Of a DNA stretch of 64,000 nucleotides, positions 1 through 64,000 are shown piece by piece. The position numbers and the translations under genes were made by a program. Origin of the DNA: Pantoea trifolii (GTDB taxonomy: Bacteria > Pseudomonadota > Gammaproteobacteria > Enterobacterales > Enterobacteriaceae); NCBI RefSeq assembly GCF_024506435.1, contig NZ_JANIET010000003.1, positions 1 through 64,000 on the forward strand, written 5' to 3'. How positions within the stretch are numbered: position 1 is the first letter of the stretch; every line of letters begins with the position of its first letter. Below the pieces are notes generated by a model that saw only the letters and a list, made by a program, of their open reading frames with translations, was not told the origin of the DNA and did no database searches.

Positions 1-784
1 CATAACGGGCCAAATTCCGCAGCTGGATGGCAGGCAGGCCGGAGAAATTCAGCCGGGAAAACTCCATGCTACGCAGTCGGGTATATCGCTCCAGGGCGTC
101 TGTAAATGACGGCCCACTGATAGTGACAGGACCTTTTCGCATCTCCTCCAGCACCGATATACGCTGCCCTTCAGGTATTTCAAGTAAACCGTCCAGTTGT
201 GTTTTCTGCCAGCTGTCAGGCAACAAAGCCAGCCTTCGCCATAATCGTCGACTTGCCCGTTCGCGTACTTCGCCAATCAGCCTTGTCAGAGTCGAGGGTG
301 CGGGTAGCAGGATCTTATTTTGCAGCAACCATGCGGTAGCAAAATCAAACAGCAGACCTGGACGCTCATTGCTGAGCCAGGCGCGAGTATAGAGCAAACG
401 CTTCAGTCTGAATGACCAGGGGAAATCACCAAAATCATGATAATCATAATAGAGCTTGATAAGCCCCTGATGCTCCCAGCGGGTATTTTCTCTTTCAGCA
501 TACCGGGAAAGGATCTCTGGTCGGCTGATGTTCAACTGTGCCGCAATGTAAAAACGGATGAATGAGGGAATTTGAAGGGGATCAGGAGGAAACGTTCCCA
601 GAAAGCGCGCCGTAGTCAGCTGAAGTGCAATCCCCAGCCGGTTATGTTTTCCCCGTCGCTGATTAATAAAAGCAAGGTCACGCTCATCCAGATGAAAATA
701 CCGAGCCAGCTGAACCTCATTTGGGTCTGCCACATAACGACCGTAGTTTTCTGTCTGTTCGCTGGTAAGAAAGTCATCACTCAT
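1..784 (-). CDS. tnpA: Tn3-family transposase TnpA, N-terminal part (runs off window)
   Basis: The frame stays open from an ATG at 784 to the window edge, giving about 261 residues of a protein that is normally near 1000. It begins MSDDFLTSEQ and contains the N-terminal region typical of Tn3-family transposases (DUF4158-like, with INQRRGKHNRLGIALQL near residue 37). The catalytic DDE part lies beyond the window. TnpA binds the 38-bp-type transposon ends and carries out replicative transposition. It is divergent from the resolvase gene at 943, with the res region between them, the classic Tn3-subfamily layout. No internal stop was seen, so the gene may be intact. A plus-strand frame across the same bases is a shadow. 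Confidence 0.88.
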   Translation of the reverse strand, partial: MSDDFLTSEQTENYGRYVADPNEVQLARYFHLDERDLAFINQRRGKHNRLGIALQLTTARFLGTFPPDPLQIPSFIRFYIAAQLNISRPEILSRYAERENTRWEHQGLIKLYYDYHDFGDFPWSFRLKRLLYTRAWLSNERPGLLFDFATAWLLQNKILLPAPSTLTRLIGEVRERASRRLWRRLALLPDSWQKTQLDGLLEIPEGQRISVLEEMRKGPVTISGPSFTDALERYTRLRSMEFSRLNFSGLPAIQLRNLARY

Positions 785-825
785 TGCGCATCCTTTCGTA
801 AACGGGAGTTCTGTTCTTTATTTAA

Positions 826-938
826 CCGTCTCAAATATTATAAGTTTTGAGACTGCTAAAATCGGCCCGGCATTAAGTATCAAAAATCGTGATTTATGCT
901 TTATGATACTAAACAGTATCAATATCGATTTATGAGAC
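826..938. promoter_or_regulatory. res: Tn3-type res site and divergent tnpA/tnpR promoter region
   Basis: The gap between tnpA and tnpR holds a perfect inverted repeat TGATACT-AAAC-AGTATCA (904-921) and a second one, GTCTCAAA / TTTGAGAC (828-835 and 846-853). Two divergent serine-recombinase genes with palindromic subsites between them is the expected arrangement of a res site, where TnpR resolves cointegrates and represses both genes. The exact subsite boundaries are inferred. Confidence 0.6.
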
Positions 939-942
939 CAAT

Positions 943-1500
943 ATGGCATTACTGGGATATGCGAGAGTATCAACCAGCCATCAGAAACTGACGGCGCAAA
1001 TTTCTGAGCTGAAATCTTCCGGGGTGAGGGAAGATCGCATTTTTACGGACATGATGTCGGGAGCTACGGACGAGCGCGAAGGACTGCAACGTCTGCTGGC
1101 TCGGGCTGAACACGAGGACATTATCCTCTGTACCAAAATGGACCGACTGGGCCGTAATACCTCTGACATGATCAAAATCGTCGACACATGTTATAAAAAA
1201 GGGATAGCCATCAGGTTTCTGGAGAATGGGCTGAGTACTGAAGGAACGATGGGTAAAATGGTTATTCAGATCCTGGCCGCCGTTGCAGAGGCTGAACGCG
1301 AACGAATATTAGAGCGTACCAACGAGGGCAGAGTGGTCGCTATGGCGGCAGGGGTTAAGTTTGGGCGAAAACCTCATCAAGGGTCGGGAATGGCTCTGGA
1401 ACTTATTCACCTTGATACTCCCATTAAGCTGGTGATGGAGAAAACCGGCATTTCACGGGCAACTTACTTTCGGTTGAAGAATCATCAGCGCCGTTCCTGA
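943..1500 (+). CDS. tnpR: Tn3-family serine resolvase TnpR
   Basis: This 185-residue protein is a small serine recombinase. The catalytic serine is in GYARVST (Ser10), followed by the DRLGRN motif near residue 67 and the long helix with AEAERERILERTNEGR around 117-132. A C-terminal Hin-type helix-turn-helix follows the GRKP hinge near residue 142. It resolves the cointegrate made by TnpA at the adjacent res site. Length matches the Tn3/gamma-delta resolvase family (about 185). ATG follows 'gaccaat' without a strong ribosome site, as is common in this family. The gene looks intact. Confidence 0.9.
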   Translation: MALLGYARVSTSHQKLTAQISELKSSGVREDRIFTDMMSGATDEREGLQRLLARAEHEDIILCTKMDRLGRNTSDMIKIVDTCYKKGIAIRFLENGLSTEGTMGKMVIQILAAVAEAERERILERTNEGRVVAMAAGVKFGRKPHQGSGMALELIHLDTPIKLVMEKTGISRATYFRLKNHQRRS

Positions 1501-1581
1501 TGTTCAGACGCTTCAAATGAAAATTTTCTGGCTCCTGCCTCGGAAGCTCTAAACATCTTCACATAAATGACCGGGGACATA

Positions 1582-2484
1582 ATGGATAATTATAATCAGT
1601 TGCTTGCATTCATATGGGCGTATGAATACGGCAACTTTTCTGCCGCCGCGCGGGCAAACGGATTGACGCCTTCAGCAATGAGTAAACTCATCAGCCGGCT
1701 GGAGGCGAGATTACAGGTAAGACTCTTCCATCGCGGGACGAGAACGTTAACGCTGACCGAAGAGGGACACGTTTATCTTAACAGTGCCCGGGCAGTCGTT
1801 GACGCAATGACGGAGGCTGATTCACTGGCTGAAGATATGCCATCACGCGTCAGCGGGCAGCTGAAAATCCGTACTATGACTACCTTTGCCCGTTATCATA
1901 TCCTTCCATGGTTGCCCGAGTTTATTGACGCCTACCCTGACCTCAACGTTGATATTGAAACGGGGCCGGTTTACCGGGATGATTTTGATAAAGGGCTGGA
2001 TCTGGCCATTTATGGTGGTGTACTTGCGAGTTCTTCCCGCATCGCCCGTCGTATCGGTGAGAGTCAGTGGATTACCTGCGCTTCGCCGGCCTACATCACC
2101 AGGTACGGCATACCCTCCCATCCCCGTGAGTTGATGGAGCATCGCTGTTTTCACTTTAATTTCGATAGCCACTGGAACCAGTGGGTATTCGCCGAAGACA
2201 ATCAGAGCATCATATTCCCGGTGAAACCGGTTGCCTCCCTGTCGCAGGGCGATTTGCTGCGCGATCTGGCCATTCAGGGAGAAGGTATCGTCCGCCTGGC
2301 TGACTTTCACGTTCACCGGGATATCAGAGAAGGAAGATTAATCCCGCTTTTGAAGGCATTCCAGTCTCCTGTCAGAGAGCCGCTCTATATAATTTACGCA
2401 AAAAGGCAGCATCTCAGCCCACGCATCCGCTGTTTTATTGAATTCATGGAAAAACAGATAGCCCTTCATCCCTGGAGCGTTTGA
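1582..2484 (+). CDS. LysR-family transcriptional regulator
   Basis: A 300-residue LysR-type regulator. The N-terminal winged helix-turn-helix is clear (GNFSAAARANGLTPSAMSK, then RLEARLQVRLFHRGTRTLTLT), followed by a periplasmic-binding-like effector domain from about residue 90 to the end. The start at 1582 is preferred because GGGG lies just upstream; an in-frame ATG at 1567 would add five residues without a ribosome site. It sits 170 bp upstream of an MFS transporter on the same strand, with a hairpin between them, so it may control that transporter. The effector is unknown. This subgroup (with LSPRIRCFIEF near the C-terminus) is typical of enteric accessory LysR proteins. Confidence 0.85.
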   Translation: MDNYNQLLAFIWAYEYGNFSAAARANGLTPSAMSKLISRLEARLQVRLFHRGTRTLTLTEEGHVYLNSARAVVDAMTEADSLAEDMPSRVSGQLKIRTMTTFARYHILPWLPEFIDAYPDLNVDIETGPVYRDDFDKGLDLAIYGGVLASSSRIARRIGESQWITCASPAYITRYGIPSHPRELMEHRCFHFNFDSHWNQWVFAEDNQSIIFPVKPVASLSQGDLLRDLAIQGEGIVRLADFHVHRDIREGRLIPLLKAFQSPVREPLYIIYAKRQHLSPRIRCFIEFMEKQIALHPWSV

Positions 2485-2531
2485 ATTTTCAGTCAGCCCC
2501 TTACTACTTGTCCCTCAGATCATATTTGAAC

Positions 2532-2560
2532 ACCCACTGTGAAACTACGTCACAGTGGGT
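2532..2560 (+). terminator. Hairpin after LysR gene
   Basis: Perfect 11-bp inverted repeat ACCCACTGTGA / TCACAGTGGGT with a 7-nt loop, 47 bp past the LysR stop. No U-tract follows, so this may be a factor-dependent terminator or simply a stabilising 3' stem. Confidence 0.5.
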
Positions 2561-2654
2561 ATTCCTGCTGCTCGAATCTCGTCGCTAACGGATCGTGATA
2601 CTGTTTTATGGATTTTTACAGAACGAATCCATTTTTAGGAAAGAAGAAATTACT

Positions 2655-3872
2655 ATGTCAGACAGACAAACATCACGGGCAGGGATGGCACTGGCCCTGG
2701 CTTTCTTTTCCGGTATGCTGAGCAGCAGCCTTCCCACTCCTCTCTATCCCGTGTACATCAGTTTATATGGCTTCAGTGCTTCTCAAATAATGGCGGTGTT
2801 TGGCGTCTACGCGGCAGGTGTCCTTTTCGCGCTGGCTTTTACTGCCAAAGTTCATATCAGGACTAGCCTGTATACAAGACCTCTCTATGCTGGCCTGACC
2901 TGCGTTTTGCTGTCATCACTACTGATGATGTTTGCAGATAACTTTATGATACTTATCCTGGGCCGTTTTGTTACCGGTCTGGGGTCAGGTATTTTAATGG
3001 CCTATATTAACCGCTCGCTGATTAAATTATTTGATACGGAAGTAAGTAACACTGCGGCATTGACGGCTTCTGCCTCGTTGATCCTTGGACAGGCTATTGG
3101 TCCATTAATAACGGGGGAAATCGTACATCGTGGTTTTTATGCACTTAAGACTCCATACATAATTCTTTTTATTCTGGTTGTAATGTCGATATTTGGGATC
3201 TGGCGCAGTCGTCTGGTGATTAATAGGCACTGTACGACAGTAACCATTGAACGGAAAAGTGCCGGTGCTCAAAGTTACAGGGGGCTCTGTTTCCGGGACG
3301 TCATCGTCTGCTGCATGGCCATATTTCTTTCATGGGCGATGGCATCCACGTTTATGTCCCAGGGGCCCACCCTCGCGCGCTCCTATTTCAATGTTGCCAG
3401 CGTGCAGCTGGTGAGCTATTCCCTTTCAGCATTCCTGCTGGTTGCAGGTATCAGCCAGATAGTGATGAGGAAAAAGCACCATTATTCGTCGCTGAAAATT
3501 GGGGTTGTTGCCCAGCTTGCTGCGGTTTTGCTGGCCCTCAGCAGTGTGCACACGAAAGCTCCTTCACTTCTCTTCATATCTGTGATGCTCGAAGGGTTCG
3601 CCTATGGGGCAATACTTGTCGGTGCTGCCACTATCGTTAACATGGTCGCCAGACAGAGTCAGCAACACCATCTGATAAACCTGCTTTACATTGTGGGCTA
3701 CGTGGGTAACTGGCTGCCGTTTTCACTGAGCGTGATGATGGATCATTTTACCCAGGAAACAGCCCTCAACGCCTATCTGATACTGTGCAGTATTTTAAGT
3801 ACGTGTATTTTTTTATCAGCTTATTTCGCGGTAAGATGCCAGAATATTACGGGGCGGACAAGAAAAAACTAA
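2655..3872 (+). CDS. MFS transporter
   Basis: A 405-residue major facilitator protein with about twelve hydrophobic segments, opening SGMLSSSLPTPLYPVY and carrying a loop GRFVTGLGSGILMAYINR that matches the MFS signature after TM4-5. The start at 2655 (MSDRQTS) is preferred over upstream frames because it has an AGGAAAG-type ribosome site; the upstream extension contains no membrane or targeting feature. Likely a drug or metabolite exporter of the inner membrane; substrate unknown. It follows a LysR gene in the same direction. The gene appears complete. Confidence 0.82.
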   Translation: MSDRQTSRAGMALALAFFSGMLSSSLPTPLYPVYISLYGFSASQIMAVFGVYAAGVLFALAFTAKVHIRTSLYTRPLYAGLTCVLLSSLLMMFADNFMILILGRFVTGLGSGILMAYINRSLIKLFDTEVSNTAALTASASLILGQAIGPLITGEIVHRGFYALKTPYIILFILVVMSIFGIWRSRLVINRHCTTVTIERKSAGAQSYRGLCFRDVIVCCMAIFLSWAMASTFMSQGPTLARSYFNVASVQLVSYSLSAFLLVAGISQIVMRKKHHYSSLKIGVVAQLAAVLLALSSVHTKAPSLLFISVMLEGFAYGAILVGAATIVNMVARQSQQHHLINLLYIVGYVGNWLPFSLSVMMDHFTQETALNAYLILCSILSTCIFLSAYFAVRCQNITGRTRKN

Positions 3873-4089
3873 ATATTATTGACGATGAAGTTAATAATCT
3901 AAGCTTATAACTGCCTGACCCAGATAATTGTGTGTAGAAAACTAATCCGACCTCTCAAATTGTAAGAAGACTGAAGGCGTGGTTATGAATACTTCAGGTT
4001 TGGGGACACCGCATAAATTTAACCTGGAGTCATCTCCCGTTCCTGTACAGCTGGATATGGTTAAAAGTAATGAGTTTATTATCAGAGCA

Positions 4090-4998
4090 TTATTCCCAGG
4101 GTAACCGTTGCTCCCAGCTTTCAACAAGCAGGTCAATAAAGGCGCGAATGCGCGGGGATAAATGTCGTTTACTGGGGTAAATGATCCGAACAGGTTCAGG
4201 GGGGAAGGGATAGTCCTCAAGCACGGGTATCAATTTACCGCTACGCAAATCTTCTCCAAGCAAATAGGTAGGTAAGTGGACTATACCAAATCCGGAAATT
4301 GCCGATGCCCGCATGGCTTCCGAACTGTCGAGATTTAGCCGCCCGGGTCCTTCATACACAAAAGTGCCTTCCGGAGTCGCAAACCGCCAGCTGCGTCTCT
4401 TTTCTGCACTCAGAAGAAAAATAGTGTCATGCCTGGTTAAGTCTGCGGGCGTTTCTGGAATGCCCCGTGAGGACAAATATTCGGGAGATGCACAAGTGAC
4501 AATGTGCTGCGAAGCAATCGTTCGGGTAAGAATGCGCGAGTCATCGCGGGGTTCACCGATGCGAATGGCAATATCAAAGCCTTCTTCAATAAGATCAACA
4601 AACCTGTCGCTAAAGGACACCTCCGCACGAAGTTCCGGCCACTTTTTCAGATAAACATCCAGAATGGGAAGGATATGGCGCTGCCCAAAAGAAAGCGGCG
4701 CACTCAGCCGGAGAGTCCCCGTTGGCTTCCCCCTGCGCATGGCCATGGCGGCATCGACCTCTTCCAGGTCATCCAGTATCTGTCGGCAACGGTCGAACAT
4801 GACCCTCCCTTCATCAGTCAGACTCAGACTCCGGGTGGTACGGTTAAGGAGACGAACACCCATACGCGTTTCGAGCCTGACAATACTCTTGCCAATGGCA
4901 GAACGTGTGAGCCCTAGGGAACCCGCTGCGTGGGTGTAACTCCCGGCTTTTACAGCCGCGACGAACGCAGCGATATCACCAATGCTGTTGATCTCCAT
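4090..4998 (-). CDS. LysR-family transcriptional regulator
   Basis: A 302-residue LysR-type regulator, with the HTH at GSYTHAAGSLGLTRSAIGKS and RLETRMGVRLLNRTTRSLSLT, the subgroup that includes many regulators of enteric oxidoreductase genes. The C-terminal effector domain contains ASPEYLSSRGIPETP and ends LSPRIRAFIDLL. It is divergent from the alpha/beta hydrolase, monooxygenase and NTF2 genes that start at 5120, with a 121-bp intergenic region, so it is the probable regulator of that operon. Effector unknown. Confidence 0.87.
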   Translation of the reverse strand: MEINSIGDIAAFVAAVKAGSYTHAAGSLGLTRSAIGKSIVRLETRMGVRLLNRTTRSLSLTDEGRVMFDRCRQILDDLEEVDAAMAMRRGKPTGTLRLSAPLSFGQRHILPILDVYLKKWPELRAEVSFSDRFVDLIEEGFDIAIRIGEPRDDSRILTRTIASQHIVTCASPEYLSSRGIPETPADLTRHDTIFLLSAEKRRSWRFATPEGTFVYEGPGRLNLDSSEAMRASAISGFGIVHLPTYLLGEDLRSGKLIPVLEDYPFPPEPVRIIYPSKRHLSPRIRAFIDLLVESWEQRLPWE

Positions 4999-5119
4999 GG
5001 TTTATTTATCACCTTTAATACGGGCTTTAACGTACCCTGATACGGGAAACACATTCCCCAAATGTTTATATATTATAGGCTCCTGTTATTTTTTAACGCA
5101 AATACAAACAGGAATAAAA

Positions 5120-6049
5120 ATGCTGAATCAACAAACCAAACAAGCCGTAAAAGAATGGTCAGAAAGCCTGGCCGGCCTGGGTCCAATCCTTACGGGTGAG
5201 GATACCGTAACGCCTATGAGTGAGGTACGTGACGCCTACACCCGTATGCTGGCTAAAAATCCTGCACCTTCCGGTGTCAGTTTTATTGAGGTAGACATGG
5301 GAGGCGTGCCGGGAACGCTGGTAACCCCCGACAACCTTGAAACTGATGCCATCGTTATGTACATCCACGGCGGTGCTTACATTGTTGGTGAACCGGCGGG
5401 CTATCACGGCATTGGTGGTAACTACGCCAGCATGCTGGGCGCACGGGTTTACATGCCGGATTACCGTCTGGCACCGGAGTATCCTTTCCCTACGCCTGTT
5501 ACCGACACCGTTCGTGCGTATGAGTGGTTGATTGAGCAGGGCTTTGACGCCAGCAAAATCGTACTGGCGGGCGAGTCTGCGGGCGGAGCGATGGTGGTTA
5601 CCGTTATGGTAGCTGCACGTAATAAAGGCCTGCCGCTTCCTGCTGGCGGTGTTTCCATTTCCCCATGGGCCAACCTTGAGCACACGGGCGTCTCCATGAC
5701 CAATCGGGAAGGCCTTGATCCTCTGAACACCAAGGCAGGTCTGGATTTCCTGGCTCGCACCTTCCTGGGCGATGCGTTGCCTAATCACCCAATGGCATCA
5801 CCGGTGTTTGCCGATGTGACGGGCCTGCCGCCGGTGCTGGTTCAGATTGGCGAGAACGAACTGATGCTGAGCGACGCGATGCGTCTGGCAACTCATCTGG
5901 GTGATAACCGGGTTCGCGTAAATCTGGAAGTGTGGCCGGGTATGTTTCACGCATGGCATTTCTTCTCCACACTGCAGCCAGAAGCGGTACAGGCTCTGGA
6001 GAGCTCAGTCGTCTTTATGAAGCAGGCTCTGCGGGATGCCGCGAAGTAA
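5120..6049 (+). CDS. Alpha/beta hydrolase, hormone-sensitive-lipase type esterase
   Basis: This 309-residue protein has the HSL-family oxyanion motif HGGAYIVGE (about residue 83), the nucleophile elbow GESAGG (about 156), and the late Asp and His expected for a Ser-Asp-His triad, with the His in WPGMFHAWHFF. It should hydrolyse a small ester or acyl group in the cytoplasm. The start at 5120 has AGGAAT upstream; longer in-frame versions run into the promoter region of the divergent LysR gene. It is the first gene of a three-gene run with a luciferase-like monooxygenase and a tandem NTF2-fold protein, suggesting a catabolic or detoxifying pathway whose substrate cannot be named from sequence. 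Confidence 0.86.
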   Translation: MLNQQTKQAVKEWSESLAGLGPILTGEDTVTPMSEVRDAYTRMLAKNPAPSGVSFIEVDMGGVPGTLVTPDNLETDAIVMYIHGGAYIVGEPAGYHGIGGNYASMLGARVYMPDYRLAPEYPFPTPVTDTVRAYEWLIEQGFDASKIVLAGESAGGAMVVTVMVAARNKGLPLPAGGVSISPWANLEHTGVSMTNREGLDPLNTKAGLDFLARTFLGDALPNHPMASPVFADVTGLPPVLVQIGENELMLSDAMRLATHLGDNRVRVNLEVWPGMFHAWHFFSTLQPEAVQALESSVVFMKQALRDAAK

Positions 6050-6070
6050 TCATCAGTGATGAATAAATAA

Positions 6071-6092
6071 CGGGCGCAGCTGACTGCGCCCG
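6071..6092 (+). terminator. GC-rich hairpin between hydrolase and monooxygenase genes
   Basis: Perfect 9-bp stem CGGGCGCAG / CTGCGCCCG with a 4-nt loop, lying between the stop at 6049 and the ribosome site of the next gene. Without a T-run it is more likely a 3'-end stabiliser or partial attenuator that sets relative expression within the operon. Confidence 0.5.
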
Positions 6093-6104
6093 TCAGGAGT
6101 GAAA

Positions 6105-7085
6105 ATGCCCCATTTACAGACACAACTCACTTATCCACCGGATCTTGCCTCACATAGCGCATATAAGCGTGTATTCAGCCCGGGCCGACTGACCTTCGGC
6201 TTTATTATGCCACTTGAAGGTTATCCGGATTCGCCTTTCCCGACTCTGCAGGATCATCAGGCGCTGGCAAAATTTGCTGATGACGCCGGTTTTTCCGCTC
6301 TGTGGATGAGAGATGTGCCCTTTTATGATCCACGGTTTGGTGACACCGGACAGATGCTGGATCCCATGGTCTATCTCGGATTCCTTGCCTCTCAAACTAC
6401 ACGCATAACGCTGGGTACCACCGGTATGGTGTTACCCCTGCGGGACCCGATTATATTGGCCAAGCAGGCAGCCTCAGTGGACCAGCTAAGTGGTGGACGC
6501 CTTTTGCTGGGGCTATCCAGCGGGGATCGCGCTGTTGAATACCCTACATTTGGTGCCGATTACGATAACCGGGCCGAACGCTATCGGGAGGCGTTTGGTC
6601 TGATAAAAACCGTCTGTGAGACGTCCTTCCCGGTGGCTGAAACGGCGTACTACGGCAAGCTATCAGGCAACCTTGATCTTATTCCCAAACCCTTTAAATC
6701 CCGTATTCCAATGATTGTGGTTGGTCGCGCACGGCAGGACCTGAGCTGGATAGCAGAGGAAAGCGACGGATGGATATGGCATCTGAGTGATTTCTCAACG
6801 CTCCCGGAGCTACTTGAATTCTGGCGTGGCGGTTACGACGATAATCGTTTCAGACCTTATGGTTATGCCACCTTTTTTGACCTCGATGCTAACCCTGACG
6901 CGCCGCTTCGCAGATTGATGAATGGCATCACCGTCGGCCGCAATGCGCTGATAAAGCTATGGAAGGAGCAGGAACGGCAGGGAGTAAACCACGTTGCGTT
7001 AAATCTGAAACCGCTGACACGGTCCGCAGCCGAGGTGATGGCTGAAATGGCAGAATTTGTGTTACCCGAGTTTCCTTCTGAATAA
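6105..7085 (+). CDS. LLM-class flavin-dependent oxidoreductase
   Basis: A 326-residue bacterial luciferase-like monooxygenase. Features are the GFIMPLEGYP beta strand, FADDAGFSALWMRDVPF (residues about 57-75), the family core TTGMVLPLRDPIILAKQAASVDQLSGGR (given here only in outline; around residues 107-135) and LGLSSGD. Such proteins use reduced flavin and oxygen to oxidise or cleave organic substrates. ATG 6105 follows AGGAG at 6095-6099; a GTG at 6099 in frame is less well placed. The gap to the next gene is only 14 bp, so the two are cotranscribed. The substrate is unknown; the neighbours suggest oxygenation followed or preceded by ester hydrolysis. Confidence 0.85.
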   Translation: MPHLQTQLTYPPDLASHSAYKRVFSPGRLTFGFIMPLEGYPDSPFPTLQDHQALAKFADDAGFSALWMRDVPFYDPRFGDTGQMLDPMVYLGFLASQTTRITLGTTGMVLPLRDPIILAKQAASVDQLSGGRLLLGLSSGDRAVEYPTFGADYDNRAERYREAFGLIKTVCETSFPVAETAYYGKLSGNLDLIPKPFKSRIPMIVVGRARQDLSWIAEESDGWIWHLSDFSTLPELLEFWRGGYDDNRFRPYGYATFFDLDANPDAPLRRLMNGITVGRNALIKLWKEQERQGVNHVALNLKPLTRSAAEVMAEMAEFVLPEFPSE

Positions 7086-7099
7086 ACGCAGGACAATAA

Positions 7100-8071
7100 A
7101 TGAACAGTTCATTTCATTCTTCGGTGCAGAGCCTGATAAGTTTTTGTGAAACCTGGTCAGGGAATGCTTACTCCGACAATAGCCAATGGCTGGACCCCTC
7201 GGTCAGATTATTCAGCAGTCATCGTGGAACAGTTTCCGGCCGTGAAAATGTCACCGCCCTTTTGCAAAATGACTTTGCTGACCTGGACAACGTATCCGTT
7301 ACGCTGACAAACACCGTTGAGCGACGGAACGATAAAGATTACGTCGCCAGTGCATACCTGCACGGGCATGCTTCGCGCACAGGTTCCGGACGTCATAACC
7401 AGGTACGGTTTGGGGGGACGGTCGTGATGAGGGCAGGCACAGATGAAGCCCAACCTTTGATCCATACCCTTCACCTCCAAATAAACTGGACCTCAGGTGC
7501 AAGGCAGTTGTTATCGGGATGGCAGCTACCGGCTGAAGAGTCCGGCTGGCATCAGCGATTTCCGCCAGTCGCCATTATCAGTGAACTTGATGCCCCGTGG
7601 CATATTGTGCCAGAAAACCACCGTGCTACGAGTGACGAACAGGATGTGATCGATACCTGGTATCGCTACGCGTGGGCGCTGGACCAGGCAGATTTCACAC
7701 TTTTCAGCACATGTTTTAGTGAAAACGCCGCGGGTAACTTTACCCCCCTGGGCTATATATCGGGGAGGCGGAATATTATTGCCGCCATGAAAGCCTTCCG
7801 GCTTCCGTGGCCCTGGATGCAGCATTATGGTGAACCGCTGAAAGTATGTATCCAGCCCGATCGCCATTCGGCCATCCTGATAGTAGGCCGGATCATCGCG
7901 GAGAGAACGCACGACTCAGGGGGGCGCGAAATCTACGGCGCGCATTACCGCGTTGGGATGGAAAAGGATTCTCACAATCGATGGTCAATATGCTGGAGCG
8001 AATATAATCCAGGCTGGCTTTCAACAGATGATGTATCCGGTATTGATACCACATTACCGCGCAACAGATGA
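7100..8071 (+). CDS. Tandem NTF2-like (SnoaL-type) fold protein
   Basis: This 323-residue protein looks like two SnoaL/NTF2-like domains in one chain. The first (about 8-150) has the SGRENVTALLQNDF element and closes with LHLQINWTS and GWQLP. The second (about 185-315) has QDVIDTWYRYAWALDQADF, then SGRRNIIAAMKAFR, and ends with WSICWSEYNPGWLS. NTF2-like domains of this kind act as small-molecule hydratases, isomerases, lyases or ligand binders. Single-domain versions of about 130-160 residues are usual, so the duplication is notable. It is the last gene of the hydrolase/monooxygenase operon and overlaps the convergent LysR gene by 18 bp. Function inferred from fold and context only. Confidence 0.75.
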   Translation: MNSSFHSSVQSLISFCETWSGNAYSDNSQWLDPSVRLFSSHRGTVSGRENVTALLQNDFADLDNVSVTLTNTVERRNDKDYVASAYLHGHASRTGSGRHNQVRFGGTVVMRAGTDEAQPLIHTLHLQINWTSGARQLLSGWQLPAEESGWHQRFPPVAIISELDAPWHIVPENHRATSDEQDVIDTWYRYAWALDQADFTLFSTCFSENAAGNFTPLGYISGRRNIIAAMKAFRLPWPWMQHYGEPLKVCIQPDRHSAILIVGRIIAERTHDSGGREIYGAHYRVGMEKDSHNRWSICWSEYNPGWLSTDDVSGIDTTLPRNR

Positions 8072-8983
8072 ACGCTGCGCGCTCGACAAGCGTGCCGGCA
8101 ACTCTTTTTTCAGTTCTTCAATCAAGGCTCTCACTTTAGGAAGGACCGTGTGAGTCCTGGGCCACATTGCAGAAATGGGGGTGGGCGGTGCCTGAAATGT
8201 GGGTAGAATTGCACGAAGCTGCCCCCTTTTGATGGCATCACCGCATAACCAGTCCGGAAGTTGCGTCACCCCACATCCGGCAATAGCCGCCTCCAGCATG
8301 GCTTGACCATTATTAAAACGGTAGGCTGAGGAAACAACGTGTCTTACAACGTGTCCCTCTTTGCCCCGGATTAGCCAGTAATTTTGCCCGTCTGACGGTA
8401 ACCCTGAAATGCATCTGTGTGATGAAAGCTCACGAAGATCAATGGGGATGCCTGCTCGTTCCAGATATCCCGCAGAGGCGCAAATGATAAGCCTTTGCTC
8501 GCCCAGGCGTGTGGCAACCAAATCAGCTGAGTCAGGCAGGGGGCCAAGCCTCAGTGCGAGGTCAAAGCCGTCTGTCGCCGGGTCGCGAACCCGATCGCTG
8601 AAATCAACTTCGATATTCAGGGCCCGGTATTTTAACGCCATGATATTGAGTAAGGGCATAATGAAAAGGTGACCAAAGGCCACGGGAACCGTCAGCCGCA
8701 TCAGTCCAGACGGCTCGACTATTCCCGCCTCTATTCTGCTTTCGGCATCTGAAATCATATCCAGAGCAGCAGTGCAGCGATTGAAATAGATCTCACCTTC
8801 CGGTGTCAGCGACAGGCTTCGCGTACTGCGGTTGAGTAAGCGAACCCCCAGCCGAATTTCCAGACGCTTGATGCTTTTGCTGAGTGCAGAGCGCGTCACG
8901 CCTAAACCCTCAGCAGCAGCAACGAAACTGCCTTTTCTGACGACTTCAGTAAATTCCTGTACGCCATTGAGTTGTGCCGTCAC
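8054..8983 (-). CDS. LysR-family transcriptional regulator (GTG start)
   Basis: A 309-residue LysR-type regulator from a GTG at 8983, chosen because AAAGGA lies about 10 nt upstream and because the predicted N-terminus (TAQLNGVQEFTEVVRKGSF) matches where family members begin; longer frames would add about 50 unrelated residues. HTH: GSFVAAAEGLGVTRSALSKS, then RLEIRLGVRLLNRSTRSLSLT. Effector domain follows. It is divergent from the Old Yellow Enzyme gene at 9103 (119-bp gap), which is its likely target, and its 3' end overlaps the NTF2 gene tail by 18 bp. Confidence 0.83.
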   Translation of the reverse strand: MTAQLNGVQEFTEVVRKGSFVAAAEGLGVTRSALSKSIKRLEIRLGVRLLNRSTRSLSLTPEGEIYFNRCTAALDMISDAESRIEAGIVEPSGLMRLTVPVAFGHLFIMPLLNIMALKYRALNIEVDFSDRVRDPATDGFDLALRLGPLPDSADLVATRLGEQRLIICASAGYLERAGIPIDLRELSSHRCISGLPSDGQNYWLIRGKEGHVVRHVVSSAYRFNNGQAMLEAAIAGCGVTQLPDWLCGDAIKRGQLRAILPTFQAPPTPISAMWPRTHTVLPKVRALIEELKKELPARLSSAQRSSVAR

Positions 8984-9102
8984 AAATATTGGTTCCTTTA
9001 TCTCAACAGTGAGGGGCTTTTTGCCCAGGTAATCATGGTCTTCAAATAAGGTTAAGATCGTTGCTAATAGATTTTTACCATGAAATGGCTTCAGGAGACA
9101 GA

Positions 9103-10200
9103 ATGAGCGAGTTACTGAATATCTATACAATGAATGGAATAAGGCTTAATAATCGTGTGGTTATGGCACCAATGACCCGTTCGCGGGCCTATGATCTTAT
9201 TCCCACTGACAGTATGGTCACCTACTATCGCCAGCGCGCAACAGCAGGTTTAATTGTTTCCGAAGGTTCACCTGTTTCAATGGAAGGCCGTGGACAGGCT
9301 TACACGCCGGGAATTTACACTGACGAACAGATAGAGGGCTGGAAAAAGGTGACTGAGGCAGTACATGCGCAGGGTGGGAAAATATTCATCCAGCTTTGGC
9401 ACGTAGGACGTTCCTCACACATTGCTCACCAGCCTGATGGGCAGGCACCGGTCAGCTCCGTCTCACGCGTTGCAGAAGGCTGCACCACTCACATTCCCGG
9501 TGATAACTGTCAGTCTGTACGCGTATTTCACAGCCAGCCCCGCGCATTAGCAACGGATGAAGTCCCGCGGGTGACGCAGGATTTCGTTCGGGCGGCTAAA
9601 AATGCTATCGAGGCGGGGTTTGACGGTGTGGAGATCCACGCGGCTAACGGCTACATCTTCGAGCAATTTATCAATGGTGGACTTAACGACAGAACAGATC
9701 GTTATGGTGGTACTATCGCCAATCGCCTGCGGTTTACGCTGGAAACGGTGGATGCCGTCTCTGCAGCCATCGGGAGTCATCTGACAGGTATCCGTATTGC
9801 ACCCTTTGGCCGCCTGCAGGATATGCATGGCTTTGATGATGAGCAGGATACCTGGTTATCTTTAGGTATCGAACTGCGTCGTCGACATCTCGCATATGTA
9901 CATTTGAGCGATCAGGAATCTCTCGGAGCTCAGGCCATTCCTGCTGGCTTCCTTACAAAGTTTCGCAAGGCTTACGAAGGTACCCTCATCGTAGCGGGCA
10001 GCTATACACAGGCGCGTGCAGAAATGGCACTCAGAGAGGGGGTTGCCGACTTAATTGCATTTGGGCGTCCTTTCATAGCCAATCCAGATCTCGTTAAACG
10101 CATGAAGAATGGATGGCCGATGGCTGTTCCTGATAAGGATACGTTCTATACCGGGCGAGATGCAGGTTATATAGATTATCCCACGTATCACGTCGATTAA
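9103..10200 (+). CDS. Old Yellow Enzyme family alkene reductase (NemA-like)
   Basis: A 365-residue FMN-dependent reductase of the NemA/OYE family. It has VVMAPMTRSRA near residue 25, QLWHVGRSSH, the substrate-binding pair in EIHAANGY (HxxN variant), DRYGGTIANR, and the late FMN-phosphate region [14 protein letters not shown]. Such enzymes use NAD(P)H to reduce activated alkenes, quinones and nitro groups. ATG 9103 has AGGAG at -10. Divergent from the LysR gene at 8983. A second OYE gene lies at 43900 in the umuC island; the two are clearly related but not copies. Length is the family norm (about 365). Confidence 0.9.
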   Translation: MSELLNIYTMNGIRLNNRVVMAPMTRSRAYDLIPTDSMVTYYRQRATAGLIVSEGSPVSMEGRGQAYTPGIYTDEQIEGWKKVTEAVHAQGGKIFIQLWHVGRSSHIAHQPDGQAPVSSVSRVAEGCTTHIPGDNCQSVRVFHSQPRALATDEVPRVTQDFVRAAKNAIEAGFDGVEIHAANGYIFEQFINGGLNDRTDRYGGTIANRLRFTLETVDAVSAAIGSHLTGIRIAPFGRLQDMHGFDDEQDTWLSLGIELRRRHLAYVHLSDQESLGAQAIPAGFLTKFRKAYEGTLIVAGSYTQARAEMALREGVADLIAFGRPFIANPDLVKRMKNGWPMAVPDKDTFYTGRDAGYIDYPTYHVD

Positions 10201-10355
10201 GTTCCCAGAAGCTGGAACGTATCCGGAATGCCTCCGATCCTAAAACAGCTCCGGTTTTCAGCCATTCGGAGAGGAGGAATTCTATCAATAGTGAAACCGC
10301 CAAATAAATACTTATATTTCATATAATTACTTCGTTAGCGTGGTTTTTTACATCA

Positions 10356-11285
10356 TTGGCCCTCGAACCCCACATCGCTGACAAATTATCAAGAGCCCCT
10401 TCAACTGTTAGCCGCGAGATCAAAAGGCATGGAGGTGCAAAACATTACCGAGCTGCAAAAGCTGATAAGGGCGCGTGGGACAGTGCCCTGAGGCCAAAAC
10501 CTTGCAAGCTAATTGGATGCCCCGCATTGTGTAAAATCATTGCAGAGAAGATATATCAGGACTGGTCGCCGGAACAAATCGCCGGTTGGCTTAAACGCTG
10601 TTATCCGGATAATCAGGAAATGCAGGTGTCACACGAAACGATTTATAAAACGCTTTTTATACAAACCCGGGGAGCTTTAAAAAAAGAGCTGCAGCAGTGC
10701 CTAAGAAGCGGAAGAGTAGTACGTAAATCCAGAACGACATCACTTAAAGGAAAGGGATTAGGCTCAATTCCGGATGCAATACCCATCAGCGAAAGGCCAT
10801 CTGATGTTGCAGACAGAGCCATACCTGGCCACTGGGAGGGAGACCTGATACAGGGCTCTAAAAACTCATATATTGTCACGATGGTAGAACGCCATTCCCG
10901 CTTTGTTATGCTTGCCAAAATCAGTGATAACAAGACAGCTACAGTCATATCCGCACTAATCAAACAAGCCCGGCAGCTGCCTGTTGAACTGTATAAAACA
11001 TTAACCTGGGATCGAGGGGCGGAAATGACTAATCACACCCTTTTTACTGTAGCGACAGAAATTGAGGTCTATTTTTGTGATCCTCAATCTCCCTGGCAAC
11101 GCGGCTCCAATGAAAATACGAACAGATTGCTTAGGCAGTATTTTCCAAAAGGAACTGACTTATCGGTTCACAGCCAGCAAAGACTAAACAGTGTTGCCAG
11201 GCAGCTCAACGAGAGGCCAAGAAAAACGCTAGACTATGAATCACCCGCAGAGCGTTTTAACCAATGTGTTGCATCCATCGGTTGA
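10356..11285 (+). pseudogene. IS30-family transposase, N-terminally truncated
   Basis: The frame encodes the DDE part of an IS30-family transposase: APSTVSREIKRHGG near the start is the second half of the N-terminal HTH, DWSPEQIAGWL follows, then GHWEGDLIQGS (first Asp), TWDRGAEM (second Asp) and the Glu in RGSNENTNRLLRQYFPKGTDL. Full members are about 320-380 residues; here the only start is a TTG inside the HTH and the usual first 50 or so residues are absent, so the 5' end is lost. I did not find clear terminal inverted repeats on either side. Probably an inactive relic marking a junction between the OYE module and the AraC module. Confidence 0.75.
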
Positions 11286-11291
11286 ACTCAC

Positions 11292-11309
11292 AGCCAGAAG
11301 CGGACGTTG
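11292..11309 (+). repeat. Partial copy of dispersed palindromic repeat
   Basis: AGCCAGAAGCGGACGT matches one arm of the element seen in fuller form at 13562-13627 and 28229-28292. It lies directly after the IS30 transposase stop. Confidence 0.45.
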
Positions 11310-11382
11310 TATCTTTGCACGCTGCGATAACTTTTTGATAATTTTGCAAACGCATTAAAAAGACAATTATCAGAGTGGCCTC

Positions 11383-12300
11383 TTAAGTGTTCTTATGCAG
11401 ATTGCGGTAGCCTCCTGGCGTTCTTCCGGTATGACGTTTGAATGCCAGCGAAAAAGAGGGAACAGATTTATATCCGGTTAATCTTGCTATCTCACTAATA
11501 CTTAAGTGATGTTTCCTGAGTTCAGCGCATGCCAGCTCCATTCGCCATGACGTCAGATAATTCCCGGGCGTTGAACCGGTAAGCTGGTGAAACCGACTAG
11601 CGAACGCACTGCGGGACATGGCTGATTTAGCAGACAGACTTGCCAGCGTCCAGTCTGCAGATGGAGAAGAATGTATCAGTGACAGTGCGGTTCCTATTTT
11701 CCTGTCACCGAGCGCTTTCAGCCAGGATGTCCCTTTCTGATTACCCTCTAAGTATTCCCTCAGCATCTGCACCAGAACAAGTATTGCCATGCTACTGGCC
11801 ACAATGTCGTGTCCGGGACGAAGCGCTGATGTTTCATGCGAAAGCAAAGTGATAAGGGCGGTGAGTGCAGGAGAAGAACTTTCCTCTCGTCGTGAAACCA
11901 GAACCGGAGGCAGATGTTTTAAAAGCAGCGGGCTGGAAGCCTCCTCAAATACGAATCTTCCCCCAATCCCCTCACTGATAAGTTCTCCCTGGCCGTAGCG
12001 GACCACGCCATCCGCTTCACGGTGAGAAGAGAATATCTGCCGTCCGTCACTCACCATCAATGCCGGACTTGAGCCACAGCAGTAAGCGTCACCCGAGGTC
12101 AGAAGATAGAAGTCCCCTTTTTCAAGCAGCAGAGGCTGCATTCCGACCATCCAGAGCCAGAAGTTCCCCTCAAGCACAGTGCCGAACTTAATGTGTTTAT
12201 AAGAGGGAAACCGCATTGCCCAGGGGCCACGTGCTTCCATACGGGCCGTAAGAATGGCCTCTACCTTCAGGAGTGAAAGAATATCAGACAGCGGATCCAT
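11383..12300 (-). CDS. AraC-family regulator with cupin N-terminal domain
   Basis: A 305-residue AraC-type regulator. Residues about 5-180 form a cupin_6-like sensor domain (MDPLSDILSLLKVEAIL at the start, then GPWAMRFP), and the last 100 residues are the double HTH with DWTLASLSAKSAMSRSAFASRF and SISEIARLTGYKSVPSFSLAF ending GRTPGGYR. Members with this architecture commonly sit next to an aldo/keto reductase or short-chain dehydrogenase that they activate. Here the aldo/keto reductase at 12399 is divergent with a 98-bp gap, so it is the expected target. Ligand unknown. Confidence 0.87.
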   Translation of the reverse strand: MDPLSDILSLLKVEAILTARMEARGPWAMRFPSYKHIKFGTVLEGNFWLWMVGMQPLLLEKGDFYLLTSGDAYCCGSSPALMVSDGRQIFSSHREADGVVRYGQGELISEGIGGRFVFEEASSPLLLKHLPPVLVSRREESSSPALTALITLLSHETSALRPGHDIVASSMAILVLVQMLREYLEGNQKGTSWLKALGDRKIGTALSLIHSSPSADWTLASLSAKSAMSRSAFASRFHQLTGSTPGNYLTSWRMELACAELRKHHLSISEIARLTGYKSVPSFSLAFKRHTGRTPGGYRNLHKNT

Positions 12301-12398
12301 AACATCCTGGACGAATGAATAATAAAAAAGGGATTTCTATAATAAAAGAAAGCTTTTATCTGCGTCATTATCATTTGGAGCTTAACGGAGAAAACCAA

Positions 12399-13466
12399 AT
12401 GAAATACGCAGAACTGGGTAAAACAGGGGTTTATGTTTCACGCATTTGTCTCGGGACGATGACATTTGGCGGGGCGGATAATGCCGCCGGTAATGCCATC
12501 GGCCGTCTGACGGGCAAAGAGGCGGATATTATCGTTGGTGAGGCGCTGGACGCCGGCATCAATTTTATTGATACCGCCGATGTCTATGGTTCGGGGGGCT
12601 CTGAAAGCGTGCTGGGCGAAGTGCTGGCGCAGCGCCGCGGTCAGGTTTTCCTTGCAACAAAAGCGCACAGCAGAATGAATGCGGGCCCAAATGATGCAGG
12701 CCAGTCGCGCTATCACTTGATGCAGGCGCTTGAAGCCAGCCTGCGGCGGCTTAAAACCGATCACATTGACTTATATCAGGTTCACAACTTTGATGCTGCA
12801 ACGCCGCCTGAAGAGGTTTTACGGACACTGGATGATATGGTGCGACAGGGTAAGGTCAGGTATATCGGCTGTTCGAATTATGCGGGCTGGCAGCTTGCCA
12901 AAGCCCTGGGTGTCTCGGCTGAACATAAGCTTGAGAAATTTGTCAGCGTACAGTCTTTTTATTCGCTGGCCTGCCGCGACATTGAGCATGAACTCCTGCC
13001 GGCAATCAAGGACAGCCACAGCGGACTTCTGTGCTGGAGTCCACTGGCAGGCGGGCTGCTTTCAGGCAAGTTTGATCGCAGCGGCAATCATGACGCTTCG
13101 GGCAGGCGCGCGAAGATCGAATTTCCACCCGTCGACAAGAACCAGGCATGGGATATCGTGGATGTGCTCAGAGCAGTTTCTGAAAAACACAACACCACAC
13201 CAGCCTGCATTGCGCTCGCCTGGCTGCTTTCGTCACCGCAGGTGACCAGCGTTATAGCGGGCGTGCGTAATGTGGAGCAACTCAGGGGCAACCTCTGCGC
13301 ACTGTCTGTTGAGCTCAGTGAAGAAGAAAAAGGAATGCTCGATGAGGTCAGTCATCCAGGGATTCGTTATCCGGGCTGGATACAGTCATATAATGCCGCG
13401 AGTCGTTTCCCTGCGGGCTTTACCGATACCGGACCCAGTTGGGTGCTGGGCGAGTCACCCGTCTGA
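12399..13466 (+). CDS. Aldo/keto reductase
   Basis: A 355-residue NAD(P)H-dependent aldo/keto reductase. The catalytic tetrad is visible: Asp in FIDTADVYG, Tyr in the same stretch, Lys in LATKAHS and His in YQVHNFD; the cofactor-binding end has AWLLSSPQVTSVIAGVRN. It reduces aldehydes or ketones. ATG 12399 has GGAG eight bases upstream; a longer frame from 12315 lacks one. The divergent AraC gene is its likely activator. Length is slightly above the 320-350 norm because of a longer C-terminal tail. Confidence 0.9.
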   Translation: MKYAELGKTGVYVSRICLGTMTFGGADNAAGNAIGRLTGKEADIIVGEALDAGINFIDTADVYGSGGSESVLGEVLAQRRGQVFLATKAHSRMNAGPNDAGQSRYHLMQALEASLRRLKTDHIDLYQVHNFDAATPPEEVLRTLDDMVRQGKVRYIGCSNYAGWQLAKALGVSAEHKLEKFVSVQSFYSLACRDIEHELLPAIKDSHSGLLCWSPLAGGLLSGKFDRSGNHDASGRRAKIEFPPVDKNQAWDIVDVLRAVSEKHNTTPACIALAWLLSSPQVTSVIAGVRNVEQLRGNLCALSVELSEEEKGMLDEVSHPGIRYPGWIQSYNAASRFPAGFTDTGPSWVLGESPV

Positions 13467-13561
13467 AATAAAATATATATGGGATGTCCGGTTCGTATTT
13501 AGGCCGAAAAGGGCTGGTACAAAATAAATGCCAGTAGAAGCTGAATATCTCAGTGTCAAAG

Positions 13562-13627
13562 ATCCGCTGCTCGCTCGAAGCAGCCTGATGGGCTTCACCT
13601 ACAGCAGTTTGGTGCCAGAAGCGGACA
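13562..13627. repeat. Dispersed palindromic repeat, near-complete copy
   Basis: An imperfect palindrome of about 66 bp: the left end reads TCCGCTGCTCGCTCGAAGC and the right end, GGTGCCAGAAGCGGACAT, is largely its complement. Related copies lie at 11292, 19771, 20260, 21507 and 28229, all between genes. It fills most of the gap between the aldo/keto reductase and lactonase genes, which converge. A possible transcript-end or MITE-like element. Confidence 0.6.
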
Positions 13628-13690
13628 TTACTGGCAGACTGAAGCAGATAAAGTCCTGCCCGCATGAGGCAATTAGAGCTCTCACATTGT

Positions 13691-14542
13691 TTATGCTGCA
13701 AACCGGCTTTCTGGTAAACCGGCAAAGACTGCAGATTCGGCCTTCAGTAAAGCACCGTCATAAATTGATGGCGCAGAAAGCCCCACAGAAGCAGTGGTGC
13801 AGTAGAGGTTGGTGAAGCCCTCACCGGCCAGTATCGGACAGGTGCTCTGGATACCAGGGGATGGCAGGATAGTGTCTGTGGTCCCATCCGGACTGTAACG
13901 AACAATACGATTCCCTCCCCATTCAGCATTCCATAAATAGCCCATCGCATCCACGCAGGAGCCGTCAGGTGCACCATTGCCTGCTGTTTCGGTGAACACG
14001 CGCGGGTTCTCCAGAGATGGATAATCGCAGCAGAATATTTTGCCCTGCATCGAGTCGCTGTAATAGATCGTGCAGCCATCGGGGCTGAAACAGATGCTGT
14101 TCGGGATGGCGACCTCGGGCAGCGCAAGCGTTTCAACAGTCAGCGTTGCAGCATTTAGTCGGTGAAACTTACCGATGACTTTTACGGGATAACCTTCATC
14201 CATAGTCCCAAAGACAAAATTACCGGCACGGTCGCACCGTCCGTCACCTGTGCGGGTGCCTGTTTCTCCCGGTGAGGCTGCCACCGTTGTAAGAATACCG
14301 GTGTTGAGATCATAGAAAGCCAGCCTGGACGCGAGTCCCATCAGCAGAATGTGACTCTTTTCGGTCAGGGCAAAGGATCCAAGGCGTTCTGGCAGCGACC
14401 AGCGCATCACAGCGTCATCGCCTTCTTCTAAGGCGAGTAGTTCACTGCATTCAATGTCAGTCCAATAGAGTCTGCATGTTCTTTCACACCACAGGGGGCA
14501 CTCTCCCAGCGTATTCCTGACATCAGCTGCAATTGAAAACAT
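13691..14542 (-). CDS. SMP-30/gluconolactonase family protein
   Basis: A 283-residue six-bladed beta-propeller lactonase. It has LGECPLWCE near the start with the metal-binding Glu, DGRCDRAGNFVFGTMD in the middle, AIPNSICFSPDGCTIYYSDS with the conserved Asn and Asp, APDGSCVDAMGYLWNA, and ends GLPESRFA as family members do. It should open a sugar or other lactone, with a divalent metal. ATG 14542 is preceded by GGAGG. It is the third gene after an amidohydrolase and a YdcZ-type membrane protein on the same strand, suggesting one pathway in which an amide or amine substrate is hydrolysed and a lactone is later opened. Confidence 0.86.
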   Translation of the reverse strand: MFSIAADVRNTLGECPLWCERTCRLYWTDIECSELLALEEGDDAVMRWSLPERLGSFALTEKSHILLMGLASRLAFYDLNTGILTTVAASPGETGTRTGDGRCDRAGNFVFGTMDEGYPVKVIGKFHRLNAATLTVETLALPEVAIPNSICFSPDGCTIYYSDSMQGKIFCCDYPSLENPRVFTETAGNGAPDGSCVDAMGYLWNAEWGGNRIVRYSPDGTTDTILPSPGIQSTCPILAGEGFTNLYCTTASVGLSAPSIYDGALLKAESAVFAGLPESRFAA

Positions 14543-14629
14543 GTTAATCCTCCGGATAAATAAAGGTCGTACTGCACATTGAGCGTGACTCACCCGCGTC
14601 TGCGCTGTGGTAAACGTGGGTAAACGCAG

Positions 14630-15112
14630 TTACTGCAGATAACGCGCAGAAAGTCGATCGCTGAAAAGCATGACGGCAAGTCCGATCAGCATAACCAGCA
14701 TTCCCCCCAGCCTGAGTAACGAAACCGGACGCCGCACAGCGCCCAACAAGCCAAAATGATCAATCATCTGCGAGGAAAGTAACTGTCCGACAATCGCCAG
14801 CCCGAGCAGAGCTGAAAACCCAATTTTCGGCGCAAGCACGACATAGCTGAACAGTGCACATGCGCCTATCATTCCGCCCGCCAGACTCCAGAGGGGTTGC
14901 GACGGGATCGCCGCTAGCGATGTCATCAACCCACCCCGCAGCAGCGCGTAAATCCCTAGACTGAACGCGCCCGCCGTAAATGAAAACAGCGCCGCAGTGA
15001 CCGGGTCGCCGCCCAGTCCCTTTGCCAGCTGGCTGTTCAGGGTCGTCTGCAGGGTGATCCCCAGACCTGCGGCAAAAGCGATTACGTAATAGGTCATGCC
15101 CATGCTTTTCAT
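14630..15112 (-). CDS. YdcZ/DUF606-type small DMT transporter
   Basis: A 160-residue integral membrane protein with five hydrophobic segments and the DUF606 (YdcZ) features: LQTTLNSQLAKGLGG near residue 20, then GGMIGACALFSYVVLAPKIG and VGQLLSSQMIDHFGLLG. The family belongs to the drug/metabolite transporter superfamily and usually works as a dimer. Start 15112 lies 5 bp after the amidohydrolase stop, so translation is likely coupled; ATGs at 15103 and 15097 are alternatives. Presumably it moves the substrate or product of the neighbouring enzymes. Confidence 0.8.
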   Translation of the reverse strand: MKSMGMTYYVIAFAAGLGITLQTTLNSQLAKGLGGDPVTAALFSFTAGAFSLGIYALLRGGLMTSLAAIPSQPLWSLAGGMIGACALFSYVVLAPKIGFSALLGLAIVGQLLSSQMIDHFGLLGAVRRPVSLLRLGGMLVMLIGLAVMLFSDRLSARYLQ

Positions 15113-15117
15113 CCTGG

Positions 15118-16515
15118 TCAGTCGGCCTGCACCAGCGGCAGGAAGGTGTCAGCAAAAATGTCAGGCTGGTAGCCAGAGGCTGCAAAAAGGTGCTCACGCG
15201 ACTCATCAATCGCCGCACGTAGTCGCGCGCTGTCTACGCCCAGCACCTTACCGTTCTGTTTAACGATGCGTCCGCCGATCATGACGGTGTCGATGTTGCT
15301 GCGCTCGGCGGCATGAACCACCGTGCCAAAGGCATTGCCGGACGGGTAAAGATTGAGATCACTGACGCTAATCAGCACCAGGTCGGCTTGTTTGCCTGGC
15401 GTCAGGCTGCCAACTTTGTCCTGCAGCCCTGCACAGGCAGCGCCATCAAGAGTCGCGGCTTTAAGGAGTTGCGCCGCCGGAAGCGTTTTCAGCGCATGTT
15501 CAGAATCGCAGCACTGCTGCTGATGCATGCCCATCACGCGCTGCAGGTAAAAGGCGACGCGCATCTCCATAAACATATCGGTGCTGTACGACGTTTCATT
15601 GTCTACGCTCAGGCCAGGGTTGATGCCATGACGCTGCGCGGCCTCAATGGCGAACATCCCGCTTTCGATGCCATAGTGCGAATCTGAGCGCGGGCAGACG
15701 TTCACCCGGACACCGGCCTCCCGCAGAATTTCCCATCCCCTGTCGGGCAGCGCCGTGCAGTGATTGAAAATATTGTCCGGACCCAGAAGCCCCTGCTGAT
15801 GCAGCGACTCAAGTTCAGACCCCATCTCAGCGCCAAAGAACTCAGTGACAATCGACAGTCCCAGCCGGCGGGCTTCGGCCCACAACTCCGGCTCCAGCTG
15901 GGCCATGACGGCGAGAGAGACCAGGCTTTCAGGGTTGTCGGTGAAATACTTATCCTGCAGACGCTGCCAGTTTCCCGGCCAGTGCGCTTTATCCCATTCG
16001 CCAGCTACCGGTGCGCCGGAAGCATGAATGGCACGAATGCCGGTATCAAGCAGGGCCTCGACGGCGGCATCGGAATGCGCTGCGGTTCGGCTGTTGTGCG
16101 AGTTATCGATCATTGTGGTGATGCCCGCGTCAATAGCGCCCAGCGCCGTCAGCAGGTTGCCAACATAGATATCGGCAGGACGGTAATATTTAGCGAAGGA
16201 GAAGTGCGTGGCGTTGCTGTAGTCGTCCAGGCAGGTGGCGTTTGGGTTAATGCGGCGCAACTGTCCTTCCCATGCGTGACGATGAGAATCGACCATTCCC
16301 GGCATGGCGATCATGTTGGTGGCATCAATGACATGCGCACCAGGCACATCCAGGTTCTGGCCCACGGCGGTAATAGTTGAGCCGTTGATGTGAATATCGC
16401 CGTGCTCAATGTTACCGACGCTCCCATCCATGCTCAGTATCGTGGCGCCACGAATCAACGTAGCCTGTGAAGTACTATTCTGATTATTAACAATATTTCG
16501 GATGTATTTGGTCAT
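15118..16515 (-). CDS. Amidohydrolase (TRZ/ATZ, chlorohydrolase/deaminase family)
   Basis: A 465-residue metal-dependent hydrolase of the amidohydrolase superfamily. The first metal ligands are in VDSHRHAWEG (HxH), further ligands in IFNHCTALPD and the final Asp in NPGLSVDNETSYS; the C-terminal beta sandwich has GSLTPGKQADLVLIS and VMIGGRIVKQNGKVLG. The subgroup contains cytosine/guanine deaminase-like and s-triazine hydrolases. The start at 16515 (MTKYIRN) has GAGGCAGG upstream; the longer frame from 16602 lacks support. It heads an operon with a YdcZ transporter and an SMP-30 lactonase and is divergent from a LysR gene at 16646. Substrate not deducible. Confidence 0.87.
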   Translation of the reverse strand: MTKYIRNIVNNQNSTSQATLIRGATILSMDGSVGNIEHGDIHINGSTITAVGQNLDVPGAHVIDATNMIAMPGMVDSHRHAWEGQLRRINPNATCLDDYSNATHFSFAKYYRPADIYVGNLLTALGAIDAGITTMIDNSHNSRTAAHSDAAVEALLDTGIRAIHASGAPVAGEWDKAHWPGNWQRLQDKYFTDNPESLVSLAVMAQLEPELWAEARRLGLSIVTEFFGAEMGSELESLHQQGLLGPDNIFNHCTALPDRGWEILREAGVRVNVCPRSDSHYGIESGMFAIEAAQRHGINPGLSVDNETSYSTDMFMEMRVAFYLQRVMGMHQQQCCDSEHALKTLPAAQLLKAATLDGAACAGLQDKVGSLTPGKQADLVLISVSDLNLYPSGNAFGTVVHAAERSNIDTVMIGGRIVKQNGKVLGVDSARLRAAIDESREHLFAASGYQPDIFADTFLPLVQAD

Positions 16516-16645
16516 TAAACCTGCCTCTTTCCTGATTAATGGGGAAACGATACACCACGTTATTAGCCTGAATAAGATGCTTAAAGCGTTTTCATAATTC
16601 ATAATTCGCGAATAATCAGACTCACTTTTACCCAGGAGCAGGACG

Positions 16646-17563
16646 ATGGATCGGATTCAGGCTATGCAGGTTTTTATAAGGGTTGCTGAAGCCGGAAGCT
16701 TTGTGCGCGCGGCAGAGACACTGTCACTGCCAGCTTCCACCGTCACCAGCACGATTAAAAATCTGGAGAAATACCTGCAGGTACGTCTGCTTAACCGGAC
16801 AACAAGACGGGTCAGCCTCACACCTGAAGGACTGCAGTATCTGGTGCAGTGCCGGGAGATCCTGTCGCTAATTGAACTTAGTGAATCCAGCCTGAGTGAT
16901 TCCGTCAGGCGACCCCAGGGACGGCTGCGGGTTGATATGCCAGGGGGTATCGCCCACTTCGTCGTCATGCCCAATCTGAAAGAATTTTACCGGCTCTATC
17001 CGGATATTTACCTGATGATTGGCGTCAGCGACCGGCAGGTCGATCTTGTTCAGGAAGGGATAGATTGCGTGATCCGAACCGGAGAATTAACCGACTCCAC
17101 GCTGGTTGCGCGGCCACTTGGCCGGTTTCGCTGGGTGACCTGCGCCTCGCCTGACTATCTCAGGCAATACGGTGTGCCTGAGACGCCGGAAGCGTTGTCG
17201 CTGCATCGGGCGATTCATTACTTTTCCGGTTCGGGAAGACGCACTAATGAACTGCGTTTCACACGAGGCACTGAGGCCTTCTCTGTGCCGGTTGAGGGGG
17301 ATGCAGCCGTTAACGAAACGGGACTCTATATCAGACTGTGCCTTGAGGGTTTTGGGCTGGCGCAGCTTGCTGAGAATGTGATTTCGGAGAATCTGCGGCA
17401 AGGCAAACTGGTCGAGGTTCTGGCGGACTGGCAGCCACCTTCCGTGCCGGTGACGATGCTCTATCCGCATCAGCGTTTTCTCTCTCCCGCCGTGCGTGCT
17501 TTTGCTGACTGGGTCGGCGAACTTTTCAACGATGTCGCAGGCGAGAAACGGCCTTCCCGGTAA
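16646..17563 (+). CDS. LysR-family transcriptional regulator
   Basis: A 305-residue LysR-type regulator beginning MDRIQAMQVFIRVAEAGSF, with HTH residues in RAAETLSLPASTVTSTIK and LLNRTTRRVSLTPEG. The effector domain contains ASPDYLRQYGVPETP and ends with LSPAVRAFADWV. This start is typical of the CrgA-like group. It is divergent from the amidohydrolase operon (130-bp gap), which it most likely controls; downstream it converges on the NimT-type transporter. Effector unknown. Confidence 0.87.
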   Translation: MDRIQAMQVFIRVAEAGSFVRAAETLSLPASTVTSTIKNLEKYLQVRLLNRTTRRVSLTPEGLQYLVQCREILSLIELSESSLSDSVRRPQGRLRVDMPGGIAHFVVMPNLKEFYRLYPDIYLMIGVSDRQVDLVQEGIDCVIRTGELTDSTLVARPLGRFRWVTCASPDYLRQYGVPETPEALSLHRAIHYFSGSGRRTNELRFTRGTEAFSVPVEGDAAVNETGLYIRLCLEGFGLAQLAENVISENLRQGKLVEVLADWQPPSVPVTMLYPHQRFLSPAVRAFADWVGELFNDVAGEKRPSR

Positions 17564-17656
17564 GAGATGGTCTTGAGAGCAAGAGTACGCTTCAGAACGA
17601 TAATGGACAGCATCCACAGCAGAGGAACCGATCGTTCCCCTGTGGTGCCAGCCAAT

Positions 17657-18847
17657 TCAGCCCGTCTGCTGTACAGGTTCCAGATGCGCATTTCGTCCGG
17701 CAGCCATTCCGGTGCAGGCACCTGCGACCGCGATTGCTGCGGTCATCAGTAATGGCAATGTCCAGCCTCCGGACAACTCCTGTACTTTGCCCAGCAGCAG
17801 CGGACCCATCGCCGCCATCAGATAACCGACGCTCTGCGCCATGCCTGACAGCGCGGCGGCGTCACCGGCATTTTTGGTACGAAGTCCGATGAAGGTCAGG
17901 CCCAGCATCATACTGGCACCCGAGCTGAAGCCGAGAAGAGCAGCCCACAGCATCGCCAGATTCGGCAGGTACATGATGCCGATAAAGGACGCAGCGGTTA
18001 ACAGGCTGACGCCGGCAGCGGCTGCTTTCTGATCGTTGAGGCTACGCAGCGTGGCGGCCAGAATCAGGCCGGGAATGGCGGTGGTCAGCTGAAGAATGCC
18101 GTGTACTTCACCGGCCTGGGCTGAGGAGAGTCCACTGTCTGTTAGAATGGCGGGGAGCCAGCCGACAGCAACATAAAACGGCATCGCATTCAGGCCCATA
18201 AACAAGGTGACCTGCCATGCCAGAGGTGAGCACCAGACCGCGACGGTCGCCGCTTTTTTCTCGCCCTCTCCCGGCAACTGATGCGTCATCTTTAACTGGG
18301 GCAACCATAAAAGCAACGCAAGCAGCGGTGCAATAACCAGCATGGCTAACGCGATGTTCCAGCCCCAGCTCTGCGTCAGAGGAATGACAATGGCTGAACC
18401 AATAGCACCAGCCGCACCCATGGTCATGGAATATGCCCCCGTCACGGAAGCCACGTTGCCAGAAAAGTCACGTTTGATAAGGCCAGGCAGCAGGACATTG
18501 CCGAGGGCAATCCCGATACCTATCAATATGGTTCCGCCATAAAGCGCCCAGACACTGCCTGTGGAGCGAAGCAGGATGCCCGCTGAAATCACGGTCAGGG
18601 CACCAAAAAGGGTGCGTTCAAGACCGTACTTGTGTGAGATGGATGCGCTCAGCGGTGAAAAGGCGGCAAATGCCAGTAAAGGCAGCGAGTTAAGCAACCC
18701 AACGGCAGTAATACTTAGCCCAAAATCATGGCGAATAGACTCTAAAACGGGTGCGATAGCGGTAAAAGGAACACGCAGGTTGATAGCTATAAAAAGGATG
18801 CCGGTCACAAGTATGATTGAAGACCACTTGTTCGTAGTGTGGGACAT
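17657..18847 (-). CDS. nimT: CynX/NimT-family MFS transporter
   Basis: A 396-residue MFS protein of the CynX/NimT group: it starts with LVTGILFIAINLRVPFTAIAP, followed by LLNSLPLLAFAAFSPLSA and LIGIGIALGNVLLPGLIKRDF, which are strongly conserved in this family. E. coli NimT (YeaN) exports 2-nitroimidazole. ATG 18847 (MSHTTNK) is preferred to an upstream frame at 18892. It is divergent from a NimR-type AraC regulator at 18935, the same arrangement as the E. coli nimR-nimT locus, which supports the call. Gene symbol by family resemblance. Confidence 0.8.
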   Translation of the reverse strand: MSHTTNKWSSIILVTGILFIAINLRVPFTAIAPVLESIRHDFGLSITAVGLLNSLPLLAFAAFSPLSASISHKYGLERTLFGALTVISAGILLRSTGSVWALYGGTILIGIGIALGNVLLPGLIKRDFSGNVASVTGAYSMTMGAAGAIGSAIVIPLTQSWGWNIALAMLVIAPLLALLLWLPQLKMTHQLPGEGEKKAATVAVWCSPLAWQVTLFMGLNAMPFYVAVGWLPAILTDSGLSSAQAGEVHGILQLTTAIPGLILAATLRSLNDQKAAAAGVSLLTAASFIGIMYLPNLAMLWAALLGFSSGASMMLGLTFIGLRTKNAGDAAALSGMAQSVGYLMAAMGPLLLGKVQELSGGWTLPLLMTAAIAVAGACTGMAAGRNAHLEPVQQTG

Positions 18848-18934
18848 AAATTTTGCTTTCTCTGGTAAAAAGAAAGACTTTAAAGGACGCATGAGTTACA
18901 GAATATAGATAACCTGACAACATATAACTAAATC

Positions 18935-19729
18935 ATGCCACTTAATAAAAAACCGGTGACCTCACCGGATGAGTTTAATTCCGATGCTTTCAGTCAGGCT
19001 GCTATCGCGCTGCATGTATCATCGTCAGGCGAGTATGCAGGTCAGAGTCCGCACGCTCACCGTAAGGGACAACTTATTATCTCTTTGCGCGGTGCAGTGA
19101 GCTGTGAGGTTGAGGATGCGCTGTGGCTTGTTCCACCCGGACATGCTGTCTGGGTTCCGGGTGAAATCCCCCACAGTTGCCGGGTCACGAAGAATGCAGA
19201 TACCTGCTTTCTGTTTATCGAACCCGGCGCGGCAGCGATGCCGGAAATCTGTTGTACCCTGGCGATTACTTCTCTGGTCCGCGAGCTTGTTCTGTATCTG
19301 GCAGAACAGGGACAGGCTTATTCTCCTGACAGTAAAACTGCCAGGCTCGCAGCGGTGCTGCTGGAGCATATTCCGGATGTGCCGGTTGAAGCGCTCCATC
19401 TTCCCGTATCCGATCATCCTAAAATCCGGAATATGGCGGAGGCACTTTTTAATGAGCCTGATGATCGGCGAACGTTAAAGCAGTGGGCTGCACATCTGGT
19501 CACCAGCGAACGATCGCTGGCCAGGCTGATAAAAGAGGCGACAGGAATGAGCTTTGGTCGCTGGCGTCAGCAACTGCATTTGATGATTGCCCTGAGCCAT
19601 CTGGCTGAAGGTCAGTCCGTGCAGCGCGTAGCCGGAACGCTGGGATATGATTCGGTCAGCGCATTTATTACGATGTTCAGAAAAGCGCTGGGTAAATCAC
19701 CGACGCAATATTTTTCGTCTCTAAACTAA
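18935..19729 (+). CDS. nimR: AraC-family regulator, NimR-like
   Basis: A 264-residue AraC-type regulator with an N-terminal cupin (HAHRKGQLIISLRGAVSCEVED, in outline near residues 36-57, then VPPGHAVWVPGEIPHSC) and a C-terminal HTH pair (RTLKQWAAHLVTSERSLARLI; SVQRVAGTLGYDSVSAFITMF). This is the architecture of E. coli NimR (YeaM), which represses nimT and is relieved by 2-nitroimidazole. The divergent NimT-like gene 87 bp away supports the pairing. Start MPLNKK at 18935 is the only reasonable ATG. Confidence 0.82.
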   Translation: MPLNKKPVTSPDEFNSDAFSQAAIALHVSSSGEYAGQSPHAHRKGQLIISLRGAVSCEVEDALWLVPPGHAVWVPGEIPHSCRVTKNADTCFLFIEPGAAAMPEICCTLAITSLVRELVLYLAEQGQAYSPDSKTARLAAVLLEHIPDVPVEALHLPVSDHPKIRNMAEALFNEPDDRRTLKQWAAHLVTSERSLARLIKEATGMSFGRWRQQLHLMIALSHLAEGQSVQRVAGTLGYDSVSAFITMFRKALGKSPTQYFSSLN

Positions 19730-19770
19730 TGCAAAACAACACAAACCGAATTTTTATAAAGAACCCCAGC

Positions 19771-19860
19771 GTCCGCTGTTCACTCAAAACTGCCTGTCAT
19801 TCCTGCTTAAAAAACAGGCTTAACGTAGGATATTTTCCGTTTTCCAAGCGGACCCTTAGC
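19771..19860 (+). repeat. Dispersed repeat, long form, copy A
   Basis: GTCCGCTGTTCACTCAAAAC, then CTGCCTGTCA, then TTAACGTAGGATATTTTCCG and CCAAGCGGACCCTTA. The same sequence order, with a few differences, recurs at 21507-21618. The two copies lie in the same orientation about 1.7 kb apart and bracket an SDR remnant, a VOC gene and a YafY-type regulator gene. Confidence 0.6.
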
Positions 19861-19861
19861 T

Positions 19862-20116
19862 GAGCGTTCGATAACAGATTATACCGAAGTGGAAGCTTCT
19901 CTGGAGCTTCATCTCAACGAGCTCGATGGTCAGCAAGCTGGCGATCCCGACAAGGTAGCCACACTGATCCTTCAAGCCGCCGCCGTAGAAGAATCGCCTT
20001 TACACTTATTTGTCGGGCAAATCGCAACTACTCTTGCCGGGCAGAAAATGTTAGCTGTACGCCACGACCTCGATGACTGGCGTAGTGCTTCCGACGCGAC
20101 AGATTTTACCAACTGA
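19862..20116 (+). pseudogene. C-terminal remnant of a short-chain dehydrogenase/reductase
   Basis: The frame reads RSITDYTEVEASLELHLNEL, then GQQAGDPDKVATLILQAAA, then EESPLHLFVGQIATTLAGQK and ends SDATDF. This is the characteristic C-terminal third of a family of SDR oxidoreductases (the GQQPGDPxK...PPLHLLLG region). The Rossmann fold, the Gly-rich motif and the YxxxK active site are missing, and the homology begins abruptly right after the repeat ending at 19860. So only about 85 residues remain, and the gene is broken. The terminator just downstream was probably that of the intact gene. Confidence 0.72.
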
Positions 20117-20131
20117 AAATAAATCTGAACG

Positions 20132-20162
20132 GGCTGCCTCATTGAGGCAGCCTTAAATTTTC
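20132..20162 (+). terminator. Rho-independent terminator
   Basis: Perfect stem GGCTGCCTC / GAGGCAGCC with a 3-nt loop, followed by TTAAATTTTCTG. It lies 15 bp after the stop of the SDR remnant. Confidence 0.75.
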
Positions 20163-20314
20163 TGTCAAGCACAGTACGTTACCTTGGCATTGAAGTAGAT
20201 GATGCTCTGGAAATATCGGAGTCAATTGAGGTCTAGACTGTGAGGGCTGCAACAGCAGCCCTGTGCCAGAAGCGAATGCGTCAGGTTCAAAAATGGGTAG
20301 GTAAACGGTTTAAC

Positions 20315-20680
20315 TTATTCGTCCGGGATACATACCCGAATACGGTGCCCGTCAGGATCAAGCGCAACGAACGTCTTGCCAAAAACAGCATGTTTGGGCT
20401 CCTGTTCTATATGCACACCGCTCTCTGACCATTGCTGATAAAGCACATCAACCTCTTGAATATCTTTCACCATAAAACTCAATTCAGTTCGGCTACCTAC
20501 ACCGCAGGATACAAAGTCACTCGCTGTCGTTGACCATAGTCCAAGGTTCAGGCCGTTATTAAAGGAAAAAGCCACCCACGTCGGAAGCATCACGTCTGGT
20601 TCTGTATTGAATAGCTTCTGGTAAAAACCACTGCTGACAATCGGATTATCAACATAAAGAATGATCAGGTTAGGTATCAT
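20315..20680 (-). CDS. VOC-family (glyoxalase/bleomycin-resistance-like) protein
   Basis: A 121-residue protein with two beta-alpha-beta-beta-beta units of the vicinal oxygen chelate fold: LIILYVDNPIVSSGFYQKLF at the start, SFMVKDIQEVDVLYQQW in the middle and FVALDPDGHRIRVCIPDE at the end. The family includes glyoxalase I, dioxygenases and drug-binding proteins. Start 20680 (MIPNLI) follows GAGAG; a longer frame begins at 20728. It is divergent from the YafY-type regulator gene at 20738, a pairing often seen for such VOC proteins, which suggests that the regulator controls it. Substrate unknown. Confidence 0.85.
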   Translation of the reverse strand: MIPNLIILYVDNPIVSSGFYQKLFNTEPDVMLPTWVAFSFNNGLNLGLWSTTASDFVSCGVGSRTELSFMVKDIQEVDVLYQQWSESGVHIEQEPKHAVFGKTFVALDPDGHRIRVCIPDE

Positions 20681-20737
20681 GAGTCTCTCACGCCAAAAAG
20701 AATGAGACTTCACTATTGCAGGGAGCATTGACAGAAC

Positions 20738-21454
20738 ATGTCAGCATCAGGACCGAAACGAGCAGAACGCCTTCTCAATCTTCTGCAGATTTTTTATCAG
20801 CATCGCTATCCGATAAGCGGCCACAGTCTGGCTGAAGAACTTTCAATCAGTCTTCGTACACTTTATCGTGATATTGGCGCACTACGCGCTCAGGGTGCCG
20901 ACATTCAGGGTGAGGCTGGCACAGGATATATCCTTTCCCGGAGCCATCATTTACCCCCGGTGATGTTTACCCCCGAACAGCTCGATGCACTGGCGCTCGG
21001 TTTACGCTGGGTAGCCACATATGGTGATAAGGGCATTGCTAAAGCGGCTTCAGAGGTAACGGGGAAAGTCCGCCACGGTCTTCCGCCACAGTTACAGACA
21101 CTGTTTGATGACTCCACATTATTGGTGGGAAAGAGACAGGAAGCTCATCACAACTTTGAAAACCTGGGCGTTGTTCGAAGCGCCATCAGGTGGAGACGTA
21201 AAATCCGTGCAGGTTATACAGACAGACTCGGTAATATGAGTGAAAGAACGATATGGCCTTTCGCGCTGGGTTACTTCTCCGGCGCTATTGTGCTTGCTGC
21301 ATGGTGTGAAGAACGTAACGACTTCCGTCATTTCGACGTAACGCGATTAAAATCTCTTCAGCACCTGCAGGAAGGATATCCTCATTCCCGGCATAGCTTA
21401 CTCCGTATATGGCGTAATGCAGGTCTGGATAACATCATTCCCACGCGTAGCTGA
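20738..21454 (+). CDS. YafY-family HTH_11/WYL transcriptional regulator
   Basis: A 238-residue regulator with an N-terminal HTH_11 domain (RAERLLNLLQIFYQHRYPIS, then LAEELSISLRTLYRDIGALR) and a WYL-like C-terminal domain with IRAGYTDRLGNMSERTIWPF and HFDVTRLKSL. This resembles E. coli YafY. WYL domains bind small ligands or nucleic acid. It is divergent from the VOC gene (57-bp gap), its likely target. Confidence 0.85.
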   Translation: MSASGPKRAERLLNLLQIFYQHRYPISGHSLAEELSISLRTLYRDIGALRAQGADIQGEAGTGYILSRSHHLPPVMFTPEQLDALALGLRWVATYGDKGIAKAASEVTGKVRHGLPPQLQTLFDDSTLLVGKRQEAHHNFENLGVVRSAIRWRRKIRAGYTDRLGNMSERTIWPFALGYFSGAIVLAAWCEERNDFRHFDVTRLKSLQHLQEGYPHSRHSLLRIWRNAGLDNIIPTRS

Positions 21455-21506
21455 AATGGATATGATTGCTTCAGAAAATCCAGGTCTGTTCTTATCTATA
21501 ATTATA

Positions 21507-21618
21507 TCCGCTCTTCGCTCAAAGCTGCCTGTCAAAGTAGTCAAGCTTTACATAGCTCAGAGGTACAAAAAATAACCTTAACGTACAATAATTTTCGATA
21601 TCCAAACTGACCCCTAAC
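21507..21618 (+). repeat. Dispersed repeat, long form, copy B (in a 326-bp gap)
   Basis: TCCGCTCTTCGCTCAAAGC then CTGCCTGTCA, an insert, then CCTTAACGTACAATA, TTTTCGATATCCAAACTGACC. The same order occurs at 19771-19860. The rest of the gap 21455-21780 holds no convincing gene; an inverted remnant of regulatory DNA is possible but not supported. Confidence 0.55.
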
Positions 21619-21780
21619 ACGACTAAATTGATAAATTTATTTCCGGAGCAGTAAATAAATGGGGGCTACTTAATGCCTGCAGTAAAATTCGTTGGTATCA
21701 TCACGGTGAATGCAAGAGAGCAAATGCAAGCGATGAGATAGGGGTCTTCTTGGAAAGCTGAAAATATCCTACTATTCGTT

Positions 21781-22764
21781 TTATTTCATTTCACGGATGC
21801 CTTCAGCCCAGCTTTTTACCGGTGCGTACCCTAATTCTCGCCTTGCCTTAGCTGTATTGAGAGTAAGTGTCTTCCCTATCAGCTGCAGCATTTGTCGCGT
21901 TAGAGGCGGTTCGCCTTTTAGTCTTAAAACCCGCCATGTCATGCCCATTAGTCCGGCCAGCAGCCAGGCTGCTCTGAACGAAACGTATTTATCCTTAACG
22001 GTGATGCCACATGTATTAAGTAATTCACTAATAATGCCTTTAAGCGTGCCTGTTTTTTCATCCGTTATAAAGTAAGCTTCACCACCAGTACCTTTATCGG
22101 CTGTAAGTAAGAGTGCTGAAACAAGATTATCCACATGACATGTGGACATTGACTGATTTCCTCCATCAATCCACTGCCATTGCCCGGCCTTAACCGTTGC
22201 AGCCATCTGTTTAAGCATAGGCATTCCAGCTCCCCATATAAGAGGAGGGCGAATAGCTATCGTTTCAAACTCTGGACGTTTGTTATTCGCCGCAAGCAAA
22301 AGTTGCTCAGCTTTGGCTTTCGATGAACTGTAAGGAGCAAATGAGCGGCTTTGTTTCGGTTGATTTTCATCCACGTCCAACATTGGCTGAGGATCACCCA
22401 GGATGACGGCAGCGGCACTGACATACACGATTTTTTTTACCGAGGGAGTCATAGTGGCAGCATCAACCACTGCTTGTGTACCGCCAATATTGATACGTTC
22501 AAACTCCTCACGTCTACCCCATAGCTTAAAATGCGCTGCTATGTGAAAGACTATTTCTGAGCCTTTCATCCCTTGTTCCAGCGCGTTTAATGTATTGAGT
22601 TCGCCCTTTACTGGCGTTGCGCCCATTAGTTGCAGGGCTTTGCATGCAGCGCTACTTCTTGCCAGAGCATTGACCTTCCACCCATTTCGTACCAACTCCA
22701 TTATCAATCTTGAGCCTACAAAACCTGTTCCACCGGTAACAAATGCCGTGCGTTCAATAGTCAT
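21781..22764 (-). CDS. NAD-dependent epimerase/dehydratase family (extended SDR) protein
   Basis: A 327-residue extended SDR. The cofactor motif is TGGTGFVGS near residue 10, and the active site is VSAAAVILGD with the Tyr-Lys pair in YSSSKAKAEQ near residue 148. It resembles dihydroflavonol-4-reductase/3-beta-HSD-like enzymes (FHIAAHFKLWGRREEFERIN). The start at 22764 (MTIERTAF) is placed at the beginning of the Rossmann strand; a frame from 22818 would add 18 residues. Divergent from the TetR gene at 22962, its likely regulator. Substrate unknown. Confidence 0.83.
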   Translation of the reverse strand: MTIERTAFVTGGTGFVGSRLIMELVRNGWKVNALARSSAACKALQLMGATPVKGELNTLNALEQGMKGSEIVFHIAAHFKLWGRREEFERINIGGTQAVVDAATMTPSVKKIVYVSAAAVILGDPQPMLDVDENQPKQSRSFAPYSSSKAKAEQLLLAANNKRPEFETIAIRPPLIWGAGMPMLKQMAATVKAGQWQWIDGGNQSMSTCHVDNLVSALLLTADKGTGGEAYFITDEKTGTLKGIISELLNTCGITVKDKYVSFRAAWLLAGLMGMTWRVLRLKGEPPLTRQMLQLIGKTLTLNTAKARRELGYAPVKSWAEGIREMK

Positions 22765-22961
22765 GTTTTCATCCACTGCCTCAGTAGGTTTAAAACAATA
22801 TGCCCCGGCGCCAAACAAAATACAACGAACATTTTATGTTTTTTGTTCTTATGGCGCGCGATTACAGATCCTGTATACTAAATTGCATATATGCGAGTTT
22901 CCCAACCTCTTGTTTATTATAATCATGTAGATTGAGGTCTTTTTTTTCAGAAGGAATACGA

Positions 22962-23582
22962 GTGGGTATTACAAACGCAGAAGGTAAGGATGATGCAATT
23001 TCGCCTGTGAAAATTCTGGAAGCTGCTCGCGTACAGATTCGTCGTTTTGGAGAGTCCAAAACAAACATTGTCGATATTGCGCGAGCGTTAGGCACTTCCC
23101 ATACCACCATTTATCGCCATTTTAAGTCTAAGGCAGATGTATTTGATGCTCTGGTATTATCAACGATGACTCATGAGCAATTACTGGTATCAGCCTACTG
23201 CAATGACGATAGTCCAGCAGCTATCCGCCTTACAGAATTTGTAGCTGCACTGAATCACTTTAAGGTCAGGCGATACGCTGAAGACCCTGAACTATTCACA
23301 TTGTACAAACGTGTTGTAACTGAGCGTCCAGACATTGTCATATCTTATACGCACAGAATGACGGGCCTCATTCAACAAATTATTCAGCAAGGCATAAATA
23401 GTGGTGAGTTTAAAATTGAGAATGCTGAGATTGCAGCAAGTGTTGTACGTGATGCGGTAACCATATTTGTCCATCCTGCATTAGTTGCTGAAGCTGCCCG
23501 TGCAGGTCTGAATATGGAACGGCCACTGCAACACGTAATGAAAACGTTAATTATAGCTTTTAATAAAGGTTTAACTTACTGA
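22962..23582 (+). CDS. TetR-family transcriptional regulator (GTG start)
   Basis: A 206-residue TetR-type repressor: an N-terminal HTH (TNIVDIARALGTSHTTIYRHF, in outline near residues 33-53) and a helical ligand-binding domain. GTG 22962 is preferred because AGAAGGAA lies 6 nt upstream; a TTG at 22932 is the only longer option. The divergent partner is the extended SDR at 21781-22764, with a 197-bp shared promoter region. The protein probably senses a substrate of that enzyme. Base composition is more AT-rich than in the modules to its left. Confidence 0.83.
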   Translation: MGITNAEGKDDAISPVKILEAARVQIRRFGESKTNIVDIARALGTSHTTIYRHFKSKADVFDALVLSTMTHEQLLVSAYCNDDSPAAIRLTEFVAALNHFKVRRYAEDPELFTLYKRVVTERPDIVISYTHRMTGLIQQIIQQGINSGEFKIENAEIAASVVRDAVTIFVHPALVAEAARAGLNMERPLQHVMKTLIIAFNKGLTY

Positions 23583-23777
23583 ATTAGAAAGTTTCTTTGT
23601 GCATCCACAAATTTAAATAGGGGCATGCTACCCGACATTTCTGCTGGCGGTAATTTTTGCCTGACACCCTTGTTTAACCCTCTAAATTTAAGTTGGCTTG
23701 CCAGCTGGCTAATGAAAAACTGGCCCTTATAAGCAGCCAGTATTCTTTCAAAACATCACCGATTTAGTGCACCCAAC

Positions 23778-24509
23778 TTACCAGGGTGTAGTTCCACTCG
23801 CTTCAACAAATGTGCCACTAACAGCATCACTCTCTGGGAGTAATGCGTATTGCACAGGTAGCCGTGCCCCTTCTTCTGGAGTAAGAAATCCATTATGCCC
23901 AGTCAAATCAGTTTTGACATATCCCGGGCTCACAGAGTTAACGACAATAGAAGTATCGCGTAACTCCTGGGCTAACTGTACCGTCAGCATATTCACCGCG
24001 GCTTTCGATGCGTTATAACCGATCAGGCGGGCATCGTAGTAGGGGGAAGTTGAGTCACTATTGACCGTCAACGAGCCGAGAGAGCTGGACAAATTCACGA
24101 TACGCGCGGCAGGCGCTTTGCGCAATAGTGGTAGCAGTGCTTGCGTGACAGCCAGCGTTCCAATGAAATTGGTTTCCATAATACGCCGTACTGAGTCGGG
24201 GGATGATATGCTCGGCGGCCCATCAGCAGAATCGACAATTCCGGCATTGTTGACCAAGATATCGAGATGACCATAATCAGCCTCAATTGCCACTGCTGCC
24301 GCTGTAATGCTTGAGTGGTCGTTCAGGTCAATAGACAGCAACTGTGCGTTTAAACCTTGAGCTGCCAGTCCCTCTAAGGCCGCTGCGGCACGACTGGCAT
24401 CCCGGGCACCGATGATGACATTCACTCCAGCCTCCAACAGCTGACGGGCTATTTCCAATCCAATACCTTTATTTGCGCCGGTAATAAATGCAATGCGTTT
24501 TTGTGTCAT
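23778..24509 (-). CDS. Classical short-chain dehydrogenase/reductase
   Basis: A 243-residue classical SDR. It has TGANKGIG (residues 10-17), the NNAG motif in LDILVNNAGIVD, catalytic Ser in IVNLSSSLGS and the YxxxK pair in YNASKAAVN, then VSPGYVKTDLTG. The C-terminal GTFVEASGTTPW matches carbonyl reductase-like SDRs. NADPH-dependent reduction of a carbonyl is likely. It is divergent from the TetR gene at 24590 (80-bp gap). Upstream are two direct TAAATTGAT repeats (24521 and 24535), possibly operator half-sites. Confidence 0.88.
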   Translation of the reverse strand: MTQKRIAFITGANKGIGLEIARQLLEAGVNVIIGARDASRAAAALEGLAAQGLNAQLLSIDLNDHSSITAAAVAIEADYGHLDILVNNAGIVDSADGPPSISSPDSVRRIMETNFIGTLAVTQALLPLLRKAPAARIVNLSSSLGSLTVNSDSTSPYYDARLIGYNASKAAVNMLTVQLAQELRDTSIVVNSVSPGYVKTDLTGHNGFLTPEEGARLPVQYALLPESDAVSGTFVEASGTTPW

Positions 24510-24589
24510 ATAAACACCTCTAAATTGATTGTTTTAAATTGATAATTTCCATTAGTATATGAAGCTTCCTTCAGTTTAAGAATTCGCAT

Positions 24590-25216
24590 ATGCCCACATC
24601 CTCACATCTAAGCCTTACCCCCCGTAAGCAGCCACGGCAGAAGCGTGCGCTAGTTACGGTGAACGCCATTTTTGAGGCAACCATTCAGGTTTTGGTAAGT
24701 GATGGTCCGCGCCGATTAACGACGACTCGTGTAGCCGACCGGGCCGGTGTGTCCGTTGGCAGCATGTACCAGTATTTTCCGCACAAACAGGCGTTATTCT
24801 ACGCCTTGAATGAACGTTACCTGGTAAGGCTGGCAGAGAAAATCGAAGCGGCCTGCGAAGCACAACACGGTGCAGCCATTGAGAAAATGGTGGATTCTCT
24901 TGTCATGACGTACTGGTGCGCTAAAACAGAAAGGCCTGAAGTCACGCGTGCGCTTTATCAATCTGTTGCAGAACTCGACAATCAACCTTTGATTACGGCC
25001 TTCGCGAAGCGCATAGATATTGCTACAGCGACGATGCTCAAGAGTGCTTCTAATGCATCTTTTACCAATCTGCCAATCGTGACGCTTACTCTTCTCAGCA
25101 CAATTTTCGGTACTGTGCGCAGTGTGTTTGAACGTGAACTTCCTAGTGATAAAGGAGATGCTATATGCAAACAATTGGCAGTGATGTGCATCGCCTACCT
25201 GAATATTGTGGAGTAG
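24590..25216 (+). CDS. TetR-family transcriptional regulator
   Basis: A 208-residue TetR-type repressor with TPRKQPRQKRALVTVNAIFE leading into the HTH (TTTRVADRAGVSVGSMYQYF). The C-terminal domain is of the TetR_C group associated with SDR genes. It is divergent from the SDR at 23778-24509, which it presumably represses. The layout matches the modules on both sides (TetR plus NAD(P)-dependent oxidoreductase). Confidence 0.86.
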   Translation: MPTSSHLSLTPRKQPRQKRALVTVNAIFEATIQVLVSDGPRRLTTTRVADRAGVSVGSMYQYFPHKQALFYALNERYLVRLAEKIEAACEAQHGAAIEKMVDSLVMTYWCAKTERPEVTRALYQSVAELDNQPLITAFAKRIDIATATMLKSASNASFTNLPIVTLTLLSTIFGTVRSVFERELPSDKGDAICKQLAVMCIAYLNIVE

Positions 25217-25580
25217 TTTTTAAACTTCACATGACGTTGTTGAACATAAATACTCACTAGATACTGAATCCTCTTAGCGCTATGAGTTAATTAGGTCGAC
25301 CTACGTTATCCTTAACAGAAGGGTATTTCGGCAATGATAAAAATTTTTAATAGCTGTATAATGGTTGATAGTAAGTTAACCCTCGCACCCGAATTTAAAC
25401 CTTCAACATATTTTTATAATGCAATCCAAAAAAAACACTGCGTTATTAAAATCATTGAAATGGTTATTCGCACTAAGTGTTATTACTTAGTGGTTATTCA
25501 GATGGTGGTATTCTTAATTACATTCAACATTTTGGAGACCATAGCCTTGATAAAATCATTATATTTTTGACGTTCTCCTG
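25217..25580. other. AT-rich intergenic stretch
   Basis: 364 bp without a convincing gene. A 78-codon frame (25334-25570) is AT-rich, lacks a ribosome site and looks random. The stretch holds a perfect 12-bp palindrome TAGGTCGACCTA (25292-25303) of unknown meaning. Confidence 0.5.
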
Positions 25581-26201
25581 TTATTCTTTAAAAACTATCG
25601 CAGCCTCATGGATATAACTTCCACTCACTACGGTTTGAAGAATAAATGAGGCTAGACCGGCACGCGATATTCTTGCTGTTATACCCGGTCTCAAATCAAT
25701 ACCTGAACGATAATTGTTGCTAGCATCGCCGTTCGTCAGCATTGGGGGCCGTATCAACGTCCAGTCGGTATTACTCGCTCTCACTAAATCTTCCATGTCA
25801 TCCTTATCACGCATCTTTTCGCTTATTATGCTGCGCACAAAACGGATAAATAAAGAGGCGTTGTGTGTTTCCGACGCCCCATAGGCGCTTAAAGCAATAA
25901 GGCGTTTTACACCAACATTTTGCATCGCAGATATGATTTTGCTGGTTCCATCAGTACAAATTTTTTGAGCTTTGCCTTTACGTGCACCTAGCACGCTAAT
26001 AACGGCATCTGCGTCTCGTATGACAGATTCTACGATGACCGAATTAGAAAGCTCACCGACGATGAGCTTCAGGCCAACGTTATTAATCTGCAAACTGTCC
26101 AGGGTGCGCACCATGGCCGTAATATAATGCCCCGAGGAAAGAGCTTGATTGACCAAATGGCGGCCGGTCGCGCCTGATGCGCCAAAAATAGCAAGTTTCA
26201 T
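25581..26201 (-). CDS. NmrA-like NAD(P)-binding protein (atypical SDR)
   Basis: A 206-residue single-domain Rossmann protein beginning MKLAIFGASGATGRHLVNQA, the glycine-rich motif of the NmrA/SDR_a5-like family, with LIALSAYGASETH and TDWTLIRPPMLT. Such proteins act as quinone reductases, flavin reductase-like enzymes or redox sensors. It lies 23 bp downstream of the inositol-phosphatase-like gene on the same strand, so the two form an operon controlled by the divergent TetR at 27125. Active-site details cannot be assigned. Confidence 0.84.
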   Translation of the reverse strand: MKLAIFGASGATGRHLVNQALSSGHYITAMVRTLDSLQINNVGLKLIVGELSNSVIVESVIRDADAVISVLGARKGKAQKICTDGTSKIISAMQNVGVKRLIALSAYGASETHNASLFIRFVRSIISEKMRDKDDMEDLVRASNTDWTLIRPPMLTNGDASNNYRSGIDLRPGITARISRAGLASFILQTVVSGSYIHEAAIVFKE

Positions 26202-26224
26202 ACGTATTCCTTAAAGTGATACTT

Positions 26225-27049
26225 TTAGGTAATTGATGTGAGAACCGCAGCTGCTTGTTCTACAAGTGATGATGTGCTGGCCAGAAAACTATTGCTGCCC
26301 AAATGCCATGGTGCACCCTGTAGATCAGTGACTTCCCCACCGGCTTCAGATACCAATAATGCACCGGCCAGTAAGCCAGACCGCACTTGGCTGTATTGCC
26401 AAAATATATCCTGACTGCCCGCAGCAACCTGAATCAGTTGTAACGTGGCTGGCACCGATACACGTACCACCAACGCAGCTTTCAGCATTGCGACCAATGA
26501 CATTCCCATGCGACGGTATGTGTCGTCGCTCTCATTAGGCATTGCCTGGCCAGTGCCAACCATCGCGGCGTTTAAATGGGTCTTGGTTGACGTCTGCAGG
26601 CGTCGGTCATTAAGCCATGCACCCTCACCGCGCAAAGCAGTGTAAGTATCGTCACTCATCGGCAAATGCACCGCAGTCAGAACTATTTCATTATCTCGAA
26701 CCAACGTCACCGTTATCCCCCAGTCCTGTAAACCATGTATAAAGTTTATCGCTCCCTCAACGGGGTCTGTAACCCACCATTCCCCCGCAGGTAACGTACC
26801 AGTGCCCTCCTCATCTTCAACCCATTGAGCGTGAGGAAGGGCAACTGATAGTGACTTTCGTAAAATATCGAGTGAGATAACATCGATAGAAGCAATCTTC
26901 TTGGCAATATCTTCTCTGTCTTTAGGGCGATTGTCCGCGCTAAAGCTCTGTTTTAACGCCATGCCGGCTGACTGCACGACTGAAGTGACAAGCCTCAATA
27001 AATGCGCGTCATTGGCTTTTTTTTCGGCTGAATGATTTAGAGATGTCAT
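26225..27049 (-). CDS. Inositol-monophosphatase-like protein with degenerate metal site
   Basis: A 274-residue member of the IMPase fold family. The usual DPIDGT motif reads DPVEGA here (TDPVEGAINFIHG), and the late WD metal site is replaced by QVRSGLLAG, so two of the conserved metal-ligand Asp residues are altered; only EDEEG resembles the usual GEE element. Other family marks (GEGAWLNDRRL, VSEAGGEVTDL) are intact. It may have lost phosphatase activity or changed role. Start 27049 has AAGG upstream; ATG 27061 is the alternative. It is cotranscribed with the NmrA-like gene. A second, canonical IMPase lies at 35366 in the phytate cassette. Confidence 0.78.
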   Translation of the reverse strand: MTSLNHSAEKKANDAHLLRLVTSVVQSAGMALKQSFSADNRPKDREDIAKKIASIDVISLDILRKSLSVALPHAQWVEDEEGTGTLPAGEWWVTDPVEGAINFIHGLQDWGITVTLVRDNEIVLTAVHLPMSDDTYTALRGEGAWLNDRRLQTSTKTHLNAAMVGTGQAMPNESDDTYRRMGMSLVAMLKAALVVRVSVPATLQLIQVAAGSQDIFWQYSQVRSGLLAGALLVSEAGGEVTDLQGAPWHLGSNSFLASTSSLVEQAAAVLTSIT

Positions 27050-27081
27050 GGATACCTTCATCGGTTTATGAGGCGAAAGAA

Positions 27082-27125
27082 TTGCGCTTGACTCAGTGCG
27101 AAAATAATATGAGCATTAGCTCATA
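27082..27125 (+). promoter_or_regulatory. TetR promoter with overlapping operator
   Basis: A sigma-70-like promoter TTGCGC-17 nt-TAATAT (27082-27110) overlaps the palindrome TATGAGC-atta-GCTCATA (27108-27125), whose last base is the first base of the TetR start codon. A transcript from this -10 would have a leader of only about eight bases. The palindrome is a good candidate autoregulatory TetR operator that would also cover the divergent operon. Confidence 0.6.
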
Positions 27126-27748
27126 TGAACAACTCGCAATCTAAACCCGCAGCCACTCGTCGCTTAAACCCACGTAAAATGCCCTCTCAACCACGTTCCA
27201 CGCATACGGTCGAGGCAATAATCGAGGGAGCTGCTCACATTCTCGAACAACATGGACTCGAGGGGTACACAACGAACGCAATCGCAGCGCGTGCTGGCGT
27301 CAGTATTGGCTCTCTCTATCAATACTTCCCGACAAAGGATGCGGTGACCGTTGCACTTATTGAACGGGAAATGACTGAGCTCGTGCAAGAAGCAAAACAG
27401 GTGCTGCTACGTGATGATCGAGGTGAGGCGCTGCGCCAGTTAATAGAAGTCGCAGTTCGTTACCAATTACGAAGACCTGTACTGGCAATGTTGCTCGATT
27501 TTGAGGAGCATCGGCTATCAGCAATAATGCCAAAATCAGGGACCAAAGCGACTATGCATGCTGAATTAGTCGAATTTTTGCAGGTAGGGGTTATGTCAGG
27601 AAAAGTCTCAGCAAACATTGCTGCCTCTGAGATAATGGCCATCATAAGTTCACTTACCGATGCCGCTGGCCGACACGGAGATGATCAACAAGAACAGTTG
27701 ATTGACAGGATAGAGGCTGCTCTTCTGGGTTATCTCAGCATCATTTGA
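27125..27748 (+). CDS. TetR-family transcriptional regulator
   Basis: A 207-residue TetR-type regulator with a basic N-terminus (RRLNPRKMPSQPRSTHTVEA) and HTH AIAARAGVSIGSLYQYFPTK. It is divergent from the IMPase-like/NmrA-like operon with a 75-bp gap. The start codon abuts an operator-like palindrome and has no ribosome site, so the message may be nearly leaderless; an internal ATG at 27179 has no ribosome site either. Ligand unknown. Confidence 0.84.
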   Translation: MNNSQSKPAATRRLNPRKMPSQPRSTHTVEAIIEGAAHILEQHGLEGYTTNAIAARAGVSIGSLYQYFPTKDAVTVALIEREMTELVQEAKQVLLRDDRGEALRQLIEVAVRYQLRRPVLAMLLDFEEHRLSAIMPKSGTKATMHAELVEFLQVGVMSGKVSANIAASEIMAIISSLTDAAGRHGDDQQEQLIDRIEAALLGYLSII

Positions 27749-28072
27749 GGCAAGGAACAGGAATAGTTTTTTTGATCGATTCACTAAACCAATACAAACA
27801 CTATATTAGTGTTTGAGAGAAATTTTTTGATATAACACTTGAGACATTTAACTTACACGTAGTGTGACGTTAATTATTTCTCACGCAAAACCATTGCATC
27901 AGGCTAATTTCCTTTTCCACTGAACTAAAAAAACTGTTTCGACTTAACGTCAAAACAGCTTTTAGCACGATGTTATCTCTACTTGGAGGATGATAAAGCA
28001 AAGGCGATAATATAACCACCAACATCTTTTCAATGACTTGAACCACCTGCCGATATTGTAATCATACCGCTT

Positions 28073-28175
28073 TTATTTCCAAACACTTTTTGAGATCCCC
28101 GGTTTTTCAGCCTTTAGCCGATACTCTTCCGGCGTCAAGTTATTCATGGATTCATGAGGCCACCTGACCTGCTCC
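28073..28175 (-). pseudogene. IS3-family transposase OrfB, C-terminal stub
   Basis: On the minus strand the frame ends PHESMNNLTPEEYRLKAEKP then GISKSVWK and a stop. This is the tail conserved at the C-terminus of many IS3-group OrfB proteins (PHESLNNLTPEEYR). Only about 33 residues remain, and the upstream part is unrelated. It is a different IS3 subgroup from the complete element that starts at 28853. Confidence 0.7.
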
Positions 28176-28228
28176 CTGTTGGTTAAGACACCCCAATGTT
28201 AGTTATGTCGTTGTTGGAGTTGCGAACT

Positions 28229-28292
28229 TCTGCTCCTCGCTCACAGCGGACATCCGCTCCAAGCACTGGGCAGCTTTGTGCCATAAGCGGAC
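28229..28292. repeat. Dispersed palindromic repeat copy
   Basis: TCTGCTCCTCGCTCACAGCG at the left and GCTTTGTGCCATAAGCGGAC at the right, again an imperfect palindrome with the TCCGCT...AGCGGA ends seen at 13562-13627. Confidence 0.55.
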
Positions 28293-28416
28293 GAGCCTAA
28301 AAAATGGACTAACTAGCTTGTAACCATTGAGATGTTTATGAATTGAAATTTGCCGCATTTAGATTTAAGTTGTTATATTTAGCTATGAGCAATTAAAAAT
28401 ATAGAGAATACTGAAC

Positions 28417-28857
28417 ATGGGTGAAGAATATTCGCTGAATATAAAGCGTTTCAGGAAAACAATGATTAAGGAACTGCCGAAGGTTCCTAATACTCCTGTA
28501 GCCATCGAAGAACTTGAAATAATGCCGACCAGAGAAATCATTTCGAAATATATCACTTGGAAGATCAGGGCTATTCCCATAAAGAAAAGAACTATAGCTT
28601 TTTACCCCATGGGCATAGATTTAAATGTTTTTTTTAAAATGCATCATGACATAAAGGTGTTTCTCGATAAAGTCATTAAAGGTAATGATCTCAATCCGTA
28701 TTTATCTGAGCGAGTTAGGACGCATGGTGTCATTTTACCAGGTGCTTCCTTAAGAAACAAAGGGAAGGATATAGACACTCTTGTGCTTAGGGAAGGATTA
28801 TATCATTTTCATTTTGCCCCTAAAGATAACAAAAACCCTAAAGGAAGAAGTATGTAG
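28417..28857 (+). CDS. Protein of unknown function, 3' end altered by IS insertion
   Basis: A 146-residue AT-rich frame that I do not recognise. It is rich in Lys and Ile and includes FYPMGIDLNVFFKMHHDIKV and REGLYHFHFAPKDNKNPKG. No signal peptide or membrane segment is visible. The IS3 element begins at 28853, and the last codons (ATG TAG) come from the IS end, so the native C-terminus is lost or displaced beyond 30108. The ATG at 28417 lacks a strong ribosome site. The low GC content points to an origin different from the flanking modules. Confidence 0.55.
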   Translation: MGEEYSLNIKRFRKTMIKELPKVPNTPVAIEELEIMPTREIISKYITWKIRAIPIKKRTIAFYPMGIDLNVFFKMHHDIKVFLDKVIKGNDLNPYLSERVRTHGVILPGASLRNKGKDIDTLVLREGLYHFHFAPKDNKNPKGRSM

Positions 28858-28860
28858 TGG

Positions 28861-30035
<1,175 letters not shown>

Positions 30036-30303
30036 AATGTCACCTGTTTTGACTATGAGGTAATGATATCACCTCTATTCAGGTGGCCAAATTCAGTGTG
30101 CCACTACATAAGGATTGTCATAAGAACCTGAATGGCCTTAAACGTTTAGTCTATTGAGGCGTTACGTTAGATCTGTGAAATGACCTTCATGTTATCTTTT
30201 TTTCATTTTCCTCTGCGATACCGTTTATTGATGTCATGCAAAAATTTTCAAATCCGATACGCATTAGGGTGCTCGATGGTACCTTCAAAACATATTGCTT
30301 TTA

Positions 30304-30705
30304 TCAGAAAAACTCATCCACCCTATAGTCCCACTCATGCCCTGCAACCGACCATTCAGCGTTTACGGCTGGTGGAAATCCTGTCCGACAGTAACCATTT
30401 TTATTCTGAAAATCGAAAACACCGTGAGGATAGCCATTGATCAGCAACACACATTTCTTATTGTCTTCTGACCAGCCAACTTTTACATCACAAGGTTTAT
30501 GCCGATCGGCAATGTCTTCAATATTGTAGATATGCAGCGCATCTCTAATGGGATTTCCTGCTGCAGACTCGTCTATGGCATAGAAGTAGCCCGTTTCACC
30601 GTCGTCTTCAAATACTGCAGCCAACACGCCATCTGGTGCCGTGCTTTCAAGCGTGTTCGCTTCACCGATAGTCATTTCGCCATGAGCGGTAACTAATATT
30701 GTCAT
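30304..30705 (-). CDS. DUF2251-type protein
   Basis: A 133-residue soluble protein of unknown function resembling the DUF2251 family, with VLAAVFEDDGETGYFYAID (about residues 27-45), LHIYNIEDIADRHKP and CVLLINGYPHGVFDFQ. The C-terminus has paired aromatics and ends EWDYRVDEFF. ATG 30705 follows AGGAGAG. The family is found in scattered enterobacterial accessory regions, often near immunity- or toxin-like genes, but no toxin gene is visible here. Confidence 0.65.
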   Translation of the reverse strand: MTILVTAHGEMTIGEANTLESTAPDGVLAAVFEDDGETGYFYAIDESAAGNPIRDALHIYNIEDIADRHKPCDVKVGWSEDNKKCVLLINGYPHGVFDFQNKNGYCRTGFPPAVNAEWSVAGHEWDYRVDEFF

Positions 30706-30800
30706 TATCTCTCCTTGTTTAACTTTTCACCGCTTACTCACGATGAATTGCGTGGTGAAGCTTGTAATCCCAAATAACTCATCATTACCAAGATGCGATA

Positions 30801-31151
30801 TTAGTTTTTTGCATATTCGATTCTATCCAGATCGGAACAACCCATCATCGCAAAGTGTTCTCTATCAGGTTCGGCTGAAATGCGGAATGGCGCAAAAGCG
30901 CTACCGGCACCAATCTGGATATCATCCAACCCGACATACACGTTTTCTGGTTTAAGTTGGAATCGGCTAAAACCACGACTATCCCGCCGGGTGACATCTG
31001 AAATAACCGCATCTCTCACCTGCTGGGGCGTCAATGTACTGCAAGCCTTAAGATCGGCCCGATGTATTTGTTGCTGTTCTAAATATAACGCCGCCAACAG
31101 CAAAGCAAAGAATGCGACAATGCCGACAACTATTTTAATGAAAAGCGACAT
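30801..31151 (-). CDS. Small membrane-anchored protein of unknown function
   Basis: A 116-residue protein with one N-terminal membrane segment (IKIVVGIVAFFALLLAALYL) followed by a soluble, probably periplasmic, part with two Cys residues (KACSTLT and MGCSDLD) that could pair. ATG 31151 follows AGGAAAG. I do not recognise the family. The neighbours on both sides are also short hypothetical genes on the same strand. Confidence 0.55.
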   Translation of the reverse strand: MSLFIKIVVGIVAFFALLLAALYLEQQQIHRADLKACSTLTPQQVRDAVISDVTRRDSRGFSRFQLKPENVYVGLDDIQIGAGSAFAPFRISAEPDREHFAMMGCSDLDRIEYAKN

Positions 31152-31228
31152 CAAACTTTCCTTGTTTAGTCAGGGCCAATAGACAACAAAGATTGCTTCG
31201 GGGTTTTAAGTTGCCAGAAGCTCACCTC

Positions 31229-31543
31229 TCATCGCCCTTCAGTAAAACATGACGGTAATGTCTGCGACATCAGGCGGATGGTAAAATGCTGCCACACGAA
31301 GAAAGCCGGCGGAATGATGATCATTGCCCGGAGCATGGCATATAAGAAAGTGTTGTCACTTGGAAACAACCAGTCGAAAACCACGAACTGGATGACCACT
31401 GCGGCAAAATAAAAGAAGGTGTTGAGCCAGTACTGTAGATGAGAGCGAGCTCTGCGATGCGCATCACGGTAGTTCTGTTGCCAGATGGATCGAGGCAGAC
31501 CTTCAAACTCGGGGATATCTCTCTTCGACCACCAAAATTTCAT
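31229..31543 (-). CDS. Small membrane protein of unknown function
   Basis: A 104-residue protein, MKFWWSKRDIPEFEGLPRSI at the start, with two predicted membrane segments (TFFYFAAVVIQFVVFDWLF and AMLRAMIIIPPAFFVWQHF). ATG 31543 is preceded by AAGGAG; a longer frame from 31636 has none. Function unknown. Confidence 0.55.
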   Translation of the reverse strand: MKFWWSKRDIPEFEGLPRSIWQQNYRDAHRRARSHLQYWLNTFFYFAAVVIQFVVFDWLFPSDNTFLYAMLRAMIIIPPAFFVWQHFTIRLMSQTLPSCFTEGR

Positions 31544-31878
31544 GTGCGCTCCTTTCACATTGACACCCAAATGATAATTAATATCAATATCATCTGCAAC
31601 CTTATGAGTTTTGAGCTTGCTTCTTAACGGAGCCACCAGCTATCAGAGTGCAGTGCCCTATTTTGCGTTCCCTTAGATAAAATGGGTCAGTTCTAAGCAC
31701 CAGACGATTCACATGTTAACTGTGAATATTCGCCATGTTTGATTGAACGTATAACGTGGTGTTTACCAAATAGGTTCGATACTCTGCCTGTTATCCAAAG
31801 GGATTAATGAGATATTACGAACGCAGTGAGCTGCTGCACTTGCAGGTGGCGAAATACATTTTCAGCAAGGAGTCAGTT

Positions 31879-32346
31879 ATGTCACGTGATATTGGCATCT
31901 ACATTCAAAAGGAAAGTTACCCACCGACTGATGTTCTGAGGAATGCCATTATTCAGGAAGGGTTTCCCTGTGTGCTTGATGATGAGTTCGACCCACTCAC
32001 CTACGGTGGTTTTCTACTGTGCCCTGTTGATGGCTCCCCCGCTGGTTTCGAATATCATGTCAGACCCATCGATGAAGATGAGCTTGAAGAAGTAGAAGCT
32101 TCCTTCACTCCAGATACAGTCATTTTACTATCAACTGGCAGTAATGAACGTGAGTGGATATCCGCTGTAGCCACAGCCAGTTGCCTTGCTAAACTGGCTG
32201 GCGGAATTATGGTTAATTATTACACCGGCGAGCAAATTACCGCTGAACACGCCACTGACTGGGCAAGAACGCAGATCGCTCTGCAAAAGTTACTCAATAG
32301 ACGAATTATCGATCCCATCAGGCCATGCTTAAAATCTGCTGCCTGA
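31879..32346 (+). CDS. Protein of unknown function
   Basis: A 155-residue acidic soluble protein beginning MSRDIGIYIQKESYPPTDVL, with EEVEASFTPDTVILLSTGSN and ITAEHATDWARTQIALQKLL. ATG 31879 has AAGGAG eight bases upstream; the frame from 31807 lacks one. I do not recognise a domain. It converges on the phytase operon, with the shared terminator at 32556-32581 between them. Confidence 0.55.
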   Translation: MSRDIGIYIQKESYPPTDVLRNAIIQEGFPCVLDDEFDPLTYGGFLLCPVDGSPAGFEYHVRPIDEDELEEVEASFTPDTVILLSTGSNEREWISAVATASCLAKLAGGIMVNYYTGEQITAEHATDWARTQIALQKLLNRRIIDPIRPCLKSAA

Positions 32347-32555
32347 GAATAATGACTACTCATTGTGGACGCCACGGATTCCAATAGAACACCGTTATTA
32401 ACCAAGCTAACGCTGAGTATGTGTCAGGCAGCGCATACAGTCGCGTGATAATTCACGAGTGAGCGGCCAGTTGCGTCATGGTGATCATTGAAGCCTGGCA
32501 GGTAGCGAGGTTACTAAGAGCAGCGATGCCTGCAGCGTCCCGCACATTGGTGGTG

Positions 32556-32581
32556 AAAAGCAGGCTTAATCGCCTGCTTTT
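32556..32581. terminator. Bidirectional rho-independent terminator
   Basis: Perfect 10-bp stem AAAAGCAGGC / GCCTGCTTTT with a 6-nt loop, with A and T runs on both sides. It ends the phytase operon 13 bp past its stop and can also serve the convergent gene at 31879. Confidence 0.85.
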
Positions 32582-32594
32582 AAGGTCTACATAT

Positions 32595-33878
32595 TCACTT
32601 ATCGTAACTCACCGGCGTTATTGCACTTCTGTCCAGATTTCTGCCCAGCGCATGCAGTGCGCTGTTCATAGGACACAGCGTGCCTACTTCTGTGACGCGA
32701 CAATCATTCTGACGCCACTCTTCACGTAAAAGCGGATGTTGTTGGTTTATCACCTGAAGATTTCGCAGGTCATCCAGACTTTGTCCCTGGAAATAGACAT
32801 GCAGGAATCGCTCACCACTACGCGTATCACGCCAGCGTTCGAATACCAGACTGCTTCCCGGCGGAATGTTGCCACGCGTATAGCCCGACAGCGTCCAGCT
32901 AAAGTTCATCAGCGTGCGCACCATGGCAATATTGGTGTCATGTGCCACCAGCAGTAACCAACGGGTATCGGGTGTAGGCCCTGTAGTTTTACCGACGCCC
33001 TGTTCAGCCCCCTGCAACATCGCATTAAGGAGGATTGAGCCACGCTTTTGAGCGGTATAAAGCACATCGTTACTGAGATCGTAATTAGCGGTCAGCAGCG
33101 GCAATACCGCGGTGATTTGAGATGCTGTCGTGATATTTCCCCAAGCCAGCTGGCTTAGCGGCAGATTTTCATTCCAGCCAAGGCGCAGAGTTTCCACCAT
33201 ATTTGCCAGCACACTCAGGCCATCAACATAGGCTTTACCGCTTTTGCTCTGTTTAATCTGCCATTGTTTTTCAAAGAACGAACAGTCAGCATCAGGAGTG
33301 CAGACTGCGTTTCGAAGCGCCTGAACTGCAGGTTGTAACGCCTGCTGACGTGCAGCTAAGTCACCTGCAGTAGCGTTAACTGCCGCAAGCTGTTTAGCGG
33401 GATCAGTGTTTGTTTCAGGGAAGGCTTCAGTCTGAAACAGTGGGTCGTCTTCACCCTTTACCCGATGAATTTCAACACCGCAGCCGGGAAAGGCACCATC
33501 TACCAGTGCTTGGGCTGTCGCACGTGTGCGCTGCAGTGGGCTGGCGCGAACATAGATATCCTGCGGCTGAGGACAACCGTTAGTCAGCAATCCTAACTGT
33601 CGATAATGATCACCTTCCCAGCGGCCTTTATTGGCAACCGCCGCGTATCCGTGCCCGGTCAGCTCCCCGTCGGCAGTGGTCCAGGTTGTCCAGGCACGAT
33701 GCGTAGCGGCCTCGATATCCTTCCTGTTACCTGGCGTTGGCGGACGGATACCGTGCCGGCTCAGTTCCACCACTTTCTCCAGCTGATATTGTGCTTGCGC
33801 ATGAGCCTGCGAAATACCTAACCAAAGCGCTCCTGCGATAAACAGGCGTGCAGCAACCTGATGTCTGCGTGGCATCAT
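32595..33878 (-). CDS. Periplasmic histidine-acid phosphatase, phytase (PhyK/AppA type)
   Basis: A 427-residue histidine-acid phosphatase with a Sec signal peptide (RLFIAGALWLGISQAHA). The catalytic motif is ELSRHGIRPPTPGN (RHGxRxP, residue about 40) and the proton donor is in VAHDTNIAM (HDTN, as in AppA-type and Klebsiella phytases; glucose-1-phosphatase has a different residue after the HD). Several Cys residues (CPQP, FPGCGVE, CTPDADC, CRVTEVGTLC) suggest disulfides. It should strip phosphate from phytate in the periplasm. It lies 22 bp after the transporter gene and is the last gene of the LacI-controlled cassette. ATG 33878 follows AGGAAG; 33875 is equivalent. Confidence 0.87.
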   Translation of the reverse strand: MMPRRHQVAARLFIAGALWLGISQAHAQAQYQLEKVVELSRHGIRPPTPGNRKDIEAATHRAWTTWTTADGELTGHGYAAVANKGRWEGDHYRQLGLLTNGCPQPQDIYVRASPLQRTRATAQALVDGAFPGCGVEIHRVKGEDDPLFQTEAFPETNTDPAKQLAAVNATAGDLAARQQALQPAVQALRNAVCTPDADCSFFEKQWQIKQSKSGKAYVDGLSVLANMVETLRLGWNENLPLSQLAWGNITTASQITAVLPLLTANYDLSNDVLYTAQKRGSILLNAMLQGAEQGVGKTTGPTPDTRWLLLVAHDTNIAMVRTLMNFSWTLSGYTRGNIPPGSSLVFERWRDTRSGERFLHVYFQGQSLDDLRNLQVINQQHPLLREEWRQNDCRVTEVGTLCPMNSALHALGRNLDRSAITPVSYDK

Positions 33879-33900
33879 AGTGTCTTCCTTATGGCATTAA

Positions 33901-35262
33901 TTAAGAGGAATAGAGGGTGCGGTGCTCACTGGCATTACGTCTCGCCACCATAACAGCGGTAACAAAACACAACAACGCGGAGACGATACCGGCTGCCACC
34001 CAGAACAGGGACAACGTGTGAAAATCGTAGATCTTTTTACCGCTTTCAATCACTGACGTTTTATCAATGATTATACCGGTTAGAAATTCGCCGAAACCGG
34101 CGCCGGCATAACTGACAATACCGATGGTTCCCAGTGCCGCCCCCGCCGCCTTGCGTGATGAAATGTCCACCGCAAGCAAACCACCCAGAAAACAGGTCAG
34201 TGCGCCAATGGTTGCGCCGAAGATGATCATCGAAAGAATATCGGTGTAATAACTTTGTGGAGACCACAGCATCAGCGCAAATCCACCGGTATTAAGAATG
34301 CTGATAAATCCCGCCATGATGCTGCGATTACGGGCAAAAAATCGATCCGATAATACCCCGGCCAGAATCGTACCAATGATACCGGCGATAGCATTTACAC
34401 CAATGATGGCCGATGCTTCTACGGTGGTGTACCCCTTGCCCTGCTGCAGAAAGAAAATGCCCCAGGAGTTCACGCCATATCGATCGATGTACATAAACGC
34501 AGAAGCCAGAGCCAGCGTCCACAGTGCTGGATTACGTAATGCCTGCAACTGGTTCTTCAGGATGGAGCTTTTTGCCTCCTCCTCTTCCATCGGTTCATGA
34601 CTGATTTCATGGATTGACGGGAATCCGCTGCTTTGCGGGGAATCGCGCATAAACAGCAACATGATCACCACACCCGCGGCGCCAAGTGCAGCCGTAGAGA
34701 GATAACCCATATGCCATCCATACCCGGCGATAACAGCGGCTATCACCATGTAGGTCATGGCTTCCCCAATGTTGTGCGCGGTAGACCAGATAGAGTAAAA
34801 GGTGCCACGCTCTTTGGTGCCGTACCAGCGCGCCAGTGATACGGCGCAGGGACCGACACCCATGGATTGTGCCCAGCCATTGATACCCCAGAAGATGGCG
34901 AGCAGCATCGCATTCGTGGTCATCCCCATCATCAAGTTCATACCCGCACTTATCAGCAGGCCTAAACTCATAAAGCGCACCACGTTAGCGTGATCGGCAA
35001 GGAACCCGTTTACCAGTTTGCCTATGGCATAACTGAAGAACAGCGCGGAGCCAATCATCCCCAGCTCAGAAGGAGAAATCCCCAAATCCACTAGCGCGCT
35101 TTTAGCAACCGTGAAGGAAAGACGGCAAATGTAAAACGTAACGTAGGCCAGGGTCATAGCTAGAAACGTTTGCCATCGCACGAAACGGAAGCGTTTTTCG
35201 TCAAGGACGCCAGCGTGTTTCTCTGGGCTGGCGCGAAAAAAGTTGAGTAATCCAGACATCAT
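33901..35262 (-). CDS. Organophosphate:phosphate antiporter (OPA) family MFS transporter
   Basis: A 453-residue MFS protein of the OPA group (GlpT/UhpT/UhpC/PgtP). The start of TM1 with FLAMTLAYVTFYICRLSF, the Arg of YICRLSF being conserved for phosphate binding, then LGMIGSALFFSYAIGKLVNG and NGWAQSMGVGPCAVSLARWY are diagnostic. Members exchange a phosphate ester for inorganic phosphate. ATG 35262 has GGAG five bases upstream; ATG 35325 in frame would add 21 residues without a ribosome site. Between a monophosphatase and a phytase, its likely cargo is an inositol phosphate (inference). Confidence 0.85.
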   Translation of the reverse strand: MMSGLLNFFRASPEKHAGVLDEKRFRFVRWQTFLAMTLAYVTFYICRLSFTVAKSALVDLGISPSELGMIGSALFFSYAIGKLVNGFLADHANVVRFMSLGLLISAGMNLMMGMTTNAMLLAIFWGINGWAQSMGVGPCAVSLARWYGTKERGTFYSIWSTAHNIGEAMTYMVIAAVIAGYGWHMGYLSTAALGAAGVVIMLLFMRDSPQSSGFPSIHEISHEPMEEEEAKSSILKNQLQALRNPALWTLALASAFMYIDRYGVNSWGIFFLQQGKGYTTVEASAIIGVNAIAGIIGTILAGVLSDRFFARNRSIMAGFISILNTGGFALMLWSPQSYYTDILSMIIFGATIGALTCFLGGLLAVDISSRKAAGAALGTIGIVSYAGAGFGEFLTGIIIDKTSVIESGKKIYDFHTLSLFWVAAGIVSALLCFVTAVMVARRNASEHRTLYSS

Positions 35263-35365
35263 CTTGTCTCCAAAAGGCGGAGGCGCTACTGATTGCTTTT
35301 TATCATCCGTAATACTCAGATCCATATTTTGTAGGGAACAGAATCAGTTGCCATGCCCGTGCAGG

Positions 35366-36175
35366 TTAGAGTAAGGGTTGTTTAACCCATTGTTGTAATT
35401 GTGAGTAGAGCGTTTTACTTGCCAGTAATACCGGGTTGCCGCGATCCAGCCCTCCATCAGCCAGATAATTGTTGGTGGCTCCTCCCGCTTCGCGCATCAA
35501 CACGATCCCCGGTAATCCATCCCAGGGATTCATATGGGGTTCGTAATAACCAATCAGCCTGCCTGCGGCAGCCCAGGCGCTCATCAATGCACCGGAGCCA
35601 TTTCGCACAAACATGCCGCCATGCTGTAGAAGCTCATCAAGAAACGGCAGGAAATCGCCCGACGATACGCGATGGGATGTACCGACTCCCATGACACCGC
35701 CGACAACGGTTGCCGCTGCATGGGGTTCGATGCGCAGATCATTCAGCCATGCACCCTGCCCCTTACACGCATGAAACAGCTCATGATGATTAGGGTCATA
35801 AACCACCCCAATCACCGGTTCGCCGTCAGCCACAATTGCCAGGGACAAGCACCATGTATGCAGCCCATTCAGGAAAGCACTGGTGCCATCAATGGGGTCC
35901 ACTACCCACAACACCCGCTTGTCACAGTCGGTGCTGCCACTCTCCTCCCCGAGAAAACCATCATCTGGAAATGCTTGTGCAATGCGTGATTTTACAAAGG
36001 ACTCCACCTCACGATCTGCACGACTGACGACGTCCTGTAAGTCACTTCCCTTGTGATCCGTCTGCAGGCTTTCGCGCTGCTGATAAAACTCGTATGCCAG
36101 TTTCCCTCCAGACTCGGCAAGACTGCAGGCGAAGCGGTAGCGCGCCATTAACGAATCGTTTTCACTGGTAAACAT
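35366..36175 (-). CDS. Inositol monophosphatase family protein, canonical active site
   Basis: A 269-residue IMPase with the complete metal site: FLGEESGS (GEE), VVDPIDGTSAF (DPIDGT) and NPWDGLPG (WD). The family removes the phosphate of inositol monophosphate or related sugar phosphates with Mg2+. ATG 36175 follows AGGAGAGG. It is the first structural gene after the LacI-type gene, and a perfect palindromic operator lies 14 bp before its start. In this cassette it would convert imported inositol monophosphate to inositol and phosphate in the cytoplasm. Confidence 0.88.
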   Translation of the reverse strand: MFTSENDSLMARYRFACSLAESGGKLAYEFYQQRESLQTDHKGSDLQDVVSRADREVESFVKSRIAQAFPDDGFLGEESGSTDCDKRVLWVVDPIDGTSAFLNGLHTWCLSLAIVADGEPVIGVVYDPNHHELFHACKGQGAWLNDLRIEPHAAATVVGGVMGVGTSHRVSSGDFLPFLDELLQHGGMFVRNGSGALMSAWAAAGRLIGYYEPHMNPWDGLPGIVLMREAGGATNNYLADGGLDRGNPVLLASKTLYSQLQQWVKQPLL

Positions 36176-36189
36176 GACCTCTCCTCAAA

Positions 36190-36207
36190 AATGCACACGT
36201 GTGCATT
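36190..36207. promoter_or_regulatory. LacI-type operator, perfect 18-bp palindrome
   Basis: AATGCACACGTGTGCATT is a perfect palindrome with the central CG typical of LacI/GalR-family operators. It sits between the LacI-type gene and the monophosphatase gene, just ahead of the ribosome site. Likely the binding site of the adjacent regulator. Confidence 0.75.
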
Positions 36208-36210
36208 ACG

Positions 36211-36236
36211 TATTAAAAAATTTGCCCCGAGGGGCA
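36211..36236 (-). terminator. Terminator of the LacI-type gene
   Basis: On the minus strand, TGCCCC-TC-GGGGCA is followed by AATTTTTTAATA, a compact stem with a T-run, about 65 bp past the regulator stop. It separates regulator and operon transcripts. Confidence 0.65.
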
Positions 36237-36267
36237 GAAAGGAGTTTGGGCATAATGGAAAGATTAA

Positions 36268-36287
36268 TCTGTGACCAAAACCACACA
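36268..36287. promoter_or_regulatory. Candidate CRP site
   Basis: TGTGA-CCAAAA-CCACA (36270-36285) matches the CRP consensus TGTGA-N6-TCACA in nine of ten core bases. It lies between an inverted repeat GCATAATGGAAA (36250-36261) / TTTCCATTATGC (36296-36307), upstream of the operator. Catabolite control is inferred. Confidence 0.45.
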
Positions 36288-36301
36288 AAACTAATTTTCC
36301 A

Positions 36302-37282
36302 TTATGCGCTTTCACGGATGATTAATTTCACTGGAACAGCACGATGACGTGATGGCAAATCAAATTGGGCAATGCGCGTGACAAGAAGATCCACTGCCTG
36401 TTGGGCGAGTCCGTCTGTATCCTGCTGGATGGTGGTCAAATGATAGGGATCCCAGTCAGCCTGAGGAATATCGTCAAACCCAATAACGGCTGGTGGAGCT
36501 TTATCACCCGTTAAAGAACGAAGACCATCTATTGCACCTAACGCCAGCATATCCGTGGCGCAGATCAGCACCTGGCAATCGCGCAGGGTAATCGCGGCTA
36601 AACGTCCCGCCTCATAGCCACCCCCGGGTACAAAAATGGGTGAAAGATTCAAATCCGGCGCACTTGCGGTTAATGCATGAAATCTTTCACGAGTACTGTA
36701 ATTCGATTCGTCCTCTCCAATAAAACCGATATTGTTCCACCCACGCTTGCGGCAATACTCTGCCGTCAAATTCATTCCCTGCTCATTATCACTGGCGACC
36801 CGGTCACATCCGTTGAGTTCGGCATGGCGGTTAATCAGCGTAACGGGAATCTTTCTTTCCAGATACTCCTCCGCCAATGACAGCGGAGGTGCACCAGAGG
36901 TGATGATCACACCCGCAACGTGATAACTCAGCAATTGTTTAAGTGAGGGCGCCAGCTGTTCAGGATCATCAGCATTCATTAATAATGGCATAAAACCATG
37001 CAGTGCCAGCTGATGCACCAGTGGAGAAAGGAGTTTGCTGCGAAAGGGATTGTCAAAGCCAGCGGTAACGATGCCAATGAAATTACTGCTGCCGGTGTTC
37101 ATGGTACGGGCGATAATATTGACCTGATACCCCAACTGCTCCGCAGCCTGCATCACTTTCACACGTGTTTTTTCAGCAACAGATGCGCCGGGCGTAAATG
37201 TTCGGGATACCGCGGAGCGTGATACACCAGCAAGACGCGCAACGTCCTCAGCCTTAACCCAGTTTTTCCCTTTATCGCTCAT
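36302..37282 (-). CDS. LacI-family transcriptional regulator of the phytate cassette
   Basis: A 326-residue LacI/GalR-type regulator: HTH KAEDVARLAGVSRSAVSRTF at residues about 10-29, followed by the hinge helix region and a periplasmic-binding-like domain with IGIVTAGFDNPF, IPVTLINRHAE, AVIGFDDIPQADWDPYHLTT and the usual C-terminal TIQQD. It is upstream of, and in line with, the monophosphatase, transporter and phytase genes. An inositol phosphate or inositol as inducer is an inference from context. The ATG at 37282 is preceded by a weak ribosome site. Confidence 0.88.
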   Translation of the reverse strand: MSDKGKNWVKAEDVARLAGVSRSAVSRTFTPGASVAEKTRVKVMQAAEQLGYQVNIIARTMNTGSSNFIGIVTAGFDNPFRSKLLSPLVHQLALHGFMPLLMNADDPEQLAPSLKQLLSYHVAGVIITSGAPPLSLAEEYLERKIPVTLINRHAELNGCDRVASDNEQGMNLTAEYCRKRGWNNIGFIGEDESNYSTRERFHALTASAPDLNLSPIFVPGGGYEAGRLAAITLRDCQVLICATDMLALGAIDGLRSLTGDKAPPAVIGFDDIPQADWDPYHLTTIQQDTDGLAQQAVDLLVTRIAQFDLPSRHRAVPVKLIIRESA

Positions 37283-37443
37283 TAGCCCAACTCACATTAC
37301 GATCCACGTTCACTAATTACACCGTTATAACAGAATTCCATCCCCAATATTTTTCGTGAAGTTCCGATCATGCTTATGCTCGCCTGAATTCACAACTAAC
37401 AATTGCCACTGACACCGGAGACTGGTGCCGAAATAATTCATGG

Positions 37444-37884
37444 TCAGTCGGCACGGTACTCTACAAAATTCGTCTTTGAAGCGATTTTGTCGTAAAGCGC
37501 TCTGGCGCGGTAATTATCCTCGCGGGTTTTCCAGTAGACCTTGGAACAATTCAATGTTTTTGCGGCATCAACAACGGCGGTTAGCAGAGCCAGCCCTGCC
37601 CCTTTCAGCCTTACATCACTATGCACATAAAGATCTTGCAGGTAACAGTAATCACCGGTGGTCCAGGTGCTACGATGACAGATGTAATGAGCAAACCCGA
37701 TAAGTTTCCCATCCTCTTCCGCCACCAGACAGTGCATTGGTTCGTTATCACAGAGCAATCGCCTGAAGGTGGTATTGGTAACCTTCTCTGAGACTTCGCT
37801 GACGTAAAAATCCAGATAGCCCAACCATAACGCTTTCCACTGTGCATAATCAGTTTCAACCAGATGCCGTCTCACCCTACCCAT
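37444..37884 (-). CDS. GNAT-family N-acetyltransferase
   Basis: A 146-residue GNAT enzyme. The acetyl-CoA site is YLQDLYVHSDVRLKGAGLAL (V/R-x-x-G-x-G/A) near residue 80, followed by VYWKTREDNYRARALYDKIA, the usual C-terminal strand-helix. The start at 37884 is preceded by GGAGAG. Substrate unknown: small amines, amino acids or an antibiotic are all possible. It is transcribed alone. Confidence 0.87.
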   Translation of the reverse strand: MGRVRRHLVETDYAQWKALWLGYLDFYVSEVSEKVTNTTFRRLLCDNEPMHCLVAEEDGKLIGFAHYICHRSTWTTGDYCYLQDLYVHSDVRLKGAGLALLTAVVDAAKTLNCSKVYWKTREDNYRARALYDKIASKTNFVEYRAD

Positions 37885-38125
37885 TCGTTTCTCTCCAAAG
37901 TTCGAGCGTAATAGTAAATATTGTCTGCATTCCTCTGTACTTACCCTAACCGTAATTGATATGCATGAAAATACTCATCATCTGCATGAGCTTTTACACT
38001 GTGTTGAATACCGCGTCTTACATTTAGGTGGGCAAAGCAATGACTCATATTCACTTCTCGCATTTAAATATGCCGTCCAAAAGTCTCCTGGGAACCGGCT
38101 ATCCTTCTAACAGGGGGATCGAAAT

Positions 38126-38806
38126 ATGTGTGGAAGATTTGCTCAGTACAGTAGTCGCGATACCTACTTTGACGCGCTAGGGGTCGACGATAGCGATTAC
38201 ATCCATGACCCAGAATCCATAGGGCGTTACAACGTAGCGCCTGGCACTAATGTACTGCTGATTAACGAGCGCGACGGTGAGCTCAAACTCGATCCTGTAT
38301 ACTGGGGATATGGTCCTGAGTGGTGGGATAAACAGCCATTAATCAACGCCCGCGTAGAAACCGCGGCCTCGAGCCGGATGTTTAAACCGCTGTGGAATCA
38401 CGGTCGCGCGGTGGTACCAGCCGATGGCTGGTATGAATGGAAACGAAGCGGAAACAAAAAGCAGCCCTATTTTATTCACCACAAAAGCCATGAGCCCCTG
38501 TTCTTCGCTGCCATCGGTAAAGATCCCTTTGATAACCCGCACGGCCATGAAGGATTTCTGATCGTAACCGCCTCAAGTAATGAGGGCATGGTGGATATTC
38601 ATGACCGAAGACCTCTGGTGCTTACTGCTGATGCCGTCAGAGAATGGTTAAGCTCGGACACTTCTTCCAAAGAAGCAGAGTTGATTGCAAAAAAGGCAGC
38701 CCTGCCTGAAAACAGTTTCCTATGGCACCCTGTGACCGCCAAAGTCGGCAGCCCCAAAAATCAGGGAAAGGAGCTTATCCAGAAAACTGACGATACAGTG
38801 TTTTAA
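38126..38806 (+). CDS. yedK: SRAP domain protein (YedK/HMCES-like), abasic-site crosslinker
   Basis: A 226-residue SRAP protein closely resembling E. coli YedK. Met-Cys at the N-terminus (MCGRFAQ) supplies the Cys2 that bonds to abasic sites after Met removal; the other conserved elements are GRYNVAPGT, INARVETAA (Asn), GWYEWKR (Glu) and VDIHDRRPLVL (His). It shields abasic sites in single-stranded DNA during replication. ATG 38126 has AGGGGG upstream. No LexA box is visible directly upstream. A plasmid copy near umuDC fits a DNA-damage theme. Confidence 0.9.
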   Translation: MCGRFAQYSSRDTYFDALGVDDSDYIHDPESIGRYNVAPGTNVLLINERDGELKLDPVYWGYGPEWWDKQPLINARVETAASSRMFKPLWNHGRAVVPADGWYEWKRSGNKKQPYFIHHKSHEPLFFAAIGKDPFDNPHGHEGFLIVTASSNEGMVDIHDRRPLVLTADAVREWLSSDTSSKEAELIAKKAALPENSFLWHPVTAKVGSPKNQGKELIQKTDDTVF

Positions 38807-39025
38807 GTGGCGAATAACGCGCTGCTGCTGTGAAGATTGGGAGTCGTTGGAGTGTTAAAATGCCATTACTTCAACAGATTAAACGGGTTGCTTAACACTC
38901 AGCTTGAGTTTTATAAGCCCTTTGAACTTTACACGATTCAACATTCTTATTTTATGTCACGAATCCTGAGGTTGTCATATTCCGGCTATAACGCTTAGTA
39001 AGACATTTAAGCTAGTTAAGATGCG

Positions 39026-39050
39026 AAAAAGGCCGCCCATAGGGCGACCT
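39026..39050 (-). terminator. Rho-independent terminator of the DUF1471 gene
   Basis: On the minus strand, AGGTCGCCC-TAT-GGGCGGCCT is followed by TTTTTCGC: a strong stem with one mismatch and a T-run, 30 bp past the stop at 39080. Confidence 0.8.
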
Positions 39051-39079
39051 CTTCCGGCACTTCCTTTTGCGACCATCTG

Positions 39080-39295
39080 TTATTTATAAAGCTCAGCGGT
39101 CATGTGAACAACGTTGCCGTTGCTGGCTTCAAGAATTTTGTACTGCTGACCCTGCTGCTGAGCCTGTGCAGCGATTTTCGCTTCAGCACCATCAAGTGTC
39201 AGGGAAGTAGCTGTAACCCTTTGCGCGAAGCTCGCTGCTGACATCAGTGAAAGAGCGGCTACAGCGGCGATAGACATTGCTTTGATAGTTTTCAT
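39080..39295 (-). CDS. DUF1471 (BhsA/McbA/YhcN family) periplasmic stress protein
   Basis: A 71-residue protein with a Sec signal (KAMSIAAVAALSLMSAASFA) and the short DUF1471 domain ending NGNVVHMTAELYK. E. coli relatives (BhsA, McbA, YhcN) respond to copper, acid, peroxide or biofilm conditions. ATG 39295 has AGGA at a good distance; ATG 39301 is too close to it. Another member of the family lies at 46550 in the island. Confidence 0.87.
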   Translation of the reverse strand: MKTIKAMSIAAVAALSLMSAASFAQRVTATSLTLDGAEAKIAAQAQQQGQQYKILEASNGNVVHMTAELYK

Positions 39296-39659
39296 GGTCA
39301 TATTCCTTAGTGTGTATGGTTGAAAGCTTGTTCGCTTTCGATGGGATAATAATAACCATTGTTATCATTGCAATATTAACAATAAATGCTGATATTGTGA
39401 TCGTGCTAACTATCGCGCTGATAGGCATAACTTATAAATACGTCTCAAAGCACTACAATGAGTGACCCACACAGATCATTGACCGAGGATTGATGCAGAG
39501 CCCTCCACTCGTTCCACGCCTGCTTTCTGACGTTCGATCAGGATTGAAATCTCGTACCATAAGATGGCATGACAAGGAATTATCCCTGGCCCAATGCTTC
39601 ACGTAAATGCCTCAGACAGCTCCTAGACGGCTTTGGTAATAGTGACTGAAGTTAAAAGC
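39296..39659. other. Intergenic stretch upstream of DUF1471 gene
   Basis: 364 bp with no convincing gene. The first 120 bp are AT-rich with several short inverted repeats and carry the promoter of the DUF1471 gene; the rest shows nothing recognisable. Confidence 0.4.
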
Positions 39660-39815
39660 ATGTCGTTATCATCAGTCGCCACATATCAAGATAAACAGAG
39701 CGAATGGACTGATGATGTACTGTTAATGGGTATGCGCGAACACTATCCTGAGAATGAACTCAACTCTATGGTGGGCATCATCCTTCACATCAATCGCACT
39801 GATGCTGAGCACTGA
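39660..39815 (+). CDS. Possible small protein of unknown function
   Basis: A 51-codon frame, MSLSSVATYQDKQSEWTDDV at the start and ending NRTDAEH. Codon use looks natural for the region, but there is no clear ribosome site and no recognised domain. It ends 55 bp before the DUF4440 gene, so it may be a small upstream gene of the same transcript. Weakly supported. Confidence 0.3.
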   Translation: MSLSSVATYQDKQSEWTDDVLLMGMREHYPENELNSMVGIILHINRTDAEH

Positions 39816-39870
39816 TGATGAAAAGTTTCCAAGCTAGACGGTTTAGATTTAAAGCTAAGAGGATGAGAAA

Positions 39871-40227
39871 ATGCTACTGGATAAGCTGAAAGCCCTGGAA
39901 TGCAGCCTTCATGGTGAGAAACGTCATGATCGCAACTGGTTAGAACAACGACTTCATCCTGATTTTTGTGAAATCACACGCTCGGGAATATCGGTTAATC
40001 GTGCTGAGACGTTAGCATCGTTAGTCCAGGAAAGAGTTGCCCCTATCATTATCAGCGATGACTTTCAGCTCATAACCACGACAGAGTGCAGCGCGATACT
40101 GCACTACAGAACATTTGAGAGTAACGGCGCCAAAGCTTCACTACGCGCGTCATGCTGGGTTCGCTCATCAGAAGATGTCTGGACGCTAATATTCCATCAG
40201 GGTACGCCCGCAGCAGGATCTGCGTAA
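39871..40227 (+). CDS. DUF4440 / SnoaL-like protein
   Basis: A 118-residue single-domain NTF2-fold protein: LLDKLKALECSLHGEKRHD at the start, LHPDFCEITRSGISVNRAET in the first strands and a C-terminal SCWVRSSEDVWTLIFHQGTP, the hallmark of DUF4440. Catalytic role not assignable. ATG 39871 follows GAGGATGAG. Related in fold to the tandem NTF2 protein at 7100, but not in sequence detail. Confidence 0.78.
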   Translation: MLLDKLKALECSLHGEKRHDRNWLEQRLHPDFCEITRSGISVNRAETLASLVQERVAPIIISDDFQLITTTECSAILHYRTFESNGAKASLRASCWVRSSEDVWTLIFHQGTPAAGSA

Positions 40228-40658
40228 GGGAGGCATCACAAGAACACACAAAGGTGGTTTTGTACTTAGACGATTATTTCAGGAAAAGAAAATCAACTGC
40301 CACCATCAAACCTATAGTGAGTGCGACGAAAGCCGCCCCTGTTGCGAAGGCATGTTCTGTAGCCTGCCCTTCCTGCCGGAGGTCACGAAACCGAACAGCG
40401 CCGATTTCTCGTTGGCTGCTACTCCCCTGCCCCGATTCGTGTGTCCCGCAATTGCTCACCACCCTTTAAAAAATAGACTTTTTAACTCCGGATACTTTCC
40501 TGATCCTACTGCGCTGTTCCTTAGAACGGTCACGGTCTAGCCTAATTTATAGGAGATAATCATTGGCCAAGCAGATACCACGTATCGAAATGTAAAAAAA
40601 AAGATCACTACCATCAGCGATCTGCGTACTCATCAGACTTTCTACCGCATCACTCCTC
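40228..40658. other. Intergenic stretch before umuDC promoter
   Basis: 431 bp. Overlapping short frames exist on both strands; a minus-strand one of 62 codons ends with a hydrophobic segment (GAAFVALTIGLMVAVDFLFL) and could encode a small membrane protein, but no ribosome site supports it. Confidence 0.35.
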
Positions 40659-40703
40659 TTGCCAGATAAACTCCCATCCTTAATACTGTACATATAAACA
40701 GTG
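40659..40703 (+). promoter_or_regulatory. SOS promoter with LexA box
   Basis: A -35-like TTGCCA (40659) and, 16 bases later, TAATAC (40681-40686) are overlapped by TACTGTACATATAAACAGTG (40684-40703), which matches the LexA consensus CTGT-N8-ACAG exactly. It controls the leader ORF and umuDC. Confidence 0.9.
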
Positions 40704-40722
40704 TTATTTGGGAGGGCCTTTT

Positions 40723-40785
40723 ATGTACGACAAGCACACAACAGCAATGATTTTTAGGACTTTATATCGGAGTGCCGAGCGATGA
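40723..40785 (+). CDS. 20-residue leader peptide coupled to umuD
   Basis: A short ORF between the LexA box and umuD: MYDKHTTAMI at the start, ending RTLYRSAER. It has an unusually good ribosome site, GGGAGGG, 6 bases before its ATG. Its stop TGA overlaps the umuD start in ATGA, so translation of umuD is probably coupled to it. Some plasmid SOS operons carry a small gene (impC) before the umuD homologue, but this peptide is much shorter and does not look like ImpC/DinI. Whether the peptide itself has a function is unknown. Confidence 0.6.
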   Translation: MYDKHTTAMIFRTLYRSAER

Positions 40786-41231
40786 AACCGGCCACTTACG
40801 CGAGCGGATTAACGTTTCTCTGGGCACCAAACTATAGTCCACCGCTGAAAATCCCCTTGTTTGCTGACGCTTGTTCAGCAGGATTTCCCTCCCCTGCTCA
40901 GGACTATGTTGAGTCGGAACTCGATCTCAATGAGTTATGTATACGTCGGCGTGCTTCCACTTTCTTTGTACGTGCCAGTGGCAGCAGTATGGAGGAGCTT
41001 GGATTATTTGATGGCGACGTCATGGTTGTCGATCGCGCTGAAGAAGCTAACCATAACGATATCGTTATTGCCGAAGTCGCTGGAGAGTTCACTGTTAAGC
41101 GTTTGCAGTTACACCCTCGCCTGGCACTATTGCCGATGAATCCGGCTTACTCCGCGATCTATCCAGATGAACTACAGCTTCTTGGCGTTGTTACCTGGTT
41201 TTTTAGCAGCACAAGAGCCCGTAGGAGGTAA
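40782..41231 (+). CDS. umuD: UmuD-like translesion synthesis subunit
   Basis: A 149-residue UmuD homologue (S24 peptidase). The self-cleavage site is in ACSAGFPSPAQDYVE (Ala-Gly here, where E. coli has Cys-Gly), the catalytic Ser in RASGSSMEE and the Lys in EFTVKRLQLHP. RecA-stimulated cleavage gives UmuD', which with UmuC forms Pol V. The AGGAGGTAA at its 3' end provides the ribosome site of umuC two bases later. Since umuC is split here, UmuD' would need another UmuC partner or the gene is non-functional in practice. Confidence 0.9.
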   Translation: MKPATYASGLTFLWAPNYSPPLKIPLFADACSAGFPSPAQDYVESELDLNELCIRRRASTFFVRASGSSMEELGLFDGDVMVVDRAEEANHNDIVIAEVAGEFTVKRLQLHPRLALLPMNPAYSAIYPDELQLLGVVTWFFSSTRARRR

Positions 41232-41233
41232 AC

Positions 41234-41362
41234 ATGCCAATGTTTGGATTGGCGGATGTTAACTCATTTTATGCCAGCTGCGAGGCTCTCTTTCGTCCAG
41301 ACTTACGCGGTAAACCCGTTGTCGTTCTTAGTAATAATGATCTGAGTGGTGAGAAATGTTAG
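41234..41362 (+). pseudogene. umuC: umuC 5' fragment (codons 1-36)
   Basis: The frame starts MPMFGLADVNSFYASCEALF, contains the first catalytic Asp (DVN) of a Y-family polymerase and proceeds to KPVVVLSNND. At 41341/41342 homology ends; the frame continues LSGEKC and stops at 41362. The rest of the gene resumes at 55885 with GCVIARSATAKK. In an intact UmuC the two pieces are contiguous (SNND-GCVIAR). Start is 41234, or 41240 which would give 423 residues after rejoining, against 422 in E. coli UmuC. Confidence 0.92.
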
Positions 41363-41494
41363 TTAATTCTATTCTGTTAAGATAATTTTATTCTTGATGG
41401 TGGGTAACAGAATATCATTCCGACTAACAGCAACTCATTAACACTGACTAAAGCTACCAGGGAATATTGGACAGAAGAGAAATGCACAGGACAA

Positions 41495-41746
41495 ATGCGA
41501 GTATATTATTTGAAACCAAGCGAGATGACTGGTGCCCATAAAGAAGAATCACTCTTTTTTATTAACGCGACAACTCTTCACTTGCTCTTGATGAGAGTTC
41601 AACAATCAGAGTTTGAAAGTAAATACGGTGAAAATAAATCATCAAAATTAAACGAAAGTAAAACAAACCATCCATTTAGAAAGACGATTAAAAATCGTTT
41701 AAATATTGTTTATAATCATTGCTATTTTGTAACATTAAAACATTAA
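41495..41746 (+). CDS. Possible small AT-rich protein
   Basis: An 83-codon frame (MRVYYLKPSEMTGAHKEESL at the start), very AT-rich and Asn/Lys-rich in its second half. AGGA lies close before the ATG. No domain is recognised. It occupies the left end of the island, ahead of the bicupin gene. Could be a decayed fragment. Confidence 0.3.
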   Translation: MRVYYLKPSEMTGAHKEESLFFINATTLHLLLMRVQQSEFESKYGENKSSKLNESKTNHPFRKTIKNRLNIVYNHCYFVTLKH

Positions 41747-41811
41747 GTAATAAACAATTCATCACCAACTTAGACGAGCGGGACTATTCTTAATTTTTAA
41801 GGAGAACCTCA

Positions 41812-42984
41812 ATGTTAACACGTCGTGATATGTTAAAAATGTCTGCCGCCGGGGCAGCAACCATTGGTCTAACTGGTGCCGCTATTAACAACGCAGTGGC
41901 AGGTGATCATCGTAATATAGTTCCGCCTACCACTTATAAGCCGGATAATAATGCTAAAAGCGTCTATAAATACAAATTTTCAGACAGTGAAAAGCGTAGT
42001 CTGCCCGGTGGGTGGGCGCGTGAAGCCACGGTTAATCAATTTCCTATTTCCGAAGGCATATCCGGCGTAGATATGACATTGGAGGCCGGAGCCGTAAGAG
42101 AATTGCATTGGCATGCAATTGCCGCTGAATGGGCTTACATGATTTCCGGCAAGGCCCGCATCACCATTATTGATCCAGAAGGAACGTCAGAAGTTGCCGA
42201 CTTCGGCGAGGGTGACGTCTGGTATTTTCCTAAAGGCTACGGCCATTCTATTCAGGCATTAGATGGCGGCGCCCACTTTATTTTAACGTTTGATAACGGT
42301 CATTTCTCCGAGTTCGGTACATTTAGCATCACTGACTGGATCGCCCACACGCCTAAAGAAGTATTAAGTAAGAGTACAAATTTACCCGCCTCCATCTTTT
42401 CCAAAGCCAAACAGGGTGAAGCTTATATCGTGAACGGTCATGTTCCCCCCGTTCTTCCATTGCCACGAGATAATGGTGGCAGGGATGATTCACCACTTAA
42501 ACACCACTATCCTATGATGAGTGAACCACCATTTTTCGAAAGTGATGAAGGTAGTGTACATATCGTTTCCTCGAAAGAATTCCCTATTTCCCAGACAATT
42601 ACCGGTGTCATTGAGATAATGAAACCTGGTGCAGTAAGAGAGATGCATTGGCATCCAAATGCAAATGAGTGGCAATATTATATTTCGGGCAAAGGGCGAA
42701 TGACAGTTTTCAGCTCGCATGGACACGCCGAAACGGCTGAATATGAGACCACTGATGTTGGCTATGTTCCACAAGGATATGGACATTACATTGAGAATAT
42801 AGGCGATGAGGATCTTAAAGTTTTGGTTGTTCTTGATAATGGCATCTATCAGGATATTTCACTTTCAGATTGGCTGGCGAAAACCCCTGCGTACGTGCTG
42901 GCAGACAATTTTAATAACAATGAAGCCGACTGGAAAAGCAGGCCTGCAGAGAAGCTAGTTATCTCAAAAGGTGCTGTTAAGTAA
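41812..42984 (+). CDS. Tat-exported bicupin, oxalate decarboxylase-like
   Basis: A 390-residue protein with a twin-arginine signal (TRRDMLKMSAAGAATIGLTG) and two cupin domains. Metal-binding motifs are RELHWHAIAAEWAYMISG in the first and REMHWHPNANEWQYYISG in the second (HxH, E), each completed by a later His in YGHSIQAL and YGHYIENI. That is the layout of oxalate decarboxylase/oxidase-type bicupins with Mn. A periplasmic enzyme removing oxalate or a related acid is likely. ATG 41812 follows AAGGAG. A hairpin ends the transcript at 43004-43027. First full gene of the umuC island. Confidence 0.85.
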   Translation: MLTRRDMLKMSAAGAATIGLTGAAINNAVAGDHRNIVPPTTYKPDNNAKSVYKYKFSDSEKRSLPGGWAREATVNQFPISEGISGVDMTLEAGAVRELHWHAIAAEWAYMISGKARITIIDPEGTSEVADFGEGDVWYFPKGYGHSIQALDGGAHFILTFDNGHFSEFGTFSITDWIAHTPKEVLSKSTNLPASIFSKAKQGEAYIVNGHVPPVLPLPRDNGGRDDSPLKHHYPMMSEPPFFESDEGSVHIVSSKEFPISQTITGVIEIMKPGAVREMHWHPNANEWQYYISGKGRMTVFSSHGHAETAEYETTDVGYVPQGYGHYIENIGDEDLKVLVVLDNGIYQDISLSDWLAKTPAYVLADNFNNNEADWKSRPAEKLVISKGAVK

Positions 42985-43003
42985 GATCGTTATTAATCGT
43001 GTA

Positions 43004-43027
43004 ACGGCCCTGCGCATCCAGGGCCGT
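43004..43027 (+). terminator. Hairpin after bicupin gene
   Basis: Perfect 9-bp stem ACGGCCCTG / CAGGGCCGT with a 6-nt loop, 20 bp past the stop. No T-run, so terminator strength is uncertain. Confidence 0.55.
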
Positions 43028-43139
43028 AATAGCGTTCGGGAGAACACTCTGTACACTTCTGACACATAACGGCCCCATATTTAATTGCTGAAAAAAGCAC
43101 GTGACTCAGGGCCTGCTGATATTCTTTAATTTCTAAGTC

Positions 43140-43880
43140 TCAGAACTCTTGACGAGTCGGACGTAGAACAATTTCATTAATATCAACATCTGCCGGTTGT
43201 TCAATGGCAAAAGCGATTGCACGGGCAACAGATGCTGCAGGTATAGCTTGTTTATAAAACGCCAAAACATTTTCTGATGCCGTGCCGGATGTAGAGTATT
43301 TCAGATCACTTTCTACTGCGCCGGGCTCAATTGACGTGACGCGGACCTTATCTCCAACCTCTTGCCTTAAACCTTCTGAAATTGCCCTCACGGCAAATTT
43401 TGTGCCCGAATAGACCGTACCGCCGGGTGCAAATACCTTAATACCTGCGACTGAACTCAGATTAATGATATGCCCACTCTCTTGTGCCAGGAAACGAGGC
43501 AACGCGGCGGCGATACCATAAAGCGTGCCTTTCAAGTTGACATCAATCATGGCGTCCCATTCGTCAGTATTGACCTCTGACATCGGGCGGATAGGCATCA
43601 GACCTGCATTGTTAATGAGAACGTCAAGTCTTCCAAAATCTTTGATAACGGCTGATACTACGGACTCAACTTGATGCTTATCAGTAACATCAAGCGAATA
43701 ACCTCTGACATCCCCACCGGCGCGGGTAATTTCCTCAATGATTTCTTCTGTTTTTGATTGTCTGCGTGCTGCGATTGCAACCTTAGCACCACGACTGGCA
43801 AGGAGCCGAGCAACCTCAGCACCGATCCCTGTATTACCGCCAGTGATTAAAATAACTTTATTTTCAATTCCATTGTTCAT
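43140..43880 (-). CDS. Classical SDR oxidoreductase
   Basis: A 246-residue classical [23 protein letters not shown] at the N-terminus, [13 protein letters not shown], catalytic Ser in [11 protein letters not shown], and Tyr-Lys in [13 protein letters not shown]. It belongs to the YdfG/serine-dehydrogenase-like group ([11 protein letters not shown]). The start at 43880 follows AGGGGC; a longer frame from 43970 overlaps the OYE gene and is unsupported. It is 19 bp after the OYE gene and probably the last gene of the NemR-controlled operon. Confidence 0.88.
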
Positions 43881-43899
43881 GATATGCCCCTTAAATTTT

Positions 43900-45030
43900 T
43901 TAACGCTGCGCGTTGTAAACCGGATAATCAGTAAAACCTTCACCCGTCCCGCCATACAGCGTGGCGGCATTAAGATCGTTAAATGCCCAACCGTTCGCTA
44001 TGCGTTCAGGGAGATCAGGGTTGGCGATAAATGGACGACCAAATGCAATAAGATCGGCCAACTGCTCCTCAACCATCCGGGCACCACGTTCTGCTGTGTA
44101 TCGACCGGCATAGATGATGCGTCCACTAAATTTCGCGCGGATCTCACGGCGGAACGCTTCGGGTAAGTCGGGGGCATTTTCCCAGTCGGCTTCGGCTATA
44201 GACACATAGGCAACACCGGCGTTTTCCAGGATTTTTACCGCTTCGACGTAGGTCTTATGCGGATCACTTTCAACCAGGCCGATATAGACGCGGTCTTCAT
44301 CTGTGCTTGAAAATAAAGGCGTGAAGCGGACGCCCAGACGGTCTGGCCCTATTGCATGAGTGATAGCCTGAACAATTTCATCCAGAAACCGCAGTCGATT
44401 TTCAATAGAACCGCCGTATTCATCCTTACGCTGGTTTGCATGCTCTGAAATGAACTGATTAACCAAATAACCATTCGCAGCATGGATCTCGACCCCGTCA
44501 AAACCTGCACTGATGGCATTTTTCGCCGCCTGGGCATATAAATTCACGAGGTCTTTAATTTCTGACTGGGTCAGTTCGCGAGGAATTGAAGGGGCAACCA
44601 ACGTGCCCGTACCCGGCCCTGTCTCAATAAAAGCCTTTGCTTGTTCAGCCTGAATCGCTGAAGGAGCCACGGGGGCACTTTCTTCTGGTTGCAGTGCGGA
44701 ATGAGAAACGCGTCCCACATGCCAAAGTTGTGCAAAAATAATCCCCCCTTCGGCATGGACCGCGCGGGTCACTTTTTTCCAACCCTCAATGTGTTGCTCA
44801 GTATAAATTCCCGGTGTCCAGGCATAACCTTGTCCACGAGGCTCAATCTGAGTACCTTCCGTGATCATGAAACCTGCACCCGCGCGTTGACGGTAATATT
44901 CGGCCATGAGGTCGGTGGGCACATTACCTGGTTGTTCACTTCTTTGGCGCGTCAGTGGGGGGAATACAATGCGATTTTTAAGGGTATAAGGACCAAGCTG
45001 AGTTGGCTCGAATAAGGCTTTATGATTCAT
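43900..45030 (-). CDS. nemA: Old Yellow Enzyme family reductase, NemA-like
   Basis: A 376-residue FMN reductase of the NemA family: [19 protein letters not shown] at the start, [32 protein letters not shown] with the substrate-binding His-Asn, [17 protein letters not shown], and [19 protein letters not shown]. It reduces N-ethylmaleimide-like electrophiles, quinones and nitro compounds. The start at 45030 (MNHKALF) is the usual N-terminus. It follows a DJ-1-like gene by 71 bp and precedes an SDR gene by 19 bp, and a NemR-type regulator lies upstream, so the symbol nemA is by analogy. Confidence 0.88.
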
Positions 45031-45101
45031 AAGGATTTTCCATGAGTGATCATCGTAAGAGGTGACGGGTGGGCATCCTGTCACCTTCACTTCGTCAACA
45101 G

Positions 45102-45782
45102 TTATGCACCCAGCAGCTTAATCAGCTGGGCTGCTGCTGCTGCCGAGGACGTTGGGTTTTGCCCGGTGATGAGCAAGCCATCGCTGACCACATAAGAACT
45201 CCAGTCCGCCCCTTTCGAGTAAATCCCGCCTTTGGCAATCAGCTCATCTTCTACCAGGAAAGGCACAATCTGCGTCAGGCCCACGGCTTCCTCTTCGCTG
45301 TTCGTAAAACCGGTGACCTTACGGCCTTCTACCAGCGGTTTTCCCTCCGGGGTTTTGACGTGGCGCAGCACGCCAGGCGCATGGCAGACCAGAGCGACGT
45401 GTTTGTTTGCCGCCAGGAAGGCTTCGATAAGGGCGATGGAGTGTTTATCTTCGGCCAGGTCCCACAGAGGGCCGTGACCACCCGGATAAAAAACGGCGTC
45501 GTAATCAGCTTGTGAAACGCTGTCGAGGCGAACCGTTGACGCCAGGTGTGCTGTTGCTTCAGCGTCTGCCTCGAAGCGGTGGGTCTGTTCGGTCTGGAAG
45601 TCAGGCTCATTACTTTTTGGGTCTAACGGCGGGTTACCGCCTTTCGGTGAAGCCAGCGTAATTTCCGCGCCTGCGTCTTCGAAGGCGTAGTAAGGTGCGG
45701 CCAGCTCTTCCAGCCAGAAGCCGGTTTGGCGGCCGGTGTCGCCCAGCTTGTCGTGTGAGGTTAAGACCATCAGAATTTTCAT
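45102..45782 (-). CDS. DJ-1/PfpI (Hsp31-like) protein, copy 1
   Basis: A 226-residue type-1 glutamine-amidotransferase-fold protein: MKILMVLTSHDKLGDTGRQT, then ASPKGGNPPLDPKS, YPGGHGPLWDLAED and the nucleophile elbow VALVCHAPGVL with the catalytic Cys. Hsp31/DJ-1-type members act as glutathione-independent glyoxalases or deglycases on methylglyoxal. Start 45782 has AGGAG seven bases upstream. A NemR-box lies 36 bp upstream. Copy 2 (48821) is identical except for the last few residues (KLLGA here, KQLNA there). First gene of the DJ-1/OYE/SDR operon. Confidence 0.88.
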   Translation of the reverse strand: MKILMVLTSHDKLGDTGRQTGFWLEELAAPYYAFEDAGAEITLASPKGGNPPLDPKSNEPDFQTEQTHRFEADAEATAHLASTVRLDSVSQADYDAVFYPGGHGPLWDLAEDKHSIALIEAFLAANKHVALVCHAPGVLRHVKTPEGKPLVEGRKVTGFTNSEEEAVGLTQIVPFLVEDELIAKGGIYSKGADWSSYVVSDGLLITGQNPTSSAAAAAQLIKLLGA

Positions 45783-45804
45783 CATTACTCTCCTGCATTT
45801 CAAA
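45142..45804. repeat. Duplicated DJ-1 segment, copy 1
   Basis: About 663 bp that appear identical to 48861-49523, in the same orientation and 3719 bp apart. The flanks diverge sharply on the upstream side (AAAATGATAG against AAATCAATAG) and gradually on the downstream side. Confidence 0.85.
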
Positions 45805-45817
45805 ATGATAGTTGGAT

Positions 45818-45832
45818 TAGACCGGTCGTATA
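45818..45832. promoter_or_regulatory. NemR-box before DJ-1 copy 1
   Basis: TAGACCGGTCGTATA, a version of the palindrome TAGAC-N5-GTCTA with one altered base in the right half. The same palindrome is perfect at 46501, 49537 and 49687. Confidence 0.65.
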
Positions 45833-45874
45833 TTAAATGGGTACAGAAACAGCTCTATACTGAGTACCCCCTTG

Positions 45875-46480
45875 CTAGGGGGTAATATGAATAATTTTTC
45901 TTGTCGTGAGCAGCGCTGAATCAAACGGGCCAGTATTTCGAACAATCTTGACCATGACGCTTGCACCGACCCAAAGCTGGTAGAGGCTTTCTGCCACGGT
46001 GCGAGGTGTATCGTCAATAGTGAGAGACCCCTCGGCTACGCCCGTTTCTAACGCTTCCGCCAAACGCGAGATTATCCCTGAAGTGCCTGCCTCTAGCGTT
46101 AAGCGCATCGTGTCCGAAAGATCGGCAACTTCAGCGCCTAATTTCACGGCAAGGCACTTCCCTTGACACTCAGAGAACGACTGAGATTCACGCCACTGCT
46201 GCCAGTAGTTCATCAGCCGCTGAGCCATATTGAGACCTGGCTGGCCCAGTGTCCTGTCGATATCGGCGAGATAATCATCAAAATAGTGTGCCAGCATGTC
46301 TGCGCCAAAAGCTTCTTTCGAACTAAAGTAATGATAGAAAGAGCCTTTAGGCACACCAGCATCTTTGAGTATTTCGTTCAATCCGACCGCAGAAAATCCT
46401 TTACCCGCCATAATACGCTGGCCTGTCGCCAGAATATGCTCGCGGATTTCATTGCTATGTAGTTGAGTTGTCGTATTCAT
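45875..46480 (-). CDS. nemR: NemR-like TetR-family redox-sensing repressor
   Basis: A 201-residue TetR-type regulator that aligns with E. coli NemR: HTH near VGLNEILKDAGVPKGSFYHYF (in outline), followed by the sensor region GKCLAVKLGAEVADLS. Cys109 corresponds to NemR Cys106 and Lys178 (VMVKIVR) to NemR Lys175; this Cys-Lys pair forms the reversible bond by which NemR senses reactive chlorine. NemR also senses N-ethylmaleimide, quinones and methylglyoxal. A perfect TAGAC-N5-GTCTA palindrome lies 21 bp before the start, which fits autorepression. Neighbouring OYE and DJ-1 genes are the expected regulon. Confidence 0.85.
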   Translation of the reverse strand: MNTTTQLHSNEIREHILATGQRIMAGKGFSAVGLNEILKDAGVPKGSFYHYFSSKEAFGADMLAHYFDDYLADIDRTLGQPGLNMAQRLMNYWQQWRESQSFSECQGKCLAVKLGAEVADLSDTMRLTLEAGTSGIISRLAEALETGVAEGSLTIDDTPRTVAESLYQLWVGASVMVKIVRNTGPFDSALLTTRKIIHITP

Positions 46481-46500
46481 ATGTTTAATTTACCAAGAAC

Positions 46501-46515
46501 TAGACCAGTCGTCTA
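46501..46515. promoter_or_regulatory. NemR-box before the nemR-like gene
   Basis: TAGACCAGTCGTCTA, a perfect 5-bp-arm palindrome 21 bp upstream of the nemR-like start codon; it would autoregulate the repressor. Confidence 0.75.
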
Positions 46516-46549
46516 TAGGCAAGCTAAAACTATTCCATTTTGCTAGAGC

Positions 46550-46810
46550 TTATTTGTAGATTTCAGCAGTACCGTACAGATGGTTATCGCCACCGGCTGA
46601 AATAATACGGTAAGACGTTGCGCCATGTTCAGTCGCTTTCGCCGCCAGTTTGTCCTGCAGGTCGCTCAAATTGCTTCCAACAGCTGAAGCGTTGATCACT
46701 CCAATACTTTGCCCCTTCACAGGCACAGCGTTGACTTCGGTCGCGGCAAAAGTGGCAAAAGAAGCGGCAGTCAGTACGATTACAGCAAAGGCTTTAGTTA
46801 CGTTTTTCAT
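46550..46810 (-). CDS. DUF1471 (BhsA/YhcN-like) periplasmic stress protein
   Basis: An 86-residue protein with a Sec signal (KAFAVIVLTAASFATFAATE) and a DUF1471 domain ending GGDNHLYGTAEIYK. Members of this family are induced by hypochlorite, peroxide, copper or acid; one (RclB) belongs to the E. coli reactive-chlorine operon. ATG 46810 follows GAGGA. It lies upstream of the nemR-like gene on the same strand, but has no NemR-box in its own promoter region. Confidence 0.85.
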   Translation of the reverse strand: MKNVTKAFAVIVLTAASFATFAATEVNAVPVKGQSIGVINASAVGSNLSDLQDKLAAKATEHGATSYRIISAGGDNHLYGTAEIYK

Positions 46811-46953
46811 GATCATATCCTCATTAAATTATTTTTAAGCACACGTTAAGCGTGGGCAAGGGGGTATATTTTTAGGCACTGAATTCATTTTAAAAATTCG
46901 CTCAATGCCTGGGAAACGGGTATAAATGGGGACCCTGTATGTCCCTTATCGCA

Positions 46954-47775
46954 TTACTCTTCAATGAATCGCAGCAGGTCTTCATTAATCGTCCCGGCTT
47001 GGGTGATTGTCATCCCGTGGCCAAATCCTGCATAGACCTTGAGCTGCGCATCTTTGACAAGTTGCGCGGACAGAATGGCAGAGTCGGCCAGCGGAACGAT
47101 CTGATCGTCATCACCATGCATGATCAGGGTTGGCACATCGATTTTCTTAAGGTCATCAGTGAAATCAACCTCTGAGAACTGTTTGATACAGTCATATTGA
47201 CCTTTGATCCCACCCCGCATGCCCTGAAGCCAGAAGCTTTCTCTCACACCATCAGAAGGCGTCTCTGACGAACGGTTATAGTTAAAAAACGGCGTGGTCA
47301 AATCCTTGTAGAACTGAGAACGGTCTTTTTCGACCGCAGCACGGATGCCATCAAACACTTCCATAGGCAGACCGCCAGGATTTTTCTCACTTTGCAGCAT
47401 AACGGGAGGTACTGCGCCGATAAGTACTGCTTTGCTGACGCGCGCCGAGCCATACGTACCGATATAGCGTGCGACTTCACCACCGCCGGTCGAATGTCCA
47501 ACCAGAACAACGTCTTTGAGATCTAACTGCTCGATGAGTGATGATAAATCTTCAGCGTAGGTATCCATATCATTGCCGTCCCACGTCTGACTCGAGTTGC
47601 CATGGCTGCGGCGGTCGTGAGCGATGACACGGAACCCCTGCTGACCGAAGAACAACATTTGCGCGTCCCATGCATCACTTGATAATGGCCAGCCGTGGGA
47701 GAAAATAATGGTTTGTCCCTTGCCAAAGTCTTTATATGCAATCTTAGAACCGTCTTTCACCTGAATAGTTTTCAT
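46954..47775 (-). CDS. Alpha/beta hydrolase, cofactor-free haloperoxidase-like
   Basis: A 273-residue alpha/beta hydrolase of the non-heme chloroperoxidase/esterase group. [12 protein letters not shown] near residue 26 is the oxyanion loop, [13 protein letters not shown] the nucleophile elbow, [11 protein letters not shown] carries the acid and [10 protein letters not shown] the His. Members are perhydrolases or aryl esterases; many are found with oxidative-stress genes. It is a single gene, with the start at 47775 ([18 protein letters not shown]). Confidence 0.87.
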
Positions 47776-47865
47776 TTCTTTATTCTCTTTTCTGTTGGCG
47801 ACGCCTCATGGGCGGCGCATTTGATTTAAAAGTATTTTTCTTCGTATATTGATTTTTACACTGGG

Positions 47866-47886
47866 CAGTCATTGAAAGAATGACTG
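47866..47886 (-). terminator. Hairpin after secreted hydrolase gene
   Basis: Perfect 8-bp stem CAGTCATT / AATGACTG with a 5-nt loop, 25 bp past the stop at 47911 on the minus strand. No strong T-run. Confidence 0.45.
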
Positions 47887-47910
47887 GCCTAGAAAGCATT
47901 TAACTGATGT

Positions 47911-48666
47911 TTACTGAGATAAGCTTTGTGCCGCTTTTTCGATCACCGCCGCAATTTTTTCTGGCTGTGATGCGTAAATGGCATGGTTGCCTTTCAATTC
48001 AGTGACGGTGCTGTGCGCACGTTTAGCCATGAAGCGCTCCAGTTCTGGATTAATAGCACGATCCTGCGTCGCCACGACGGCCCAGCTAGGCTTCGTTTTC
48101 CATGCCGGAACGCCTGCCGGGGCAGTGAATGCTGCTACTGCAGGCATGAGTTGAGATTGCGCCAACAGATTTGTTTCTTTGACGGGCAAGTCAGCGGCAA
48201 AGTCCGCGTGGAAATTTTCAGGTTTGATATAAAGGAAGTGATCTGGCGTTTCAGTAATTGACTGAGCAGCCGGCGGATACTTTTTGGCCAGACTCAGCAA
48301 TGAATCACCTTGCTCCGGCTGGAACGCTGCGATGTAAACCAGACCTGCAACAGAGGGGTCATTTCCCGCGTCACTGATGATCATTCCGGCGTAGCTATGG
48401 CCAACCAGCAGTGATTTACCACTTTGTAATGCCAGAACGCGTCGAGTCGCAGCGACATCATCAGCCAGCGAGGTTTGCGGCTCCTGAACAATCGACACTT
48501 TGTAGCCAGCTTTATTCAGAATGCGAGCCACCGGATCCCAACCTGAGCCATCAACAAAAGCACCATGTACCAGAACGATGTTTTTTACCGGCGCAGCCAT
48601 TGAAGACTGAGCATAAACAGACAGAACCAGGCTTAAAGCCAGAGTAGTAAACGATTTTTTAAACAT
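47911..48666 (-). CDS. Secreted alpha/beta hydrolase
   Basis: A 251-residue hydrolase with a signal peptide (TLALSLVLSVYAQSSMAAP). LVHGAFVDGSGWDPVARIL, LLVGHSYAGMIISDAG with the catalytic Ser, and NHAIYASQPEKIA with the His place it in the MES/salicylate-esterase-like group of alpha/beta hydrolases. It probably acts in the periplasm on a small ester. Start 48666 has a weak AAGGAAA-type ribosome site. It is between the haloperoxidase-like gene and DJ-1 copy 2. Confidence 0.83.
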   Translation of the reverse strand: MFKKSFTTLALSLVLSVYAQSSMAAPVKNIVLVHGAFVDGSGWDPVARILNKAGYKVSIVQEPQTSLADDVAATRRVLALQSGKSLLVGHSYAGMIISDAGNDPSVAGLVYIAAFQPEQGDSLLSLAKKYPPAAQSITETPDHFLYIKPENFHADFAADLPVKETNLLAQSQLMPAVAAFTAPAGVPAWKTKPSWAVVATQDRAINPELERFMAKRAHSTVTELKGNHAIYASQPEKIAAVIEKAAQSLSQ

Positions 48667-48820
48667 GATTAATTTCCTTCAATTGTCATTTTTTAAGTTA
48701 ATACCCTGACATCATGGCTCCCTGCCTTACAGGCCAGCGGACGGACATTCAGGTGTGTAATGTTGTCTAGATTTGCTGTGTGGGGGTGCTTAAAGAGCTG
48801 CTTACCCACGTGATTAACCG

Positions 48821-49501
48821 TTATGCATTAAGCTGCTTAATTAGCTGGGCTGCTGCCGCCGCCGAGGACGTTGGGTTTTGCCCGGTGATGAGCAAGCCAT
48901 CGCTGACCACATAAGAACTCCAGTCCGCCCCTTTCGAGTAAATCCCGCCTTTGGCAATCAGCTCATCTTCTACCAGGAAAGGCACAATCTGCGTCAGGCC
49001 CACGGCTTCCTCTTCGCTGTTCGTAAAACCGGTGACCTTACGGCCTTCTACCAGCGGTTTTCCCTCCGGGGTTTTGACGTGGCGCAGCACGCCAGGCGCA
49101 TGGCAGACCAGAGCGACGTGTTTGTTTGCCGCCAGGAAGGCTTCGATAAGGGCGATGGAGTGTTTATCTTCGGCCAGGTCCCACAGAGGGCCGTGACCAC
49201 CCGGATAAAAAACGGCGTCGTAATCAGCTTGTGAAACGCTGTCGAGGCGAACCGTTGACGCCAGGTGTGCTGTTGCTTCAGCGTCTGCCTCGAAGCGGTG
49301 GGTCTGTTCGGTCTGGAAGTCAGGCTCATTACTTTTTGGGTCTAACGGCGGGTTACCGCCTTTCGGTGAAGCCAGCGTAATTTCCGCGCCTGCGTCTTCG
49401 AAGGCGTAGTAAGGTGCGGCCAGCTCTTCCAGCCAGAAGCCGGTTTGGCGGCCGGTGTCGCCCAGCTTGTCGTGTGAGGTTAAGACCATCAGAATTTTCA
49501 T
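48821..49501 (-). CDS. DJ-1/PfpI (Hsp31-like) protein, copy 2
   Basis: A 226-residue protein, the same as copy 1 (45102) except for the C-terminal residues (KQLNA here). The catalytic Cys of VALVCHAPGVL and all other motifs are kept. A perfect NemR-box lies 36 bp upstream and another one 186 bp upstream. Both copies are therefore likely to be induced together, raising dosage of the enzyme. The low divergence shows a recent duplication or gene conversion. Confidence 0.88.
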   Translation of the reverse strand: MKILMVLTSHDKLGDTGRQTGFWLEELAAPYYAFEDAGAEITLASPKGGNPPLDPKSNEPDFQTEQTHRFEADAEATAHLASTVRLDSVSQADYDAVFYPGGHGPLWDLAEDKHSIALIEAFLAANKHVALVCHAPGVLRHVKTPEGKPLVEGRKVTGFTNSEEEAVGLTQIVPFLVEDELIAKGGIYSKGADWSSYVVSDGLLITGQNPTSSAAAAAQLIKQLNA

Positions 49502-49523
49502 CATTACTCTCCTGCATTTCAAA
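48861..49523. repeat. Duplicated DJ-1 segment, copy 2
   Basis: Partner of 45142-45804; the two appear identical over about 663 bp in direct orientation, so they could recombine and delete the 3.7 kb in between. Confidence 0.85.
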
Positions 49524-49536
49524 TCAATAGCTGAAT

Positions 49537-49551
49537 TAGACCAGTCGTCTA
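49537..49551. promoter_or_regulatory. NemR-box before DJ-1 copy 2
   Basis: TAGACCAGTCGTCTA, identical to the box at 46501 and placed 36 bp upstream of the DJ-1 copy 2 start, the same spacing as in copy 1. Confidence 0.75.
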
Positions 49552-49686
49552 ATGCGTTCTTAAATAAAAATGTGTTTACCCGTGCCTACTATTCCGGCCA
49601 ACTCTGCGTGCTGTTTCATTCTACCGGAACGGCTGTCGTGCTATGTCGCCTGGTCGCCGTTGCCATGTGTGTAAGCTAACTCATAA

Positions 49687-49701
49687 TAGACTGGTCGTCT
49701 A
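49687..49701. promoter_or_regulatory. Second upstream NemR-box
   Basis: TAGACTGGTCGTCTA, a perfect-arm palindrome 136 bp beyond the previous box, in the otherwise empty gap 49552-49832. It may be a distal operator or a relic of another NemR-controlled gene. Confidence 0.6.
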
Positions 49702-49832
49702 CAGATAATTAATAAAACTCTTCATCTTTTTCATCTCAGGACACTTTGTCATAGCGGATGCCTGTCACGATGAAGTAAGCCACAAATTTTAAAGCTTATT
49801 CAACTGCGTCCTTTTACTTATCGATGATGCAC

Positions 49833-51248
49833 TTAGTCAACTTTCTTTGCCCAAACTGCCTGAGCATTTGTGAATTCACGCAGGCCAAAGTGGGAGAGCT
49901 CGCGACCATACCCACTCTTTTTCACCCCGCCAACCGGGATGCGTGCATTCGTGGCAGAAAATCCGTTGATGAATACGCCTCCTGTTTCTAAGCGCCGCGC
50001 GATTCGCTGGGCACGAGAAACATCACTGGTCCAAAGGTTGCCCCCTAAGCCGTAATCGCTGATATTTGCCAGCTCAATGGCATGCTCAACGTCATCTGCG
50101 ACAGTAATAGTTGCTACAGGGCCGAAGGTTTCCTCATCAAATGCAGCCATTCCCGGACCGACTTCACCCAATACGGTAGGCTCATAGAAGTTGCCAGGGC
50201 CCGCGATTTTATTCCCCCCAAGAAGACGTGTCGCGCCGGCTGCGAGAGTTCGTTCTACTTGATGATGTAATTCTTCACGCAAATCTTTTCGCGCCATGGG
50301 CCCGATCCTATTTTGCGGGTCCAGCGGATCGCCAACCTTCAACTGTCTGACGGCCGCGATGAATTTTTGTGTAAATTCCTCCGCGATGGGTTTTTCCAAA
50401 ATAAACCGTTTCGCGGCTAAGCACACCTGGCCCGCATTTTGGAATCGCGCTTCAACACCCGCTGTAACAGCCAAATCAATATTGGCGTCAGCGAGCACGA
50501 TAAATGCGTCTGATCCACCCAGCTCAAGCAAGCTTTTTTTCAATGCTTTGCCTGCAATCGCCGATACGGAAGACCCCGCCCGCATACTCCCCGTCAGTGT
50601 CACTGCGGCAATGCGATCATCCTCAATCACCTCTGCAACAGTTTCGTTATCAGCAATAAGATTGGCGAATAAACCTTTAGGGAAGCCTGCACTCTCATAA
50701 GCATCCTGCAAAGCATAGGCAGAGCCCATCACATTGGGCGCGTGCTTGAGGATAAAACCGTTACCCGACAGCATAATCGGGCCCGAAGCGCGAATGACCT
50801 GCCATAAAGGGAAGTTCCAGGGCATGACGGCCAAAATAGATCCAATCGGCAGATAGGAGACATGTACCTGATCGTCATTTTCGACAGAAACAGGCTCATC
50901 TGCGAGGATTGCCGGGCCATTGCTGGCAATCCAATCAATAGTCACTGCACACTTCTCAACTTCAGCGCGGGCAGCAGCGAGGGTTTTTCCCATTTCAGCG
51001 GTGATGATCCCTGCCAAAATTTCTGAACGCTCGCGCAGAATCGCGGATAAACGACGATAAGCTTCTACGCGTTTCGACATGGGAGTAGCACGCCAAAGGC
51101 GAAAAGCCGCGTTATTATCCGCCAGCATACCTTCTACTTCGTCTGCAGTTTGGAATGCATAAGTCGCGATCAACTCGTCCGTCGCAGGATTACGCGAGGT
51201 CGCGACATCAAGAGAAAGCGTATTCTGTGTGACAGGTTGGGATGACAT
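49833..51248 (-). CDS. NAD(P)-dependent aldehyde dehydrogenase (succinate-semialdehyde dehydrogenase type)
   Basis: A 471-residue ALDH. MPWNFPLWQVIRASGPIML is the cofactor/oxyanion region, LELGGSDAFIVL holds the general-base Glu and NAGQVCLAAKRFI the catalytic Cys; the C-terminus has EETFGPVATI and NISDYGLGGNLWTSD. The subfamily includes Sad/GabD-like enzymes. It oxidises an aldehyde to the acid, completing aldehyde detoxification on the island. It lies 99 bp downstream of the XRE/MmyB regulator gene on the same strand, which may control it. Confidence 0.87.
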   Translation of the reverse strand: MSSQPVTQNTLSLDVATSRNPATDELIATYAFQTADEVEGMLADNNAAFRLWRATPMSKRVEAYRRLSAILRERSEILAGIITAEMGKTLAAARAEVEKCAVTIDWIASNGPAILADEPVSVENDDQVHVSYLPIGSILAVMPWNFPLWQVIRASGPIMLSGNGFILKHAPNVMGSAYALQDAYESAGFPKGLFANLIADNETVAEVIEDDRIAAVTLTGSMRAGSSVSAIAGKALKKSLLELGGSDAFIVLADANIDLAVTAGVEARFQNAGQVCLAAKRFILEKPIAEEFTQKFIAAVRQLKVGDPLDPQNRIGPMARKDLREELHHQVERTLAAGATRLLGGNKIAGPGNFYEPTVLGEVGPGMAAFDEETFGPVATITVADDVEHAIELANISDYGLGGNLWTSDVSRAQRIARRLETGGVFINGFSATNARIPVGGVKKSGYGRELSHFGLREFTNAQAVWAKKVD

Positions 51249-51347
51249 AGTTTTTGCCTCATAAACGGTTTAAGAGAAGCACGTTGTGTGCTTCGATAAA
51301 ATCCAGTTTAGGCAGGTCGAATCATCCCTGGAAGGCGTCTTGTTATC

Positions 51348-52160
51348 CTATGACTGGGAGTCACAGGCAACGTGCCGGGGAATATAGGTCACCAGAGAGA
51401 GGTCGGGTCTCCCCTCTGGCGTGAGTGCAACGTAGGTAAATTCTATATGCCCAGAAGTGGGATGCAAAAGCCGCTTGCTCCCCTCTCCCATGCCTTTCAC
51501 TTCCGTATCCAGCCACCACTCCTTGAATTCCGGGCTTTTTTCAGAAAGTTCTTCAATGAGATGGTCAAAAGGCTTTTTGTCCTGAGCATGGGCGCGTGAC
51601 GCGCGGAAAACGGAGATCATCCCTCGGGCCATCAGCTCCCAATCCAGGATCTGCGTGCGATATGGACGATATAGAAACAGCAGTCGCAACGTATTACGCT
51701 CATGAGGTTCCAGCGATCCATAATCGATGAACAAATCAGCAATAGCATCATTCCAGGCGAGAATATCAAGTCGGGCATTTCTCACATATGCCGGAATGGG
51801 ATCGATAGCGCGCACTAAACTTTTCAGGCCATCACTCACACCATCCGCGAGGGGATGGGGTACCGGCTCTTCGCGCGGTGAAAGAGCAAAAAGATGGGAT
51901 GATTCAATTCTGTTCAGTTTAAGAACTTTGGCTATACGCTGGAGTGCATCTGCCGAAGGTTTAATCTCTCTCCCCTGCTCAAGCCAGGTATACCAGCTCA
52001 CACTGACTCCAGCCAGGACGGCGACTTCCTCACGACGTAAACCGGGTGTACGGCGAGCACCCTGTTGCATGCCGAAGTCCTGAGGATTAAGTCGTGCGCG
52101 CCGGCTTACTAAGAAAGCACCAAGTTCACGACGCTGCTCTGACGTGGTTTTTTTAACCAT
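51348..52160 (-). CDS. XRE/MmyB-type transcriptional regulator
   Basis: A 270-residue regulator with an N-terminal XRE HTH (LRREEVAVLAGVSVSWYTWL) and a C-terminal MmyB-like PAS-type ligand-binding domain (AYVRNARLDILAWNDAIADL; ends with VTYIPRHVAC). The start at 52160 (MVKKTTSEQ) is preferred to one at 52205. The family frequently sits next to short-chain dehydrogenases or aldehyde dehydrogenases; here the ALDH gene follows directly. The ligand is unknown, fatty-acid-like molecules having been proposed for the MmyB fold. Confidence 0.85.
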   Translation of the reverse strand: MVKKTTSEQRRELGAFLVSRRARLNPQDFGMQQGARRTPGLRREEVAVLAGVSVSWYTWLEQGREIKPSADALQRIAKVLKLNRIESSHLFALSPREEPVPHPLADGVSDGLKSLVRAIDPIPAYVRNARLDILAWNDAIADLFIDYGSLEPHERNTLRLLFLYRPYRTQILDWELMARGMISVFRASRAHAQDKKPFDHLIEELSEKSPEFKEWWLDTEVKGMGEGSKRLLHPTSGHIEFTYVALTPEGRPDLSLVTYIPRHVACDSQS

Positions 52161-52280
52161 AATAGTCTGCCTGTAAATTTGTCTCTTTGGCCAACGCTTC
52201 ATCAAGATGCGGATGAATTTCTTATTTTTTCATCTGAACCCTATGCTCAAGGTACAATTTATGCAAAAAATCCTTCATTT

Positions 52281-52305
52281 CCGTGGCTAACATTGGTAGC
52301 CACGG
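52281..52305 (-). terminator. Hairpin between hydrolase and XRE genes
   Basis: Perfect 9-bp stem CCGTGGCTA / TAGCCACGG, 7-nt loop, about 85 bp past the hydrolase stop on the minus strand. It also marks the boundary where the DNA becomes visibly richer in G+C. Confidence 0.5.
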
Positions 52306-52388
52306 GAGTAGAGAACTGTATCCGACTGAAATTGCCTTTCTATCAAAGAGGCAAGAATGCATTGGTACTTCATCTTTCTATATTCGCG

Positions 52389-53339
52389 CTAACGGTGGGT
52401 TACTGCCAACTGACGCGTGAAAAAGTGGTCGAGGTGATCCACCGCCTGATCGACGTACTCCGGGACGTCGTACATCTGATAATGGCGTGCGCCTGCGATT
52501 TCAAGGACCGGCTGAGCAGCTCGAACCAACCCAGCGAGTCGGTAACCATCTTCAAAAGAGCCGGTTGTCCCCGCAGAGTTTCCTGCAACGATAACTTGCA
52601 CCGGCTGTGTGAGCAGGATTTCCGCCAGATGGAAAGCATCGAAGCCAAGAATTAACGCATCACTCAAGTAATGGCGGCGATTAGTGGAGTTTGCGTGTTG
52701 TCCGCGCTCGGTTCGGTAGTAAGTGATAGCCTGCAGCATATCGATGTCCGCTATACCCGCTGCCTTGGCCTCGGCCAGCGTATCAGGGATCCATTGATGC
52801 AGTACCGGCGCAGCGCCGTGGGCTTCGTCTATCGCTTGCGCTGCTATGGTTTCCAGGAGACGGTTGAGGCCATCATCAGCTGCAACCATTTTTCGAAAAG
52901 CACTGCCGATATCGCTGGGTACCACGACCCCCAAGGCCTTTACGCGATGGTCTATCATCGTTCCGGCTGCTGCGTAACCGCCGCCGGCGCAAACGCCCAG
53001 CATGCCAATACGCCCGTCGTCAACCTGGTTCTGCCTAATCAGGAAATCGACGGCAGCGCGCAGATCGGCGATACGGGCCGCCGGACTTTCCAGATCACGT
53101 GGCTGGCCGGAACTCGCACCTTGATAGGCAGGGTCGAACGTTAGAACGATGAATCCCCGTGCTGCCAGCGCGCGCGCGTAGTTGGCGGCGATCTGTTCCT
53201 TAACGCTGCTACCCGGCCCGGTGATGACAAGCGCGGGATAGCGCTTCAAGGGATCCCCTGGGGGAGGCATGTACAGGTCGGCGGCGATGGCAAAAGTGTC
53301 ACGCGCAAAGGTGGTGGACCGGCATTGGACAGTGTTCAT
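52389..53339 (-). CDS. Alpha/beta hydrolase of the dienelactone-hydrolase/YcjY-like group
   Basis: A 316-residue hydrolase. The nucleophile elbow reads MLGVCAGGGYAA, with Cys where many esterases have Ser, as in dienelactone hydrolases and YcjY-like proteins. FDPAYQGASSGQPRDLESPA and the late AGARHYQMYDVPEYVDQAVD (with the His) support the family. Start 53339 (MNTVQCRS) is preferred to a long upstream frame. It is divergent from a MarR gene (110-bp gap) and has a higher G+C content than genes to its left. Confidence 0.83.
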   Translation of the reverse strand: MNTVQCRSTTFARDTFAIAADLYMPPPGDPLKRYPALVITGPGSSVKEQIAANYARALAARGFIVLTFDPAYQGASSGQPRDLESPAARIADLRAAVDFLIRQNQVDDGRIGMLGVCAGGGYAAAGTMIDHRVKALGVVVPSDIGSAFRKMVAADDGLNRLLETIAAQAIDEAHGAAPVLHQWIPDTLAEAKAAGIADIDMLQAITYYRTERGQHANSTNRRHYLSDALILGFDAFHLAEILLTQPVQVIVAGNSAGTTGSFEDGYRLAGLVRAAQPVLEIAGARHYQMYDVPEYVDQAVDHLDHFFTRQLAVTHR

Positions 53340-53375
53340 AGTGGTGTTTCCCAAGTAAAATACTATTGAAGATAA

Positions 53376-53429
53376 TATAGTACAATATGGAACTAGAATA
53401 TGTATAAACAATCTCAGTCATGTACTATA
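53376..53429. promoter_or_regulatory. Divergent promoter with inverted repeat (hydrolase/MarR)
   Basis: TATAGTACA (53376-53384) and TGTACTATA (53421-53429) are perfect 9-bp complements in the hydrolase-MarR gap. They are candidate half-sites for the MarR regulator. Confidence 0.5.
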
Positions 53430-53449
53430 AGTAAGTACGGGCGGAATGG

Positions 53450-53851
53450 ATGAGCGATGCTGCAAACATCTGGGCTCTGAACCACCGTGTACTTGGCCTC
53501 GTTATGAACGAATGCGCCGAACAACTTGCGTCGCTCAGGCTGGAAACGAAGGAATTTTTTGTACTTGGCGAAATTGAGCCGTGCCGCTATCCGGCCGAAC
53601 TTGCCAAACGTTTGATGTTGCCAAAGGCCAGCGTGACAGTTTATTTGCGCAACTTGGTTGCAAAAAAATTCGTTCGACGCGAGATCGATGAGGGAGACCT
53701 GCGCCGACACCGATTGGTGCTAACTTCAGAAGGCAGACGCACACTCGACGCAGCAACGTTGGCGCTGTCTTCAAGCTTCGAGAAGCGCCTGACGCGACTG
53801 AAGGCGCAGGAACGGGCTGAACTAGAACGTCTACTTTCAAAACTTGTGTGA
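53450..53851 (+). CDS. MarR-family transcriptional regulator
   Basis: A 133-residue winged-helix protein: CRYPAELAKRLMLPKASVTV is the recognition region, EIDEGDLRRHRLVLTSEGRR the wing, flanked by dimerisation helices. It is divergent from the alpha/beta hydrolase gene and shares a promoter region with a 9-bp inverted repeat. G+C-rich like its partner, suggesting that the pair arrived together from a different source. Confidence 0.82.
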   Translation: MSDAANIWALNHRVLGLVMNECAEQLASLRLETKEFFVLGEIEPCRYPAELAKRLMLPKASVTVYLRNLVAKKFVRREIDEGDLRRHRLVLTSEGRRTLDAATLALSSSFEKRLTRLKAQERAELERLLSKLV

Positions 53852-53901
53852 CAGAAGCCCGCCGTTGGCTGAGTGAATAAATGGGTCAACTCGTAGTTGA
53901 C

Positions 53902-54074
53902 CTGCTCTTCGGTGAATCGTGACTTTTTCATGGGCACCTCTCTTTTGAATCATCTTAAAATAACTCTGAGGCGTCATTTAAACCGGTAGATATTCAGTTA
54001 GTTGTGTCACACCTAACACCAGAAAATCTTCATCTAATTCAAATCCATCTGGGCAAATTCAGTGTGCCACTACA
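53902..54074 (-). pseudogene. IS3-family end remnant with orfA start
   Basis: On the minus strand ATG 53931 reads MKKSRFTEEQ, the N-terminus of many IS3-family (IS407-type) OrfA proteins, then homology ends. At 54049-54074 the bases GGGCAAATTCAGTGTGCC ACTACA match the right end of the complete IS3 element at 30083-30108 in 24 of 26 positions. The two may derive from different elements. The remnant abuts the HxlR gene, whose stop codon lies inside it. Confidence 0.65.
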
Positions 54075-54429
54075 CTCGCGCATCGTAGCTACGCTGGTGA
54101 TCCTGAATGGTGTTCGTGTTCTTGACTGTCCAGTCGAACAGTATCGAAAACGGTTCCTGTAATGACTGCCCGAGCGGCGTCAATGCATACTCGACGCCGA
54201 GCACGCGGCCATCCAACACCTTGCGAGTAACCATGCCGTTACGCTCCAGCTTACGCAGCGTCTGCGTCAGCACGCGTTGGGTGACGCCATCGAGGCGGCG
54301 CTTGATAGCATTGAATCGACGGGGCTCTCGCAATACCGTCAGCACCATCATCGACCATTTATCAGCGATCTGGTCGAGGATCACACGACTTGGGCAGTCG
54401 GCGCGGTAGATAGGGTCGGTCTCAAACAT
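54070..54429 (-). CDS. HxlR-family transcriptional regulator
   Basis: A 119-residue winged-helix protein of the HxlR type: YRADCPSRVILDQIADKWSM at the N-terminus with the conserved Cys12, then RFNAIKRRLDGVTQRVLTQT and RKVLDGRVLGVEYALTPLG. Some HxlR proteins (e.g. HypR) use this Cys to sense quinones or hypochlorite. It is divergent from the enoyl-CoA hydratase gene (102-bp gap), its likely target. The stop codon lies within the IS3-type end at 54049-54074, so the native C-terminus may have been trimmed. Confidence 0.85.
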   Translation of the reverse strand: MFETDPIYRADCPSRVILDQIADKWSMMVLTVLREPRRFNAIKRRLDGVTQRVLTQTLRKLERNGMVTRKVLDGRVLGVEYALTPLGQSLQEPFSILFDWTVKNTNTIQDHQRSYDARV

Positions 54430-54531
54430 TGGTATTCTCCGGCATCCTTAGGATGCTTAAGGTGCGTAATTGACGCCAAGTATCTAAATAGCACCATGAG
54501 CCTGATAGTCTACCCAACCAAGGAAACCGAA

Positions 54532-55365
54532 ATGCCCGATACCGAGTACAGCAGGCTTCACATTTCCCGCGCCAATGGCGTGGCGACGATCACGATCGAC
54601 AGCCCGCCGGTCAACGTTCTCGACGCCGTTTTAATGCGCGAGATGCGCTGCTTCCTTTTTTCCGTTCGCGCCGATGAAAGCACTAAAGTGCTTGTATTCC
54701 AGAGTGCGGATCCAGAGTATTTCATCGCCCACGTAGACATGACATTAATCGATGACCCGCACGCCTTCGACGAATTTGTTCGCCAAGCTCCAGCAGGTCT
54801 CAATCCGTTCCAGGCGTTCGGGGAACTGCTGCGTGAGCAGCCGCGGGTCACCATCGTCAAGCTCACTGGAGTGGCGAGGGGGGGCGGGGCTGAATTCGTC
54901 TCGGCGGCCGACATGGTATTCGCCTCAGAAGGACGGGCGGGACTTGCCCAATGCGAGGCGTTGATGGGCATCATACCAGGAGGCGGCGCCACGCAGTATT
55001 TGTCTGCCAGGATGACGCGCGGTCGCATGCTTGAGGTGATTCTGGGCGCCGATGTCATCAATGCGACCACAGCAGAGCGTTATGGATGGATTAACCGGGC
55101 TTTGCCTGCAGCGGAACTCGACGGGTTCGTTGATCGGCTCGCGCGAAACATCGCTGCGTTGCCCGAAGGCGTTATTGCTGCGGCCAAGCAGGCCGTGCCC
55201 CTGGCAGACTTGCGCGAAGGCTTTCTTCGTGAGAACGACCTTTGGGCCAGTCTGTTCGCCCGTCCCGCCGCCGAAAAACTCGTTCGCGGCGCGCTCAAGG
55301 CAGACGCGCAGACAAAAGACGGCGAAAGGAATCTGGAGGATTTACTTCGCCGACTGGACCTGTAG
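54532..55365 (+). CDS. Enoyl-CoA hydratase/isomerase family protein
   Basis: A 277-residue crotonase-fold protein: VATITIDSPPVNVLDAVLM at the start, the oxyanion-hole region GVARGGGAEFVSAADMVF and ALMGIIPGGGATQYLSARM. The C-terminal helix (NDLWASLFARPAAEKLVRGA) is normal. Catalytic acid/base residues are not conserved clearly, so hydratase activity is uncertain. ATG 54532 follows AAGGAAAC. It is divergent from the HxlR gene. G+C-rich, in contrast to the flanking plasmid DNA. Confidence 0.82.
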   Translation: MPDTEYSRLHISRANGVATITIDSPPVNVLDAVLMREMRCFLFSVRADESTKVLVFQSADPEYFIAHVDMTLIDDPHAFDEFVRQAPAGLNPFQAFGELLREQPRVTIVKLTGVARGGGAEFVSAADMVFASEGRAGLAQCEALMGIIPGGGATQYLSARMTRGRMLEVILGADVINATTAERYGWINRALPAAELDGFVDRLARNIAALPEGVIAAAKQAVPLADLREGFLRENDLWASLFARPAAEKLVRGALKADAQTKDGERNLEDLLRRLDL

Positions 55366-55507
55366 ATATGCCACGTCTGCAACTGAACCCGCCCCTCTTG
55401 AGAAACCGAGTTTTACAGGCGCGTTAAAAGCGATTTGCAGAATGAATGCCCAAAGAATCGATCAGCTTACTCGACGATAAGAAGGTGGTTTCCATAAGGT
55501 TGCTACT

Positions 55508-55563
55508 CCCCCCCAACACCTAACCTCTGCTTTATACTATAAGCAAACGTTAGGTGTTGGGGG
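55508..55563. repeat. Long perfect inverted repeat (hairpin)
   Basis: CCCCCAACACCTAAC (55510-55524) and GTTAGGTGTTGGGGG (55549-55563) are perfect 15-bp complements around a 24-nt loop that itself has a TGCTT/AAGCA stem. The ACCTAAC and GTTAGGT ends fit the inverse-core and core consensus of attC sites, but the whole is shorter than known attC. Could also be a terminator or an element end. Confidence 0.6.
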
Positions 55564-55695
55564 TTACGCCTGTCAGAGGATTGATGAAAGGATTCAATGT
55601 GCTGGCGTCGAAGCACGACACTCGCCCTTACTTAGGCCATAAAAAGCTTGTCGAATGTCTCAGGGCGTGAAGCGGACATTTACATATTTGTTCCA

Positions 55696-55721
55696 GTGGC
55701 CAAATTTAGTGCACCACTACA
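55696..55721. mobile_element. Isolated IS3-type right end
   Basis: GTGGCCAAATTTAGTGCACC then ACTACA matches the right end of the complete element at 30083-30108 in 23 of 26 positions. No transposase sequence is adjacent. Confidence 0.6.
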
Positions 55722-55884
55722 CTAACGTCGGGGGTGTACTAATCAAAATGGAACAGGTCAGTCAACCCTGCTAGCTTAAGTAAGCCACCGAGACCAAACA
55801 CATAGAAAGAGTTAGCAATTAAATAGTGATTAAAATCAGATTGTTATATATAACTAACTGTTAGCGTAATTCAGATATAACGAT

Positions 55885-57054
55885 GGATGTGTTATCGCCC
55901 GAAGTGCCACAGCAAAAAAATACGTCAAAATGGGCGCACCGTGGTTTCAGATTAAGGCGCAAGAATACCCCGAAAAGATTTATGTTTTCAGTAGCAACTA
56001 TGCCCTTTACCACTCGATGTCTCAGCGTGTAATGACCGCTCTTGAAGAGATCACACCAAGGGTTGAGCAATACAGTATTGATGAAATGTTTCTGGATCTG
56101 ACGGGCATAGACGGGTGCGAAAACTTTGAAGATTTCGGCCGACGTCTGCGTAAACACGTACTTGAAACTACGGGACTAACCGTAGGCGTGGGTATGGGCC
56201 CCACAAAAACACTGGCCAAATCGGCTCAATGGGCAAGTAAAGAGTGGAAACAATTCCGTGGAGTACTGGCGCTAACGCCCAGCAATCCAAAGCGCACCAC
56301 TACTCTTCTTGAAAATCAGCCTGTTGAGGAGATTTGGGGAGTTGGCCGGCGAATTGCTAAAAGACTAAACCTGCTGGGGATTGAAACCGCGCTCCATCTC
56401 TCACGCGCTCATCCTAAATTCATCCGTGACAACTTCAGCGTTGTTCTGGAGAGTACTGTGCGAGAGCTTAACGGCGAATCCTGCATACCCTTAGAAGAGC
56501 TTCCTCCAGCCAAGCAGCAAATCGTTTGTAGTCGTAGCTTCGGTGAACGCATCACAACGAAGTTTGCCATGCAGCAAGCACTTTGCCAGTACGCAACGCG
56601 TGCAGCAGAAAAACTACGCGGTGAACGTCAATACTGTAGCCATGTCAGCATGTTCATTCAAACGTCACCCCATGCACACAATGAGATCTACTATGGCAAC
56701 ACTGCAGGTATGAAGCTTTCGCTTCCTACGCAAGATACCAGAGAGATCATTGATGTTGCGATGAAGTCCCTTGATCAAATCTGGCTTGAAGGAAAAAGGT
56801 ATATGAAAGCCGGCGTCATGCTCGATGATTTTACGCCTAATGGAGTGAGCCAGTTGAATCTGTTCGATGAAAATCAACCTCGGCCCAACAGCGAAAAGCT
56901 CATGAAGGTTCTGGATGGTATCAACCAGTCCGGACTTGGCAATGTGTGGTTTGCTGGTCAGGGTGTCGATACAGAGTGGAAAATGAAACGTGAATTGTTG
57001 AGTAACGCCTGGACTACCAACTGGAACGAGATCCCTGTAGCCAGAGTGTATTAG
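55885..57054 (+). pseudogene. umuC: umuC 3' fragment (389 codons)
   Basis: Starts GCVIARSATAKKYVKMGAPW in the frame of umuC immediately after the island and runs to a normal stop. It has the Y-family palm motif YSIDEMFLDLTG with the second and third catalytic acids, VGVGMGPTKTLAKSAQWAS, the helix-hairpin-helix WGVGRRIAKRLNLLG and the beta-clamp motif QLNLFDE. With the 36 codons at 41234 it restores a UmuC of 425 residues. An internal ATG at 55930 could allow translation, but without the first catalytic Asp the product could not polymerise. Confidence 0.92.
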
Positions 57055-57574
57055 AGCCTGACAGCACGCTTTAGGATGAGATGCCCTTTGAGCGTAAATA
57101 GCCGGTCGCCAATTTAGCGGTACCTCCGCACTAGCAGATAATAATAGAGATAATTCATAACAGGGATTGAACCTATGACGTGGAGGCGATGATCAATGCA
57201 TCAGGATCATGGTTATAACCATTTTCAGTGAGCGCTAAACTTAACATCCGGTTTCTTTCGAGTTCCCAAGAAACAAGGGAAATCGAAATGTCGTTGAAAG
57301 GGGTTCACGCAATGAACTACACACCTGAAGTGTTTCCAATGTGAGAATCAATTCATCATGCACCATTGGCCTGGAATGACACTCATCTTCCAGGCCTGTT
57401 CAATCTGGTTGAAATTGTAAGAACGCTAAATGTCGGCGGGGCATTTTTGTAGACAGCTCCCTAAGTTCTCTAATGGTTTTAATTCGTTTCGACACCAGTT
57501 AGTACTTTTAACTCCCATCGTGACGCCATTACTCACATAACCCCATCTGAAATAGTTCTGTTCTACGTCTATGA
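57055..57574. other. Intergenic stretch after umuC, with hairpin
   Basis: 520 bp without a supported gene. At 57368-57396 is a perfect 9-bp stem GGCCTGGAA / TTCCAGGCC with an 11-nt loop, perhaps the terminator of a lost gene. Nothing else is recognised. Confidence 0.5.
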
Positions 57575-58450
57575 TCACTCCCAATAGGTGATAGATGTTT
57601 TGAGGGTAGCATCATGCTTCTGAACAGAACTAACACCAGACTTGGCATTGGGAGTGGTTATAGTTATACGCTGGTGTGCCAATATGCATTTACCCAATTC
57701 ATTCCACTCCTGGCACGTGGTCACTGTCTTCTCTATGGTGAAATAGGTCGCTGTAGAAGTTAAACTGAACTCTCTACCTGATTGATCATAGGAATAAATG
57801 TCCAATACTGACGCTGAGCGTTTCTGAAGGAGGCGTCTACTGGCATCATATTCATAGATTGTTTTAGCATTATCTGAACGAAAATTACTTCTTCTATCCG
57901 TGCTAAGTAACCGCTCAGTCGCATCGAAACGGTAAGATGTCTTCGCTACTCCAATTTGATTTAGATTTCCTGTCATTGCCTCAAATCTTTCGCCTGACTT
58001 ACTTATTACTCCATTTTCCCCTAATAAGATCACGCCCTCAACTTGCTGGCTAAAGAGTTCGGTTTTCTTTTTTGAGTCCGTATCATTCATGGCGTTATTA
58101 AACTTCAAATTTGTTTTCCAGCCATACTCTTTTTTGTTGATTTCGGCAGAGTAGGTCGCCGTTAGCACTCGACTTCCCGTTTGGTAGTTCTTTTCCTTAG
58201 CGAACTCTGCTTTTATCAATTCTCCGCAACGGCTGAAAATAGCTGAAACTGAACTGTGGATGAAACCATCACGGCTTTCGATGGTTAGTTTCATTGTTTT
58301 GGGAGTGTCAGCTGAAGGCTGCTCATCAAAGAGAATGAAATTATTCATCTTGTTATTTTGAACTTGCTGAGGTGAACACTCAGAGCTGCTCACGCCGAAA
58401 GTGAAGAGTGATAGAAGAGAAAGTAGAGCTGAAGTCTTTATCATTGCCAT
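57575..58450 (-). CDS. Secreted protein of unknown function
   Basis: A 291-residue protein with a signal peptide (TSALLSLLSLFTFGVSSSEC). Residues about 160-250 have a YD/RHS-like pattern of short beta repeats: YRFDATERLLSTDRRS, YEYDASRRLLQKRS, YSYDQSGREFSLTS. The early CSPQQVQ, a mid-chain SRCGEL and late TCQEWNELGKC Cys residues may form disulfides. ATG 58450 follows AGGA. No paralogue or partner is visible; it is transcribed alone toward umuC. I do not recognise a family beyond the YD-like repeats. Confidence 0.6.
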   Translation of the reverse strand: MAMIKTSALLSLLSLFTFGVSSSECSPQQVQNNKMNNFILFDEQPSADTPKTMKLTIESRDGFIHSSVSAIFSRCGELIKAEFAKEKNYQTGSRVLTATYSAEINKKEYGWKTNLKFNNAMNDTDSKKKTELFSQQVEGVILLGENGVISKSGERFEAMTGNLNQIGVAKTSYRFDATERLLSTDRRSNFRSDNAKTIYEYDASRRLLQKRSASVLDIYSYDQSGREFSLTSTATYFTIEKTVTTCQEWNELGKCILAHQRITITTPNAKSGVSSVQKHDATLKTSITYWE

Positions 58451-58940
58451 GAATCCATCCTGAACATTCCATTTGATAGGGCATTGTATCTATAAATTCA
58501 CTATTTCCAAGATTGGTTATAGGTCTGTAGAAGCAGAATAAAAATATGGAAACCCACGGTCTATTTGCCGCCATAAAATTGCACGAGTGAGTAGAGCAAT
58601 AACCTTGAATGTACGTAATCCTGATGAAAGACATTTAAGAAATCTTATCCAAAGGTTTGATAGGATAACAAGGTATCACTTCGCTTCAACTGGCGGGGGG
58701 AACGCAAATGCTCAAGGGAATTTCAATCTGAAATAAAAAACGAAACCCTATATTTTTCATAAACTTAACATTGAAATAACTATGGGTGATTTTGCGATTT
58801 TTCATCACGTAGTCTGAGTTAAGAGAAGAGGGCAGGGTGCAGCAAAAAGCATCACCATTGACTGAAAGGCGTTCGCTTATAGAAGAAAGAAGGCTGCTGA
58901 ATGAGCAATGATGAGTGGGATCAATATCTCATGCTCGGTA

Positions 58941-59001
58941 CAACTTTTTAAAGAATACCGTTAAAAGTTGCACGCAGCATCATAAGCTGTACACTGGCTG
59001 C
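58941..59001 (+). promoter_or_regulatory. parOP: parAB promoter and operator
   Basis: TTGCAC (58968) and TACACT (58990) at 16-bp spacing form a sigma-70 promoter just ahead of parA. Inverted repeats CAACTTTTTAA / TTAAAAGTTG (58941-58970) and GCAGC / GCTGC (58974 and 58997) overlap it, consistent with autorepression by ParA as in P1. The rest of the 575-bp gap 58451-59025 shows nothing else. Confidence 0.6.
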
Positions 59002-59025
59002 AAAAGTTACCAACGGAGCGGAGTA

Positions 59026-60234
59026 ATGAAAAGTAATTACGGTGGGGTAGACGTAACAGCGCGTAGGGCAAATGCCATGCTTCGCAGCATGAGTGATGAC
59101 ATCACTGATAGACGTAATGAATACGGCCTCGATCAGTATTACCAGACATTCACGCGAAATTCGGTAGCTAATCTACCTAAGCTTAGCCGCCGCGCTGTTG
59201 AACAAGCGGTAGAAGAAATGGAATCTAAAGGGCATGTGTTTGGCAAAAAGGACGCCGGTAATGCCAAGCACTATGCATTAACCATCCAGGATGTGGTTGA
59301 TATTTACGCTCATCGCAAAGTGCCAAAGTATCGCGATATTCATGCAGGCGAAGGTCCGTTTGTTGTGTTTGTGGTTAACCTTAAAGGTGGCGTATCAAAA
59401 ACAGTCACTACGGTCACCCTTGCTCATGGCCTGCGTGTTCACCCAGACCTATTACAATATGACCTGCGTACCCTGGTGATTGACCTTGATCCACAGGCAT
59501 CCAGCACCATGTTCCTTAATCACACGAATAGTATTGGCTCAATCGTCGAGACAGCAGCTCAGGCTATGTTGAACGATCTGGATGCTGAACAAATCAAAGA
59601 AGACATCATCAAGCCGACCATCATTCCTGGCGTGGATATCATCCCAGCTTCGATTGATGATGGCTTTATTGCTAGCCAATGGAATGACCTGGTTAATCAG
59701 CATTTACCGGGTGTTCTTCCCTCTGATGTATTGCGCCGGAATATTATTGATCGTGTTGGCCAGGACTATGACTTCATCTTTATTGATACGGGTCCGCATC
59801 TAGATGCCTTTATGCTTAACGCCATTGCCGCCAGCGATTTACTGTTAACGCCTACGCCGCCGGCACAGGTAGATTTTCACTCTACGCTGAAGTATCTGAC
59901 GCGCCTGCCCGAGATGCTTGAGCAGCTTGAGGAGGAGGGCATCACTCCCCGTATCAAAGGTAATATCGGTTTTATGTCGAAAATGACGTCTAAGCGGGAT
60001 CATGAAATGACGCATGGTCTGGCTCGTGATGTGTTTACTTCCTACATTCTCGACGCCTCACTACCGCGCCTTGATGGCTTTGAGCGTTGCGGTGAGAGTT
60101 TCGACACTATTGTCAGCGCAGATCCTCACTCTTATCCGGGTAGTGCTGAAGCCCTTAAGAATGCGAAACGCGAAGCTGAGCGTTTTACGCAAGCTGTATT
60201 TAAGCGAATTGAGTTTGTAAGAGGTATTAAGTGA
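59026..60234 (+). CDS. parA: P1-type plasmid partition ATPase ParA
   Basis: A 402-residue type Ia ParA. The N-terminal region has the HTH (LPKLSRRAVEQAVEEMESKG) used for operator binding; the deviant Walker A motif is NLKGGVSKTVTTVTLAHGL, Walker A' and B are in LVIDLDPQASSTMFL and YDFIFIDTGPHLDAFM. The C-terminal FERCGESFDTIVSADP matches P1 ParA closely. It positions plasmid copies with ParB and represses its own promoter. ATG 59026 has GGAG eight bases upstream; longer frames cover the promoter. Overlaps parB by four bases. Confidence 0.93.
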   Translation: MKSNYGGVDVTARRANAMLRSMSDDITDRRNEYGLDQYYQTFTRNSVANLPKLSRRAVEQAVEEMESKGHVFGKKDAGNAKHYALTIQDVVDIYAHRKVPKYRDIHAGEGPFVVFVVNLKGGVSKTVTTVTLAHGLRVHPDLLQYDLRTLVIDLDPQASSTMFLNHTNSIGSIVETAAQAMLNDLDAEQIKEDIIKPTIIPGVDIIPASIDDGFIASQWNDLVNQHLPGVLPSDVLRRNIIDRVGQDYDFIFIDTGPHLDAFMLNAIAASDLLLTPTPPAQVDFHSTLKYLTRLPEMLEQLEEEGITPRIKGNIGFMSKMTSKRDHEMTHGLARDVFTSYILDASLPRLDGFERCGESFDTIVSADPHSYPGSAEALKNAKREAERFTQAVFKRIEFVRGIK

Positions 60235-61214
60235 AAAAAGAAATGGTAAAACTTGGCCGCCAATTCGGTAAAACAGGCTTCTCTAAAACGCTGAATGAAA
60301 TCGATGGCGAGCGCGTTTTCACTTTAAAATCAGGTGCAGAAGCAAGCTTTACTCTTACAAGGGTGCTTCATGATGATATCGAGTCAAACACCTACGTGGA
60401 TGCAGCGATAAACGGTCGTGACCAAGCGTTTCTGACCCCGGAATCTGTTAGTGATATCGCGCGAACGATCAAGTTACAGCAGTTCTTCCCGGCTATTGCC
60501 CGCGAAATGGATGGGCGAATTGAGGTTCTGGATGGTTCACGCCGACGTGCAGCCTGCATCTTTAATGGCACATCGTTTGAAGTGCTGGTTACACGTGACG
60601 AAATTAGCCTTGCAGATGCGCGTCAGCTTGCTATCGATATCCAGACAGCCAAGGAGCATACGCTTCGTGAGCTTGGAAAGCGTCTTCAGTTGATGTACCC
60701 GGATGATATGAATAAGTCTGACATTGCTGAAGCTGAAGGGTTGTCTGCAGCCAAAGTCACCAGAGCATATCAAGCCGCAGCTGTACCAGACGAAATGATC
60801 GCCGTATTTCCTTCAGTTAGTGAGTTGTCCATCAACGATTATCAGACATTACTGGATATTGCTGACAAAGCTAAGGCCCAGCATATAACCATCGAGCAAC
60901 TCACTGCAGCGGTGCAAGAACGCATTGATAATGATGTCTCTTATGCACCTGAAGACCCGAATGTAAAAGCGAAAATTATCGCATATTTCCGTGCAGAAAA
61001 TACCGGGGTGAAAAACAAACGCGGTCCCAAGCAAGTCGTCACTGAAAAAATAGCTGACTTTAAGGACAAGAAACAGTTTGCCCGCAAGAAAACCGACAGT
61101 GAAAAAAGATTGGTCACATATGAGTTCTCACGCCTCCCGGCGACCTATCAAGCAGAACTTGATGCTGCTGTTAAAGCTGTAATAGCACGCATGCAAGCTG
61201 AAGGTAATAGCTAA
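60231..61214 (+). CDS. parB: P1-type partition protein ParB
   Basis: A 327-residue ParB that starts at GTG 60231 within the parA stop (GTGA overlap), so its translation is coupled. Features: NGRDQAFLTPESVSDIARTI, EVLDGSRRRAACIFNG (ParB N-domain), HTH KSDIAEAEGLSAAKVTRAYQ, and a C-terminal dimer domain with KRLVTYEFSRLPATYQAELD as in P1 ParB. It binds parS and loads ParA. A strong hairpin follows at 61224. ATG 60243 is a possible alternative start. Confidence 0.92.
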   Translation: MKKEMVKLGRQFGKTGFSKTLNEIDGERVFTLKSGAEASFTLTRVLHDDIESNTYVDAAINGRDQAFLTPESVSDIARTIKLQQFFPAIAREMDGRIEVLDGSRRRAACIFNGTSFEVLVTRDEISLADARQLAIDIQTAKEHTLRELGKRLQLMYPDDMNKSDIAEAEGLSAAKVTRAYQAAAVPDEMIAVFPSVSELSINDYQTLLDIADKAKAQHITIEQLTAAVQERIDNDVSYAPEDPNVKAKIIAYFRAENTGVKNKRGPKQVVTEKIADFKDKKQFARKKTDSEKRLVTYEFSRLPATYQAELDAAVKAVIARMQAEGNS

Positions 61215-61223
61215 CATGCATCC

Positions 61224-61262
61224 AAAGAGGCACAGCTTTATTAACTGAAGCTGTGCCTCTTT
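61224..61262. terminator. Terminator after parB
   Basis: Perfect 15-bp stem AAAGAGGCACAGCTT / AAGCTGTGCCTCTTT with a 9-nt loop, ten bp past the parB stop; A and T ends allow action from both sides. Confidence 0.85.
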
Positions 61263-61274
61263 CAAACGCAGTCA

Positions 61275-61350
61275 CTAAATCGCCCCTTCCCAAAAGCATT
61301 CTAACCAATTGTCATATATACAAAAAACCAAAATATTTCACATTGAAATT
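61275..61350. promoter_or_regulatory. parS: Candidate parS centromere
   Basis: Downstream of parB, where P1-type plasmids carry parS. ATTTCACATTGAAAT (61335-61349) has the same inverted A-box layout as the P1 site (ATTTCA...TGAAAT, 15 bp), and a B-box-like TCGCC lies on the left (61280-61284), with an AT-rich stretch between them where IHF would bend the DNA. The B-box beside the right arm is not clear. Confidence 0.55.
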
Positions 61351-61626
61351 CCCATAAAGCACATCTTAAAAATCATTAAACAAACAAGCTTCGCGCTATG
61401 TGAAAAGGATAGCGGGAAAGAGGTGGAGTGACCTTGGGTGTAACTTAAAATCGGCGCGTCATACCCATCTCCCAAGCTTTGCTTCCATATTCAGGTCATC
61501 ATTCCATAATAATTCCCGTTGTGCCTGACCGCGGCACATTCAGTTTAAGTCTCGCCATTCAGCGCTGAATATGGACTACACCTATTATAATCCTGCCGAC
61601 ACTCATCAATAGTATTCCTACCGTAA

Positions 61627-62620
61627 TTATTCTCGCTGATAACCTAGCTCATTCAGGTACTCATCTCTAAATCTTCCATTTGGACTCACATTAGATCCGT
61701 ACTGTTTCGGCTGACCCGGCTGGATGAGTCTTGGTTCCACATGATGTTTTAAGAGTCTGGCATGTAAATGCTGATCTCTGAACAGTCCTCGTCGTCGCCG
61801 GGTAGCCACGTAACAGCACGATACTGTCCAGAATATATGTGACCTGACTGCAAAGCAGCGGTGATCGTCCGGCTAGCATCCGTGTAATCATCTATACAGG
61901 TCAGGTAATTATTATGGCGACAGCTGACGAGTGCTTCCATGATGACCTTCATCAACCTGACCAGATTCAGTGCATTCGTACAAGAAAGTGGAAGCCATTC
62001 AGCCACCAGCCTTTTACAGTGCTGCCTACGCTTCTCGCAAAGGACGTTAGAATGATAAATGCCATTCATTCGCTTGTGAGTGACACATAGATCTGCACGC
62101 ATCAAAAGCCACCAGATATAGCGATAACTAAAGCGCCGGCATTCGGAATACAGGTCATTGATGCGTCTTTTAAAAAGGTGCAAGGAGCTGGACGCTGCGA
62201 CTTATAGAGGCAGTTCTACATGTACAAATCTATGAGCCTGAAAGCAAGTCACTGCGACAGACCTGTCACACACATAAACTCCACGACTTCCCGTGATTTA
62301 TCTGTCGTCAGTGCTTTTGGGCCAGAGCCATCTGAAACGCCTCTTTAGCCAGTATGACTTCGGCAAGCAGATTCATGAACCGGGCATTCTTTTCTTAAAG
62401 TGACTTAATGTACTTCACTTTAGGAATTCGATGCCGCCAAACTTCTTACACCGGACAGAGGAGGTAGTGTCTGAAATGGCGTGCTTGCAGCTAGTTACCA
62501 TGGCTTCAGCCGCGTGGAAAAGCTGATGATCTATTCGTCGGAAAAACGTCTCTTCCTGGAGATAGCCTCACAATCCTGATGCCGACATGACTAACACAGG
62601 GAGGTATCCATCAAAGTGCA
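61627..62620 (-). pseudogene. Decayed IS3-family (IS407-type) transposase
   Basis: Read on the minus strand in shifting frames: KYIKSL..EKNARFMNLLAEVILAKEAF (OrfA end, near 62430-62340), LFKRRINDLYSECRRFSYRY, then CIDDYTDASRTITAAL, LLRGYPATTRTV and RLIQPGQPKQYGSNVSPNGR leading to FRDEYLNE. These follow the order of an IS407-group transposase (RFGYRRI, DDYSREC, LRGYP, IQPGKP...NGRFRDECLNE), but stops and frameshifts abound. It is an old relic. End positions are approximate. Confidence 0.7.
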
Positions 62621-63594
62621 TTAGGTAATGCATACCAAAGCCGATACGAATGACATAACTTTTGCTGTGGTGAAATAAAATCGTTAGATTGAGAACTAAG
62701 AGTGGATAGCTTGGTTGGGGTGGGGGAGATATCGTGGAAAAAAGCTGAAGGTTGATTTAAACACAATTCTGCCACATTTCTTGTGCTGGATTTGTATTTC
62801 CCTGTAAGAATCCCTTAAAAACAATCGTTTATTAGCACTGACGTCGCTACGTGAATTTTAGTGACTTCGCTGCACCAATCCTCTGCAGAATTCACCAGAA
62901 CGCGTCACAAATTGGTGTGTAAAATTGCCCCTAAGCATCAATTTGTCATTTCAAGGTGTAACCACATTTCAGGTTATGCTCCGTGCTACGGTCAACTTGA
63001 ATTCACCAGTTTCCTGGCACAAGCGTTCATTTCACCATTTGAGGTTGCCAAGCTACATCGTCTCAAGAACATATGATGTGGAACGGCTTTAAATCAGGGG
63101 GGTGGTAAAATCCCTGAAGTTTAAACAATGGGGGAAGGTAGGGAAGGGCATTACGGCTTCGCTAGAATTTTAAATCTCGGTTCTGTTGAGCATCGCCATT
63201 ATGTGCCAGACAGCACTAGATTGTGCTGATTAGGCTATAGACTCGGGTAATCGTCTCAGGATGATATAGCGTTCACGAGGTTTAGTGCCCTGGGGTATTA
63301 TGCGAAATAAAGGTCCTCAACTCGCTGATTATCCATCAAACACTTCAGAGTCTGCTCTCCAATTCCATCATTTGACGTACTTAGATATGAGACTTTTAGT
63401 GGAAAATTCGTGTTAAATGCCTTGGGAAATTAATTTTTAAACGGCCTGTTACTACGGTTTTGCGGTACAGCTGATGCTTTAAAGCCGGCAAGAAGAGGTG
63501 TTGCTGAGCAAAATAATGTTGGGGATGTATAAAAAAAGTGTTCCAAGGTAGAGTTCAAAAGTTTTCTAACCCATTAAAAGAGAAGTGTATTATA

Positions 63595-63634
63595 CGTTTT
63601 TACGTTTTTACGTTTTTACGTTTTTACGTATTTA
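63595..63634 (+). repeat. 8-bp tandem repeat, five units
   Basis: Four exact units of ACGTTTTT followed by one ACGTATTT. AT-rich short tandem repeats occur at plasmid origins, but this unit is shorter than typical iterons. Confidence 0.75.
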
Positions 63635-63795
63635 CATCAGTAAGTTACTGATTACTTTCTCTTGTTCTAACAGATCTAAGCCATCACTCATCTTCTTTTA
63701 ACAGCCCTTTTATTACGCCATTCTCTCAACAAATCCTGCTTCTACTATTTTGAAGATTTCACTTGATGCTTATTGGATTCCCCCATTAATGGCGG

Positions 63796-63839
63796 TTGAT
63801 CTGATCGATGTGTAGGTAAGCATCTACACAAGTGATCAA
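63796..63839. repeat. Long imperfect palindrome
   Basis: TTGATC (63796) ... TGTGTAG (63809) - 8 nt - CTACACA (63824) ... GATCAA (63834). It may be an operator or an initiator-binding site for a gene to the right. Confidence 0.55.
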
Positions 63840-64000
63840 TTAAAAATGAAATTTATCATGGCATTGAGAAGGAATGAGACTGCACTCAACACTATCAAGT
63901 GTCGCCACTTGTTACTGCTTACAGGGAATGTGAAAGGCCTGACGAGCTAGATTTTGTTGAAAACGGAAAGTGTATGTCATGGGTAATCTCAATCCAAATG

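Follow-up and report, generated by a model that had tools for sequence, protein, structure and literature searches.

The question raised by this locus is how a block of 14,537 bp came to lie within a umuC gene without costing it a codon. The window, a 64,000-nucleotide stretch of a Pantoea trifolii contig (NZ_JANIET010000003.1), contains a umuC that breaks after codon 36 (position 41341) and restarts in frame at codon 37 (55885). Set against the uninterrupted 425-residue UmuC of another genome of the genus (G028), the two pieces cover every residue, as the original prediction had stated, and when aligned apart they are 97% (residues 1-36) and 96% (residues 35-425) identical to it. G028 carries umuDC without an insert and has the same right-hand neighbourhood as the window. 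The likeness AATGAT/AACGAT described earlier on the two sides of the island is also present. An assembly error is an unlikely cause of the split, since other genomes and plasmids show these ends at this very codon. The features of the locus are given below; CTGTN8ACAG is the pattern that we take to be the consensus for a putative LexA box before umuD.

40686..40701, + strand: LexA-box-like CTGTACATATAAACAG, upstream of umuD (pattern CTGTN8ACAG)
40782..41231, + strand: umuD, 149 codons, divergent allele (DNA identity 78% to G028, 80% to BRR-3P)
41234..41341, + strand: 5' part of umuC (codons 1-36), from a divergent allele with 81% identity to G028
41334..41339, + strand: left 6-bp spacer ATAATG, identical to the G028 empty site (comparison of junctions)
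41340..55876, + strand: entire element, 14,537 bp, in which no core gene of SEs was detected (end pattern and tblastn)
41340..41400, + strand: left end (motif C), conserved; 88.5% identity over 61 bp to the element of CP052287, which is autonomous (BLAST)
55769..55876, + strand: conserved right (motif C') end, terminal TTCAGAT, 70-80% identical to 9/10 other elements compared
55877..55882, + strand: right 6-bp spacer ATAACG, unlike the left spacer (comparison of junctions)
55885..57054, + strand: umuC 3' fragment, codons 37-425 and stop (comparison with G028 UmuC)
56004..56076, + strand: allele-switch interval in umuC, with a second insertion site (56009, codon 78/79) that is occupied in BRR-3P

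SE-type elements are defined by four core genes, intA, tfp, intB and srap, and their left spacer comes from the target while the right one is brought in, as set out in parts of PMC10214605. A further mark of SEs is that a circular joint (attS) arises but an empty site does not. The C and C' ends of the window element form a 26-bp imperfect inverted repeat (18/26 matches, ungapped; p = 1.5e-5, 200,000 shuffles). A spacer of the form AYAAYG stands at both junctions in this element and in 11 others, a count that reflects a search pattern requiring nearly such a spacer. The closest empty site to the window spacers ATAATG and ATAACG, that of the diverged G028, reads ATAATG; for the window umuC allele the search yielded no empty site that is identical. 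The original prediction had drawn a parallel with rumB of SXT/R391-type elements, a target for resistance DNA; insertion into rumB is of ISCR2 type. A composite or IS-borne insertion of this kind is suggested by a fragment near 55597-55690 that matches IS110-family transposase-annotated DNA in one record among the matches listed, but it is hardly credible here: a target duplication would give identical spacers, the ends match those of SE-type elements, and the element ORFs scanned with Pfam include no transposase gene. An IS or composite transposon was discarded on the unequal spacers and the lack of a transposase at the ends. The rumB analogy is a looser fit than two nearer precedents, the ICEPanBD442 island and the SE elements.

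The same left and right ends lie at umuC codon 36/37 in other genomes and plasmids, where they enclose unrelated cargo. This recurrence, together with reports in parts of PMC4458695 and PMC8547460, bears out the proposal that umuC is an integration site. The ends were scanned in 23 sequences (the window and 22 loci); with L098, which was added to these, the distinct two-ended elements number 12, a convenience sample and not a census. Two pairs were counted once each, since L062 and L064 are one plasmid and L083 and L084 carry one element. Loci outside the 12 had the left end alone in the stretch examined (L065-L069, L078, L082), the right end alone (L074), or a left end by BLAST and neither end by pattern (L079, L080). 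In a BLAST comparison with 10 other elements, similarity to the window element is confined to its two extremities (29-62 bp on the left, 74-108 bp on the right), bar one 37-bp match, a stretch common to the window element and an IS in L075; this comparison returned no rows for L060 at the left end or for L084 at either end.

Some scans count against the reading as a mobile SE relative that is favoured below. Across the order, 1/394 genomes has the exact right-end pattern, and it is the genome of the window itself; for the left end, E. coli genomes gave no match (query, the 66-bp left junction of L085) and viral contigs gave 0 matches to the pattern. A search of 198 family genomes with the left interior (41342-41811) returned, besides the copy in the window, 10 short matches, each about 30-55 bp long. 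Within the genus, the pattern matched 4/61 genomes, two of which are true insertions (G000, G014); G060 (not umuC) and G012 (a codon substitution with no insertion) were dropped. A further true insertion, in G007, was overlooked by the pattern and recovered by tblastn.

Members with the SE gene set intA-tfp-intB-srap occupy the same umuC codon in Providencia, Klebsiella, Citrobacter and Pantoea rwandensis. Recombinase operons in SE gene order lie 3' of the umuC 5' fragment in L078, L083, L084, L085 and L098, and L065 carries all four genes at a distance of about 70 bp from this left end within umuC. The genes of L098 were assigned by annotation (IntA, 85% identity to the L084 protein); this locus was left out of the tblastn gene screen, the L072/L075 and inverted-repeat analyses and the 10-element comparison. 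With eight proteins of L084 and L085 as tblastn queries, none of the four genes was matched in the window at E 1e-3, and the element therefore falls outside the gene-based definition of an SE.

One account of this absence is decay: the element would have brought recombinases of its own, lost them afterwards by deletion or to cargo that took their place, and stayed on as a fixed relic with no history of moving in their absence. Such loss does happen: in L073 (Rahnella) the first 37 IntA residues alone are kept beside the left end. A Hafnia SE with a disrupted intB is mentioned in PMC10214605, in the part drawn on here. No IntB was seen in the host genome either (0 matches in the one genome-wide search, made for IntB, with a query that was positive in 2/7 other genomes), so that no helper is seen at present. 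We nevertheless regard decay as rather unlikely. The window element bears no trace of IntA, Tfp, IntB or Srap even at E 1, and at E 1e-3 the same four are wholly missing from 8/12 two-ended elements, with the intA remnant in 1/12 and all four genes in 3/12. Movement of siblings also counts against it. The recombinase-less elements of L072 and L075 share 2781 bp at 99.96% and 156 bp at 100% identity, whereas their umuC flanks are merely 67.6% and 77.4% identical, and the identity falls off at the spacers. To judge from this alignment and the empty sites described next, the element evidently moved between umuC alleles as a unit that already lacked recombinases.

Empty sites show how such elements sit in their targets. 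In three pairs (L072/L102, L075/L103 and L085/L104) the flanks are identical over 500/500 bp on the left and 800/800 bp on the right, and in 3/3 the target sequence recurs as the left spacer but not as the right. The spacers are equal in 4/12 two-ended elements, which are uninformative on this rule.

The original prediction had named an origin of the two umuC pieces from different alleles as grounds against it. In part this holds, the gene being a mosaic, but the switch is at codon 78/79, about 125 bp to the right of the island and not at its edge. Codons 1-36 are 81.5% identical to G028, codons 37-78 are at 77.7%, and the part of the gene from 56009 rightwards is at 95.4%; umuD with umuC codons 1-78 is 78-81% identical to G028 and BRR-3P, and codons 79-425 stand at 95%. 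A joining of two alleles at the island itself is not supported, as the divergence from G028 is much the same on its two sides, in codons 1-36 and in codons 37-78. The element at site 78 of umuC encodes two tyrosine recombinases (327 and 705 aa), neither of which has a match in the window, where codon 78 shows only the allele switch and no recombinases. The closest measured relative of the divergent umuD-umuC(1-36) allele is BRR-3P, at about 80%. Its best long match among 195 other family genomes is 76%, shorter pieces match higher (for example 86% over 107 bp), and PLSDB in near mode gave 74.8%.

The mosaic implies at least one exchange of umuC DNA that included the island, which gives substance to the reading that the island came by homologous recombination between umuC alleles, its SE-like ends being passengers and no site-specific event having taken place in this plasmid. 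We hold this to be possible though doubtful: the switch at 56004-56076 is away from the island edges, unrelated elements have the same ends, and such recombination explains how the segment reached the plasmid but not how the element first entered umuC.

The window element is most likely a non-autonomous relative of the SEs and seems to belong to a family of cargo blocks dependent on borrowed enzymes for movement. It would have entered umuC at codon 36/37 by site-specific recombination around the 6-bp spacer AYAAYG, with IntA, Tfp, IntB and Srap presumably supplied by an autonomous element elsewhere. The divergent umuD-umuC(1-78) with the element would have been joined, later or at the same time, to the resident plasmid umuC(79-425). 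This account as a whole we consider highly probable. The data show the end sequences, the spacer, the site, the missing genes, the movement of a sibling without recombinases and, in siblings, a left spacer equal to the target; supply in trans, and movement of the window element itself by that route, is the part we infer. In the portion of PMC10214605 on complementation, a CDS4 (srap) mutant was rescued by plasmid-borne copies whereas intA and intB mutants were not, a result that counts against easy action in trans.

The cargo of the element is as follows.

41812..42984, + strand: double-cupin protein, TAT-signal match slightly under the curated cut-off (Pfam)
43140..43970, - strand: short-chain dehydrogenase, start uncertain (Pfam)
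43900..45090, - strand: Old Yellow Enzyme family, alkene reductase (Pfam; Rahnella annotation)
45102..45803, - strand: DJ-1/PfpI family, copy 1 (Pfam)
45875..46480, - strand: TetR-family regulator (Pfam)
46550..46816, - strand: YdgH/BhsA/McbA-like protein (Pfam)
46954..47775, - strand: alpha/beta hydrolase (Pfam)
47911..48666, - strand: alpha/beta hydrolase (Pfam)
48821..49522, - strand: DJ-1/PfpI family, copy 2 (by repeat with the copy 1 region, not its own Pfam scan)
49833..51248, - strand: aldehyde dehydrogenase, succinate-semialdehyde type per Rahnella annotation (Pfam and annotation)
51348..52205, - strand: HTH regulator with MmyB-like ligand-binding domain (Pfam)
52389..53411, - strand: alpha/beta hydrolase, peptidase S15-like (Pfam)
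53450..53851, + strand: MarR-family regulator (Pfam)
54070..54429, - strand: HxlR-family regulator (Pfam)
54277..55365, + strand: enoyl-CoA hydratase/isomerase, start uncertain (Pfam)

By its Pfam families this cargo plausibly serves electrophile and aldehyde detoxification, in keeping with the detoxification island first proposed. The second DJ-1/PfpI copy lies inside a repeat of 736 bp that matches the region of copy 1 at 98% identity. The cupin protein had no match in viral contigs, and the sole match of an Rfam scan was an IS1222 frameshift element. SOS-driven expression of cargo, as put forward in part of PMC4458695, is weak here, most cargo genes being in the opposite orientation. The suggestion that the host trades polymerase V for the island is not supported, as the chromosome still has umuDC with an open umuC of 425 residues (55% identical; adjoining umuD match, 47%). 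Given this chromosomal umuDC in the same genome, the plasmid umuD need not be orphaned.

Recombinase-less cargo at this slot includes detoxification, arsenic, microcin, Olokun-like defence, SMC-type ATPase and GST types. We think it somewhat probable that umuC codon 36/37 is a docking slot where recombinase-less, SE-ended cargo is swapped between plasmids and genera by a few autonomous SEs. This would amount to an integron-like cassette economy within an SOS-polymerase gene, with the enzyme coming from another element; the reach of SE recombinases would extend beyond the elements in which they are encoded, and surveys based on tfp and srap would overlook many occupants of the site, the full gene set being absent in 9/12 two-ended elements. 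The ends and spacer would provide a sequence rule for locating such blocks and their boundaries, and non-autonomous SE blocks would help to explain the repeated reports of umuC as an insertion hot spot. The system would also offer a test of SE recombination in trans, a matter left open by the complementation data in PMC10214605, as far as the portion cited goes.

Among known systems, the proposed reliance on recombinases from elsewhere recalls the IMEX-type elements, which are integrase-less, borrow host XerC/XerD and have dif-like ends. The window-type ends differ in being common to elements that encode their own recombinases, and a reading through host XerCD was set aside for that reason. 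Insertion into umuC at this site is already in print. In parts of PMC8547460, umuC is an integration hot spot for tmexCD1-toprJ1 units of ~15 kb with two integrases, and a tmexCD-toprJ unit is placed among the SEs in part of PMC10214605; the ~15-kb units differ in carrying int genes and a resistance pump, and the likeness concerns the umuC gene (PMC8547460, in part). ICEPanBD442 carries a ~13.7-kb stress-gene island in a Pantoea umuC "after position 37" (PMC4458695, in part), and the window junction lies between UmuC codons 36 and 37, a numbering from which that of the paper may differ by one. Its cargo differs (KatN, YciEFG, YdeP), the likeness being drawn from description and not sequence, and its umuC island section, in the part drawn on, contains no analysis of termini or spacer. 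An element with SE ends, without recombinases and in umuC was not found described in the literature; no recombinase-less element is described in the part of PMC10214605 drawn on, and "non-autonomous" occurs 0 times in the text of that paper. From the SEs the window element differs in carrying none of the four defining genes. It resembles them in its imperfect inverted-repeat ends, 6-bp spacer and attB split between both flanks, in siblings whose left spacer equals the target and whose right one is brought in, and in members at the same umuC codon with two tyrosine recombinases and tfp- and srap-like genes.

The window comprises the initial 64 kb of the 123,763-bp contig C3, one of three in a 5.06-Mb genome, and its plasmid-borne umuDC is arranged as follows:

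40782-41231, umuD, directly before UmuC codons 1-36
ending at 41341, UmuC codons 1-36
restarting at 55885, UmuC codons 37-425

The split of umuC in the original prediction is correct to the codon, as G028, a genome of the same genus, has umuDC and the same right-hand neighborhood with the insert absent. The proposed trade of polymerase V for oxidant defense is contradicted by a chromosomal umuDC in the same genome, whose UmuC has 425 open residues and is 55% identical to the plasmid copy (47% for UmuD).

Element ends were sought by pattern in the window and 22 fetched loci and then measured. The window element spans 41340-55876. Its left end, read inwards, is ATCTGAGTGGTGAGAAATGTTAGTTA and its right end, reversed, is ATCTGAATTACGCTAACAGTTAGTTA; these are identical at 18 of 26 ungapped positions, which was equaled in a fraction of 1.5e-5 of 200,000 shuffles. 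Spacers of 6 bp (left ATAATG, right ATAACG) separate the ends from the remainder of umuC. The same terminal sequences occur at three loci of the genus with an insert at this codon (the window, G007, and G014). In PLSDB (72,556 records), 38 records match the 60-bp left junction at E 0.1 and 95 match the right-hand 201 bp at E 0.01, both counts representing redundant plasmids and not independent events. A 66-bp left junction matched none of 20,395 E. coli records, and a stricter left pattern retrieved six stretches in genome_contigs, the G007 plasmid among them, and none in viral contigs. Among 394 genomes of the order, only that of the window contained a strict right pattern, so that either species representatives rarely have the site occupied or this pattern is too strict.

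By Pfam, the window element encodes a cupin, an SDR, an Old Yellow Enzyme, DJ-1/PfpI, an aldehyde dehydrogenase, a YdgH/BhsA-like protein, three alpha/beta hydrolases, an enoyl-CoA hydratase, and four regulators, for which "oxidant defense" is a reasonable putative label. The second DJ-1 copy lies in a direct repeat of 736 bp (45097-45832 and 48816-49551, 98% identical). A Rahnella aquatilis plasmid is 95% identical to window positions 43815-52280 in three pieces with gene order kept, has one annotated DJ-1 copy, and has no annotated umuC in the 20-kb stretch inspected, indicating that the detoxification cluster occurs elsewhere too. In translations of window positions 1-39000, many LysR/MFS/reductase-like and transposase-like open reading frames (ORFs) were seen, perhaps further cargo of similar flavor outside umuC. 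An Rfam match at 62227-62341 is the IS1222 frameshifting element.

At five other loci, a set of four genes comes after the 5' part of umuC, encoding in order a tyrosine recombinase, a larger protein with no name, another tyrosine recombinase, and a small TetR-annotated protein:

L085 and L078, K. pneumoniae CP052287/CP052288
L083 and L084, Providencia rettgeri
L098, C. freundii

The second and fourth proteins of L084 have no Pfam match, and intB of L085 and L078 is annotated as short, yet its reading frame is open over its length. All four genes are also present in P. rwandensis L065, and the first of them in Silvania L067, whose genome contains IntB. In all seven loci, UmuC residues up to 36 stop at the left end. 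This gene order and these sizes, at the five loci, agree with the core of the SE class of mobile elements as described in the accessible part of PMC10214605 (intA-tfp-intB-srap, with Srap weakly TetR-like). The operons can thus be provisionally assigned to SE on gene order, ends, and spacer, as a likeness to the published description.

Many occupants of this site have no such genes. Twelve distinct two-ended elements of 1.1 to 23.6 kb were delimited (the window, L060, L062, L070, L071, L072, L073, L075, L081, L084, L085, and L098). All four SE genes are present in three (L084, L085, and, by annotation, L098), 37 IntA residues are left in L073, and the remaining eight have no SE gene at E 1e-3. 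None of eight SE-type proteins matches the window element even at E 1, and IntB has no match anywhere in the window's genome; the same query found matches in two of seven other genomes searched. L072 and L075 are one element type, and L062 contains hardly more than a sequence that we take to be IS1-like. Cargoes, named from record annotation or HMM, include the following:

L070, microcin B17-type cluster and exonuclease
L071, arsenic resistance
L072, gene pair with a partial OloA match and an OloB match
L073, SMC/RecF-type ATPase
L081, glutathione S-transferase

Between the window element and ten others (all except L098), matches are confined to the terminal 29-62 and 74-108 bp, apart from 37 bp common to the window element and an IS in L075; there was no left-end row for L060 and no row whatever for L084. 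The arsenic-cargo DNA of L071, from Mixta, recurs at 84% in P. agglomerans HJS002 (L062 10082-16198), outside the codon-36 element of that strain and between two umuD copies. The recombinase-less 2.9-kb element with the Olokun-like gene pair (OloB match 4.8e-81, OloA partial) was seen in L072, L075, and L069, and 15 PLSDB records (Klebsiella, Raoultella, and Enterobacter) are 100% identical to its left flank together with the first bases of the element.

Between the L072 and L075 elements, a 2781-bp segment is 99.96% identical and the final 156 bp agree completely (100%); in L075, these two segments are separated by an additional 1235-bp sequence, putatively IS3-like from its ORFs. The flanks of the two elements agree far less well, with identities of 67.6% over 327 columns on the left and 77.4% over 733 columns on the right. 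Empty-site plasmids exist for L072, L075, and the autonomous L085 (L102, in whose record umuC is unannotated, L103, and L104), and in all three pairs the flanks are identical over 500/500 bp to the left and 800/800 bp to the right of the spacer; L086, another plasmid with the site empty, has 2 mismatches to L072 among the 800 bases on the right. In 3/3 pairs the left spacer is identical to the target, and in 3/3 the right one is not (left/right ACAACG/ATAACG, ACAATG/ACAACG, and ATAACG/ACAACG). Across the 12 two-ended elements, the spacers are unequal in eight and equal in four (L062, L070, L081, and L098). Target-site duplication would give equal spacers. In SEs, according to the accessible part of PMC10214605, the middle 6 bp of the target come to lie beside motif C, and the spacer carried by the circle comes to lie beside C'. 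The recombinase-less elements thus look as if they enter umuC by the SE route, and we infer that the enzymes are supplied in trans. Against trans action counts the finding, in the same part of that paper, that a plasmid copy rescued an srap (CDS4) mutant but not intA and intB mutants.

The window umuC is also a mosaic. Its identity to G028 is 78.2% for umuD, 81.5% for codons 1-36, and 77.7% for codons 37-78, rising to 95.4% for codons 79-425, whereas G028 and Pantoea strain BRR-3P are alike throughout (97.1% for umuD, 98.3% for codons 1-78, and 96.6% for codons 79-425). The allele switch falls within 56004-56076, and an element encoding two tyrosine recombinases (327 and 705 amino acids) interrupts umuC of BRR-3P at the position equal to window 56009. 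Two-recombinase elements (about 327 and 705 amino acids) occupy this codon 78/79 site in L004 (8001), L076, L050, L051, L054, L055, and L058. Since the 72-bp interval is ~6% of umuC, the fact that the switch and the second site coincide is no more than suggestive; alleles were possibly exchanged through this site, the alternative being that ordinary recombination made the switch. In L060, on the G014 chromosome, a single umuC is cut at both sites, with inserts of 2.7 kb (codon 36) and about 7 kb (codon 78). In L082 (P. vagans FBS135, 15909-18306), about 2 kb separates two 5' pieces of umuC; the first has the codon-36 left end, and the second extends to codon 77, adjoining part of a site-78 recombinase. 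In L007, L008, L010, L011, and L012, an extra umuC 3' part (~residue 73-80 to 424) lies about 30-55 bp after the first, as though spare 3' halves of umuC were carried or left behind by elements.

Searches of open-access PubMed Central (for PMC10214605, by terms only) gave no account of elements that have SE ends but lack SE genes, and umuC occupants of this sort are therefore taken as a new form within a known class. Insertion into umuC at this codon is known: the available text of PMC4458695 already reports a stress island after position 37 of Pantoea UmuC, the same codon within the numbering, and that of PMC8547460 reports umuC as a location of ~15-kb int-int units. The BRR-3P element has the genes described in PMC4458695, as far as accessible, for the "position 88" island, which is likely the same as the codon 78/79 elements.
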